Assembly (NCBI GenBank): GCA_024811115.1
Contig: JAKOGH010000681.1
Location: forward strand, 62,001-126,000
Direction of reading: 5' to 3'
DNA from: Terana coerulea
Taxonomy: Eukaryota; Basidiomycota; Agaricomycetes; Polyporales; Phanerochaetaceae
Length of the DNA: 64,000 nt
Shown here piece after piece: positions 1 to 64,000 of this stretch. Both the position numbers and the translations under genes were made by a program. Position 1 is the stretch's first letter. Each line of letters begins with the position of its first letter. Under the pieces are notes generated by a model, which did not search any database, was not told where the DNA came from, and saw only the letters and a list, made by a program, of their open reading frames with translations.

Positions 1-1398
1 CGACGCTCCAGAGAACCAGGGTATGCTTACTCTCAGAACCGCTTCGACCATGTTGGCAACTGTGTGAGCCAGCTGCCATGTGTTGTAGGAATGTGCGCCG
101 AATTTTCGCGGCGACGCGTCTCTGAGCCCCGGCCACTGCGTAGACGTACATCAGACTGTGCACACACCAATGACTTCCGTGTAAGTACGTGGGTTCTAGC
201 TCTTACCAGTATACGAAGCTCCGGCCTTTTTCATGTAGAACATGATGCTGTAAAGGATTTTTGAGGATTTGAGGTGCCCTCTCCGACCTTGCTTCTACAA
301 GTGGAATCCCCACGCATGGGTAGCAAATGCTTTCAAATATAATGGGCGGCCGGCCGTAGAACTCTCTTGATGTAGCTTGATACTCTGTTTGAGGCACAAC
401 TTTCCCGCTTGGTAGTGCATAATATCGCAAACTTGGATTTGTTTCGCCGTGAACCGTGCGTGACTACGCCGCGACCACTCGTTGGTCTGTCACTGGTCCC
501 ACAAGCGACATTGCATGAACCGGCTCACCATGCCTGCGTGTTTTGCGTGGTTGTGAGAGGCAGATAGTGGTATAACGTAGCAGAATATCTGCAGAACTCG
601 ATGAAAGATCCTGAATTTATAGTCTCTGCACTGTCAAATTGTCCTATGTCAAAGTGCTAAAGCTTCGACATCAGGAGCCACTGGTCGGCGCATCGTACTT
701 TGGCTTTGGGTCACCAGCATGTGGCAGTGTCGAACACCTTTGGCCGGCGGATATCCATGGCTTCGCAATTGTTTGAAGTGACCTATCATGGCTAGAAGAG
801 CTTGTGGCTGTTGTGAATAGCAGGCCGGCTTGTGCAGAGTTTGTCCCTGACGTTGAAGGTGTAGCTTTGGCATTTAACACCACGCCTTGATGAGCACTGC
901 ATAACATCAAAGCCAGAAAATCATTCAAATGGCACTATACCCATTCCATTTCCCACAGTCTCCCGCACATATCCCGTGACTCGACCACTGCATGTGAGGG
1001 TGAAGGGAGAGCGAAGGCGAAGGAGCACACGTGGCAAGCGACGCCACAAAGTTCAGCGGAGCGCCCAATCACTGGTGTTACCTAAGCCTTCCTGTTTCTG
1101 TCCGATACCAGTGATTGCGGACTTGTCGACGACGATGAACGTCCGAACTGCGCATCGGAGGTTTGCCTCGAATCAAGCAGCGCATAGGTTCTACACGCAC
1201 GGTCTGCACCAACCAGCGAACGTCCCCCACCCCGGCTCGCATTCTCATCACAGGGCGCCAGGCATTGCAAGTGGGTCGGGAAGCGTCTGCGGGCTACATA
1301 AGTACGGGGAGATAGCACTTACCTGCAAATGTCGCTCTGCACATATCCTCGACAACTGAACACTGCCCACGATCTGGAACTATAAAAGTAGGAGCAAC
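1..1398. other. Gene-free stretch upstream of the Zn2Cys6 gene
   Basis: I see no convincing gene here. Short open frames on both strands (for example 649-928 minus and 976-1359 plus) have no recognisable domain and no consistent intron structure. A TATAAAA sequence lies at about 1381-1387, just before the regulator's first ATG. Confidence 0.5.
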
Positions 1399-4300
1399 AT
1401 GGATCCCGCGACAGAAACATCGGCAGCGTCTTCTTCCAACGACGACATGGGTCCGCCGCCGCCGCCGCCGCCAGTGACTAATCAAGGAGGGAAAGTGAAG
1501 CAGTCGAGGAGAAGGCAGAGGCTGAGCTGTGTTGAGTGTACGAAGAGGCGTCAGGTGAGAAACTAGTTTCAGCTTCTTATATGCGGCCTGCCAAGCTGCG
1601 ACGCTGCGGGCCAATTCACCAATGGCGGTCTCAAGGCACGGCGTGCTGACTGTGGCCAGTCCTCGGCACGAAGGCATGTGCTAACTCCTTTGGCCTGCAG
1701 AAATGCGATCGCCAATTTCCGTGCGGTCTATGTACAACAAGAGGCATCGCCCACCTTTGTCGTTGGGAGCCTATTGTCGTTCGGCCGGCACCCCAAAGAC
1801 CACCGGCACAAGCGTTGAGTGCATCCGCGAATGCAACCATCGAGACCCTTTCCGCTCGTATTGCCGCACTGGAGCAAGCCCTTTCGCAACAGCAGCAAAG
1901 CACGGGATCCAAAGACGACCATCATGACTCGCCGCACGCTCTCGTCGCCTCGAGGTCCCCTTCTGAAGACACCTCAGAGGGCCAAGACACACCTGCTCTT
2001 CTCGAAACCGACAGACGGGACGAAGACTGGCCGCGCCCTTTGCTTGACTACAACGTGCAGGTCGCTGCTGTCGCTTTAGCGCAGCTCTCGCTCGCTCCCA
2101 GGACCGAATATGTCGGTGGTGGGACTGTGTTGTGCGCCCTCCACAGAGTAGGTTTCATTCTAAGTGGATATATGCGCCTATGTGCTAACTCCTATGGCGC
2201 CTACAGCTCGGTGACCCAGAACTATACCGTTTTCCATACCCGACAACGAGTTCGACGGGTCCTACGCCCCAGGCGGACTCCGTATCTGAATCGTCCAGCC
2301 ACAACGAGCGCACCTGGGACGTGCTCGACGACAACACAAGCGACATACCGGGCTCTCTGTTCCCCTGCAGCAACCTCCGCGCGCCCGAGCCCACCAAGAT
2401 GTCGCCCATCCGCCGCCTCGTCGCCCAGCTGCCACCCCGCGCGTGCGTCGAGGAGCTCCTCGCCGCGTTCTTCTCCGAGCGCAACTGGCAGTTCGGGATC
2501 GCGGAGCGCTGGTTCCGTTCCGCGTGCCACAAGATGTGGGCGCACCTCGACACGCGTTGCGTGCCGGGCTGCCGCGCCCGCGGCGGCTGTCCTGCGTGCA
2601 TGGAGGACATCAACCCGCACTGGCTTTCCCTTCTGTTTGCGGTGCTCGCGCTCGCGCCGGGGTCTCGGAGCGAGTCGCGACTGCGTGCGGGATATTTCAT
2701 GCATGCGCTGGCTGCCCGGAGGTTCGTCGAGGATATTCTTCTGGCGTCGCCTGCGTATTCGACGTCGGAGGGCGCAGTGCATGGAGGAGTGCTCAGCTGC
2801 TTGGCTGCCGTGCTTCTTGCAATGTACTTAGCTGACCGTGGTCGGGTCAGTGAAGCATGGAAACTGGTTGGAAAGTATGTGACCATCCCGTCTGCGAACC
2901 CGCACATTGGCTGATATTCTCTGCAACTGCAGTGCTCTGCGAACAGCCCAGGCTCTTGGTATGCATCGGGACCCAGGCTGGCAGAAGTGGGAAGAGATGC
3001 ATGCGGTCGATCGCGAATTACGCATCACGACTTGGTGGCTGCTCATGATTTCAGATATGTGAGTGCTTCGCTGATATCTGAATCTTCCATGTCTTATAAT
3101 CCGTCTTTAACAGACTATGGTCCTTCGTCCTCGGCCGGCCGCCCATGGCACCGAAGGGTTCATTTGATGTCATGGCCATGCCCAGCAAACACCATGCAGA
3201 TGGCTCACCCAACCCATCAGCCACATACCTGAAAGCTTTCATCGACCTATCCTTCATCACAGCCGACGCCATGGAAAAGGTAGGTAGTACATTGCAATTG
3301 ATGTACTTGGCTTAACGCCGGCGTTGACCTCTAGTGCTTCGGCATACATCCACCACCCTATGCAACCGTGCTCGAGATGGACAGGCGGTTCCAAGACTGG
3401 GAGGCCAAGCTGCCAGAGCGCCTCCGCTGGCGAAAGCCGTCGCAATCCACCCCAACCTCCAGCCCCGACCCCTCTGCAGACGGCACCGAGTCCTCGATCT
3501 GCGAACGCAGGCTCGCATATCAGCGAAATACGCTCGCCGCCTGGTACCTCGGCGCGCTCATGAACATCCACCGCCCGTACCTCACCAACTCCCCGCCGAT
3601 CCTGCCGCCGCCGGGGAGCCCCGGGGAGCTGCGCGCGCAGCTGCTGCGGATGCTGAACCCGTCGCGCGAGCGGTGCATCGCCGTCGCGCTCGAGCTCACG
3701 CGCATCATGTGCGACTTCCACGCCGCGCTCGTGCCGCTGCCCGCGCCCGGGCGGCTCAACGCGGGCACGTTCGCGTACTTTGTGTTCGACGGCGCGGTCG
3801 CGCTCGCCGGGGCGCTTGCGCAGACGCCGCCGCACGTGCAAGCGGGCGATTGTCTCGCGCTGCTCGACCGCGCGATGGGCATGCTCACCGACATCACGGC
3901 GCAAGCCCAGGGCGCACTTGACGGCGAGGGCGAGATGGCGCGCCGCGGCATCGTCGTGCTCAAGGCACTGCGGAAAGCGGGTGGGTGGGACAAGAAGAAC
4001 GAGGAGAAGGGCGAATTGGTATTGCTGCAGGACATGCTCAAGCAGGCTCGACCGCCACAGCGCTCGCAGACATCGACCGCGCCGGAGAATGCCGCTGATC
4101 CCTACGCACACGTCTCGTCCACTGGATACCCCCAGTTTCCAGCGTCCAATTCAGCGTATGCGGCCCAGGCCGACGCGACCACTCCGGGAGCCTCGATGTC
4201 TTCGACTTCATCTTACATCCCTTATCTAAACTCGCCGTACACGCAATCAGCTAACCCCCCTGTCGCCTTCGCCACGCCTACTACCCCAGGTCCACTACAA

Positions 4301-4549
4301 CCATTCCCGTCGATATCGGAAGGGTTTGATGACATAGACATGGCGTTCGGAGGCTTCGCCTCGTCGATGAATACAGCTCGGCCGGCACAGCCGATGATCA
4401 TGCCGTTCGACGTCCTGCAGGGGTGCAGACTGGTGCCAGTGGAAACACCATGGGAGGATTCGACATCGATTGGGCACGGCTGGCCGGGATGGACAGTTGG
4501 TATAGCGCAACTTCACCGCATAGCGACTCGGGGGTGTCTGGATGATTAA
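1399..4549 (+). CDS. Zn2Cys6 fungal-specific transcription factor
   Basis: DNA-binding regulator of the Zn2Cys6 (Gal4-type) class, about 925 aa. Exons as read: 1399-1554, 1701-2147, 2207-2874, 2933-3058, 3114-3279 and 3335-4549, with phases agreeing at every junction. The cluster has spacing CX2CX6CX5CX2CX8C; it is split by intron 1, with CVECTKRRQ in exon 1 and KCDRQFPCGLC in exon 2, followed by a short coiled coil (IETLSARIAALEQAL). Exon 4 carries the middle-homology motif ALRTAQALGMHRDPGW, typical of the fungal-specific transcription factor domain. The C-terminus is Ser/Pro-rich. After about 4420 the annotated frame loses its plausible sequence, while the next frame reads GGFDIDWARLAGMDSWYS to a stop at 4545, suggesting one base missing in the GGGG at 4420-4423. 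The target genes cannot be told from the sequence. Confidence 0.88.
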
Positions 4550-4714
4550 ATTTAGGATACTGTAACCAATTTGGAGGATCATCTGTTTTAAATAGCTTTC
4601 GGAAGTCTTGCATGCAATATCTGTTCTACAATCATATATTACGGTAAAATGTCTCGAACCCGCAGCGAAGTAATACAAGTTCAGCAAGTATGTTTCTATG
4701 CAAGGAATCACCGA

Positions 4715-7183
4715 TCACCCTTCACGGCCTGCTGCTTTCCGTACCCGCTCCTTGATGAGGTCCACGTAACGTACATCCCGATAGTACGCGCTCCGACGCA
4801 TCTCGGCAGACATCTCCTGGCGTCCGGGCATGTTCTTCTTCCCCACCCACCCTTCCATCCACTCGATCAGCTCGTTGAAAGGGTTCGCCCGACGACCACG
4901 CCGGAGCCGCTCCACAAATGGCGAGTCCATGCTGACTTCCGTCCAGTGCACCAGCGCCGTGGCAAGGGTAGGCTTCGAGGGCGCGATGTTCAGCGCGCGC
5001 ATCCACGCGAGGACGAGCGGGATCTCGGTGTGCAGCGATTCGGCGGCAAGGAGGTCAATGAGTGCGCGGAAAGTGACGTCCGTCGGGACGATCTGCGGGT
5101 AGAGAGAAGCAGGCTCCTCCGAAACCATGGATAGAAGCACTGAGTCCTCGAGAAACGGCCCTCCCGCGACGCTGTGGAAGGCTTCGCTGACGGGCGACTC
5201 AGCGATAACCCGGCTCGAGCGGCGGAGCGCATGGGTGGGAGGCGTGACGGTGCGCAACGCCGGCCAGTTGCCGAGCAGGATCTGGACCGCCGTACGCAGC
5301 GCGACCTGGCCCGCCGGCTGGTCGTTCCACCTGCCTGTGACCCACGGATGCCGCGCGGGGTCGAGTAGGGTGGAAACGGTGTAAACGGCGTCTGCCCGAG
5401 GGTCTGATGGTCCCGTGGAGGTCGGTGGACGGCCAGCAGGACTACGTCCGAACCCAAGATACGCGAGCTGCCCGCGGATCGTGTCTTCGTACTTTCGCGC
5501 CCACCGTGCGGTCTGCAGGACAATGTTGATGGAATACACGTCGGGAGAAAGGCCGTACAGAGTGTGCATATGGTCCCAAAGCGCGAAGGAGACGTCCGGA
5601 CGGCCCATGCGCTGCATTGCCATCATGTACTGGTTGACGGCAAGTAGGTTAACTTCTGCTGGAGCTTTCTGCCCAGCTGAACGAGCCCTAGCCCTCCCAC
5701 GCCCGTGCCCATCTGCTATCCACTGCTGACGATGCGAATGGACTGCTTCTAGGACGGCAAACGCACGATTCGGCTCGCCGTTCATGGCCAACGCGTTGAT
5801 ACCAATCCCGACGGAGATCGTGTCCAGAGGAAGATCGAATGCCGCCGCCTCGTGCCACAGAGCAGCAGCTTCTTTGTAGTCGTGCTTGTAGGCAAGGCCG
5901 CGGATGGCTGTCGAGTACGCTTGGCGATTCGGCGGGTAGGCCAGAGCACCTTGACGAAAGGCTGCCAGGAGACTCTCGGCAGAGACGTCCTTCGACCTGC
6001 CGGCGACGTACAACGCGGCGATCCAGTCCTCCACTTTGACGTGTACGTGCTTGCGCCGCCAGACACGGGCCAACATGCGAGGCTTGCCACGGCGGAACGA
6101 GAACTTTTGAATCGGTGCTTGCTTCTGAGCCATAGCCAGGCTATTGAGATAGCGAAGAGCGTCCGACGGTCGTCGGAAGGACCTGACATATTGGGTGTTC
6201 AACACTGTCGCCTGGACGTTCTGCGTTGCATCGGTGTGCGGCTGCTGCCCGTAGGAAACCACTGGGGCCTTAGAATCCCGCTGCACGCGCGCCAGTTCGT
6301 CAAGATACTTGGCAGCCTCCCGACTAAACCGATGAACGGCCATGAGACGGAAGAAGGACTTCAGCTGCTGTTCTGTCGGGGTGATGCCCTCCTGCTTCAT
6401 CTTCTTTCTTATGGCCACGGCTACTTTAAGAGTCGCAAAATGGCGATGCAGCAACGCGTCGTATGTTTCTTCCCGCGCCTTGTAACGGTGCTTGGCCATA
6501 AAGGTGAGCAGATGCGCTGCTAATTTGCTGGTCTCTTCGGAGCGTGGATGAAGGGATATGGCGCATAGCAGCAGATTACATTGAGATTCTGAAGGGACTT
6601 GTGGCATATTGCAGAACTGCCACACGAAGCTGTGCAGAGTCGCAGTGAACTTCCGCTCGGCGAGTCTCGCCACAGTAAGAACGATGATGGCAGTGGAGAG
6701 TGGCGCGTCGACGGCCGGAAGATACAGACGGACTAACTTCGCAGCAGCCAGGATGTCTTGGGGAGCGGAGGCCCTGTGATAGAGGATGTACAGCACCAGC
6801 CATGAGGGAAGTTCGTCTCGCTCGCTGATGCCTGCTTCAGCTTGACCATCGGAATTGACTGCTTGTGTATATCTGTTGGATCGTAAACTCTCCACCATCG
6901 TCCTAAAGTCCGGGGTTTCGAGTAGCTTCAACCATCCTCGGCTTCGTTCTTTCTTTGCGTGAGTTCTTGCACATAGCTCGGCGGCTTCGGAGCCAGGAAG
7001 TGCGCTGCTGATGGCGAAGAGAGGTTCCTTGTGTTCAAGTTGTATGGCTTTGGAGATACCAACAAGTCTATTAACCTGTAGATGTAGCGAGGAGGTTGAG
7101 GATAGACTGGCGCGTCCGCCGGCCAGACCAAGCAGCGATGCTGGCGTGCTCTTCGCAAAGCGAGAGAATAGCCCGAGCCACAT
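4715..7183 (-). CDS. PPR-type helical-repeat protein, probably mitochondrial
   Basis: Single uninterrupted frame of 822 aa. The N-terminus (MWLGLFSRFAKSTPASLLGL) is basic, hydroxylated and free of acidic residues, like a mitochondrial presequence. Two regions hold helix-turn-helix repeats of about 35 aa with PPR character: roughly residues 190-300 (for example EETYDALLHRHFATLKVA) and 400-560 (NRQAYSTAIRGLAYKHDYKE; VNQYMMAMQRMGRPDVSFAL; DVYSINIVLQTARWARKYE). Known PPR proteins bind organellar RNA and act in its processing, stability or translation; the particular RNA cannot be inferred. It diverges from the eIF2-gamma gene, sharing about 300 bp of promoter. No frame interruption is seen over 2.5 kb, unlike many neighbours. 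Confidence 0.8.
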   Translation of the reverse strand: MWLGLFSRFAKSTPASLLGLAGGRASLSSTSSLHLQVNRLVGISKAIQLEHKEPLFAISSALPGSEAAELCARTHAKKERSRGWLKLLETPDFRTMVESLRSNRYTQAVNSDGQAEAGISERDELPSWLVLYILYHRASAPQDILAAAKLVRLYLPAVDAPLSTAIIVLTVARLAERKFTATLHSFVWQFCNMPQVPSESQCNLLLCAISLHPRSEETSKLAAHLLTFMAKHRYKAREETYDALLHRHFATLKVAVAIRKKMKQEGITPTEQQLKSFFRLMAVHRFSREAAKYLDELARVQRDSKAPVVSYGQQPHTDATQNVQATVLNTQYVRSFRRPSDALRYLNSLAMAQKQAPIQKFSFRRGKPRMLARVWRRKHVHVKVEDWIAALYVAGRSKDVSAESLLAAFRQGALAYPPNRQAYSTAIRGLAYKHDYKEAAALWHEAAAFDLPLDTISVGIGINALAMNGEPNRAFAVLEAVHSHRQQWIADGHGRGRARARSAGQKAPAEVNLLAVNQYMMAMQRMGRPDVSFALWDHMHTLYGLSPDVYSINIVLQTARWARKYEDTIRGQLAYLGFGRSPAGRPPTSTGPSDPRADAVYTVSTLLDPARHPWVTGRWNDQPAGQVALRTAVQILLGNWPALRTVTPPTHALRRSSRVIAESPVSEAFHSVAGGPFLEDSVLLSMVSEEPASLYPQIVPTDVTFRALIDLLAAESLHTEIPLVLAWMRALNIAPSKPTLATALVHWTEVSMDSPFVERLRRGRRANPFNELIEWMEGWVGKKNMPGRQEMSAEMRRSAYYRDVRYVDLIKERVRKAAGREG

Positions 7184-7481
7184 ACATTTGGTCTAGCAAA
7201 CTCAGAGTGCGTAATTCATAATCACTAAACACAAGACATACCGTATGTTGTCGCTGGGCTTCAAGATTGCCCACAATTAGGACAATCCTCCGTCGGTCTG
7301 CGTCTGGTCTGGGTGCGCGTGCGCGCTCGAGGCAAGAAACGTGTCACGCCAGGTGACCGAGATCGGCTCCGTGACTGTCACTCGAGTGACCACGGAACGA
7401 TGTGACGGCATGTGCGCACTGAAGATTATTCCAATCCATCACTTACGCTTTGCTTACGCTCACCCTCCCTGCTTGCACGCT
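7184..7481. promoter_or_regulatory. Shared divergent promoter, PPR gene / eIF2-gamma
   Basis: 298 bp between two start codons facing away from each other. It contains near-palindromic GTGAC/GTCAC elements around 7351-7391, including CTGTCACTCGAGTGACCA. I assign no factor. Confidence 0.45.
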
Positions 7482-9186
7482 ATGCCCGGCGACGAGACAC
7501 GCCAGAAAACGCACGAAGACTCTGACTCTGAGTCTGACGATGACGACGTACTTGACCATATCCCCAAGGTCGACATCGACGTCGAGAAATTGACACCACT
7601 ATCACCCGAGGTCATCTCGAAGCAGGTATGGGCTAACTCGCGTTCTAGTACTACAAATTTACTGACTGACTTACATAGGCTACGATCAATCTCGGTGAGC
7701 AGATTTGAGAGGCTAGTACGGCTAGCCGTACTGAAGGGAGCGCTTTAGGAACCATTGGACATGTCGCTCACGGAAAGTCGACGGTGGTGAAGGCTATCTC
7801 GGGAGTCATGACCGTTCGGTTTAAGAACGAGCTGGTGCGGAACATCACAATCAAGCTTGGATATGCCAACGCGAAAGTGCGTGAGGAATACCGCTACAAA
7901 GCGTCCCCTCAAATTCTGAGTCATTTCACAGATCTACAAGTGCGAAAACGCCGCGTGCCCAAGACCCGGCTGCTACAGGTCACATCGATCTGACAAGGAG
8001 GACAACCCTCCATGCGAACGCCCCGGCTGTGGACACCGAATGAAACTCATCCGCCATGTCTCGTTCGTCGATTGCCCCGGTCACGACATTCTGATGGCTA
8101 CTATGCTTAACGGTGCCGCGGTCATGGACGCCGCGCTACTACTCATTGCGGGCAACGAAACTTGCCCACAACCACAGACCTCAGAACACTTGGCTGCTGT
8201 GGAAATCATGAAGTTGGAGAACATCATCATCCTGCAAAACAAGGTGGATTTGATCAAGGAGCAACAAGCTCTCGAGCATCACAAGAGCATTCTTGCCTTC
8301 GTCAAGGGTGCGTCGGCTTGTGCTTACCCGTGAATTGAAACCTTATTTTCCGCCATGTGTAGGAACCGTTGCTGAGAAGGCACCAATCGTGCCCATTTCC
8401 GCTCAGCTGAGATACAACATCGATGCAGTGAATGAATACATTGTCAAACGCATCCCCATCCCCGTCCGCAATTTCACTGCAGACCCGAAACTCATCGTCA
8501 TTCGTTCGTTCGACGTAAACAAGCCCGGTGCCGAAGTTGACGAACTGAAAGGTGGTGTCGCTGGTGGATCTATCTTGACCGGCGTCCTCCGACTGGGTCA
8601 GGAAGTCGAGATCCGACCGGGTATCGTTACGAAGGACGCACAGGGCAGGAACCAGTGCAAACGCATCTTCTCTCGCATCGTCTCGCTACATGCAGAGAAC
8701 AACCAGCTGCAATTCGCTGTTCCTGGCGGTCTCATTGGTGTCGGTACCAGGATTGACCCTACGCTCTGCCGTGCGGATCGTCTCGTCGGCCAGGTCCTCG
8801 GTGCTGTTGGCAAGCTACCGGCAGTTTACACAGGTCAGTGTCACACGGTGTAGACCATTTAATCCTCCAGATGCTGATACCTCCCTGTAGAACTTGAGAT
8901 CAGCATGTTCTTGCTCCGCCGGTTACTTGGTGTCAAGTCCGAGGACAAGAAGCAGACGAAGGTTGCCAAACTTGCGAAGAATGAGCTTCTGCTCATCAAC
9001 ATTGGCTCGACATCCACCGGTGGCCGCGTTCTTTCGGTCAAAGCAGATCTGGCGAAGATCCAGCTGACGACCCCAGCGTGCACTGAGATCGGCGAGAAGG
9101 TCGCGCTGTCGCGTCGTATCGAGAAGCACTGGCGGTTGGTGGGATGGGGGTCGGTGCAGCGAGGCACGGTGCTGGAGCTCGACTGA
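7482..9186 (+). CDS. GCD11: Translation initiation factor eIF2 subunit gamma
   Basis: GTPase subunit of eIF2, which carries initiator Met-tRNA to the 40S ribosome in the cytosol. Exons: 7482-7625, 7679-7694, 7749-7876, 7932-8307, 8363-8833 and 8891-9186; all phases agree and the protein is uninterrupted. G1 is GHVAHGKST (its first Gly codon is split between exons 2 and 3), G3 is DCPGHD, G4 is NKVDL. A four-Cys knuckle lies in exon 4 ([13 protein letters not shown] ... CERPGCGHR), diagnostic of eIF2-gamma against EF-Tu. Domains II and III follow ([32 protein letters not shown]). The acidic N-terminus (about 45 aa) is usual for fungal orthologues. Exon 2 is a 16-nt microexon. It ends tail to tail with the RING-CH gene, 109 bp away. 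Confidence 0.97.
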
Positions 9187-9295
9187 AAATAACCTCAACT
9201 GTACTCACATATGTAACATGCGTTTGCAATGATATCCATGTAGCAATAGAGGCTTGTATCAATGCACAGCGTCTGTCTCATCTTGGATGACATTA

Positions 9296-11090
9296 TTATG
9301 TGATAGGTGGGAGGTGCACAAGGAGTGGGGAGAGCAATATTACAATGGCATATGTTGCTACAGGATGTATTATGCAGGCAACGAGGGCAGAAGGAGGGAC
9401 AGGCGGCGGGTGAATAAGATCCAGCTCGGCCCTATCTATACCAGCAAAAGAGCGGCTCTTGATATGCCGAGTCTCAATTTCTCGCTTTGTGAGATAAAGA
9501 TGTAGGAGGTTCAAGCAGTCCTTTCGCGAGGACGAAGATACCCAAACCAACGGTGTTTCTCCACCTGTGACAACTTGGTCAGCTCGCACTAGCGATTCAA
9601 GTGCGTCATACTCACCACACTGGGTCCGCATCCGCCCACACCTTTGTCCCGCCGCAGATGATATTAAGCACCACTCGCAAATTCGTCCCCAGCTGAGAGA
9701 AAAGCCCATGGCGCTGGAGCCCGATGTTCCCAAACATTGTCCTCGTCGAGTCCGGACCAAAGAGCATCGGCGGGCGCACGCCCAGGAACTTCCTCAGCAG
9801 CGAGGAGTGCCGCGACAGCTGGTAAAGCATCGAGCCCATCCAGTTCGACAGCTTGGGGACCATGAGCGCGCCCCCGATGAAGCGACCGAGGGACGTCCCC
9901 GTCACGCGCAGCGTCTGCTCCGCCACGGCGACGGGGTCGTCCAGGTTCCCCGGCTCGGCAGGCGGCGGTGCGGCCGCGCCGTTCGCGTTCTGTGGCGGGT
10001 CCCTGCCCTCGGCGGGCCGGTCCATGTCTGCCGCGATGCGGACGTGCAACGCGGGCCCGCCCTCGTTCAACGCCAGCTCTATTCTGCGTAGCGGCAGGTT
10101 GTCCCTGGGCTGAGGGCCCAGCGCCCACTGCTTTAGCCGCCGCATCGCCCGTCTGTACAGAGTGGTGAAGAAGGGCAAGAGCATGGTCACCATGAGCGGA
10201 GAGGGCGGCCAGCGGACGAGAGGCTGGAGGGGGTAGTTGTTCAGGGTGGAGTATCGCAGGTTGTTCTCGAGTACGTTTCGTGCGACGGGTGAAGTTGTCC
10301 ACGCAAGAAAGAGTGGGAAGATAGGGATGGTGTCGAAATATCGTGTGCGTGAGGCGACGAGGGAGAGTGGGATGAATGGAAGGTTGATGAAGGCATGCCA
10401 CGGCCAGTTTGAGGGGTCGTCGGTGAGAAATAGGTCAAACCTAGGCACAAGAATATTGGTGACGTCGACGCAAGCAGACAGGCAGAGACGTACATCTCTG
10501 TTCCCAGAAATTCCTTCATGGCATATGCTCCATACGACGTTAACAAGATATATACACCTATGAAGGTTTTCCAAACCGTGATTAGCGACGAAGCAGGTAA
10601 CCAAGATATCACGACGCACCAAATCCACACGATACTACTACACCCGTCACGCTAACCACCGTGATGACCCGCCCAGCTAACGAGATGCTTGTGTTGAAGT
10701 TGTTCAGCAGCCGCAGTAGGAATGGATTATCGCTCTCGACTTCATACACTGCACTGCACTGAGGACATTTGAGAGCGTTCCCGGCTCGCGAAGCGTCTTG
10801 CTGAGCGGAGCGTATCCAGCTAAGGAGACAGGATTCGTGTGCCACTAGGGTACAGCTGCATGGATGGACCCATGCCACCGGTGGATCCGAGGGCTCTACA
10901 GATGCATTGTCGGGAGCAGAAATGTTGCAAGATGAAGATACGAACTATCGTGAAACTCTTCTTCTCGACATATGTAGCACAGTTTCACCTGCAGAAGAAC
11001 TATGGCTCGTTTATAACGTGAGGAAGACATCGAGGCAAGACATACCCTGAGGTCATCAATCGTTGGCACCTGAGCAATCTCTTGAGCCAT
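9296..11090 (-). CDS. MARCH5-like membrane RING-CH E3 ubiquitin ligase
   Basis: Starts MAQEIAQVPTIDDLR, then introns of about 50-65 nt. The RINGv ligands are CYIC (exon 2), then HPCSC-TLVAHESC and LKCPQC in exon 3; the second intron splits a Lys codon between them. The remainder has several hydrophobic segments (ISLAGRVITVVSVTGVVV; YILLTSYGAYAMKEFLG; LPFIPLSLVASRT) and the order of human MARCH5 (RINGv then four TM), including a final RNTVGLGIFVLAK / LNLLHLYLTKREIETRHIKS block. Known MARCH5 members ubiquitinate proteins at the mitochondrial outer membrane; localisation here is inference. Between VLAK and DCLN the frame shifts by one base at CC 9520-9521 (one base too many); the end at 9296 assumes that correction. 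It could instead be another RING-CH subfamily. Confidence 0.82.
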
Positions 11091-11685
11091 TTGAAGTCCT
11101 ACGGTTCAGCTGTACTCTGTCACGTCTCTCAACAGCGTGTGGGTGTGAAGGCAAGGAAGGGTGCGAGAGCGTTCCGCACGTAATGGGCTATTGGTCCGCA
11201 GCGGTACGCGTCTTCTCCGGCGACGTTCTACCACAGCACGTCAGGATCTCTCACGTAGCGTCGGACGTATCAAGCGTACATATTCAGCCACGCCGCAAAC
11301 GTCCTCAAACGAAGCCAGTATACGAACGACGAAGTCAACAAGAGGTGAGCGAGATGAGTAAATTACTTGAGTGGCGAAAGTGAGTGGATGAATAGACGCT
11401 CGGAGGTACAGAGGCTCTCGGGAGCTCGAGCTTGTAGATCCCGCCAAATCTGCGGTGGGTATGCACAACCTGCCTGCAGCTGCCTTACCTGAACCCAGAC
11501 TAACCACGACTCGTATTAAGTCTTCACGGCGAGCTTCGAGCTTGAAATGGGGAATGCACATTTTATTGAAGGTTGGTCGACAAAACGACTCAATAATTTA
11601 ACAAGGCAAGAGGCAGCTAATTGATACGGCAAAGGTATTTTGGGATGAAGGCGAACGGTAGGCAGAAGAACGAAAGGCTCTAAGC
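11091..11685. other. Intergenic between RING-CH and SR-protein genes
   Basis: About 600 bp upstream of the RING-CH start and downstream of the SR-protein stop. I see no supported gene; a minus-strand frame at 11241-11561 has no recognisable features. Confidence 0.4.
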
Positions 11686-12730
11686 TTAGTGGTCGTATGG
11701 AGGGGTTTGGGCTCTGTCTTCGTCCTTCTTGACATCATCCACAGGCGGCGGCGGGGTTCTTGCCCGGTCGTCTCTGCGCCTGTCGGGAGAAGCGCTCCTG
11801 CGCTTTTCAGGGCTTCGGCTCCGCCGTTTTTCGTCTCTGTCCCTGTCCCGGTCATCGCGGTCGCGATCTCGCTCACGTTCCCTCGGACGTTCACGGTCAC
11901 GGTCCCGCTCGCGGTCCCTGTCGCGGTCTCTGCCCCCGTCTCTGCCTCCCCGCCACGGCGCGGGCTACGGGAGCGGTCACGGTCACGGTCACGGCCGCCG
12001 CGGGTAGGAGACCTTCTTTCGTAACGCCAGACAGAGGAAGGGGGATTCTTCGCCCACTGCGTGTATGCGTTAGACACTCGTTGTTCAGACCGCTGTGTAT
12101 ACTGCTTACCTGAATGCTGATTCGTGCTCCGTCGAAGTTGCGGCCGTGCCTAAACAAACGCGCCGGTCAAAACGGAGGGACTTGCAGAAGGCGAACATGG
12201 TCACATACATGTCATAATAGGCGTCTTCAGCGTCGCGAGTGCTGCGGAACTCCACGAAGGCATAACTGCGGGACGGGTGCGAAGGGACGTTGAGCGATCG
12301 GTTGGAACTCGAGGGACAGCAGGGGCACGGGCGCATCGCAACAAGGAAGAACTTGCGCGGAGAGCGGGCTCTTCTTCGGGCGGTCGCTCGTGCGACGCCG
12401 ACCGTTTGAACGCGGTGCGTAGCGTGGGTCCGTACGAGGTTTATTCGCTCGAGGCTATCCATCGCGTAGGAAGGACCAGGACACGGTTCGAGGCGGTTCG
12501 ACTGCGAAGAAGAGCAGGTGTAAACACAGGGCGAAACACTTACGGGCTGGAATTTGCGCTGGGGTTGCGGGGAGCTGGAACGTCACAGCGAATTAGAGGA
12601 CCAAACCTGAAAGGGAGTCAGCGGATGTTGGGCGCGCGGATGGTTCCAAGACTCACCGTTCAAACTCAAACGCCAGGTCACGCGCACGAGTGGAGGGGCC
12701 GAAGCCTGAAACAAAAAGAATGCGAGGCAT
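11686..12730 (-). CDS. SR-type splicing factor: one RRM plus RD/RS-rich tail
   Basis: N-terminal RRM spread over several exons. RNP2 is MPRILFVSGFGPSTRARDLA, RNP1 is PYAFVEF, followed by TRDAEDAYYDMHGRNFDGAR. The RRM exons are joined by an intron of about 280 nt and short introns, all GT-AG with agreeing phases. WAKNPPSSVWRYERRSP and a tail of RD, RE, RS and RSPEKRR units follow, ending RAQTPPYDH. SR proteins bind pre-mRNA and recruit spliceosome components in the nucleus. The long open frame runs on to 11598 in a non-RS frame; the RD/RS tail lies in another frame, entered at the CCCC at 11948-11951, so one base is probably missing there. The stop at 11686-11688 assumes this. Closest known type: single-RRM fungal Srp1/Srp2-like proteins. 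Confidence 0.83.
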
Positions 12731-13233
12731 ACTGTCGTCGACGTCGTCGTGGCCGTCGAGGTTGAAGGCGAGAGCTGCACCCGCAAGACTCAGCGCACGC
12801 GCGGTTCAGTGCTCTGTTTGGCTGTGTTTGGTTTTGATTCGGTCCCGTCAGTGCTGCTGCCTGATATGGTAAGTATTCAACTTCTTCTTGCTTTGTGCTG
12901 TAGTCTCGCCGTGAACAGAAAGCCAGCTGGTCTACCAGCACGCTCGGCACGCGTGCGCAGCAAAAAGCATGAACCTACGTTCCTTGCGGTCCACGTAAAT
13001 GCAGACGGTAAAATTGCCGGTGCCAGGGAGTGTTCACCGTCAAGTTCTCCATCTAAGTACTATTGTCTCCGCTTGGTCTGCCGGTAATACCGCGTGCGCA
13101 CTCGAACCAGACCCATGCCCATTTCAAGATGAAATTTAATATTTATGCCTTGTATGTATCGCATTTCGCATTTTCTGTCTATCGAGCTTACAGGAAGCCT
13201 GCGCTAGACAAGGCTCGATATTCACCCCATTCA

Positions 13234-13241
13234 TGACGTCA
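13234..13241. promoter_or_regulatory. CRE-like palindrome TGACGTCA
   Basis: Perfect ATF/CREB-type 8-mer in the region between the diverging SR-protein (start 12730) and 13347 genes, 106 bp before the latter's ATG. Function is inferred only from the motif. Confidence 0.4.
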
Positions 13242-13346
13242 CATGCGCCCAACGCGATGGTGCAAGCCTTTCGCTGTTCTCCTGCTACTATCAACTCTAC
13301 TGTTTTCCACCCCACTTGACTACTTTGTTGAAGCAAGATCAGCACA

Positions 13347-13928
13347 ATGTCTTTAGGAGGAGGTTTGTCAATGCTGGCCTAGTTGCCAGGCTGCACCTGT
13401 AGCTGACCTTCCCCGGGTAGCCGATGCGAAATTTCCGAACCAGCCTGACAACGGGCTACCCCCGTCGCCTACACGAGAGAATCCAGGAGCGGTAAGGTGA
13501 TATACGGTGCACGCCCTACGAGTCTCGCTGAATCCGCTCTTTTCAGGTCTATCCGAAATCAGACCCGCAAGGTACGTGCGCCCTCAGTCTAAATGAGCAT
13601 GTAACTTATCGACCTTCTCTGAGCAGGTGCACCGTCAGAGTCGGTTCCTGGCACAGGAGGCGACCGCGAACCATCGTCCACCTTGGGCAATCCCTTCGCG
13701 CTCAAGAGCGCCCTGCAGAAGCTCGACCACGCGCTCAGCGAGGTCATTACTTCAATCGAGGGCGAGGGAGGGCGTGTCGGCTCGTCGGCTAATGAGAACG
13801 AACTGCTGCAGAAGTTCAAGGGCTGGCGCCAGGAGCTGTTGACCCTTGGAGCGGGTAGCCATGGCGGAACGGACTCAGGCCGCGGAGAGGGGACAGTAAC
13901 GCAGGAGGGACCATTGTTCACGGACTGA
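13347..13928 (+). CDS. Small unrecognised protein with C-terminal coiled coil
   Basis: Four exons with consistent phases: 13347-13362 (16 nt), 13421-13491, 13547-13571 (25 nt microexon) and 13627-13928; about 137 aa. The N-terminal half is Pro/Gly/Ser-rich and probably disordered. The C-terminal half has amphipathic helices (NPFALKSALQKLDHALSEVI; ENELLQKFKGWRQELLTLG). I do not recognise the family. Choice of start: the ATG follows a pyrimidine/A-rich leader, and only this splice pattern joins all exons in frame. It diverges from the SR-protein gene. Confidence 0.62.
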
Positions 13929-14365
13929 GTCACCATGTTATATCGCATGAAACCTGGTTGAGCGCAATAGACTTGTTGGAGACTTGATGTTGAATCATAC
14001 AACCAATGAGATACAAGTACAAGATTCTAGCACGCCATTTTGTGCACCGGAAAACCCTTTACCCAAAACATCTATACTTTACCGAACAAAACAGCACGCC
14101 TGTTGCCGCAGCAGCCCAACCAAGACCCGCCCCAGCTGGATCCCATCTGAGCTGAGGGGTTCAGATGTAAGTTGACGTCTTTTCTCTTTTCCATTTGATG
14201 GTAAGTAGTTTGAGTCATTTGCCTTGAGTTCATCACGCAAGCTGGTGAACTGTCTCTTTATCAGCCGCAAAGTACAGAGCCAATGAATCAAGAATACCCA
14301 CAGGTACATAGTAGCTAATTCACCGTTACCTCATCTGCTGTCGCACCCATGTCTGCCTGAGAGCG
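13929..14365. other. 3' intergenic between convergent genes
   Basis: About 440 bp between two 3' ends. No gene or repeat seen. Confidence 0.45.
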
Positions 14366-15409
14366 CTAGCGGCACATCCCGCCAGGTCGTCGAGGACCCT
14401 GCTTGTTGGTACAAAAGATACCAAAGCGGCGACGTGGTTGCTGAACCAAGACCGGCTGCGGCATGCTGTCTTCGTCGTCCGAGCTTGTTTCGCCTTCGTC
14501 GTCTCGGCCGTGGTCCCTGCGGGCCTGTCGTCCTCTAGCTTGAGACGCCATGGCGCCTGTATTCTTCCGGACCCAGGCCTCACTCAAGACTAGCTTTCCT
14601 GACCTACCGAGGAGAACGTCGGGAGCTGAATAAGCGGCATTCATTAGCGGAGTAACGGTGACTGTTGTCTGGGCTGCAGATACTCACGCAACATTTTGCC
14701 CTCGGTAGCTGTGCGAGACTGCGTGCGAGAACTGTATCGCGGCGGGGTCGGCAACCGTACGAACGGCCGCAATGTAATCGATACATCTTCCGGACTATGG
14801 CTCCAGGAAGACATGGACGCTGAATCTTCGGAAGTTGCCACTTGGATGCTGGTAGCCAATGGGAAGAGCAATCGATCCACACGGTCTGTATAGCGTCAAT
14901 ACAGCGAAGCTTCCCGGGATGCACCCCAAACAAGAATACCTACCTTGAAGGTTGAGGTCTTCTTGCATCAAGGGGCGCAGGCGCTCGAGCATTTGCAACA
15001 TGTCGAAATATGCCGCCTTGTGGTGGGAAAGGGCGGGCATGCAGCTGGAAAGTGGGTGTAACCGTACCCCGCTGCGGAGGAGTGTTGAACGAGCAATCTA
15101 CATCGATTATTAGCGGTCAGAATCGCAACGCATTGGGCCAGCAAGCCATAATCAAGAACTAACTTCGACAAGAGTGACGATCTGGAGGTATCAGGGTATT
15201 GAGTGTATATAAGAAAATAAACGAAGTGAACAACCCACTTTCCGACGGTGTCGCTGTATATCCGACACTGAGAGCTCGCCGCAAGTCCTCAGATCGTTTG
15301 CGGCGGGGATAAAGTCCCGCAGCGATGATAAGCGATGGGCAAGGTCCATCGAGCCCTGTCGCAAATTTATGCGAGGCATCCGGACGGCGGAAAACTCGTC
15401 TGAAGTCAT
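14366..15409 (-). CDS. Unrecognised protein, helical N-terminus and acidic/basic tail
   Basis: Built from five or six exons on the minus strand, from MTSDEFSAVRMPRINLRQGS. A helical region (DIQRHRRKIVTLVE; HKAAYFDMLQMLERLRPLMQ; DRVDRLLFPLATSIQV) is followed by a Ser/Thr-rich stretch with RPFVRLPTPPRYSSR, then DVLLGRSGKLVLSEAWVRKN, a mixed-charge run (RRDHGRDDEGETSSDDEDS) and a short basic end. The introns have GTGGGT, GTTAGT, GTAGGT and GTGAGT donors with CAG/TAG acceptors and phases that agree. I do not recognise the family. The last 25 residues could be misframed, since an alternative frame runs on to 14326. Confidence 0.58.
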
Positions 15410-17855
15410 GGAGGGCAAAGAGGAATATGTGCTGCGGAGGGGGTAGTAGTGGAAGAGAGGGTGGTGAAGCGAGGGGCTTTGCCTTCCTGGTTCCAACGTG
15501 TCTAAATAGATTACGGGAGCCCAGAGGCGCGGCACACCCCGGTGGCCACTCTTGCCACCTTCCGGGGATACGGAACACGTAAACATCTGGGTGCCCTTCC
15601 TCTCATGCCCCCAGCCCGCAGGCAGGCGCTGCTCACGTACGAGTCATTTCACAGCCATGTACTGTCTGAGACCGGTTTTCTGCTGCAGGTACATCAAGGT
15701 ATGAGGCTGTCGGCGGAGCACAGCGCTGCGTGCGAATGAGGTTGAAAAACCCGTCGTCGGCCTGGACGTTCCAAATCCGGATGAAGCGGCATGTCCCGAA
15801 GGATCTTGATGAGAGATCTGCCCGTGCGCTGCTCGGCGTTCTGGCGAACTGTTTTTCCTCAATGCATGCTCCACAACTTCTTCCAGGTGCCCTGAAGTTG
15901 CCAATGGAGGCTTTGACAAGGAATGAAACTCTCCTTGTTTTCTTCTTGAAGGCTACGGTCGATAACGGCACAGCGTGGACGCCCATGTGAAGCGGTGTGT
16001 GACTTAGCGCCGTCACATTGCTTGATCTCCATGTTTCCAAGCAGCCGCCATTGCGGTGTGCCCGACATGCAGGGGTACACCTGTTCGACATACGGGATCA
16101 TCCTGCGGCATATATGATGGCCTGAGAGCGGTAACGCTCCCTTCTACCTGACTCTAAGGGCACAAATGACGCATTATGCCCAGGAGACTTATGAGGACAC
16201 ATGATCTCCACCGCTGAATGCAGTACTGCCTTCCGGAAAGCCTTAATTGCCTTTCGGTCTACATATGACTCCCTCGTGTCCGCTGACAGCCTACAAATAC
16301 TGCGGTCAAATTGAGTCACAAGGGCGCGACTCTCCGCGCGAGGACCCAGAGCCTGAGTCAAGGGCAGTCAAGCCTAGCAATATGGCGTGAAAAGGGTATG
16401 GGCTGTATGGCTGCTGTCAGTGGGTCCAATAGTCTAATCTGAAGCATTATGGTACATAGCAGGTTTTCTGGGCTAAAAGAGTCCACACGGCCCCCGCCGT
16501 TGCATGTGGCTCACTGCGTGTGTATGCCATAGATACTGAGCAAAGCCGGAGCAGCAGGGAAAGCTGGCGCTCGTCTCGCTTCACTTTCCTAGTAAAATCT
16601 TATCGGCGCTGTTCGGCTTGCCACTAGCCTGCCCGCAAAGTCACTGACCGCAGAGTTTTGCCAAGATGACCTTGACGACACCCGGGTCCTACGAGGATGA
16701 CTTCGACTTATGACTTAATTTACTCTATAAATTTAGAATAAGGCCAGCTTCTGGTCACCACTTATGACCCACGAGTATTCACTAACCCCAGGCTGACCAT
16801 AAGATATAGGTACACTTTCATCGGCAAATTGAGGATATAGGGATAATTTATAACGTAAATAGTATAGCGAGCAACTTCCGCTTCACATGGTTATTTATAA
16901 CTACGCAGTCATGTATAAATTAAAATCTCTCCAAGACAACAGAAACAGACAGCCCTGACTAAGGGCTGGTTGGTATCTCCATAGCACTAAGTACTTAATT
17001 GCTCGTTTGGCAGGTTGCGGGCATGCGGGGGTATTAAGTACGTTTGGGAGCAGTTATTCCGCCGACGGAATTTGGATATCCAGAACTCCAACCACAACAA
17101 GGGTCCAATTACTACTGTTCCAAGTTACCTCCATTGAGTCCTGGGCGGCTAGTACTGTAACATTTTCCACCGAACGCTGGTGGCACGGAGGTTGTTATGG
17201 CTTATTTGCGCCAGATCCAGATCCTATCCCATCTGATGGCGGCGCGGTAGCCTGAAAAGGCAAGTTACGCATCACTCCTGCTCTACTCCCAGACACTAAC
17301 AGTATGCTGACACGGGTACTTTTGTGTTGAAGCGCACCATAAAGGCATGATTCTGAGCTAGCGTATGTTTGAAGTGATTAAGAGACTTGCTCGTTTGCAT
17401 GGAAGCAATTGAGCTTCTGATCACCTGCTTTGTAGTTTTTCTTCGGGCGACGAACAAATCACATTCGTTCAGCATACTCATGAGAAACGTGAAACGATAT
17501 GTGCAGCGAGACAGATGCATGCGATAACGTCGGCATGTGGACGCGTCTGTCTTTCCTGGACCTTCTACATATAAGTGTTGTAGCTTGTAAGAAGGCCGTA
17601 TGTGCTTACATAAGCTGACTCGCTTATGTGGTTACGGTACCCAGACCGTTCTTCCAACTCGAATCCCACTCTCCAGTTCTGCAGTGACTGCTTGCGTACA
17701 CCGTTCGAGACATTGCCACGCGTTTTGAGCCCCTGTGCAAGCACTCACCGTCACATCTCGCGCGCGGAATGTCCCACTAGAGGGTGCATGGGCCGGCGAC
17801 TCGATCATACCTCACGAACTGCACGCTTTCACGATCTGTTCGTCACGAACTTGAT
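15410..17855. other. Gene-poor 2.4-kb region with an AT-rich core
   Basis: No gene is supported. About 16690-16930 is clearly AT-richer than its surroundings (TTTATAACGTAAATAG-type sequence) and could be transposon relic or spacer DNA. A plus frame at 15730-15990 looks protein-like for about 60 codons, but has no start context, intron pattern or domain I can defend. Confidence 0.4.
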
Positions 17856-20800
17856 ATGGCGGCCATACCCCAGTACGCACAGCTTGTCGATGACGACGAC
17901 GACGAGTCGCGAGTGGCGACCCCGACCGCATCTCATCAGCCCAGCCTCTCACCGGGACACCCCTCATCAACAGCCGCTCCTAACGATGAATCTGACGACC
18001 TTCAGACCTTCTCCGCTTCACTTTCATCCATTCTGGATACTACTTTGCACCTGGGCGATACTGTTTCGGCTCCTCAACATGAAGCGCGACCCAGCACAAG
18101 TGCGACCCCGGCAAGTGGACATATCATCTTACCCCTTCCAACTACCTCTTCATCGCGAGCGCAATCGATGCACGTTTCACCTGACGGGCGAGAGGAGGAG
18201 GCGTTTGTTGATTTGAGCGACTTGCCACCGGAGATAGCTACGGCAGACATTTCCATCGCGCGTGAGTGTTGGCTATGTTGCTCGCCTGCAGGTGCTCACA
18301 GAAGATGCAGCGGACTTCAGTTTTGTAGAGACCTCGTCCGGGGCAGCTGCTCGCGAGATCAAACGGCGGTATGACCAGTACCTCGGCGTCGGTAGAGATG
18401 TGCGGTCCCCATATGCCATTACTGCGCTTGTGAACCTGTACGGCAAGCAGGTGTACCGGGTTGGGTGCGTACGCTTATGCTATGAATGCTACGCTATTCT
18501 GATAATTTCTTAGAAACCGTGAGATGTCTGCACCTGCAGCCGCCGCAGCCGAAGATGCAGAAAGTCGCAGCACCCGAGTCAAGTCGACCAGTGTCGGATC
18601 TACCGCGTCGAATTCCCAATCGCCCAGGAATTTGGCACAACCACCGCCACAAGGCAAACGTCGTTCCCGTATGAGCGTGCACTCTTTTCTACCCCCTGTC
18701 ATGTTTAAGAACGGAGTGGTGCAAGCACCCCCAAGTCACCCAACACGCAGGACAGCAGCGGTAGCCGGTCGCCACCTGTGCGGAAGCTCAGGAAGACCCG
18801 CTCCATTCCGAACCTCGTCTCGCCGACGACAGCGGAGCAGTTCGTGGCCACCCCTGTCACACCCACAATGACCAGCGGCCGCCCGCATGCCCACAGCGTC
18901 TCTAGCGTCGACGCATACAAGCTCCCCGCACTCACGTCGATCGACACCACCGCTAATGTGCCAACACCCGACATCTTTGCGGACATCATGTCGTGGACGA
19001 GCGTGCCTCCGTCGCCGGTCAGCTCAAGCTCGCAGCTCCGGTCTACGCGGAGCTTCTACTCACCCTCCGAACGCCCTCATGACTCTCAAGGCGACGAACC
19101 CACCACGCCTGACGTTATCCGGCATCCGTTCGGCAGGGGCGTCACCTTCGACTCACCTGCTTGGAACTCGCCGACCCATCTCACCTCGCCACCTGTGTTA
19201 CGTGAGATGCAATCATTCGAGTCCGGCTTGACTGCTCGCGCAGACCCTACCCCGCGGTCGGTGCGGCTTGGCAAGTTACGGCAGCGGCTCTCCGACGATA
19301 GTGTACAAATCCCGGAGGACGAACCACTCACGCAGCCAGACACCCCCATTTTCGAGCCACCGGTATTCGAGCCGCTGGCCGAAGATTCTATGCTCTCGCG
19401 CTACCCAACGGACATTTTTGATGTTTTGCAGAATTTCAGCGGCATGCCCGTGATCGACAGCATCGCAGCGGATCCGAACGAGACCACCATCCGTCTGTCG
19501 TTGCAGACGGACGAGTCTGCTGCACCGCGGGACGACCCGCGCTTCGTCGTATGGGGCGAGGTGCAGACGGACGAATTTGGCAACCTCTCGCCTTCTCGAA
19601 GCACGACAGACATTTCCTCGGGACATTCCGTAGCATCGCGGCGGAAGAGCACGAGAGAGAAGTCGGATGCTGAACTGCCGCGTGTCCATGTCCCATCCAA
19701 CGACTCATCCAAGAGGGTTGTAGTCGCCGCCACCATAGAACGATGGATCGCGCAGCTGACCAGCGAGCTCAACTACGACGAGCTACTCATATTCTTCCTG
19801 ACATACCGTACCTATATCAGCGCGCTGGACCTGGGACACCTATTAATCTGTCGGTTCCATTGGGCATTAGCTCAACCAACATCGACCCGCGACGAGATGG
19901 TGCGGCGAATTGTTCGCGTCAGGACGTTCATTGCCATTCGGTATTGGCTCCTGACGTTCTTCAACGTGGATTTTGTTCCCAACCCCGGCTTACGTCTCTT
20001 GTTCGCCGACTGGCTGAACTCTCTACGGAAAGATCGGATCCTTGCACAGCATAAAGACGCAATGGTACGTTGTGTTCCACTTTTATTCAATGAAAATTCG
20101 CTCACGTTGATCTGCGCACAGAGCATCATCTTGAAGCTACGAAAAGTAGTACGAGACTGCAAGGAGGCTTTCACGCACTCGATGAATCCGGAAGCTGCTA
20201 GGAAACTGAAGCCCCCGAAGCCGAAGTCGTTTGTACCACCGCCGGCACCCGTCCTGGGAGACTTGTCTAATGGCAACTTCGCTGAGGCACTGCGGAGGGC
20301 CGTAGGGCAGGACAATGACGAAGCTGACATCGACTTAAAACTCGAGGGCGTGGATGAACCTGGCGAATACAGCCTGACTCTGACGTCTCCATCTGGCAAC
20401 CCTTCCTCGGCCGTCGACCTAGCAATGTTACGTCAGCCTTTGCATCTCGCTTTCTTGCAGTACGGGAAACAAGTCTCCACCGGCCTCCCACCGCCTGTCG
20501 TCCCCTCGCAACTTCACATGCCTATACAGCATCACACATTCTCGCGAGTGGTTGTGAACGCCATCGGCAGGTTGGGCCGCTGGAAACGAGTTCTGAATTA
20601 CCGGACGGCGACCAGGGGTGCACCCATCAGACCCCCTCTCGGGCTCAGCGGGCGCGTGCTTGGATGCCACGGCCTTCGACATTGAGGCGAGCGAGACCGG
20701 CGATTTACTGCTGGTTCGCGGTGGAGTGGAGTCATACCTGAAAATGGTGGAGTCACAAATGGCGCGCAAGTCCGGGAGCAGTATTCTCTCGACCCCTCTA

Positions 20801-23096
20801 GTCGCTGTCGAACCCCCGCCGCCGTACGTGTACGACCCTACGAGGATTAGCCACGACGGCACCTTGGTGGAGGGTGAAGGCCTTGAACCTGTCCAAGAAA
20901 CTTCGGATGAGGGCGCGTCTGCAGAAGACGAAGTCGTGCGCGGTTCTCAACCGGAAGAAGCTCCAACAACACCCGTACCTGCATCCGAACCTTTCCCTCC
21001 TCGGCCGCAGTCACCACCACCCGCATCTACACGCTCCTCCGTGATGTCCAATGGTAGCTCTGTGGAATTTTCACCAGGGCATGGAGCGCGGTCTCGATAC
21101 CAAATGGATATTGTTTCTATCGACGACCTGGACCTTTCGGATCTGTCGTCTTCCGAAGACCATGCTGCACCGCCGCAACCCGGGCTGAGACGACTCAACA
21201 GACGGCTTCCCAACCGTCGAGACTTCGAGTTCGTGCGGCGGTCAGTGGAGAGCGCGTCGTCCATGGGCATTCGCAATCACGACTCTGTCCTCTCCGCTGG
21301 TTCCTCGGTAGCCTCCTCCGCGCACGTGTCCGGGAGTGGCGATGTCGGCGGGCCGATTCACCAATGGCAGATGAACGCGCTGGTGGATTCGCTCAGTGAT
21401 GATGAAGAGTCTGGCGACGTCGAAGCTGCTCTGCGCCGTTTAGAGGGCCAGATCAACGAGTCAAAGCAACAGGCAAAGCAGTCGAAGGTGGACGGCTGGG
21501 TGCAGTCTATCCGCGAACGCCTTGCCAACGGACAATTTGGGAGATGATCGTCATCGTTACTCAGATGGTTCGGATGAAGAGGATTACGGCGAGGTGCAGA
21601 GTAGGCTGAATGGCGACGGCGAGTCGGACGTGGCGGCCAGTCACCGGAGTCCATCGAGGACGTCTGTTTCGCAGGTCAGCTCGCGGAGCTCTGTTGCTTC
21701 GGAGTACTCGCCGTTCTCTGTTGGGCTTCCGCCCTCCACAGAGCCGAAGGCACCGGCTGTCCCACCAGGACTGGGGCATCCGACGCCGACGCCGCCGTGC
21801 GACGGCAAGCCCGCACCCGAGGATGTGGTGCCGCTCGAGATATTGCAGAGTCGAGTACCTTCGAGGCCCACAACTTCTGCTGGATCACCGCCTGTCGAGA
21901 AGCCCCCGCCATTACCGAGGAGCAACATTACCCTCAACACTAATCCCACCTCGTTTGCGAAGGCGGAGAAGAACCTGAAGAGGCATCGCTCATTCGTCCT
22001 ATCGTACAAGTCAGAGACCCTGGTCCACCACTTCTCGAGCATTGACAGGGAACTGTTCCTCAATCTGAAATTCGATGAGCTGGTGTCCCAGGACTACTGG
22101 ATGACGCCTTCGGAAGAGTACAACATCCTGGACTGGAGCCAGTTCATGAAGGATCGGCTGAGGCTGAAGACAGGAGCAACCGAACACGGTCAAGACCTCG
22201 GCTCTGACGGCGGTGCGCAGTCGGTTCAATCTCATGGCGAACTTCGTGATTGCGGAGATTGTTATCACGCACCCGAGTGAAAGGTTGATGATTCATAGCA
22301 AGTTCGTCCGCATTGCCTGGGTACGTGCGCTTTCCCCGCCTATCTCCACTATATTGCTAACCGTGTACAACAGAAAGCGTACAATCTGAAGAACTTTAGC
22401 ACCTTGGTTGCCATTCTTGCTGGTCTAGATAGCCAATGGGTGAAGCGGGCTCTCCGGCAGAGCAATGTTAAACTGGGTATGTGGGAGAACCGGATGCTCC
22501 GTGACCTGCAACAGTGGGCGACTGCCGAAGGCGACTTCAAGCACATTCGACAGACGGTAGAGGCTCTGGCAGATGCGAAGGCCGACACATCGAACCTGAG
22601 TTTGAGCACTGAGGGTCAAGCTTCGACATCGCGAAGCCGCGCGGCGTCTGAGCTGCCCATGCCACCGTCATGCATACCCTTCTTCGGTACGTCCTAAGTC
22701 CGCCAGACTTCGCGGGAAGCCTCTTATAGTCAATTTTGCGCAGGCATCTATCTCTCTGAATTGTATCGGTATAGCAACTTGCCGGACCTAATCGACCCCA
22801 CTGCGCCCAACGAGCCAGTCAGCATCGACCCAGAGACGAACACGTTCGAGTCGCCCGCGCACCCGGACGTCTTCTCGCATTTGGCCTCCCTCCCGCCGAA
22901 CGTACCTTTGGAGCCTCTGATCAACGTCCACAAGCAACGCCTCGTCGCTAGTGTCGTCAAGTCTCTTGTAGATGGGCAGCATCTTGCGGCAAGGGTGAAC
23001 TTCACAACCGAGAAGAAGCTCTTCCAGAAGTGTCTACGTATACGCGGCCTCAACTCGGAAACCTTGCACCGCGCCCTTGCTTTGTACGGCAACTAG
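17856..23096 (+). CDS. Lte1-like Ras guanine-nucleotide exchange factor
   Basis: Large multidomain protein, about 1,600 aa once frames are joined. It starts MAAIPQYAQLVDDDDDE. Residue order: disordered acidic/Ser-rich N-terminus; a small domain (DAADFSFVETSSGAAAREIK); long Ser/Pro region; RasGEF N-domain (19700-20200: IERWIAQLTSELNYDELLIF, then WLNSLRKDRILAQHKDAM); disordered middle; catalytic CDC25 domain (about 22000-23090: DYWMTPSEEYNILDWSQF, RFNLMANFVIAEIV, FSTLVAILAGLDSQWV, IPFFGIYLSEL). RasGEFs load Ras/Rho-type GTPases with GTP; Lte1 acts on mitotic-exit or polarity GTPases. Introns include 18260-18310, 18474-18513, 20065-20121 (57 nt, in-frame, stopless), 22321-22373 and 22687-22742. 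Four one-base corrections are needed: C5 at 18728-18732 (one short), G4 at 20615-20618, G3 at 21539-21541 and GG at 22173-22174 (each one extra). Confidence 0.85.
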
Positions 23097-23515
23097 TACT
23101 CGAACATACGAACGCTTTCCCTGGTACACGGCAACACATAGGCTGGGCCCAGACAACTGTCAAGGATTGCGGCTATTTCATTATCATTTACTCGGGATTT
23201 GGGGAGCAAAGTGTACAACGCTGATGAAATTCCGGCTCTTGGTGTCCAAGCAAGTCTCCTAGAAAGTAACAGAATATGTAGCACTGAATATTGATGAATC
23301 ATGCCATTCTCCGCCATAGCTGGCGACGAGTGAGATGTCAGCCTAATCGATTGCACCATGGTCAGATTCTACGAGATTCAGCCAAGATTCAGCTGAGCCC
23401 CGTGAAAGTATATGTATGGGGCCAATAGGAGGCTGCTGATATTGCCCCCGCCCGCGCGGACCGAGCGACCCTCACCTCTTGCTCTCAACCTCCATCATCT
23501 CCCTCAATCTACACC
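23097..23515. other. Intergenic RasGEF 3' / malate dehydrogenase 5'
   Basis: About 420 bp. It contains a pyrimidine-rich leader with CTCCATCATCTCCC just before the dehydrogenase ATG, typical of highly expressed fungal genes. No gene seen. Confidence 0.4.
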
Positions 23516-24925
23516 ATGGTCAAGGCTGTCGTTCTCGGTGCTGCAGGTAGCGGTTCAGTGGGCGCAGGCGGCGACAACGAAACTGACAGTGAGACTAGGT
23601 GGTATTGGCCAGCCTTTGGCCCTGCTCCTGAAGGGCAACCCCGCCGTCACTGAGGTACATCGCCAGTCGGCTCGAGAGGTCGATGTATTGACCGGCACGC
23701 GTAGCTCGGGCTGTTCGATATCGTCAACACCCCCGGAGTCGCCGCAGACCTCTCGCACATCGCCACCCCCGCGAAGGTCGTCGGGTACCTCCCTCCTGAT
23801 GACGGCTTGGCGAAGACCTTGGCTGGCGCGGACATCGTCGTAATCCCCGCAGGTGTGCCACGGAAGCCTGGAGTGCGTTCGTCTCATTATCTCATCCATA
23901 ACAATCTAACGAGTGCGGTAGATGACTCGGGACGATCTGTTCAAGGTACTGCGGCAATTGACTCTGACGCGTTCCCTTGAAGCTTAAATCGCGTAGATCA
24001 ACGCTGGCATCGTGCGGGACCTTGCTACTGGCATCGCCAAGGCAGCTCCAAAGGCCTTCGTGCTCGTTATTTCGAACCCCGTCAACTCTACCGTGCCCAT
24101 TGTCGCTGAGATTTTCAAGCAGCACGGCGTTTTCGACCCCAAGAAGTAATCATGCGCATATACCTTGCTGACGCGTACTTACAACGGATAACAGGCTCTT
24201 TGGTGTCACCACGCTCGATGTTGTCCGTGCATCGACGTTCGTTGCCGAGATTGTTGGCGATTTGGGCAAGGCGCCGTCAGTTGTCGTCCCTGTCGTTGGT
24301 GGACACAGCGGTGTGACAGTACGTCCCCTTCAGAGAGCCTGCTTCTGATCTCTGACGCTTTGTTCCGCAGATCGTTCCCCTCCTCTCGCAGTCGTCGCTC
24401 CCGCTTCCTTCTGGTTTCGCCCAAGCCGAGCTCGAGAAGCTCACCTACCGCATCCAGTACGGCGGCGACGAAGTCGTCAAGGCCAAGGACGGCGCGGGCT
24501 CCGCGACCCTCTCCATGGCGTACGCGGGCGCCGAGTTCGCGGCCAAAGTCATCAAGGCGATCAAGGGCGAGAAGGGCATCGTCGCGCCCACCTTTGTGCA
24601 CCTGTCCGCCGACAAGGCGAGCGGCGACGCGTTGAAGAAGGAGATCGGCAAGGACCTGGAGTACTTCTCGGCTCCCGTCGAGCTTGGCGTGCGTCTCCGT
24701 GCTTGGGTCGTGCCCTGGCAGCGACTGACGTTTTCTTGGTAGCCCGAGGGTGTTGTTACGATCAAGCCTCTTGGCACGCTCACTGACTACGAGAAGACCC
24801 TCGTCGATGCCGCGGTTCCCGAGCTTGCGACCAACATCGAGAAGGCACGTAGCTTCCTTGCTCGTCCTGACCCTTCACTGAGCTCCCCACAGGGTGTCTC
24901 CTTCGTTGGTGCCTCCAAGCTCTGA
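23516..24925 (+). CDS. NAD-dependent malate dehydrogenase, PTS1 terminus
   Basis: Interconverts malate and oxaloacetate with NAD. Exons: 23516-23546, 23599-23654, 23705-23872, 23922-23945, 23997-24145, 24195-24318, 24371-24688, 24743-24844 and 24893-24925, in frame throughout. The Rossmann motif GAAGGIGQPL is split by intron 1; substrate-binding Arg lies in [18 protein letters not shown] site is [11 protein letters not shown], catalytic His is in [12 protein letters not shown]. There is no mitochondrial presequence, since the Rossmann fold begins at residue 3. The protein ends ASKL-stop, so SKL is a textbook type-1 peroxisomal signal, suggesting the peroxisomal isoform (compare yeast Mdh3: glyoxylate cycle and NADH shuttling during beta-oxidation). 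The last intron (24845-24892) uses a GC donor (AAG|GCACGT). Confidence 0.95.
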
Positions 24926-25560
24926 GCATTTTTATACCTACAAGCCATGTTGAAGCCAAGCGTAACCAAACCATAATGTAGAAATATAGGGACGATGTAG
25001 CAGACGGAAAGCAAAGATCAATTGTACTCATTTAAGCGCAATTCAATACAATGGTGGAACGGGAGACATACATTCGAGACGGAAGTCTTCATTTCTACAG
25101 TGGGCTGGAGGTATCAAGTATGCATACCATTCACGTTCGATCGACTGCTAAAAAGTGATACACAGCAAGTGCGGCGTTCTGCGCGAAACTTTGGACAGAT
25201 AATGGACTACGAATATATGGACGAGTGAACGAGGGAAAACGCATATGCAGTCGATAACGGTGACAGATGGTGGTACAGAACAATGGGATGAGCATGGACA
25301 GGACAGGACAGAACGAGCAAGACAGGGAAAGCGAGCATACAGAACAGTTTTGGCGAAGCCACATGTGCATCGAATGAGGAAGGCCGTGGATGGTGTGACG
25401 AAAGAGCGTGCGGGGTAGGATGCAAGAGACATGCAAAGGAACGATGATGTGAAGAAACATAAAAAATCTTTGCGATGTCCATACTTCGCTTCTGCTTTGA
25501 TATCTTAGCGAATAGATTACTGGGTGCCGAACCGCGTAAGTCGCGGTAGGCGGGGTATGA
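24926..25560. other. Intergenic between convergent 3' ends
   Basis: About 635 bp separating the malate dehydrogenase and coiled-coil stops. No gene or clear repeat seen; minus-strand frames at 25131-25482 are low-complexity. Confidence 0.4.
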
Positions 25561-28500
25561 TTATGCAGGGACGGCGACGCTCATGCGGCGCTGAGTGGGC
25601 CTTACGGTTACGGTGGGGGTCTTGTCATCGATGTTCTCCTTCTCGTCTTGCTCGCTGACACTTGACGTGCCCGACAGGGAATCACGGCCGGAGACGAGGC
25701 TCTTGGAACGCAGGGATTCCAGGAGAGGACGCAGTGCGGCGGTGGGGCTTGGGTACCGGGGTCGCTGAGGCGGAGGAAGCGCGGGCGAGGGACGATGCCG
25801 CGGACGGTGCGCGACTTGGGGTAGCGGAGGGCGTTGCAAGAGATGTACGGGGCTTGATGAGGCCTGTCGAGTCCAGCCGTCGCACAGAGTTGACCGCGGA
25901 GCGTTAGGACGCACGGACCGTGCGAGTGAAGATCGGGTGGTGCTGGCAGGTTCCTTGTCCGACATGGCAGATGGCGGCCGCACGACGCTCGGCGTCGCAA
26001 AGATCGATGACTCGCGACGAGCAGCAGGGGCCTTCGACGCGGCCGACGGGGTTTGGCTGATGGACGCCCGCGAGCCTACACGCCTCTTCAGCAGCTCGAG
26101 CTCCTGCTGCTTCGAGTCCAAGGCGATGTTGAGGCCCTGCATGTCCTCCTTGTCTTGCGCCCGCTGCTTCGAGACCTGAGCCAGCTTGACCTCCTTGTCG
26201 GCGCTCTCCTGCTGGAGCTCATGCACCTGGCGGCGGAGTCGCTCGAGTTCTTGCTGTAGGGCGTTGACGCGATCCTTCAGCGAGCCGGCGGCGACGTCGT
26301 TCTCAGCCTTCTCCCGGAGCATGGCCTCGAAGTTGGCCCGGGCTTCGACTTCGCGACCGACGACCTCCGAGAGCTTGCGGCTCTGCTCATCGACGATCCG
26401 CGCGTGCTCGCGCTTCTGCTTGGTGAGCATCTCGCGGACCTCCTCGGCCTCCGCCTCGCGCTCTTGGATCCGCTTGGTGTGCTCCGCCAGCTCAGAGTCG
26501 CGCTGGCGGAGGTTCTCTTGGAGGCGTGAGGTGGTGTCAAAGGCATACTGACGTTCCTGTTCCGAGGGTGGACACGCGGTCCTCACGCTCTTGCAGGGCC
26601 CTTGTGAGCTCTTCGGCATGCTCCTGCTCGGCGCGGAGATGCTGCTCGAGCTGTTCGGAGGCAGTCAGCACGGAATGAAGCGAAAGGTGGAAATCACACA
26701 CCTCATGGCGCTCCTTATCCAGTTCATCTCGCGCTGCCCAAGCTTCCTGGATCTCACTCTCCAGCTCGGCTTTCTTGTTCTCGTTATCTTCCCAATCAGA
26801 GTCCACGGTGGCCAGCTTCTCCCGGAGTTGCTCGACCTCCTGCGAAAGGGCATCCTTCTCTTGTTTGAGTGTGTCCATCTCTTCGGTGCTCTGCTCCGTG
26901 TGCCGCCACTGAGCTTCCAGCTCTGCCTTCAGGACGGACATCTCGTCCTCTTTCTGAACAAGGTCCTCGCGAACAGTGGTAAGTTTGGTCTGAAGGCTAA
27001 CATGCTCTTCACGGAGCGAGACATTAGTTGCAACGAGTGCGGCACGTTCCTCCTGCCACGCCGACTGAGCGGTCAGACGACGCTCGCGCTCCTGCTCGAA
27101 CGTCTGCGTCTTCTCCAGCTGGCCCATGAGCTCCATCTCGTCCTTGGCCGCCTTGATGCCAGCCTTGAGCTCGCGCTCGCTCTGGTCCCTCGTCCGCAGC
27201 TCGGACTGCGACGTCTGCAGCTCAGCCGTGGCCTTCTCAAGGCCAGAGCGCAGCTCCTTCTCCCTCGCATCGTTATCCTTCTTCTCCCGCTCGAGCTCGC
27301 CGATGCGACGGTGGAGCATCCGGAGCGCCTCGCCGCTGGCCTCGTCCATAACACTCCGGTCGACACTCTCCTCCCGGCTGCGGTCCACTTCGTCCTCGAG
27401 TCCCTTGACGCACTTCTCAAGATCCGTGACACGCTTACGCCAGTTCCGTATGATGTTCTTGCGTCGATCGAGCTCACGGTCGGACTCGCTTAGGCGAGTG
27501 TTGAGCATCTCGACCAACTCGTCCTTCGCAGACAAGTCGACCTCGTACTGCGCGCAGAGCTCGGACTGTAGCGCGAGCTGCGTGCGGAGGGACCATATCA
27601 GGTCTTCCTCTCGTGAGGCCGTGCGCGCATGGTTGGACTGAGGTGGTGACGGCGGCATCATGGTTCCAGGGGTGTAGTACGTAGTGGAGAATGCTCCGAA
27701 CGGATCCTTCTCCCGTTCACCAGTGGGCTGGTATGCGACGACGGCCATCGACGTGTCGTTGATGTCAGCTTCCGGGAGCTTGGGGTCGGCGAGAGCAGTG
27801 CTCGGAGAGTGAATCATAGAGGTAAATACGGTGTCGCTTAGCGCACGGCCGCGTGCGGACAACGATAGAGGCTTCGCAGGCGCAGGAGAGGACTCGGCTG
27901 CCGCTGATGGGCCGAGCGAGCGGAAGACGGTCTGTCCAAAGCTAAAGGAATGGCTTCGATCGTGCATGGCAGGACCTGCCTTCACGGTTGGCGAAGACGT
28001 AAAGGCAAGGGATGATTTATCCTTGTCATCGGCGTCAAGTGACATGGACATCTGGTCGTCTGTCTGCGTGATCTCAATCGCAGAGTCAAATAGAGGAGCG
28101 GCGAGGCCGTTAGGAATAGTGGGGAATTCGTCGGAGGAAATATCGAAGAGGTTGCCCACCTCTGGTGGAGGTATCGGCATCATGAAGGATGCAACGCCAG
28201 GTGTCGACGGTGACACATCCACCTCCTTCGGCGGGGGGAGTTGGTGGTGCCGAAGGGGCAGAAAATACCTGCGCAAGAGCCGGGCGAGAGGACGCGGACC
28301 GTTGCACACGGCGCATCATACTTTGCTCGTCCATCTCGCTCGCACTCGATTGCTCCGGGCTAATGAGGCGGAATGCGTCCTTTGAAAAGAACCGCACGCT
28401 CTGGCCTGTACCAGGCGTATCCTTGGGCTTGAGAATTGATCGAATGGAGCCAAACTTGCTGTCGCCAGCCATCTTCTCTGAAATGGGCGTAACTGGCGTG

Positions 28501-28955
28501 CGCAGGCTATCCATAGATGGTCTTGCGGTGTCCTGTGATTGTCGAACGAGCTTATCGCCACTCGCACGACCAAGAGAAGTGTCAGAGCCTAGAGGACGTC
28601 AGTGTATGCGTCGTGTTGAGGCGATAGGATACTCACCAATTGCAAGGTTCGCAAGTGAAGACTTCACCTTCTTAGACAACCCAAATCTCGGGATCGTGTC
28701 CGTGGAGTCGTCGCTGGGCTGCCTGGACATACGCTTGAGCATACCCCCTCTTCCGTGTCTCGATGGCGAAACTGGGGGACTTGGTGTGGGGAAAGGTAGT
28801 TCTGAGTCCGCGTCGTCTGAATGAAAGATAGACATATTCGGGTGTAGCTCCTTGACACGCCCAACAACGTCCGTCCTTCCAGTGGATTCGTCGTCCGTTG
28901 AGAGTGCTGAAGTCCCTGCCCGAGGCTTCAGCATATTGCCCAATTTCGAGAGCAT
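25561..28955 (-). CDS. Long coiled-coil protein, probably cytoskeletal or spindle-associated
   Basis: About 1,090 aa. It starts MLSKLGNMLKPRAGTSALS; one intron lies at about 28590-28637. The N-terminal third is Ser/Pro-rich and contains SILKPKDTPGTGQSVRFFS, resembling the LxTPGTxxxxVxF segments of some fungal cytoskeleton-associated proteins. From about residue 330 to 900 there is nearly continuous heptad coiled coil (EEDLIWSLRTQLALQSELCA ... LKRRVGSRASIS). The C-terminus is basic and Ser/Thr-rich with TPSATPSRAPSAASS repeats, which often bind microtubules. Intron 26651-26701 is 51 nt, in-frame and stopless. Four one-base corrections are needed: G6 28233-28238 (extra), CC 26562-26563 (extra), TT 25904-25905 (one short), and about 25721-25732 (extra). 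No enzyme domain; function by inference only. Confidence 0.72.
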
Positions 28956-30573
28956 TGTGACGGTGATTTCGAGGTTCGATTAGCAGGAAGTTATAAGGCC
29001 TTGCTGGTCAATGACGGTCAATTGGCGGGATTTGCGAGCGTCGCTAGGTCCAGGTATCCTGCTTCTTGCAAACAGCACAACTATCCTGTAAAAGGCGAGG
29101 GGAATTCAGATGAACATGACGGTCGAGAACGCAACGCGAGTTGAACGGGTGAGCGCTTGTAACTCGAACATGTCTCACGTGCTCGCGCGCGTGGCGTCTA
29201 TATTTGATCGGCGCTTTGTTTCTGACGCCAATAACTTTCCTCCTGAGGACCTCCACCGGAAGGCTATGGTGCGGCGCGACGCAGGGTATTGTACATCCCG
29301 TTCTGCTATGCGTATGACTCTGGAACTCCAAAGTCAGCGTACGACGGTCGACCCGATCTTATCGGTCTGTGTCAAGCTAACCTCGTCTGACGCTTCCCAA
29401 AGCCGCCAAGCACCAGGCCAGCGTCTCGCCACAGAGGTCTCAGGCGCGACACCGTATTTGTACGTTCCAGCCCAAAACGTGATTACCTCGCCATTTTCAC
29501 TGTCTACGTTTGATAAATTGGCCAACCTGGCGGGATGCCTCCGGTAGTTACGTTGCTGACGGTGCATTTGGTATGGAGCCTAGACGAAATCTGGGCCAAG
29601 TACTCACTGCTGAGGCCTCCGAGTGACAGGGGCAGTGTTTGTTAATTTTGTCGGCCCATGAGTAGCTAAATTTGCATTGCGAGTGGGCTATATCGTAACC
29701 TGTGCCCTTTGTATCAAGCCTGCACTAAGAAATGCAATAATACGTACACATCCCCACAAGTTTGGCGGCCAGCGCCGCCGCCGCGCCGCGGCCCAGCGGC
29801 AACCTGCTTCAGACCGGCCCACGTGGGCGCCACCACCGCTCGGCTTGCCGGCAAAGTACTTCGGACTTCGAACCTTCAAGCTTCAAGCTTGAAGTTCACA
29901 GCCCGAGCTTTCTCCCACAGAAGGCCGTTCACCACGACCTACAGTCCTCCACTATCCCACCAATTCCTGGTATGCCCCTGCTGGACGCGGGATGAATACC
30001 TCGATCAGTAAGTTACGATGACACCCATTTCCCGGGTGAAAAGTCGACTACCCTTCCAACCGGTCGCAGAGGCCCCCGAATGGCTGTGCAACCTCTTACT
30101 TTCACGCCAGAAGGTCGAAGGTTTGAATGCTGAGCGCTGAGGAATGGTGCTAGCTAGCTCCTTGGTTTTTCACGGCCGGTGGTACTCACGCCTGGAAGCG
30201 CATGTCCAACGTTGCTGCGTACACGAGGGGCCTCCTTTGCGTCTCCTGGCAGCTGATGCTGGCGCAATTTGCCTGTTTTGGGAGACCTGCATTGTGGCGT
30301 ACTCGCTTCCCTTTCCTTTCCACCAAGGGTTCGTTGGACCCTTTCCAGATGGACCCTAGATGGAAGTCATGCAGGAGCTCGATCGACACGTGGGCGATAG
30401 GAGCATTCGACCATTGTTATACCATAAAAATCGTACAAAAATCCCACTCTCTCCAGAATTGCTACGTTAGTATTAAACTGTACAGGCGATTTCTCCTATT
30501 TCTCTTGGAACCGAGCAGAGAAAATATCTGTTTGATGGTCGCATAGACATATGTAGGCAAGGAGCACACCAGC
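28956..30573. other. Gene-free 1.6-kb region
   Basis: No supported gene. A short perfect palindrome (TTCAAGCTTGAA, near 29883) is visible. Plus-strand frames at 29110-29547 and 29709-30011 have no domain or intron logic. Confidence 0.4.
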
Positions 30574-31248
30574 CTACACGATATTCCTGCACAAAACTGG
30601 CTGCCAAATCACCGGAGTCACCATCCGCAGCTCCAGGAGAACGAGGGAGTCGAAGCTGATCCTGGAAATCCACCAGTCTTGGCTCGCCTCAGTCGATTGC
30701 TCGCCAGCCATTTCCTACCGTATAAGGTCAGCAACCGTACCACCATGCAGCCGATATCCGAACGAACCTGCAAGAACATGTGGACGACTTTCGCAACTGC
30801 CATACCGAGCTTGGCGAGGGTGACGAGCCGGCGCCCAATGCTGGGTCCAGCAGATTCACCTGTCGCGACCACCTGTTGTAACCCGGCCACTGTGGTACGT
30901 GAGTACGTTATCTACCTCTACGCACGTGAGAAAGCTCACGTGAATGCAGATGTTAATGGTCTTCAAGGGAAGCGGTTTGTCCCTGTTGTCGAGAGTGAGA
31001 AAGCCGGTGGTCAAAGCCTCCTGCAACGGAACCCCAGCGGCATTGCTGGCTCTGAAAAAGAGCTGAGCGGATGGAGGCGACCCTTGTGGGGGCCTCAACA
31101 CCGTCTGAGGAACAATGATTCCCGGTAGGTTGGAAGTTGTAGGATAGTCCATGAAGGTGTGGTAATTGCTCGTGTTCATCGGCTGTGTCTAAGACGAGAA
31201 TCTTGGTGAGATGTCAAGTTCACGAGCAGTGTTGCTTGTACTCACCAT
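30574..31248 (-). CDS. PGIIVPQ/WPGY/WQP-family protein, copy A
   Basis: Unrecognised small protein family; this is the only minus-strand copy. Exon 1 is just the ATG (31246-31248), then a GTGAGT intron, then exon 2 from 31188 (TQPMNTSNYHTFMDY), which carries LPGIIVPQ and ends INICIH. Exon 3 begins WPGYNRWSRQ. After that, an alternative frame (IGRRLVTLAKLGMAVAKVVH) matches other copies, so one base is probably missing in CC at 30859-30860. The last exon gives EMAGEQSTEASQDWW and LVLLELRMVTPVIWQPVLC before the stop. No signal peptide, transmembrane helix or known catalytic motif is visible. See copies B (32708), C (34429) and D (58002). Confidence 0.7.
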
Positions 31249-32707
31249 CTTCGCGAAGTGTGAAACGATGAAAGCTGGAAGAGTGGGGTAAGTTACCCTG
31301 TGCAGGCGTTCCGGGAACACCGTGGCTACGTTCTTTATACTTCACCTCCCGAGCCGCGGTCACGGTAGTTTGAGCCGATGGAGACCCTTGGCGGGGAAGG
31401 TCATCGCGCTGGATGCTTTATTACATGCGAGTTGACCACGTTTTATCGTTAAAGAGGCAGACGAGCTGTGTCATGTCTTGCATCCTTTCCGACAAGCAAG
31501 CGATTTATGGATGTTGAGAGCCAATTATGACACCAGTGGGAATTCCTACTAGAGGTCACGCCGTGTTCGCGGCTAACGGAGCACCTTGATTTAGGAGCTC
31601 AATATTCGGCTTGCCACTGGGCATGAGGAATACTTCATACGTACATGTGTTGTGGCAACCCTCGAGGCTGCAGGCCGGGCCAGGATGTCGCAAACAGGGA
31701 AACTGGATACACTAGCAGTGGACACGAACGTCAATAGAATGGCCTTGCGCTCGGGATGATCGAGCGTTCGAAGGGAAGGCGACAGTGCGGCGGCGTTCCG
31801 ATCTCTTGATCCAGCGCCGACGGGCGCCGAAAACCCACGGCGGCTACTCGAGTTCACCCGAAAAATGGATGGTAAATGCGACAAGCAAAATGAACTAGTA
31901 GGAATTCCGGGAAGGCGTCTTGTGCGTCCATTTTCGTGCATCCATCCTGGTCGCTGATAACGAAGGTTTGAAGCGACCGCGCAGCAATGTGGCACGCACA
32001 GGGCTGTGACGATCATACGCATTTCAACGGCTTTTTGACTTGTTCCTGGGGGTGTCCAACGATGAAGTCAGCCCCTGTCAGGGCTGCAGCAAAAATACAA
32101 GTCATTCAGCTGTCCTCCGTGTCCTTGCCACATGACGTTACCCAAGTCCTACGGCATGGGTGAGAACGCATCATTAATCGCTAAGCCCCTGTGGTGGAGA
32201 AAATCTCGGAAGCTACTCACAGCCTTAATACAGATATTGCTCTAGTACAATGGCGTAGGGCAGATCGCAGATGCAATTGCCGTACATCGTGAGCTCCTGT
32301 CTCCCCTCGTGGGAAACGCCTGAGCCTGTCGAGTACTTGATCTCCGAGTCGCGTGGCGCATCTGCCCTGTACGGCCTATGTTTGTAGCTCTGCGTGCAGC
32401 GACGCTCGGAATCCTCCGCGCAGGCGCGGCTGGGACCCTGTACGACTGGCGTCATTCCAGCCGGACTGCCTACAGCACTCGGCTAGCGGGCATCTCGCTG
32501 ATGAGGATTAGCGTCGGGGAGTGCTCACCGTCAAACGAGCGTTGTACTCACCCGAGAGACAGACGTGAAGTACACGTAGAATTATTTAGATCATTCTGCG
32601 AGGATGGAAACCGGAAACGAGCTTGGTTTAAAGACCCAGACGAGCGATGGTGAGCAGGACAACGAATCCAGCCGTACTCGCAACACCACACGATCTACGT
32701 AGAAGCC
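31249..32707. other. Intergenic between family copies A and B
   Basis: 1.46 kb between two diverging copies of the same family. No further gene is supported; a 143-codon minus frame at 31591-32022 lacks any recognisable feature. Confidence 0.4.
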
Positions 32708-33380
32708 ATGGTAAGTCTTTAGGATTGCGAGTATATCAGACGTTAATTCAAGCCGAACTTATAGCCGGGACAACCTACTTACCACACGTTCATGACCATT
32801 GCTGACCATCATAAGCTTCCCGGAATTATCGTACCTCAGGAGGAATATCGCGCCGCCACGCGTTACAGGGTACTGCAGCCCATCAAATTTGAGGAGAATG
32901 GAGGGATTGGCGTGAATCTTGATCATGCGTACCAAGACAGCCGACTCAGTGGACTTCTCAATCGCGATTCTACCCCGCCTCTGTCAGACAATGCAAGAAA
33001 GATCACCATTCGCATCAACGTACGTCAGCTGTTCGCAGTATGAGCATCGTGCATTGACCGGAGGGCACCAGTGGCCGGGATACCCTCCGTGGTCCAACGT
33101 GATGCATGTCTTCGATCACTCGTACGAAGCACGACCTATTACGATGGCAAGAGTTGCACATGAGATCGCTAAATTTATGCGCTTGCTCATGCAGGTAAGC
33201 TTCTTCGTACCCGTTTGGTCAAACTGTAACTCACCGTGCGTTATGCAGGACCAGAGGGAAAGTCCTCCGGCCGAACTCGACTGGCAGCTACAAAACTTTG
33301 ATCTGTCCAAGCTGATGTTGATCGAGTTGCGACACGTGTCTGCTGGAAGCTGGCAGCCAGTTTTCTGTTGCTTGCCCTGA
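32708..33380 (+). CDS. PGIIVPQ/WPGY/WQP-family protein, copy B
   Basis: Intact, 170 aa. Exons: 32708-32710 (ATG only), 32765-33019, 33072-33194 and 33249-33380; all junctions are phase 0. Exon 2 reads PGQPTYHTFMTIADHHKLPG then IIVPQEEY, exon 3 starts WPGYPPWSNVMHVFDHSYEA and has a helix (TMARVAHEIAKFMRLLMQ), and exon 4 holds ELDWQLQNFDLSKLMLIELR followed by HVSAGSWQPVFCCLP-stop. Phase-0 introns throughout, each separating one conserved block, suggest a modular gene. Diverges from copy A, same strand as copy C. Function unknown. Confidence 0.72.
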
Positions 33381-34428
33381 GCCGGGCGGCGAATGAGTCT
33401 GGATTGAACAGGGCTAGAGCTCAGCTTTCCTACATCCGGCCCATAATTCGTTCAGTAGAATTACCCTTGAACTTTATGTAAGCGTAGACGCACCGTTGCG
33501 TCCGTGGCAAACGCCAATAGATTATATTATGGATCAGCTCATCTGCCATAGACGCATCATAGCGTCCTTTGGGTGTTCGACCATATTCAGGCTCTTGTAG
33601 GCGAAGGTATGAAGCAAACTCGATTGCAATGGCAGCGTCTCATGGCGCTATACTCCTTTTGGTTCCCTTGATAAGCTCCACAGCCTTAAAACTGGGACAC
33701 GTAGTACTTACAGTTATTTGTCATCAAGTAAAGCTCGGTTGTTGGGTCTGCGATTCATCTCCGTACATTCGCATTGGCACACGCTATTTGGGATAGATCA
33801 TTTATATTGCTGGATGGCCGATCCATATCATCGTTGCCTATGGCCCAAGGGATGGTGACGGTCGTCAGTACGTGGAGTCCATTCGCGCTTAAGCCACTCA
33901 GGGCGTCAAGTCCTTTGTGGCGTTATTCACGTGAGGATTCGGCTTCTTGGCGCTTGGCCACCCTTCCAGAACCTTGACCAATACTACCTAGGTCCTTGAC
34001 ACAGCCTGCGGCACAACCGTACTTCGACTGTCAACGAATTTGACTGAAAAAAATATGCGTTACTCGACAGATTTGGTGCCATGCAATCCACAAAGCTCAG
34101 AAGGCTTTGGGTTGGGAGGTCCTCGCTAGCCATCACCCTCGCAATAGACAAAGCAATGCGACAGGTACGTTGCCACAGCTGAGACGCAGCGATTGCTACA
34201 CCGCCCAAGCTCTAATGTTCGTCTCAAATGCAGACTACTGCCGAGGGATAGAGGGATGTGGCCGCAACTTAGCCGCGGCCTTTTGTGTGGTGGCCACCAT
34301 GACGCTCATCTGCTTGAGCCTTCAAATACTCAGACGGAGGCCCATGCTGCTTCTCTACGTTCGTCTCTAACTTCAAGTTTACTTAGCACCCTCGATCCGC
34401 CGTCACTACACTACATTTCTTGTTCAGC
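33381..34428. other. Intergenic, possibly holding a decayed family copy
   Basis: 1.05 kb between copies B and C. Around 33935-34165 there are weak echoes of the family: a TTATTCAC|GTGAGG junction like the exon 2 end of copies A and D, then TGGCCACCC (WPP for WPGY), then LAITLAIDKAMRQ before a GTACGT, as at the end of exon 3. Stops interrupt all frames. I treat this as suggestive only. Confidence 0.25.
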
Positions 34429-35279
34429 ATGGTAAGTTGTCCCCTCCACCATGTACGAGATGCGCTGAAGGCGAGGATTAGGGCCGGACGAAACAAAAAT
34501 TGCTGCACGGAGAGGCAAAATATCACTCGTCCACAGAACCAGCCTTTGCTGAGATGCCTATCTTACCTGGCGAAATAATAGGTCAGAAGGTGTGCACAGC
34601 TGCCCGAGGGAAGACCACGACACCGGAGTACTTTGAGCCTATCAGCTTTACCGTGGTCCAACCCGTTGAGAATACCAGCACGGTCAACCTCATTCCAGGT
34701 ATCTGTATGACGGACGCCACGGATGAAGAAAAGGCCCACTACGCCCTTGATCGCTCCTGCACAATGTTCAACCTCACTGCGATGTCCGGCGACGTCGAGT
34801 TCGTAATGCACGTAAGGATTTCCTTCTTGCGTGGCTTTTTGATGGTATCCCTGACTTTGCACACAGTGGCCTGGCTACAATCTCTTTCGTCGAGCGATGA
34901 AACCAGGCGAGAAGGGATGGTCGCGACAAAACATCGCCTTACGCGTGGTGGATTTCTACAAAGACTGGTACACGGTGAGACGAATCATGTGCCTCACTTC
35001 CCGTCCGCCTGAGTTGAGCAATGCCGGCAGGTTGTGACGAAATCAAAGGGAAAACAGATCTCAAACGAGCTACATGGCCAACCGGTGAACTACTTCCTCG
35101 CGAGACTGCGAATCCTCGAACTGCGCCACATCGCAGGCAACACCTGGCAACCCGTGTTTTGTTTTTGCGCTAACCCCCAGATGGCCCAGATCACGCTGCC
35201 GACGTCACGCGTCAAAGTGGAAGAGTCTGAGCCAAATTCATCACCGTCTAGAGCAACCCGGCGCCGGCGCCAGGCCTGA
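34429..35279 (+). CDS. PGIIVPQ/WPGY/WQP-family protein, copy C (divergent)
   Basis: 229 aa. Exons: 34429-34431 (ATG only), 34482-34811, 34867-34974 and 35031-35279, all phase 0. Exon 2 has LPGEIIGQKVCTAARGKTTT (in place of LPGIIVPQ) and ends VEFVMH. Exon 3 starts WPGYNLFRRAMKPGEKGWSR and ends DFYKDWYT. Exon 4 has LARLRILELRHIAGNTWQPV and a longer tail ending in a basic cluster (RATRRRRQA), possibly a nuclear signal. It keeps the exon/intron structure of copies A, B and D despite low sequence identity, so duplication is old. Function unknown. Confidence 0.7.
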
Positions 35280-35780
35280 ATACTTAGACGACATACGATC
35301 CTTCAGCCACGAATCTTGCTGTGCAGGCAGTCCCTTCCATTGCTGTGCTTGCTGCTCCCCCAGGCCGATATGCATATGCTCCGTTCTGTTTGAATCGCAA
35401 AGCACCTACCTGTACTGTATGACGTATGATACTTGATAATGTGACCTTGTAAAAATAATGTCGCAAAAACCGCCACAGCCATATGCGGCCGCATCAGGCC
35501 GCAGCAGATCTGGCGAGGCAAGGAGGCGCCCGGGGGCCTGATATGGGTCGAAAGTACGCTAAACTGCGCTATCAGCTCCGCTCAGGCCTGCTCAGCCTGA
35601 CGGGCCCTGCTAGGGCCTAATCAGCCTGCGGGAACCTCAGCAGGCCCTATCCGGCTTGGCCAGGCATGCGTATAGACACACGAAAATGTTATGCACCGCC
35701 GTTCAACTACTTACCTAGTTTGTTACCTTGTCACAACACCCTAGACACAGACTGCATTAATGAGACGGTCAATTTACCGA

Positions 35781-35862
35781 GGGCACCAGCGGGATTTGAA
35801 CCAACGGTGTAAATATTACCTACAAGTGTCATTAGACCAACTTACCACTGAGCCACGCGAGC
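35781..35862 (-). ncRNA. Degenerate tRNA-like sequence (tRNA relic or SINE head)
   Basis: On the minus strand there is a good A box (TGGCTCAGTGGT) and, about 45 nt on, a B box (GGTTCAAATCC). The middle resembles a Thr-type anticodon arm (ACTTGTA). The acceptor halves (5' GCTCGCG, 3' TGGTGCC) do not pair and the T stem has a mismatch, so I do not call a functional tRNA. Confidence 0.4.
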
Positions 35863-36300
35863 TTTGTTTCCAACTTAACGTTATGAGTTATATAGCGACT
35901 CTCATTACACAAACATATCATATTCTACTGCAACGGTTGTTGCGAGACTGTCACTAATGTGCTAATTGTCTTCTGTCTCAGTGTTCTGTCCATTTGCAGA
36001 GCTCTCATTCTCATCTAGCTGTGCAAGCATTTCCTGCAAGCCTGTTCACTTGCTCCCGGGCCCCTGAGCACCACCTGCGCCCCTTTGCTGACAACCATAA
36101 CCAGTCGTAGAGTTAGGAAATAGAACCTCATCCCATGTGCGAAATATATCAAGCACGGCGGGGTGCTCACCGAGGATTCCACGCATGAGATAGACAAGAT
36201 ATTCTTCGAAGTCCTTCTGCCAGTTGATGCGACTCTGGGCGCCCGTCTCGTGAAACTCAATATCGGGAGATAGCGCCCAGCATGCCTGAAATATGAAAGC

Positions 36301-36788
36301 ATACTATGACTGGCCCCACGTTTATAAGGATTCCTACTCTTTAAGGGGCTGCTCCCGCGTTACTACGATTTTCCTCAGAAATCCTGGTACACCAGTGCAA
36401 TACTGCCTTGCGCACGTACCTGTATTTTCTCTGTATTTTTAAGATGAGTGTAGGGCGAATGGGAGAGGCTCTTTCGAGAGAACCCACCTTTCAAAATTAT
36501 GGGCGGCATCACAGAATTCCCCAATTCAGCGATGATCCTGCATGCGGATTGGTCGATGGGATGATTAGCGCCAAAATGGGCTGGTTCTTGCAAACGGCCG
36601 TCATTCGAGCTTTACCAAAATTCCTATCCCTCCCGTTCACGAAATTGCACAAACCAACTTCACAGCCGCTTAGGATCATCCCACATGGATCTGAAGAAAA
36701 TTCTGGGCACCAACGAGTTGCAAGGGAGCGCAGGAAAGCGAGATTATAAAAGGTGGTCCAATTATAAACGTGGGGCCAGTCATAGTAT
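36301..36788. mobile_element. 488-bp element with perfect 27-bp inverted ends
   Basis: The left end 36301-36327 (ATACTATGACTGGCCCCACG plus TTTATAA) recurs exactly inverted at 36762-36788. Size and long perfect termini fit a MITE. No clear target duplication is seen in the flanks, and the internal frame 36408-36749 has no recognisable domain. It lies inside the larger TA-flanked element, implying nested insertion. Confidence 0.55.
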
Positions 36789-37280
36789 TGAGCCAGAGAA
36801 ATCTATGACGACTGACACCAACGTACCATAATGCTTGCAGCGACGATAGCACCGGGTGTGGTGTGTGTTAACCGACACGTTCCCGCGTAAGCTGTACATA
36901 GTGCCGCGACTGCTCAGGCCTGACCCAAACTGCCCACCTTTGAGAGACCCTGCTCAGACGCTCGCGTGCGCGTCATCAGGCCTCATCAGGCGCTCAGAGC
37001 CTGGGATGCCTGGTCAGGTTTTTCGATTTTTGCGACATTAGCCTTTCTTGACCGCACTATATGCCATGGCCTAGGACCACTTTGAGATTGTCACCGACGT
37101 CTATTGCATACCCGCATGGTCTACGCACAGAGATTCGGCTGGTACCACGACTACAGAACCAACGACGGAGAGCAAGATCGTATACCACGGAGCAAAGCAC
37201 AGAACCCGCAGCCAGGTAGCACAAACCCACCGCGGGACAAGATAGCTCAAGCATACAGCATGGAGAATTCGGAGCATATG

Positions 37281-40200
37281 CTAAGTGCCCAAAGACAGCG
37301 ATTTCGCAGCAGATACGAGGGCGGCGTCCGGGGTGAGGTTGACGACGGCGATCCGGGGTTGCTCCTCAATGCCCTCGGCCTTACCCGAGTCGATCGCAGA
37401 GTCGGCAGGCTTGCCAGATGCGGTCGCTGCGCCCGTGTCGCTACGCGACGGCGACGGCGGTGAGGTCGATACAGGGGACACCGACGCCGCGTATTGTGAG
37501 CTACTGGCGCAGGACATCGCAGGAGAGCCGCTGGTGGAGGAGACAGAGGCGAAGGGTGATATACATCGGAAATCTTGTGACGATGGAAGCGCATGAGACG
37601 GTGGTACAGGGGAGTAGGCAGACCCTGAGCCGGACCTTGATATGCTTGAGCTGGACGACTGACGGCGGCTCAGAGCGGCGGCTAGGTGTTGGACGTTGGA
37701 CGGCAGGGGAGGCGTACGTGCGATGATAGTTGATTGAGAATGCGAGTGAGCGTGGGATACACGGGGTGAGGGTATATATGACTGTGATGGTGTTGTGGAC
37801 ACTGGTGGGCTTGGTGCTATCGGACTATGCACGGCTGGTTGAGGATGTCGTGGTGAGGACGGCGACGAGTTGTCAAACTGATGGTACAGAGCATGCTGCT
37901 GTCCTCGAGGAAGACTGGCGCCGTCTACTCCTCCATACGATGGCAGCCTCGCCACCGGCATGGCGTAATTCGAGCTCAAAGCTCGAACCATCCTGTCACG
38001 AATAGGTGATCCAGTTTCATAGAATACATTTGAGCGCTGTTGCTGCTGTTGTGCTGGTTGTGTGTTGATGGTTGGAAGTGGTGGACGTGAGGGGTATACT
38101 GATAATGGAGTAACAACTGCTGGCAGTGCCGACAAAGAGACTCGGTTGAATTGAAGGGGGCGAGCTGGGCCAGATATTGATCGCCTGGGAGTCCCGGCGT
38201 CCATCCGTGGTGGAGGAACAAAACCGATGTCTTGCTGTCGCGGTCTAGACTGAGGATGGAATCCCTCAGCTGAGGCTTCCGAGACGTATTGCATAGGCCT
38301 GACAGACGGTCGACCGCGCAACTTCGCTAGCAACCTCTGGTCCGCTATGCCCTCGTGCTGGGAAGCAGGATAACGCAAATCACCTCGTGAGGTCGAGGCA
38401 CCGGGGACGTAGTGGCTGAACTGAGGGGACGATTGCGCCGAGTAGGATGTTTGACGAGGATAATACTTACCCTCTGTGACAGACCGGATTGACGCCACGT
38501 CATCCGAGTCTGCCACCGACCGACGGTCGTCATCGTCCGTAAAGATCTCGCTATTATTAGACGAGGATGCCGTCTCGTGCTCGTACTCTCGCGCAAGGGT
38601 TGAAGCGGTCCCAAGACTCAGGCCTTGCCCGAGGCGGTGCTCGAATGCCGAGCGATCCTCTTCCGGCGCCTCGGGCGGTGGAGGACTGGTCCACTTCGCA
38701 CGCTTGGGAGCCATATGGTCTGGCTGTTCCGGAGGCAAGGCAGCCGGCGCAGGCGAGAGGGACGACGGTACGTGGTGAACTTCTGGAGGCGATAAGCGAT
38801 CCGCCTCGGAGGCTCCTGGTGGTCTCATTGGATTACTGCCAATGGTGTACGGTGTTTGCGCCGCTTTGGGCACTGCGGACAACCGTGGCGCCCGGAAGTA
38901 CGACCGGGATGGCGAGGCGTGTAGAAGCTCTTCGTCTTTTCGTTCTTCGCATAGCTGAGCGAGTGCGACGAATGCCCGTTCGGGGCGAGCCGCCAATATC
39001 CTAGAAGCGCGCATGAACTCTCCTCGGATCTTGTATTGAGATGTTTCAGCTGATAGGTGATGTAATGGTACACCAGGACATACCGTGTACAGACCATCCC
39101 TAGTAACGCAGCGAGAGACATTGAAGTCGGTCTCGAAGGGGTCCTATTGCATCTTCAGCGAAAACCAACAACCTGAGATAGGCTTAGATATACCTCTATA
39201 CATAGGCGATTCCTCTCCCTCGACGTTCCTTTGTCGGGCTTTCTGCGGTGTCAGCGATAGAGTCGTCGCCGTGGCGAGAAGACCTACGTCGTTATCCCAT
39301 CCTTTGCTCTCCTTGCTAAGCAGACCCGCACGGATGGAGATAACCCCGGTATTATAGGTAAAATCCCTTGAGTAGAATTTGAAAAAGTCGATCAAGCTAA
39401 AGAATGCCTCAATCATCGCCACAACACATCAAGAACGCTCAATACTCACAGCTCTGCAACGCTCTCTGTATTTGACGATTGCCATCGTTCTCTAAGCAGA
39501 CTGATATCGTCGAAAAACCTGGAGGACATATCAATGGACCGAGCGAGATGGATCGCGATCAAAGTCAACAGACCAAATATTGTGACCATTAAGATGTGAT
39601 TCTTCCTGTGACATGATAAGCAGTGGCCGACCGCAAGAGCATATGGGCACAAACCTGTGAGATAGGTCGTAAGGGAGGTATTTGTTGGAGATTTGGTAAT
39701 ACAGGTGGGTTCTTGACATGGACGAGGAAATATATGACAAGTAGTACGTAGCCGTATGATGACAGGGTGCCCTTGTAGGGCGAGTTGATCTTTCTGAATG
39801 TAACAGTAAGCTTCAGCTACGGAGCACAGGAGGTATACCTGAGGTATACTTGCCTTCTTTTACACCAAACTTTCACTAATGAGCAGTGTAGTTAAGCCCA
39901 CTGTGTCCCCCAAATCACAGATGATATACTCACGAAATAAGACCATAGTGCGCACACGCGCAGGGTCGATCATAGCGTAGCACATCAGTAGTCGTGTGTT
40001 CTCTAGAGCAAGCCTGTTCTCGAAGCCGATATCGCAGGCTATGCCGAATGGTAACCCGGGCTTTGGGTCTAATGAGAGCTTCACAATTGGTATTCGGGCA
40101 TGTGGTAATGGTTTAATGTGGAATTTCGTCTCTGCACGGTGAAATGTCATTTGGAAGGTGCAGAGCAAGCGGGGAGAATACGCACCTCTTGCGAAGAGAT

Positions 40201-40620
40201 CCCCCAGCATATTCACCAGATCCGTCGCAGGCAAGCGTTCCTCCGAATCAATTAGACAGCACAGGTCCATATCTTTCCATGCAACTTGAGCCAGAGCCTA
40301 TGCAACCTGATACATAGAGACACACCCGAATTGCGCAAGCTGAATCCGTTGGCGGTACTTCCGAAGGATAGCAACCGGCTATCGAGCTCAACCGTACGGA
40401 TGAGTCGCTCAAGTAGTTTCCTAACATCTTCCTTGATTGCCAGCTCTTCGGGCGTAGGCAACAGTTGGACGACGAAGTCGAAAAGGCATTGCGAGAGCTC
40501 TGCAACAAATTGATGTTTCGAGACCTGTGGCCTGCGTGGCGGACTGGCCTGGACGGCGGCGTGCTGTCGAAGGGATTGGCTGTGTCCGTTGCTGAGCGTC
40601 GGGGAGTATACGGCAGCCAT
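37281..40620 (-). CDS. Cid1-family terminal nucleotidyltransferase (TUTase/poly(A) polymerase)
   Basis: Adds untemplated U or A to RNA 3' ends. Minus-strand exons give RKLLERLIRTVELDSRLLSF, then GSTANGFSLRNSDMDLCCLI. The catalytic DMD is intact because an intron splits its first Asp codon (G|AT). Next come HARIPIVKLSL, MVLFLKVWCKRR, INSPYKGTLSSYGYVLLVIY and VKNPPVLPNLQ. The PAP-associated part follows: NIWFFDDISLLRERW, FYSRDFTYNTGVISIRAGLL, EDPFETDFNVSRCVTRDGLY, IRGEFMRASRILAARPERAF. A Ser/Pro/Gln-rich tail of roughly 520 aa ends the protein. Two acceptors (before INSPYK and before PDKGTSRERN) are ambiguous between CAG and AAAG three or four bases on. The N-terminus is uncertain: the frame is open upstream to 40755 without ATG; 40620 is the first in-frame ATG. 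Neighbour PAN3 also acts on mRNA tails. Confidence 0.86.
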
Positions 40621-40755
40621 GGGTCTTGACCGCTGCGAGCTTTGACTGGGGATCCTGCCGCCAGATGCTTTGTCTTGGGAGAGTTGCTGATGCTCGTGGA
40701 CGTTGAGATCAGAAAGAGTCCAGGTCTTCACTCGCTTGGGACGGGCCAGCAGCAA

Positions 40756-41847
40756 TTCACCCGGTTATAGACTTCATCATTACATTAGACGCTCGCGGGC
40801 CACGGCTCGCCTGCCGCCAGCTGCCGCCTCATGCTACGCTCAACTTCATCGCCCCCTGGCACACCCGTCCTGCGCTTTCAGAGGCTGAAACGATTCACTC
40901 AAACGCTAAGTACCAGTACCACACTTGGCGAGGACTGCCCCGCTTACAGATAACACTTACTGCAGCGGTTCGCCGACCGCTCACTGCGTTCCGCGGAATT
41001 GGTAAGTTCACAAGGAGCTGATCAACCGCTCTACTCTGGTTGGCTAGACCAGCCATTGTTCCCAGTGGGAGATTCGTTTGTGAAGCAAACAGGCTTTTAG
41101 ACCAGTGTATCCTTCTCTTCACAAGGAACTTCGAGGGCCGTGCGCCGAACAGCAAGCGGCGTGGCTCGAGGGTACGAACTGGGGGACGGCAAGGTCATCC
41201 CAGCAACGGACCAGCTTTGCGCGACTTGGTGTGACCCCATTCAGACCTCCAGTCCCATGAGCACGGTATCATGAGCTAGCGGCTTCATAGGACCGTGTAA
41301 GTATGATAGCGAATGATCAGCCGTCTTCTCATGAGGTCATGGTACATACCGGAAATCCAGACACGAACGAGATGCTCGCGTGCAATGCGGTTCTCTATTG
41401 TAGAGATCCCGTGGACGGTATTAAGGCTCCAAATGACTCGAGTATGCGAGTGCCGCCGTTACTGTGCTCGCTCCCGCCCTGAGAACCTGATGGCAATGAG
41501 TAACGGCTGATAGGGGCAAACATATCCGTCCAACCACATACCTGCTGTTGAAAGGAAGGCATGAGCAATGCACACTTCGTAGCGGCCCTGAGTGAACAAC
41601 ATTGTCACAGCTTTGCGCTGAGGAACGCGGACCCTGAGCTGTCGTGGAGGCTATGTTGGACACACCTACCTCTACGGCGCAGCACGTAGTAGGTAAACCG
41701 CCGCAGTTGAATCACAGGACGGGCATGGGTGGCTGCAGAGGGACAGGATATTTTTATTGTTTTCTGTGTCTTTTTCAGATTCTAACTATTTTCGTCCAGG
41801 GGTAAAAGGAAAAGAATTCCAGTAGCTGCGGTGGACCGCCATTCCTG
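40756..41847. other. Intergenic between Cid1-like 5' end and PAN3 3' end
   Basis: About 1.1 kb. It may hold a missing first exon of the Cid1-like gene, but I could not identify one; a minus frame at 40895-41155 has no recognisable features. Confidence 0.35.
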
Positions 41848-44481
41848 TTATCGCATTGAGCTCATGGTCAACTCGCTATGCGAGGGCTCAAGGTAAGCAT
41901 GACGAGGATCCTGTGGGAACGGGAAGCGCACCTGAACGCCGACTCCATACAGGACTTGATTTCGCGATAACTGACGACAAGGCAACTTTGCTCATCACGG
42001 GAGACGAGCATGATACGTTCGTCAACACCAGCATCTAACTGCAGCAACAGTTCCGACGTCAGAACACCGGCAAACCGACAGCGAAGATTGAGGCCTACCT
42101 TGTTCAAGCACGTTAGGACGTGCGACAAATTGACCACCGGACGCCCGTGCTCGTCGACTTGATGGAACACGTAGTCGCGGAACAGCTTGATGATATATCT
42201 GTCGCCCGTCTCCGACCATCGAGGGTCGCGAGCGAACTCGGGACGTTCGTCGATGAACCCGAACTTGCACATTAGCCGGACTAAGCGCCCGTTTTCGAGC
42301 TCGCTCATGAACTCGCTCTCCAGGCGGTCATTTGCGCTAGCCGGGAGGGTTGAGTCTTTGCTGAGGTAAAATAGCATACATGCTCACCTCATAGACTCTT
42401 CGAGTTCGGTCAGCATTTGTGGCTTGATCATGTCCAGAAACTGCCGAATACTCTGGGTAGGCATCATGAGATCGTGACCTGACAATGTTGTGCATGCTAT
42501 TCACCTTGAGCGGGCCTGGTTTCGACATGAGATACATCACAACTGTCTTGACCTCCTGCGAGTAATGCCGACCAACCATTTCAAGCGACTTGGGCAAATG
42601 GTTCATTGCAGCAGGGTTATTGCAGCACAAGCCCAAGACTAGCCGACCAAATACTACGAGATCCTCTTGCTGCAACATTGTGATGTCATGACGGGCTTCG
42701 AACATGAGGATATCCACGATTCCACAGGAGCCGATCCGAACTCTGCATAATAGCTGAGCGCTCGGGCGAGTGGATGCAGAACGATGTGCACTCACCTGTT
42801 CTTGCCGGTTACCAAGATTTTGGTGGGATCGAGAACTCTCACAGCAAGCCCCGCATCGTGAATTGCCTTCAAGGGCGCTGGCGATCTGGATGATGTAGGA
42901 CCACAGGGTGCGTTCCGGTATGCGGCTGTTCTGAGCTTGAAGTCTCCCGTGATGGAATTGTGGAGCTTTGGGCTTAATGTGCGCCTCAAACAAAGTTTGT
43001 GCATTGGGATGATACTCGTATACCACAACCAGGGCTACGGTATGCATAGGTCAGTGTTGGGCGCATACACGGAGTCATCGCCCTCACAGTTGTCGTTGAA
43101 TGCCCGAGTAGTGAACGCCTCCTTCACTGATATCAGGTTCGGATGCTTGAGACGTGACCAGGCTTCAATCCCGCCAAATGCTGTTTGGCTGTTGAGACGA
43201 TAGTCTACTCTCGTAATCAGAAAAGTCTGCATACGCTCATAATTCAGTCACGCACTCTCGATACGCCTTAGGACATAGGGAAGACCATCCGCAGAGTTGA
43301 CGGCCTTGTACACCGTCGAAGTCCAATTCCCGAATTTCCGTCGCTCGCCAGCAGTAACCTCCAAGGGCATCAACGAATGATAACCTTGAGTTTCGTCGGG
43401 AAGGTTGAGACCTGGCGGTGGTGCCGTGTAGATAGCCTCCGAACGCTTCTGCAGTTCTTCTCGCAGGTTATCCGAGAGGAAATACTTGTGTTGCAGAGTC
43501 TCAGGCCGAGGAGAAGTATACAGATGATAATTGAGCTGCTGCAAGGTCAGCGGTCACTTTCATAGGGCACCACTAGCTAACTTACCGGTTGTTGAGTGAA
43601 CGTTGGTGGTGTTGGGTAGTACATGTCCATCCCAACGCCGTTCTCGTAGTCCATATGCTCTGAGTCACCGTTTTGCTCATAAGGGTTGGTGTTCATGTTC
43701 GAATCCAGCTAACGAGCTCGTTTAAAGATGATCAGTAGGAGAGTAAGTGCAAACTAACCGCCTGGAAGTGGGCGGTCAGATTATGGACACCGAAGTTGTC
43801 GTCTAGATCCGCGTCCGCCTGCTGATCATAAGCCTCCGACTCGTCATAGTGGTACTCGGACGAGCCAGTCGACGGAGTAGAACTATAACAGGTGAAGAAC
43901 TGAAACCAAGGAGAAGGAACAATATACGTACGAGGTATGCGTATGCTCATAGTTCGCGACAGCAGGTGCGGGAGTTGGACTGGCGGGGTTCTTGGGTATG
44001 AATACAGGTGCGTTCACCGCTTGTGCTGGAAGCGCGGCACTCGGGGTTGGGGAATCTGGTGGTCTGCACATGCGAAGTTGAGGTCTCAAGTGTTCAATAT
44101 GTTACTCGACATTACTCACACAGGTGTAGAGGAATCACGCTGTGAAATTGAGTTCGACCTCTGTCCAACGCGACGGAACTTCGATACGTACGGAAGGGTG
44201 GTAGTAGATACAGCCTTTGTCTTGGAATTTACACGAGCTACGGCAGCACTCAGCAAAGTTCGCGTATGCTTTGAGCAGTACTAGTACCCATAAATCAAAA
44301 TATTTCTACACTGGCGTTGAGTTGAGTCTGCCGACGCGTGTTCAGTCCAGCAGCGGGATCATGCAGGCCTGTCCAGTCAACACGCACCCTTCCTGGGTTT
44401 CGGGCTGGAGGGTTCCGAATGTGACAATGTAGGGGCAACTATCTTCACTGCCGATGAGGCTGGCCTCGAGAAGAACGCCAT
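41848..44481 (-). CDS. PAN3: PAN3, regulatory subunit of the PAN2-PAN3 deadenylase
   Basis: Recruits the PAN2 exonuclease to poly(A) tails in the cytoplasm. It starts [20 protein letters not shown]; the N-terminal CCCH finger is joined from two exons (CRNILIYG + [13 protein letters not shown]). A Pro-rich linker with a PAM2-like stretch ([15 protein letters not shown]) follows. The pseudokinase spans [70 protein letters not shown] and [18 protein letters not shown]. The C-terminal knob has [40 protein letters not shown] and [21 protein letters not shown] end it SELTMSSMR, using an intron to CGCATAG. One extra base lies in AA at 42871-42872 (IASAL to KAIHDAG). A 60-nt in-frame stopless intron splits LNK and LDAG. 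It diverges from the TFIIE-beta gene. Confidence 0.94.
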
Positions 44482-44710
44482 CCTGCGGCCAGGGGATGAC
44501 GGTGAGAGACAAGCCGAAACATCCTGAAGATGAGTCGCTTGCCCTGATGGCGCGCTTCACGGGTTCAAAGCTGAGGTAAGTAACAAAGTTCTCTGACCGA
44601 AGTTACAAATCGCCTCGGTGCCGCTTACCACCACGTGGCTTCTCTTACTCGCTCTTACAGCCGTTTGTTACCACAGTCCTTACACCGCATCTGCACCTCC
44701 TACCACCACC
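44482..44710. promoter_or_regulatory. Bidirectional promoter PAN3 / TFIIE-beta
   Basis: 229 bp between diverging start codons, so both genes probably share regulation. No TATA box is evident. Confidence 0.5.
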
Positions 44711-45743
44711 ATGTCCGGCCTTGCGCGCGATGCTGCTGCCTTCAAAAGTGCTTTAACGCGGCAAGACTACACGTCTTGGCACTCTCAACCCCCACCATTA
44801 CAACCCCAGCAAGAAGCAGGGGAAGCCTCATCGTCAAAGAAGAAGAAACGGCCAAAGTCAAGTGGGTTCCCTTGGTCGCTCTGTCGCTCTCACCCTACCT
44901 GATGGAGCTTGTCTAGACGTTGTCTTTTCTCAGCCCGCGGATACTGGGACTGGGCAGAATATCAATACTCAGCTGGTGTATGCTGTCAACCATCTCAAGT
45001 CTAATGGAAACCCAATGCGCCTCCAAGACTTGGCTATCATCACCAATACGCCTTTGGACACAGACAAGGTCCTCCTGGAGAAATTTCGTGCTCACGACAG
45101 AGTGGTCCATGATTCCAAGACGGACCTCTACTCATACCGAGTTTGTGGATGTGTTATTGCCAGCCTCTTCTTTGACCCCTGACTGTCTCGGCTGCAGCAT
45201 GACTTCAATGTGCGGAATAAAGCCTCCCTCCTCACCGAAATTCAGCGACAGACTCGCAAAGGTGGCGGCTTGTCTGTGCGGACCCTCAAAGAGAGCTGGA
45301 AAGAAGCTCCTCAGGCGATTGAGGAGCTTGAGAAGGAAGGAGAGGTCTATGTTACCCGCACACTCAAGGACGGTCAGCTCCGAATGGTGTTTTGGAATGA
45401 GATTAAGCCAGATGAGGAGGGCGGCGGAGGACCGGTCGAGAAAGGTACGTCTGATGACATTGGGTGAACGATGCAATCCCCGTGAGTTGTGGACTGACCA
45501 AGTGTAGAATTTCATGATCTGTGGCACGCCCTGCAAGTGCCGAACGACGTAGACCTGCTCAAGCAACTTACGAATGAAGGTTTGCAAGTGACGGTCGGGG
45601 AGACGGTCGTGCCGAAGGGCCCTGCGGGAAAGAAGAAGGGCAAGAAGTCCGCGCCGAGGCAACGTCAAATACGCCTCACGAACACCCATCTCAAGGGCAC
45701 GATCGACTTGTCGAAGGACTATGTGGCCCCAGGGAAGTCGTAG
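44711..45743 (+). CDS. TFA2: Transcription initiation factor TFIIE subunit beta
   Basis: General factor that, with TFIIE-alpha, recruits and regulates TFIIH at RNA polymerase II promoters. Exons: 44711-44861, 44917-45140, 45198-45444 and 45508-45743, all in phase, about 285 aa. It starts MSGLARDAAAFKSALTRQ, then a Lys-rich linker (SSSKKKKRPKS). The two winged-helix segments follow: NINTQLVYAVNHLKSNGNPM / LAIITNTPLDTDKVLLEKF and NKASLLTEIQRQTRKGGGLS / VRTLKESWKEAPQAIEELE. The basic C-terminus (PAGKKKGKKSAPRQRQIRLT, NTHLKGTIDL) matches the end of TFIIE-beta. No interruptions. Confidence 0.93.
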
Positions 45744-46253
45744 AGTTCGTCATTGAATCACGTTGCGTACTTTTTCTCGCTCTTGTATCATAGATATCAT
45801 CCATGGAAGATTATTCCTACTGAATACATCAGGTCCTTTGCTACGTTCGAAGGCATGCTGCTGTGGACGTCACGCGAATCTAGATGATGGTTAGTTCGCC
45901 GAATGAATACGCCGACCACGGCGGATGAAACAAACAACTTTGCGCACGTGTACTGTCAGCTCATCACCATTCCACATGTACAAACCCGGTTGCCTGTAGG
46001 CGATCGACGTTTAAACGTACCCCGATATCAGTTTCTCAACGGCAGGGGATCTGCACTGCACCGATACAGGACCCTTGGAAGTTACAATCACGAATATCGC
46101 TGAGGCTTCGGCGAGTAAACACATCGCGCTTATTGCATCTCGGCACGAAATAGTGCAGGTGTGTATATATTCATTTTGCCAGAAGCTCGCCATGCGCAAG
46201 CTCTCCAAGCTGGTCGCTCCCTTTAGATTTCTTATCCAGTATTCGCGGACAGC
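45744..46253. other. Intergenic upstream of the P450 array
   Basis: 510 bp; no gene seen. Serves as the promoter region of the first P450. Confidence 0.4.
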
Positions 46254-48596
46254 ATGGATACCGCGCTATTGGTGGCGTTGTCCACCGCATTTCTTATTCT
46301 TCTGAAGACACACATTGATTTTCGCACTGCAGTCAAGTCTGTCGGGTGAGTTATATATGCTCTTAGATTGTGCTGCATTCGCTCAACCATTGAGCCATAG
46401 TAACGTATCCGGTACTCGTACCATTATCTCCGGTTTCGGTATCATCGGTTTCATGTTCAAAAGTCTATCCCTGGTCTCGTGCGAGGAGGCCTGCGTATAT
46501 GGATCCGGAAGCATCTCGACTTTGAGGACTACGGCTTAGATATTCTTAGTGCCGTGAGTGGTTACTGACATCGTGTTAAAACGCTGGCTGAAAATTGTGA
46601 TTATCAGGTCGCCGTAGTACCCTGGGTGCACGTCGTGCTCGACGTAGCTGACGCTGCTGCCATCAAGGTTAGTCTTCCGTCTGGGCTCTATTGGGTTGGT
46701 GTACCGTTCAAGGCTGACTTAAGTCCCCAGGAAATCACAAGCAACCGACAGAAGTTCCCCAAACCTCTTCGAGGGTACGAGGCCTTAGCCTTCTTCGGGG
46801 ATAACATCGTTGCTTCTGCAGGAGACCAATGGAAGCGTTACAAGAAAATTGCAGCACCGGCTTTTTCAGAGGTGAGCATAGCGCACTCGAAATAATCTAC
46901 GTCATTGATGGCTTCACTGTGCTCAAGCGCAACAACAGGCTTGTGTGGGACGAAACGGTCAAGATCATGAACGATCTCTTCGACAATGTGTGGGGCTCGA
47001 AACAGGAAATTGTGTTGGACAGCACGTTAGATATCACTCTTCCGGTAAGTCTTACTTGGTGCGATGGGTCATTTACTGACAGATATCAATATGGGGTAGA
47101 TTGCACTGTTCGTTATCGGTGTCGCTGGCTTTGGTCGTCGTCTCACCTGGGAATCGGACTCGCACGTCCCTTCCGGCCATAAGATGACCTTCAAGGCACG
47201 TCGGTTACGTTATGCGGTCCTTAAGCTGGAGACTTATTGCGAGTGCACGGGAAGGAATCTTTGCACATCGTTTCCACCGGGATGTTCACCAAGATAGCGA
47301 CACCGAAGTTGCTCATGAAGTGGGCTCCAACAAAGCGTCTCCAAGAAGTCAAGCTAGCCTATGAGGAACTGGATGTGAGTAGCTCTGCATCTTGTGATGG
47401 AGTGCTTTCGGCCAAATAAATGTTACGTAGCAATATATGTTGGAGATGGTACAAGCACGTCGGAATGCCGAGAAGAAGGAAGAGAGACACGACCTGTTCA
47501 GCAACTTCCTTGACGCAAACGACGACGACGGGCTGGATGGACCGTCAAAGTTGACTGACCACGAGCTCATTGGAAATATATTCATTTTCTTGCTTGCTGG
47601 TAAGCCGAACAGTTTACCAGTGTTGTAGCTTACCCAATACTTATGGACGTCTTCAGGGCACGAGGCAAGTCTTTTCTGGATGTCATTGTGGTACAGTGTT
47701 GCTGAACAGGGGCAAGACCACCGCGCATACACTGTGCTTTTGCTTCGGCTTTCCTCGCACTGTATCCGGAATACCAAGAGAACCTCTTTGAGCAAATCAA
47801 GACCGTTATGCCAAACGATGGCACGCCTGGTATGTGACCTAAGATCCTCATAGGACGCCTTTTTGACTTGGAGAAATTATAGGCGTATGACGGTATGAAC
47901 AAGTTCACAGAGTCGATCGCGTGAGTTTGCAGTTTTTCGCGCGGTGAACTGTCGCTCAGTTCACCTCGTGCAGCGTCTTCTACGAGACTCTTCGGCTGTT
48001 TCCACCGGTCAAGGGCGTGCCCAAGTGTGCGGCGGAGGACACGACTCTTGTGACCACGGACAGCGCCGGCAATAAGGTGGTTATCCCCGTACCGGCTGGT
48101 ACAGATATCTCCATCAATATCACGGCCTTGCATTACAATCGTAGGCCCATTCTTCCTGTCCCATGTGTTCTTCCAAAATTGATAATCCTGTAGCTCGGTA
48201 CTGGGAGGATCCGTACGCTTTCAAGCCTGAGAGATTCCAAGGAAATTGGCCTCGGGATGCTTTTCTGCCCTTCAGCGGCGGAGCTCGGGCCTGTATCGGT
48301 CGACGGTAGGCCGTCGCGTATATTTCGACGGGATCCTTGCTGACAAAGCTCTAGGTTCTTTGAGACGGAGGCAATCGCCATTCTGACTATGGTCGCCTCG
48401 CGCTACACGATCGAAGTCAAGGAAGAGCCGCAGTTTGCGCACGAAACGTTTGAGGAGCGGATGGAGCGCATATTCACAGTAACGCATGGCGTGACCTTGA
48501 CGTGAGTCTTTTGCCGATGGATGCTCTGTCGCTTATAATAGAGCTTAACTGTTCTCAAGACCCGTCCGGATGCCTCTAGTGTTTAAGAGGCGGTGA
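46254..48596 (+). CDS. Cytochrome P450, tandem copy 1
   Basis: Membrane-anchored heme monooxygenase of about 540 aa. The N-terminal helix (MDTALLVALSTAFLILLK) places it on the ER. I-helix AGHETTAHTL, ExxR helix as ETLRLFPPV, heme loop FSGGARACIGRR, end PVRMPLVFKRR. Roughly 14 exons. The I-helix is encoded around an 8-nt microexon (47657-47664, GGCACGAG), followed by a GC donor (GAG|GCAAGT). Another GC donor follows MTFK near 47182. Two one-base corrections are needed: near 46465 (FMFK to IPGLVRGG, one short) and CC at 47753-47754 (CFGF to LALYPEYQ, one extra). The heme loop has Gly-Gly where copies 2-4 have Ala-Gly. Same strand and spacing as the next three copies; substrate unknown. Confidence 0.88.
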
Positions 48597-49123
48597 AATA
48601 TCTATACTGGCTACTGCGATCATACCACTCATGCGCGTGACAAACCCCTGGCCCCGATGATTTATGTGATGTAGATCTCCATCCGCGAATTGAGTATCTA
48701 AACTTTGTTCAGTAATACGCTGATCTGATTCGCTTTAGGCTTGCAAATGAGCTGCTCTAATCCGCTGCGAGTTGGCACTCGATGAGCAAACATAAACAAC
48801 AAGCGTTTGGCTATTGGTCGAGAAAGGATAGGTTCAACGAAACGCCCATCACGTTCATGCATCATGATCTCGCCTCCTCTACCCCTATACTAGTTCCCAC
48901 ACAGCCTATAGGCTCATAGTCCGGTCGACGATCATATTCCAGCACTTCAGAGCGGAACAATGGTGAAATGTGCCTTGATAGGGGCGCGGACGCCACCGAA
49001 GATGCCGATAGGCCTCGGCAGCATTTCGGCGGGACGCACTGACCTTTGCCCTAGCCATATCATGTCCGGGAGGCTGTATTTCTGACAGCGTGAAGAAGCC
49101 CCCTTACTACGTTCTGTCCGAAG
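48597..49123. other. Spacer between P450 copies 1 and 2
   Basis: 527 bp. No gene or remnant seen. Confidence 0.4.
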
Positions 49124-51424
49124 ATGAACACCGTCTCGCTGGTGGCATTGTCCACCGTTTGTGTCGCCCTGGTGAAGAGATACCTGGAATACCGTGCTGT
49201 CATCTGGTCTTTCAAGTGAGCTACTATCCTCTTGTAGACCGGCTCGATGGTTTCTAACATCCTTGTGTTCAGCAACCTGCCTGGTACTCGCACGGTCATC
49301 TCTGGCTTCGGGATCATCGGATTCTTGTTCAAGAGACCCATTCGCGGTCTCGTGCGAGGCAGCTTCCGTAATTGGATCAAGAAGCACGGCGACTTCCAGG
49401 AGTGTGGCGTGGACATCATTACGGCTGTACGTTCTCCGCTGCCAAGGTTGTCTCGGGCCACCAGGGAGAAGCTGAACTCTGGCAGATCGCCGTCGTGCCC
49501 TCGGCGCACGGCGTGCTGCTCGTCGCGGACCCAGCCGTGATCAAGGCGAGTTTTATGACGTTTGATTATTGGCCTTTATTCAACGTACAGCAGGAAATCA
49601 CCGCCCACAGGCATAGGTTCCCCAAGCCGCTCTATGGATACAAGGCATTGTCGTTTTTCGGACCCAACATCGTTGCGTCCGAGGGAGAGCAGTGGAAGCG
49701 CTACAAGAAGATATCCGCACCAGCGTTCTCGGAGCGCAACAACAAGCTGGTATGGGACGAGTCCGTCAAGATCATGCTGGATCTCTTCGAGAACGTGTGG
49801 GGTCAGCAGCAAGAGATCGTAGTGGACAACGCGCAAGATGTTACTTTACCGGTGGGCGTTTCCTGGATCGTATTGCGGGCTCATACTGACAAGGACGGCT
49901 TGATAGATTGCGCTGTTCGTCATTGGCGTCGCCGGTTTTGGACGGCGCATTTCCTGGGAGTCTGACTTAGTCGTTCCGTCAGGACACATGATGACCTTCA
50001 AGGTGCGTATTGTTGACAGTAACACTCCCTGCGGCACTGCACGTGAGAGCTCATTCATTGCACATAGGAAGCTTTGCACGTCGTATCGACCGAAATACTC
50101 ACAAAAATCGCCACACCAAAGTTCATCATGGATCGCGCTCCGACGAAGCATCTCCGCAACGTTAAGCTGGCGTACGAAGAGCTCGACGTAAGTTCCCTTG
50201 CTTTGTCCCCATCGCCGTCCGTGTGATCTCATATCGAACGCGTTGCAGCAATACATGATGGACATGATCAACGCGCGTCGAAGTGCGGAGAAGAAAGAGG
50301 ATCGTTACGACTTGTTCAGCAGCTTGCTCGACGCAAATGAAGAGGAGTCAGACGGACAAGCGAAGCTGGCTGACCGGGAACTGCTTGGAAACATTTTCAT
50401 ATTCTTGCTTGCAGGTGAATAGATCCCGCCTACCTGCTGACGAATCCTGACGAATCGTTTGCGCTGTAGGTCATGAGGTGAGTGCTTTTGTGGCGCTGGC
50501 GGCCACGTTATTTCTCACAGCAGGTCTAGACTACGGCAAACACGCTATGCTTTTGCTTCGGCCTTCTTGCCATGCACCCTGACTACCAAGAGGAAGCTCT
50601 ATGAGCAAATCAAGACTGCCAATCCAGAGGGCACAATACCCGTAAATCAGCTACTACTTACAACCGCTATTTGCCGGAATTAATTTACTGTTATCAGGCG
50701 TACGAGGACATGAACAAATTCACAGAGTCGTTGGCGTAAGCATATCATTACTACCAGAGTCTTCAAATAATAGATGCTGAAACTATATGTAGTGTCTTCT
50801 ACGAGACCCTTCGGATGTTCCCACCGGTCATCAGCGTCCCAAAGACCTCTACCGAAGACACAACCCTGGTGACCAAGGATAACCTTGGGAACAGCGTCGT
50901 AGTCCCCGTTCCAGCCGGGACACACGTTGTACTGAGCATCTCGGCGCTGCATTATAACCGTGCGTCCTCCCTGCTTCCGCCCAATATTGCACAAGCTGAC
51001 GATTCCGCACAATGGCTAGCTCGTTACTGGGAAGACCCACACGTCTTCAAGCCTGAGAGGTTCCACGGTGACTGGCCCCGAGACGTTTTCTTGCCCTTCA
51101 GCGCTGGTGCCCGTGCATGCTTGGGCCGACGGTACGCTAATGTCCCAATATGCAAGGCCGCCTTTGCTGAACGCATCGCAGATTCTTTGAGACCGAGGGC
51201 ATCGCCATTCTAACAATGTTGGTTTCTCGATACAAGATTGAGGTGAAGGAAGAGCCTCAATACGTACACGAAACGTTCGAGCAGCGGTATGAGCGCATAT
51301 TCCAGGCCAGGCAGGGCGTGACTTTGACGTAAGTCGTGAATGCGTTTCATGACGCCGTGCGGGTATATCAGGCTAATGAACTCGTAGACCTGTGCGTATG
51401 CCGCTTGTTTTCAAACGGCGATAA
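49124..51424 (+). CDS. Cytochrome P450, tandem copy 2
   Basis: Paralogue of copy 1. N-terminal anchor MNTVSLVALSTVCVALVKRY; PGTRTVISGFGIIGFLFKRP; WKRYKKISAPAFSERNNKL; ALFVIGVAGFGRRISWESD; I-helix AGHETTANTL; FYETLRMFPPV (ExxR); heme loop FSAGARACLGRRF; end PVRMPLVFKRR. The 8-nt microexon (50470-50477, GTCATGAG) is shared with copy 1, here with a normal GTGAGT donor. The intron after PAVIK has a GC donor (AAG|GCGAGT), is 48 nt, in-frame and stopless. One extra base in GG at 50592-50593 breaks HPDYQE / KLYEQIK. Copies 1 and 2 share exon structure and are each other's closest relatives in the array. Confidence 0.89.
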
Positions 51425-52297
51425 GCGGGAATATGTAACGCTGTGCAAAATTCACAAGTTGCACCGGATGTCCAATATTGCGCACGCATGGCTGTTCCCT
51501 TCATGTAATTGACGTAGGAAACTATGCAGTATGCGGCTCCTTACTGGCTCATGAAATCACTACAGACAGATCCAGCCTGATGTAGCGAGCTCAAAGCTTG
51601 AAAGGGGAAATGTAAAGGGGACAGACAGCTTGAATGTTCCAGTTCATGAACGCGACTGGCAAGCGCGCGTCGGACTGCTCGGGGCTACGGGCGGAATGAT
51701 AGACGCTCATTTTCGCTTACGGAAAATTGAAATGCGGGGAGATCAGCGGGGAATCAAGCGCCCTCTCACCGCAACGCCACCGCCACAAAGCTGCTGCTCA
51801 GACCCCGACGGCCTAATTTTTTCTTTTCGACGGCACCCACCTTGCGAGCTGGACTGCCGGCTGCTGCCCTCGTCCAAATCACGTATCTTGCTCTCGAGCC
51901 CTCTTTCATTTGCGCTTACCTCGCCGCCAAACTGGAACATTCGGTCTGGGACGTGTCTGGGATCCAACTTCCCAGGGGCGCACGTCGCCGCTGCGGAAAC
52001 ACCGTCGCTGGCCATATGCGTGCGTGATCAGACGCTCTGCGTGGGATGCACACATCCACGATGCTGACATTTTGACGTTCGCCTATAGATATGTGCCTCG
52101 GGACCCATGACAAATTCTGGCTTAGTGCGTCCGTCCGGCTAACGGCTCGGACTGCTCGGAGAACCTATGTGCCTCTCTTAATATAAGCCGTGAGGGAATT
52201 CATTGAAGGCTGGCTTTGTTGGCTGCTTGAGGCACCGTGATCTTCATCCCTCTCAACCACCACCGCTGCCACTACCCCTACCACCACCACCGCCGCC
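51425..52297. other. Spacer upstream of P450 copy 3, with TATA-like site
   Basis: 873 bp. TTAATATAAGCC near 52177 is a good TATA-type site 120 bp before the ATG. AATGATAGACGCT near 51694 also occurs upstream of copy 4. No gene is supported. Confidence 0.4.
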
Positions 52298-54463
52298 ATG
52301 AACACCACAACGCTGGTGGCACTCTCCACGTTGGTCCTCTTCGTTCTGAAGAGGTACTTCGACTATCGTTCGGCCGTGCAGTCCCTTCAGTACGTCTGCA
52401 TTGTCCTTTTGCATGGTACATGTCTGAACACAGTCCAAAGGAACCACCCAGGCACTCGCACGCTGTTCTCCTCGTTCGGCCTCATGGGCTTCGTCTTCGC
52501 CAAGCCATTACGAGGCATTTGCCGCGGAGGAATGGGCCCCTACTACACCAAGCATAGTGACTACGAGGAGGCAGGCGTAGACATTCTCAGTGCCGTACGT
52601 CTTCAATGTGGTCGTGGTCAGGGGCCTCATCGAACTGACGACCGTGCCAGATCTCTGTGCTCCCCACCACCCACGCCGCGCTGGTCGTGTCGGACCCCGC
52701 TGCTATCAAGGAGATAACGATGTACCGCACGCGCTTCCCGAAGCCGGTCGTGCAGTACACGGCCCTCTCGTTCTTCGGACCGAACATCGTCGCGTCAGAG
52801 GGCGATGAATGGAAGCGGTACAGGAAGATTAGCGCGCCGGCGTTCTCAGAGGTGCGTAACTTAAAAACCCTGTGCAGACCAATCATGAGGCTAATATGCT
52901 AAATGACAAGTAGCGCAATAATCGCCTGGTATGGGACGAGACGGTGAAGATCATGCTGGACCTGTTCGACAATGTGTGGGGCGAGAAGAAGGTCATCGAG
53001 GTAGACCATGCTGTCGAAGTGACGCTGCCGGTAAGCTCGTAACACTGCAAGCTGATCGCAGATCCCTGCCTTCTCACTGTGTTCATCAGATTGCATTGTT
53101 CGTCATTGGCGTCGCCGGCTTCGGAAGACGAATCTCGTGGACTGACGACCTAGTTGTGCCTCCAAACCATAAACTGGCGTTCAAGGTATGGCTATCACAT
53201 CTTGTCTGAATTCCCCTCAGGTCGTTCCAAATAGGACGCTCTTCACGCTGTCTCCACGGACGTCTTCGTCAAAGTCGCCACACCTGGGCTCATCATGAAG
53301 TATGCGCCTACGGCCCGCATGAGGCGCTGCAACCTTGCATTCGACGAAATTGAGGTGAGCTGTGCTGAGGTCTTGTTGAATTATCAGTATCTCATACGAG
53401 TGCATCCAGCAATATATGCGGGAAATGATCACGGCACGCAGAACTGCGGAGAAGAGGGAGGAACGGTATGACTTGTTCAGTAGCTTGCTCGATGCCAGCG
53501 AAGATGAGTCGGACGGTATCACTATCACAGACCAAGAACTTCTTGGGAACATCTTCATCTTCCTGCTCGCTGGTGCGTCTAGGCTGCAGGTTGAATTTGT
53601 AGGTAGTGGCTAAACACATCATCCTAGGTCATGAAACTACTGCCCATACTCTCTGTTTCACTTTCGGACTTCTCGCTTTGCACCAAGACAAGCAAGAAAA
53701 ACTATACCAGCACATCAAGAGCATTATACCCGACGGAAGGATACCTGTGCGTAAATATTTAAATAGTTTTATGCGCTCCTCACTCAGCTTGTGCCACAGA
53801 CTTACGAAGAAATGAACTTGTTTACCGAGTCACTTGCGTATGTTATCTATACTCCTCCACGATATCATGCTGTATTAAGGCGGCTTTTCAGTGTGTTCTA
53901 CGAGACCCTTCGTCTGTTCCCTCCAGCGCCTGCTGTTCCAAAGAAGGCTGCGGAAGACACGACGCTTACCACCACGGACGACGCAGGAAACAAAGTGATT
54001 ATACCTGTCCCCACAGGGACGGACATCGTCCTCAACATCCCCGGATTGCACTTTAACCGTGAGCCCCGTCTCACGCTCCGCCCTGTGCGTGCGCGGCTGA
54101 CTGTCATTGCAGCGAGATACTGGGACGACCCGCACGCGTTCAAGCCCGAGCGGTTCCACGGCGACTGGCCGCGCGACGCGTTCCTGCCGTTCAGCGCGGG
54201 GGCGCGGGCGTGCCTCGGCCGGCGGTTCTTCGAGACGGAGGGCATCGCGATCCTCACGATGCTCGTGGCGAAGTACCGGATCGAGTGCAGGGACGAGCCG
54301 CAGTTCGCGCACGAGACGTTTGAGGAGAAGAAGGCGCGGTTGTTGGCGGCGACGGGCGGCTTGACTCTGACGTATGTCCGAGACGTACATTGAGGTTGAT
54401 GCTTGTGGCTAATGTTGCTCTTCCAGGCCGATTCGGATGCCCCTTGTGTTCAAGAGGAGATGA
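52298..54463 (+). CDS. Cytochrome P450, tandem copy 3 (intact)
   Basis: The one array member readable without any frame correction. Anchor MNTTTLVALSTLVLFVLKRY; PGTRTLFSSFGLMGFVFAKP; AIKEITMYRTRFPKPVVQYT; SFFGPNIVASEGDEWKRYRK; VIGVAGFGRRISWTDDLVVP; I-helix AGHETTAHTLCFTFGLLAL encoded without the internal microexon; ETLRLFPPAPAVPK; PERF motif in DDPHAFKPERFHGDWPRD; heme loop FSAGARACLGRRFFETEG; end PIRMPLVFKRR. About 540 aa, the usual P450 length. The anchor implies ER and dependence on P450 reductase. The substrate is not inferable; basidiomycete P450 arrays often serve xenobiotic or terpenoid oxidation, but that is family knowledge only. Confidence 0.92.
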
Positions 54464-55185
54464 ATATTGTAGCCGTATAGGAAGCATCCCATCCTGGATA
54501 TTAATTTATGTTATATTTTTACCTTGTGATCTATTACATTACATGGGATTTAGTGACGTGCTCGGTGGAAGCCTGACAACGGTGTGACACACGCACAAAT
54601 GGGTCTTCGCTCATTTGCTCAGCTGCTTGCCCGCTCGCTTTGACGCGGGTCGGCGTCGGGCTCTGGCCATTTCAGGCAGGGAGCGGGTGGCGTAAATGAT
54701 AGACGCTGAACTTTTCCGTGGCCCTCGTCGCTTTCTTTCAAGTGTCGACAACGACCTCAGTGACGCCGCCGTACTCAGCTCAGCCCTGTCCCCCGATCAC
54801 GCTTGACGACGATCCGGACGTTCGACGACGCTCATGCCGCGCCCATGTCGCTCTATATATTCCGCCCTCATGACCCTCAGCCACTATCTCACAAGTTCGC
54901 AGCTGCTCGCAGACCTGTGCTCTGTGCAGTCTTCTCACGCCCTGCGGAGGCAACAATGCCACCCGCCATGCTATCTGCGTGTGACCATCACCGCCCGCCA
55001 TGCAACCTCTTATGTGCAGACAAACCTCGGGTGTTTTGACACATGGAGGCTTAGTGTAAATGGTTCGGCGAAGGGCCGGCACTGTATGGTGCCTTGTGTA
55101 AGGAGCGGAAGCAAAGACTCGCGGCGTTGCCGACTCTTAAGCAGGCCTCGACACAGCAAGCCACCTGAAGTGACACCATATCGCC
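54464..55185. other. Spacer upstream of P450 copy 4
   Basis: 722 bp. AATGATAGACGCT near 54696 is shared with the upstream region of copy 3; CTCTATATATTCCGCC near 54850 is TATA-like. No gene is supported. Confidence 0.4.
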
Positions 55186-57354
55186 ATGAACACGACGACA
55201 CTGGTAGTGCTGTCCACCGTCCTCCTCTACTGCCTGAAGAAATACCTCGACTTCCGGGCGGCGGTCAGGGGTATCGGGTGCGTACCACACTCCCTCTCGT
55301 CGGTCTACGCAACACTGACGAGCACCCCCAGAAACCACCCTGGCTCCCGAACTCTCTTCTCCACGTTTGGCATCCTCGGGTTCCTGTTCAGGAAACCCAT
55401 CCGCGGCGTCTCGCGCGGGGGCTTCGGTCGTGGCACGCCAAGTACGCGGACTACCAGGAAGCCGGCGTGGACATCATCAGCGCCGTGCGTGCTCGCTGTC
55501 ACGCAAACTCTCGCCCGCTTTCGGCACTGACGACGCCTTAGGTGGCGGCCATCCCGCAAGCGCACACCGTGCTCCTCGTCTCGGACGCCGCCGCGATCAA
55601 GGACATCACCGCCAACCGCCACCGTTTCCCCAAGCCCGTGAAGCAGTACCGAGCCCTGACTTTCTTTGGCAGCAACATCGTGGCGTCGGAAGGGGATGAG
55701 TGGAAGCGCTACAGGAAGATTAGTGCCCCTGCGTTCTCCGAGGTCCGCCATCTCGATCATATAAAGCGGGAAGTGTACTTATCGGGCATGTAGCGCAACA
55801 ACCGCTTGGTATGGGAGGAGACAGTGAAGATCATGGCGGACTTGTTCGAGAATGTTTGGGGCGAGAAGAAGGTCATCGAGGTGGAGAATGCTATCGACGT
55901 GACTCTCCCGGTGCGTTGCTTTTGAGACGTCTGTTGAGTTATCTGTCCTCACGCAACTGCAGATTGCGTTGTTCGTAATCGGTGTTGCAGGATTCGGCAG
56001 ACGCATCACCTGGCAAGATGACGTGGTGGTACCCCCAAATCATCAAATGGCCTTCAAAGTACCAAGCTTTTCAGTACATACTGAATTCCAGCTGACATTC
56101 CTGTGTAGGATGCCTTGCACGTAGTGTCCACCGAAATCTTCGTCAAGGTCGCAACGCCTGCCTGGATCATGAAGTACACGCCCACCGAGCGCATGAAGCG
56201 TGTGGCGCTAGCCTTCCAGGAGCTCGAGGTACGTTTGCTCACACCATATCGATACTGATGCTGACGTATACTGGATGCTGTAGCAATATATGCTGGAAAT
56301 GATCCACGCTCGTAGAAACTCGGAGAAGAAAGAGGAGCGATACGATTTGTTCAGCAGTCTCCTTGACGCGAGTCAAGACGAGTCTGACGGCCAAATGAAG
56401 CTTACGGATCAGGAGCTCTTGGGGAACATATTCATTTTCCTGCTTGCCGGTCAGTCCACTCGCCGATAGCCCCTAATAGCACAGCGTTCACTGACTTTGC
56501 AAGTCCAGGACACGAGACGACCGCGCATACGCTCTGCTTCACCTTTGGTTTGCTGGCGCTATATCCGGAACACCAAGAGAGATTGTATGAACACATCAAG
56601 AAGGTTATACCTGATGGCCAGATACCGGTGGGTAGACTCAAGAGCTGCACACCGCATTTCATCATTGAGCACTGCCATTACCTAGACATACGAACAGATG
56701 AACGAGCTGTCCGAGTCTCTTGCGTACGTTCTGCCAGAGTGATATTCTTGAACGCCGTCATCTCATACTTCTCTAGTGTCTTCAACGAAACCCTCCGCTT
56801 ATTCCCACCGGTCATTGGCATACCTAAGACAGCCGCGGAAGATACCACGCTTACCACCAGCGATACCGCAGGAAACAAGGTCGTCATCCCTGTCCCCGCA
56901 GGAACAGCCGTCGTGCTCCAAGTACCGGGGCTACACTACAACCGTTCGTACCCCTTCCCTTTTCCATCCTTTATCCTCGCAAGTCCCAACTCAACCCTCC
57001 CTCAGCGAAATACTGGGACGACCCGCACGCGTTCAAGCCCGAGCGCTTCAACGGGGACTGGCCGCGCGACGCGTTCCTGCCGTTCAGCGCGGGCGCGCGC
57101 TCGTGCCTCGGCCGGCGGTTCTTCGAGACGGAGGGCATCGCGATCATGACGATGCTCGTGTCCCAGTACCGGATCGAGGTCAAGGAGGAGCCGGAGTTTG
57201 CGCACGAGACGTTCGAGGAGCGCAAGGCACGGCTGCTGGCCGCCAAGGGCGGTCTGACTTTGACGTGCGTGATAGCTGTTGTTCGCTGTAGTACGAGCGC
57301 TGACGTGTTGTGTTTAGGCCTGTTCGTATGCCCTTGGTCTTCAAGCGGCGCTGA
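55186..57354 (+). CDS. Cytochrome P450, tandem copy 4
   Basis: Closest to copy 3. Anchor MNTTTLVVLSTVLLYCLKKY; HPGSRTLFSTFGILGFLFRK; FFGSNIVASEGDEWKRYRKI; ALFVIGVAGFGRRITWQDD; I-helix AGHETTAHTLCFTFGLLAL with no internal microexon; FNETLRLFPPVIGIPK; DDPHAFKPERFNGDWPRD; heme loop FSAGARSCLGRRFFETEG; end PVRMPLVFKRR. One base appears missing in G5 at 55417-55421; with it the sequence reads RGGLRSWHAKYADYQEAG, matching copies 1 and 2. Its 3' end lies 156 bp before a fragment of the PGIIVPQ family. Confidence 0.89.
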
Positions 57355-57510
57355 GCGCACTAGAGTCGGGGAGTGGCTTCGTCGACTTCCATGTGACTCC
57401 GAGTGTACTATCAGTGATTTTTGGCACAGCGGATTTTACCGCCTCGGCGCATGCGATTTGATGCATATTCAGATCGGTAGTGCAGCTGGATACTGTTCAT
57501 CAGGCCTCAG

Positions 57511-57630
57511 GGTATACCTGCTACACTAGAGCTCCGCAACGTTGCGCCGGGCCTTTGGCAGCCGATCCCGTCATACGGCTATTGGTACAACGAGCAGCTC
57601 CCATTGCCGGCGGAGCTCGACTTGAAATGA
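57511..57630 (+). pseudogene. Last-exon fragment of the PGIIVPQ/WPGY/WQP family (copy E)
   Basis: After a plausible acceptor (CCTCAG) the frame reads PATLELRNVAPGLWQPIPSY and ends LPLPAELDLK-stop, closely matching the last exon of copy D (LIELRNVAADIWQPV, LPLPEVEM). No ATG exon, PGIIVPQ exon or WPGY exon is found between P450 copy 4 and this point. I call it a truncated copy, probably left by a duplication next to the P450. Confidence 0.62.
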
Positions 57631-58001
57631 CGCACGTTTGATACCTGTTGTTCTCCGTGTGCTGATGTGTACGCTCATCACGCTACATAGTTCATCGAGC
57701 AGGTGCATTTGCGAGTGCGTTACAGTACACAGGCGAGGCCCAGAAAATGAACAATAGGATGATCCGAGAGTCGGATGGCCCATTTACACATCTGTTGCCA
57801 TTAAATCTAGGTGGCCACACAGCATAAACTTCATTGCCAAAGGATCGACCTGGGACAAAGACAGGAGTGGCTGCCGAGTGGCTTCATTGATATGGTGGCC
57901 TCTGTCCACCGGGTGCGCATATATAGGACAGCGGTTCGCTGCAACGGCCGTCACTGCAGATATCTTGTCGTTAACGTTAGCCTCCGGAAAGCCAAGTCAC
58001 C
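57631..58001. other. Promoter region of family copy D
   Basis: 371 bp. GCATATATAGGAC near 57915 is TATA-like, about 85 bp before the ATG-only exon. Confidence 0.4.
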
Positions 58002-58880
58002 ATGGTACGTCGTCTTGGGATTTTCCTCACGAACGGCAGTACTCAGCAATCGTCTCTGGATGCGTAGGAAGCTGGTCAAGCTCAGGAACGCCTGATCACT
58101 AGCATTCACCATGCGCAGAATCCAACTTTGCGTGGGCGCAACGACATTCCGGGCGTGATTGTACCGCAGACCGTCTACCACCCATCTCGCCCTGAAGACG
58201 CGCATGCACCCCCTTATGAGCCTGAACCGGAGATTCGATTCCACCAGAAACCGCCTTTGGACTTACCAAGTGTTGAGCGGGACGACCGGCGACGGCCTGT
58301 GCCGTACGAACCGCCACAAGGCCGCGGACGTATTGGCCGCGGTGCCCCGTCGAAGATAAATCCTACTCCAGGAATCAAGCTTACGGATGACCCGGGAACG
58401 TTGTGGCGACCGGACAGATATGTGAAATATCTCGAGACTAGGGCGTGGAACCTAAAGCTGTACATTCACGTGAGGATGTTGAATTACTCTCCTTCGAACC
58501 GGGTCTGACGAGGTTCGTGACAGTGGCCTGGATACGATCCTGTAGAGGAAAATGTCTCAGTGCCTGCAGCAGACAACGGGAGATGCACTTATTATGCGCT
58601 GTGCAATGCTGTCTGCGGGAGCATTTTGTCGATAATGGCAGTGAGTACTCAGGCTTTGACTATACGAAGCCTCAGTCATGTATACTCATGCATAATTTTA
58701 CCATGTTAGGCACTACAGTCTAAGGACTGTGGAATTCCCGATTGGCAGACGAACTATATGCCTAACAACAGAGTATACCTCATAGAGCTCCGCAATGTTG
58801 CGGCTGACATCTGGCAACCCGTTCTCTCCGTGGAACCGTACGAAGGGCTCACCTTACCGCTGCCCGAGGTGGAAATGTGA
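58002..58880 (+). CDS. PGIIVPQ/WPGY/WQP-family protein, copy D
   Basis: Intact, 230 aa. Exons: 58002-58004 (ATG only), 58068-58469, 58524-58640 and 58710-58880, all phase 0. Exon 2 begins EAGQAQERLITSIHHAQNPT, has NDIPGVIVPQTVYHPSRPED and a long Pro/Arg-rich insert (RRRPVPYEPPQGRGRIGRGA), and ends ETRAWNLKLYIH. Exon 3 begins WPGYDPVEENVSVPAADNGR and is Cys-containing (CTYYALCNAVCG). Exon 4 has VYLIELRNVAADIWQPVLSV and ends LTLPLPEVEM. It lies 22 kb from copies A-C, so the family is dispersed as well as clustered. Function unknown. Confidence 0.72.
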
Positions 58881-61083
58881 TGCGGTTTACTTATTGCGAG
58901 CTCACCGTTTTCCGATTTACTCTAATTTTGCTGCTATTCAAGCCATCATCAATCAACGGTTGTCTTTTCTCATCGTTGGTCTCTTGTCTGCCTCTAATTT
59001 CCAAGTCGCTCCTTTCGATCAAGCCAGCGGCTTACATAAGCAGCTACTCGTCAGTGATTTGGCGCCAGCAATGAACTTGTCGTCTCGCCACCACCCACGA
59101 GTCAGCGAACGGGAACAAGACCAAAGTTCTGCCTTGAGGCGAATAGTCACAAACGTTTGAAAACCTACATGCGTTATTTCTCGCCTGTGTCGTTGGAGTG
59201 AAGGTTTGTGTACCAGGACAACTGGGTCTCAGGCTTCTTGCACAGCCTCGGAGATTGGGCCACTCAACGTGAGCTTCGCTGGGTGCGTTTGTGGCAACTC
59301 TTATTACCTTCGTAAGCTTAAAGTGATGACGCTGTATCATTTCCTTCAGATAAAAATTACCTATCTTTGGTTGTAATTCACTGCAAATAGTCCATCTCAC
59401 GAGTACAATCTCTTCGCGTCAGTTTGAAACTGAAGAGACGCCGCATCTCTACGCTCCAGGCCAGGTCCTTTCTTCAGCGTCCCTAAGATCTTGACTTTGT
59501 ACATCTGAGATCTCTTGCGTATGGCAGTTCCCATCTGTGCGCATTATGCACGATGAACATTACAGTGTCTTCCATATGAAACGACAGTCGCCCAAATTTC
59601 TACGGCTGTTTGTCCTGTACAAATAGAGCCTTATAGGGTAATGTTAGCGGTCACATCAGTCACCGCGCGTCGCTCCAGGCCAGCCTTGGGCTTGCCTGCG
59701 TGACAGACGCGATCCACTCACCCGACGCGTTTGTGAGTACGGTAGTCAAGAAAAGTATTGTATGAGAAGGTACTGGCTACGAGGAACATTGCTATGCATG
59801 CATAAGTGTGCGTAGTTAGTGATATTGGAGGGACAAGTGGTGCTTCAGGTGACGCCAAATTCTCTGAGCGCTGCAGAGATACCATTGTAAGGCCGCGTTG
59901 AATGCAGATAATCTGCAATGAACAGAGAACATAAGTACTTTGAAGGATGAGAAGGAGAAGACAGCCTCATTATGTCTGTCACGCAGGCAAGCCCAAGGCT
60001 GGCCTGGAGCGACGCGCGGTGACTGATGTGACCGCTAACATTACCCTATAAGGCTCTATTTGTACAGGACAAACAGCCGCAGAAATTTGGGCGACTGTCG
60101 TTTCATATGCAAGGCACTGTAAACCCCGATCTCATACCAACCTCGGTTGGTCATCAAAGATGTCCTACGCCGCAGCTCATTCATATTCGCAATTATCTCA
60201 TTGACCGCGCGTTTCAGATACATTCGTGTTCGAAAGGAGCAACTTCAACTGCACTGTGGTACGGCCGTCACTGACCGTGGTGGTCTTGTTTGCATTTAGT
60301 CATCCTGCAAACGTCCTGAACCAGTAATTGTCTCGTGCGTTTCCACTTTCATGGTCCTTGCCACGACTACTGAGCACTTCTCCAATCAGTGTAGTGCGTT
60401 TCGTTTACGAGCCAGGAATTTGCTGGGACAGGGCACTCGACTTTGAAGGGAGGAGATGCAGACTATCGCTGTTTTCAGATAATAAGACTGCAGACTAGAT
60501 AGTTTGCGGTTATTCCCTAGTATTGGAAGACATTGTGAGGTGAGGCTTGGTCAAGCGGTGTTTTGTCTAATAAGGAGACCAATCAGTTGACTTCTTGCAT
60601 TGACCAGATGCCTTGTTGCGTTCTGCATACCGGGGACGGGGATATACCATTCCTGCTTCAATGAAGCAAACAGGAACTCTTCCTTGCAGACAGTGGCTGT
60701 TTCATCTGTCCGAGTCCACCTGGAGCGTCCGGTAGAATCTTGCTCTCACAAGTGGACATGGTCACGCCCTCTGGATCGGGAAATGCTCCAGAAGGCTCCC
60801 AGAGGGGTATTAAAGGGGCGAGTGGACACCCTTTCTCCTCAGCTCCTCAGCTCTTCATTTCTTCTTCCAAGCCACTTTTCGTTTCTCCAAGTTCAGGTGC
60901 CGGTCGGTGAGTGCACCGAACGCTCGCGCCTTGTACAGTCACGCTGACCCTGTCTCGTACAGCCTGACTTGTTTTATTTTTGTTTACTTTTTACATTCGA
61001 CTTCACGACCAATTCACATTAACGAACCTCCTTCACGACTAAATTCCTACCGTCCATCACTTCCTCTTCATTCCCATCTCAAG
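58881..61083. other. Gene-free region holding a foldback element
   Basis: 2.2 kb with no supported gene. The inverted repeat at 59561-60121 is listed separately. GAGGGGTATTAAAGGGGCG near 60803 may be a TATA-like promoter element for the repeat-protein gene, followed by a C/T-rich leader. Confidence 0.4.
59561..60121. repeat. Foldback element: two 148-bp inverted arms
   Basis: Arm 59561-59708 is repeated inverted at 59974-60121 with about three mismatches, separated by 265 bp. Examples: GCCTTATAGGGTAATGTTAG in the left arm against its reverse complement near 60034-60053. The transcript would form a long hairpin. It may be a long-TIR MITE or foldback transposon. No target duplication is obvious. 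The loop frame (59718-59918, minus) is not recognisable. Confidence 0.8.
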
Positions 61084-62653
61084 ATGTACACTCCCAAGAC
61101 CATTGTCGCCCTCGCTGTCGTCGCAGCTGTCACTCCTTCGCTCGCTCTTCCGTACGTGATCTCTTCGCGGTGTCACCTTTCCAACTGACTGAATATAAAT
61201 ATCCTGACTTAGCATCGCTCCTCTCGAGGCTCGTGATGAATCCTCGGTGCTGGAGCTTGCTGCTCGCGCACCCAAGAACGGCATCAACTGGAACGACCTT
61301 GAGAACGGCAAGATTATGGGCTCCCTCTTCCACCGTCGTGCTCCCAAGAACGGAATCAACTGGAACGATCTTGAGAACGGCAAGATCATGGGCTCCCTCT
61401 TCCACCGTCGCGCTCCTAAGGGTCCCAGCTTCAACGACCTAGAGCGTGCCGACGTCGTCGAGAACCTCTTCCCCGACAAGCACCACCGCCGCGAGGAGTT
61501 GTCTGCCCGCTCGCCCAAGGGCGGGCTCAACATGGGGCAACTCGAGACGAGCGTCGTCATGAAGAGCATGTTCGGCCGCGAGGCCAACGAGACCACTTCC
61601 CACACTTCCCACAACTCGACCATGCCCGCGCACAAGTCCGAGAACAAGTCGGGACACTCCAAGCAGTTCGACGACGCCGAGAGGGCCGCGATCCTCAAGA
61701 GCGTGCTGAACCGCCGGGAGAAGATGCCCAAGATCCCGAACTTGAACACCCCGGCTGGAGAGCGCCTCGTTCAGCAGCTCTTCCCCGTGCACCGCCGCGA
61801 AGAGGAGCTGTACGCTCGCTCTCCCAAGAACGGCATCAACTGGGGTAACGTCGAGAACGGCGAGATCCTGAAGAGCCTCTACCACCGCCGCAGCGACGAC
61901 GAGCTCCTTTCCCGTTCGCCCAAGAACGGCATCAACTGGAACGATCTCGAGAACGGCAAGATTCTTGGCTCCCTGTACCACCGCCGCGGTGACGACGAGC
62001 TCCTCGCACGTTCACCCAAGAACGGCATCAACTGGGGCAACGTCGAGAACGGAGAGATTCTGAAGAGCCTCTACCACCGCCGCAACGACGATGAGCTCCT
62101 CGCCCGCTCGCCCAAGAACAACCTGAACTGGGGCAACATCGAGAACGGCGAGATCTTGAAGAGCCTGTACCACCGCCGCAGCGACGACGAGCTCCTGTCC
62201 CGTTCGCCCAAGAACGGCATCAACTGGAACGACCTCGAGAACGGCAAGATTCTTGGCTCCCTGTACCACCGCCGTGGTGACGACGAGCTCCTCGCTCGTT
62301 CCCCCAAGAACGGTATCAACTGGAACGACCTCGAGAACGGAAAGATCATGGGCTCCCTCTTCCATCGCCGCGGAGACGACGAGCTTTTGTCCCGTTCACC
62401 GAAGAACGGCATCAACTGGGGTAACATCGAGAACGGCGAGATCCTGAAGAGCCTCTACCACCGTCGCAGCGACGATGAGCTCCTCGCTCGTTCGCCGAAG
62501 AACAACCTGAACTGGGGCAACATCGAGAACGGCGAGATCCTGAAGAGCCTGTATCACCGCCGCAGCGAGTGAGTTCCTGCTCATTTGTCTTTCAATTATT
62601 CTCAGAGCTGATCCTGAAGCTTTAGGGCGCGCAGCCTCAATGAACTCGACTAG
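61084..62653 (+). CDS. Secreted Kex2-processed repeat protein (KEP type)
   Basis: Signal peptide MYTPKTIVALAVVAAVTPSL with an intron just after it. Exons: 61084-61151, 61213-62568 and 62626-62653, about 483 aa. The body is a tandem series of about 24-aa cores beginning [AS]PKN and ending SL[FY]HRR. Two occur near the N-terminus as 72-nt units, then three degenerate units, then eight spaced by DDELL[AS]R linkers (32 aa, 96 nt per unit). Each ends in a dibasic RR, the Kex2 (kexin) cleavage site, so the precursor should yield about ten near-identical core peptides, such as SPKNGINWNDLENGKI plus LGSLYH. Three core variants alternate (GINWNDLENGK, GINWGNVENGE, NLNWGNIENGE). A short exon adds RSLNELD. 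Similar KEPs give pheromones, ustiloxin-like RiPPs or hydrophobin-like repellents; no modifying enzyme is adjacent. Confidence 0.9.
61253..62565 (+). repeat. Coding tandem repeat, 72-bp then 96-bp units
   Basis: The DNA underlying the core peptides repeats with period 72 bp (61261-61410) and 96 bp (61798-62565). Units differ mainly at silent positions and at the ND/GN and K/E positions, indicating repeat turnover within the gene. Confidence 0.85.
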
Positions 62654-63340
62654 GTGCGACACTTGGTGGAGGGAATATTAGTATGATTTGTTTTACTCGC
62701 GTATGATCTTGAAAGTCGATCAGTGAACAACTTAATGACAACGAATTTGTGGCTCGCTGAGGAGCTCACCTTACAAAATCAGCACGCATGCACGAATTTG
62801 AATGAGTACGGCTACATTTATAGGATAAGTCGCAATATTTCTCTATCTTCTTAATGCAAGTACCTTTCACGTCAGACTCCGAGGATGAATGCGATACCGA
62901 GATCTGACTTTACGGCGCTCGTAAATAGTGCGCGCGCTTATGATTGGCTTTGTGGCGCTCGGCAACGTCGGCGCTCTCGGACGTGGGCTGGCTCTCCCTG
63001 ATGAGTACAACCATCTGCCCAAACAGAACCCCTTCGGTCATACAAGAAGACACACATATCGATCTACTGAGGCTAGCCTTCATTTCACAACCAACGCTCA
63101 CGTATATGTGAGATTTTCTATGGGATGTTCGCCGTGCTTCTTTGGTCAGCCGCATGCGCTGACCAGCTGACAACGAAATGTTGAGAGGCTTGCCCGCCAC
63201 CAACGTAGTGTCAGCCGTCAGCCCTTATAGCACATACTACTCGAGCAGAGACATGCGTTTTCTCCTTACCCTTCGCTCTTCTTCGCCACCATCGCCACCC
63301 TCAAGGCCTCAAGAACTCCATCGCCTTTGCATCGATCGTC
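62654..63340. other. Intergenic between repeat-protein gene and last gene
   Basis: About 690 bp. No gene seen; CGTCAGCCCTTATAGCAC near 63210 may be part of the next promoter. Confidence 0.35.
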
Positions 63341-64000
63341 ATGATGAACGCCACTCCCCCTCGTCCTCTCTTCGCACCTTCCACAAACTCGTACAACAAG
63401 TGGGCAAAGGTAGCCAGAACCCCGCCGGCCACTTATGCTGCCACTCGCCAGCTCGATCTAAGCAATGAGAAGCCGAAGTTCCCTCGCTGAGGAAGTATTC
63501 GGTCCCAGTCAAAGTCTCTAAGACCATCGCGGCTACCAAGGGGCCCAAGGCAAACCCATTTTCTGCTCAACAAGTCGACACCAAGGGGAGGGTCAACGCA
63601 AGCAAGAGGGCTCCTTCGCCGGCCTCACCAACGGTCAAAAACTCGAAGCCAGCTATCAAGCTCCCTCGATACAGGCTGCCAACACCACCACCGGAAACCA
63701 GGCCCCCTCTGCACAAGGCTTCTTCGGTACCGACCACAACTCAAATTCAGGCCAAGCCTGCTGTCCACAAGGTGGTCAACCCGCCCGAGAAGTCGTCCCC
63801 AGTCCTCAGGCTCAAGCCACTGCTGTTGGTAGAGAAGATATTCGGCATCCAGTTTCAAGAGCAAAAGGTAGAGAGAAAGAACCCCAGTACTACACGTCCC
63901 AAGCGTCAGCTTCTCACTCCACCTCCATCGCCGCCTTCTGGAGTCACATCCCAAACAGCCGCGTCCGAGACCAAGCCCGTTCGTAAGCCCATCGCACGGA
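63341..64000 (+). CDS. Basic, proline-rich disordered protein, 3' end outside window
   Basis: It starts MMNATPPRPLFAPSTNSYNK (a second ATG follows at once) and runs off the window. Low-complexity sequence rich in Pro, Lys, Ser and Thr, with PxxP and SP/TP sites (KRAPSPASPTVKNSK; KLPRYRLPTPPPETRPP; RPKRQLLTPPPSPPSG). No folded domain is visible so far. The first frame stops after PKFPR; the continuing frame reads SLRKYSVPVKVSKTIAATKG, so one T seems missing in TT at 63479-63480. It cannot be identified from this part. Confidence 0.6.

Follow-up and report, generated by a model that had tools for sequence, protein, structure and literature searches.

An intron in 64,000 nucleotides of Terana coerulea DNA appears, in several related genes, to interrupt the reading frame immediately after the ATG. 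This raises the question of what these genes are and why their first coding exon should consist of the start codon alone. The stretch that was analysed, called the window below, comprises bases 62001-126000 of contig C526 (JAKOGH010000681.1) in a genome of 48.4 Mb and 896 contigs. The reading that we favour, and consider fairly probable with all of its parts taken jointly, is that the genes are multiplied paralogues of a DUF6741 gene that arose by duplication at the DNA level, possess a different N-terminal segment and a start-codon intron, and encode a domain serving as a binding module.

Gene copies in the window and in the genome

The original prediction described four full copies in the window, A to D, with a common exon layout. 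The layout was indeed found in all four, but A proved to be frame-broken, its exon 3 measuring 122 nt, and a fifth copy and a relic of exon 4 had been missed. The features are as follows.

Copy 6, 31-531, minus strand: ATG-only exon 1 at 529-531, exon 2 from 463, exon 3 (WPGL) 135-31
Copy A, 30574-31248, minus strand: exons 31246-31248 (ATG), 30940-31188, 30768-30889 and 30574-30714
Copy B, plus strand: exons 32708-32710 (ATG), 32765-33019, 33072-33194 and 33249-33380; 170 aa
Putative start-codon intron of B, 32711-32764, plus strand: 54 nt, GTAAGT...TAG
Copy C, plus strand: exons 34429-34431 (ATG), 34482-34811, 34867-34974 and 35031-35279; 229 aa
Putative start-codon intron of C, 34432-34481, plus strand: 50 nt, GTAAGT...TAG
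Exon-4 relic, 57526-57567, plus strand: LELRNVAPGLWQP
Copy D, plus strand: exons 58002-58004 (ATG), 58068-58469, 58524-58640 and 58710-58880; 230 aa
Putative start-codon intron of D, 58005-58067, plus strand: 63 nt, GTACGT...TAG

Gene models for B, C and D were made by hand and spliced in silico. Each yielded four exons and reached a stop in frame, with the ATG alone as exon 1 and introns of 50-69 nt that are in phase 0 throughout, so that at sequence level the prediction held for these three copies. The exon lengths are 3+255+123+132 nt in B, 3+330+108+249 nt in C and 3+402+117+171 nt in D. Copies A to D carry a signature in exon 2 (LPGIIVPQ in A and B, LPGEIIGQ in C, IPGVIVPQ in D), WPGY at the opening of exon 3, and the motif ELRxxxxxxWQP; the identity to B is 29% for C and 27% for D. 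Copy 6 crosses the left edge of the window, with exon 4 lying beyond it, and its exon-2 donor is ambiguous. A search next to the relic for an exon 2 or 3 found neither. A tRNA-like stretch near 35.8 kb was rejected after ARAGORN returned nothing.

That the family is multicopy was borne out on a larger scale than had been stated. A scan of C526 with exon HMMs, covering bases 1-249,500 of 321,136, revealed 12 gene copies, which span 48-160 kb, and the one exon-4 relic. A search of the whole genome with B gave at least 46 exon matches at E ≤ 10; manual grouping assigned these to 34 places on 14 contigs. Some of these places are probably alleles, C751 and C733 being near-identical in sequence.

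Relationship to DUF6741

The family had been regarded as unrecognised, and this did not stand. Protein B scores 28.4 bits against Pfam DUF6741 (PF20526) and passes the gathering score of 27; D remains below the cut-off with 16.5 bits and C has no Pfam match by itself, so these two join DUF6741 only through their homology to B and its relatives. With B as query phmmer returned 16 proteins at E ≤ 1, and a profile of the family returned 30 at E ≤ 0.01; the search requires shared five-residue words, and wider kin may therefore have been missed. A DUF6741 match at E ≤ 0.1 was present in 24 of the 30 relatives. Among the 24 relatives with a named organism, 22 came from Phanerochaete, Hermanssonia, Trametopsis, Cytidiella, Phlebia or Irpex, genera of the phlebioid Polyporales (the placement of Trametopsis and of Phlebiopsis was checked). 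The other two were from Lactarius quietus and from a record labelled Pleurotus ostreatoroseus.

The same genome contains a canonical DUF6741 gene on contig C629, which scores 80.6 bits on one exon and is the sole place in the genome above the cut-off. Its product, spliced by hand, has 240 aa and 81 relatives at E ≤ 1e-5, which by name belong to many Agaricomycete genera, of orders such as the Agaricales and Boletales. Comparison of the family (30 proteins) with the canonical group (27 proteins) by hhalign gave a probability of 98.3% (E 2.4e-14) over 113 columns. Together with the Pfam match of B and the matches of its relatives this rules out a wholly unknown family. The proteins belong with DUF6741, a family whose function seems to be undescribed: the literature search found no paper that names DUF6741 or PF20526.

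Two introns of the C629 gene are in phase 0. One lies before WSGY (CGG|GTGCGT...TAG|TGG) and the other after HFLQ (CAG|GTAAGC...CAG|GCA), and they align with the second and third introns of B, C and D when matched by eye in the profile alignment. Two shared phase-0 introns argue for inheritance by duplication of DNA, in which both ancestral introns, the one ahead of W(P/S)GY and the one behind the long helix, would have been retained. Besides these introns the two groups share the C-terminal domain with W(P/S/T)GY and xGxWQP and the predicted order of structural elements. They differ in that the canonical protein has about 240 aa with an N-terminal half of low model confidence that is probably disordered, whereas the family in the window is multicopy, encodes 170-230 aa, is far more diverged, and has another N-terminal segment and a start-codon intron. 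For this segment, YHTF...LPGIIVPQ, and for the phase-0 intron that appears to precede it at or near the start codon, no counterpart was seen in the canonical C629 gene.

The genes are thus probably paralogues of a conserved DUF6741 gene that has been multiplied, in clusters and in scattered places, in a branch known mainly from phlebioid Polyporales. On this evidence the family is a diverged and multiplied branch of a catalogued protein family, and introns right after a start codon, such as it appears to have, are known from many eukaryotes. A multigene family of wood-decay fungi that had no name, and for which a confident structural model could be obtained, is thereby connected with a conserved gene of unknown function. 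DUF6699 (PF20415) resembles the window family in having many matches in the same genome (15 at E ≤ 0.001). Profile comparison gave kinship with DUF6699 a probability of 0.1% and 0.3%, in a weak test with only 3 DUF6699 sequences.

Constraint and decay

The original prediction had seen in the divergence of the copies an old family under constraint. The first half of this agrees with the intron positions ahead of WPGY and behind the long helix, which are shared with the canonical gene and therefore indicate an old gene structure. Constraint appears to be loose. The only close pair that was modelled, L041 and L042 (212 codons), gave dN 0.156 and dS 0.314, a ratio of 0.50 with a bootstrap range of 0.32-0.76, and three copies on C526 (A, E and G) are frame-broken; both observations point to birth and death of copies under loose constraint. 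One could go further and regard the array as consisting mostly of decaying copies with little function left, for which the frame breaks, the exon-4 relic and the ratio in this one pair could all be cited. We think this unlikely. Open exons and splice sites have been kept in B, C, D, 1, L041 and L042, and C and D still carry WPGY and WQP in spite of their low identity to B. In addition, assembly errors may account for some of the breaks, as L039 and L040 are near-identical but for a single A within a homopolymer.

First exons and the start of translation

First exons were surveyed in 23 copies, namely the 12 on C526, one in L012 and ten in L037-L046. As read from the DNA, ten of them (1, E, F, G, 6, A, B, C, D and L038) have ATG|GT, two of which are doubtful as carriers of a start-codon intron: G because its donor is GTACTT and the intron is open in frame, which would permit read-through, and A because it has another possible start. 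The first exon has three codons in copy 5, five in L039 and L040, and six in 13, L041 and L042. In L043 and L044 the matching intron apparently lies in the 5'UTR, with the ATG within exon 2, and in L012 and L037 the exon 2 region was read and no such intron was seen. L045, L046 and copy 12 are counted among the 23 and were not assigned a state. The pattern ATGGT(A/G)N(G/T) occurred 45-80 nt upstream of exon 2 in ten of ten copies, compared with 0.07 expected from letter shuffles, these ten having been chosen out of the 23 for possessing the junction; on these counts the putative junction is not due to chance.

The state of the first exon is not a simple marker of descent. On a tree of 49 sequences the ATG-only label required 8 changes, against 8.4 with shuffled labels, and the starred branches force at least 4. 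The tree included 22 of the surveyed copies (L039 was omitted), several as partial sequences; its branches are modestly supported, the bootstrap had not converged and some of the rows are long. The scatter of the label suggests that the ATG-only exon is neither a single late invention nor fixed. The proposal that a common start exon could be joined to any module was not upheld, because each copy has its own ATG, and in 7 of 15 starts a TATA-like site was found 64-102 nt upstream (1.26 expected), which fits with ATGs that lie near transcript starts.

It might be argued that the upstream ATG is part of a short upstream reading frame or of the 5'UTR, and that translation begins at a methionine inside exon 2. 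A methionine of this sort is present in six copies (1, A, B, C, E and L038), be it the M of HTFM, that of MPILPG or the ATG of A, which is in frame near the start of exon 2, ahead of YHTF, and would allow this copy to do without the upstream ATG. Moreover, the public protein model P0003 begins exactly at the exon-2 methionine, and in L043 and L044 the matching intron seems to lie entirely within the 5'UTR. Against this, an in-frame methionine is missing from D, F, G and 6 both near the start of exon 2 and near (Y/F)H(T/x)F. The latter motif is found early in exon 2 of 1, A, B, E, G and L038 with third-position changes that are synonymous, and YHTF, upstream of the exon-2 methionine, is kept in most public relatives as well. 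Finally, all nine of the putative start-codon introns that end in TAG have this triplet directly before exon 2 and in the frame of exon 2. The synonymous changes, the four copies that lack a methionine and the in-frame TAG support a start upstream of exon 2, and we regard a start within it as quite unlikely.

Predicted structure

The model of a public relative (P0001) reached a pLDDT of 92.7 and a pTM of 0.88, and in the model of the canonical DUF6741 protein the secondary-structure elements follow in the same order. The fold class, beta-grasp-like or B3-like, is less sure than the model itself. The predicted order beta-beta-alpha-beta-beta in the last 95 residues resembles ubiquitin-like beta-grasp proteins (ISG15, Ras-binding, PB1 and the like). 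Foldseek found no match in the PDB at E ≤ 0.001, although a missing fold match proves nothing, and by sequence there was no solved relative at a meaningful E value (best 0.35). Two of the models have the same giant-virus and phage proteins among their matches.

The B3-type DNA-binding domains R.NgoAVII, At1g16640 and LlaJI.R1 gave some of the longest structural alignments, at 90-106 residues. The copies might be diverged DNA-binding proteins built on a B3-like module, a reading that we hold to be decidedly unlikely. The protein is predicted to form a compact domain of about 165 aa that most likely acts as a beta-grasp-like protein-binding module, with partners that would differ between copies; the chief alternative to this build is the B3-like one. 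The binding function is suggested by how the protein is predicted to fold, by its small size, and by the multiplication and divergence of the copies.

The start-codon introns

Introns directly after the start codon have been described as over-represented in fungi and other eukaryotes, their carriers being relatively short, conserved and lysine-rich proteins, many of them ribosomal (Nielsen and Wernersson 2006, PMC1626468). With this class the window family shares the phase-0 intron between codons 1 and 2, read from the DNA of 10 of the 23 copies with A and G doubtful, and the short proteins. It departs from the class in that its members are not conserved but fast-diverging paralogues, as the low identities of C and D to B and the dN/dS ratio show, among which the state of the intron varies; conservation of the carriers is a tendency of the class and does not define it. 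As judged from the gene models, the ATG-only exon thus reflects an intron position of a known kind, in a domain family that is already known. The intron that abuts the ATG would be an ordinary start-codon intron, whose boundary elsewhere lies 3-6 codons in, falls into the 5'UTR or is not seen. Ten such introns among 23 paralogues of one genome, with the boundary slid, in the 5'UTR or lost in other copies, provide a natural series for testing why introns cluster at start codons.

In Yarrowia, start-codon introns are reported to go together with high splicing and expression (PMC13309789). By analogy with other fungi the intron most likely aids expression, and it is possible that it couples expression to splicing, as originally suggested. 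A stronger version would make it a regulatory switch, in which retention leads to an early stop and a copy is turned on only after removal of the intron. The ends of the introns could be read in this way: nine of the ten end in TAG, whereas intron 2 does so in 6 of 22 cases (Fisher p 0.0017) and, within the same ten copies, in 2 of 10 (p 0.0055). These p-values overstate the difference because the feature was found after looking and the copies are related. Likewise, reading from the ATG runs into a stop within the intron or at its very end in seven of ten copies (1, A, B, D, E, F and 6); the terminal TAG is the sole stop in 1, A and D, and in E and 6 an earlier one lies within the intron. However, only five of ten copies (1, A, B, D and F), all with an intron length divisible by three, have the terminal TAG in the frame of the ATG. 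C and L038 shift the frame and contain no stop in the intron, and the intron of G is fully open, ending in CAG. We therefore consider such a switch highly unlikely. A broader scenario starts from a housekeeping DUF6741 gene that in phlebioid fungi gave rise to arrays of rapidly diverging recognition proteins, many of which would be switched on by splicing of the start-codon intron, and whose fold would be shared with a family of uncharacterised proteins of giant viruses and phages; as a whole it is extremely unlikely.

Two further properties of the introns may be mentioned. Lengths divisible by three occurred in 6 of 10 start-codon introns, compared with 3 of 15 for intron 2 and 4 of 15 for intron 3, again a post hoc comparison of related copies. 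A search for the consensus branch site CTRAY covered the ten start-codon introns together with 15 sequences each of introns 2 and 3, from 22 copies in which the intron-2 acceptor was read; the set included copy 6, with a doubtful intron-2 donor (a phase-0 alternative lies 6 nt upstream), and F, with a GC donor in intron 2. None was found in the start-codon introns (1.68 expected by chance), intron 3 was not enriched (2 of 15, 2.72 expected), and intron 2 was enriched, with the site present in 7 of 15 sequences and 2.6 expected.

Start-codon introns

The ten introns that directly follow the ATG differ from introns 2 and 3 of the family in that nine of them end in TAG and six have a length divisible by three. 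Matches to the branch-site pattern CTNAY were reduced in these ten introns, whereas matches to the looser YTNAY were not.

Similar proteins outside Terana

The predicted structure models of the family (mbfc8158d1724) and of the canonical DUF6741 protein (m20587236cb9d) shared matches to uncharacterised proteins from Pithovirus, Klosneuvirus, Marseillevirus, Satyrvirus and uncultured phages.

The canonical DUF6741 protein of Terana coerulea showed 89% identity, with 53% of the query covered, to a protein labelled Pleurotus ostreatoroseus, which is as close to it as the protein of Phlebiopsis gigantea. According to a taxonomy look-up P. ostreatoroseus belongs to the Agaricales, and one member of the multicopy family also carries this label. 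The assembly filed under the name may be mislabelled or mixed.

Other copies and their surroundings

The following features were noted:

Contig JAKOGH010000681.1, 157513-158462, minus strand: copy 12, preceded by an open frame across a plausible phase-0 intron
Window 35500-35690: stretch rich in GGCC/CAGGC words, adjoining copy C
Window 61208-62572, plus strand: open frame in which TRF detected SPKNGINWGNVENGEILKSLYHRRSDDELLAR-type tandem repeats
Window 49372-57291, plus strand: consecutive cytochrome P450 genes (Pfam p450 and inspection by eye)

The open frame upstream of copy 12 bears a loose likeness to the family, judged by eye, and the two together possibly form a two-domain gene. The copies L039 and L040, on separate contigs (C751 and C733), are near-identical and are probably alleles; one A in an A-run differs between them and alters the frame. 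Other places, too, may carry assembly errors of a single base.

In the GGCC/CAGGC-dense stretch TRF found no tandem array. The repeats of the 61208-62572 open frame comprise a 72 nt unit (2.2 copies) and a 96 nt unit (7.8 copies; TRF). Basic pairs stand between them, an arrangement which we take, from the sequence, to be reminiscent of KEX2-processed repeat peptides. A Pfam search of this frame gave nothing beyond chance-like matches below the cut-off.

Among the open frames scanned in the P450 row, 53767-54393 exceeded the Pfam p450 cut-off and 49372-49965 matched below it; an additional P450 at approximately 56.4-57.3 kb was identified by eye only. Immediately downstream of the row lie the exon-4 relic and copy D.
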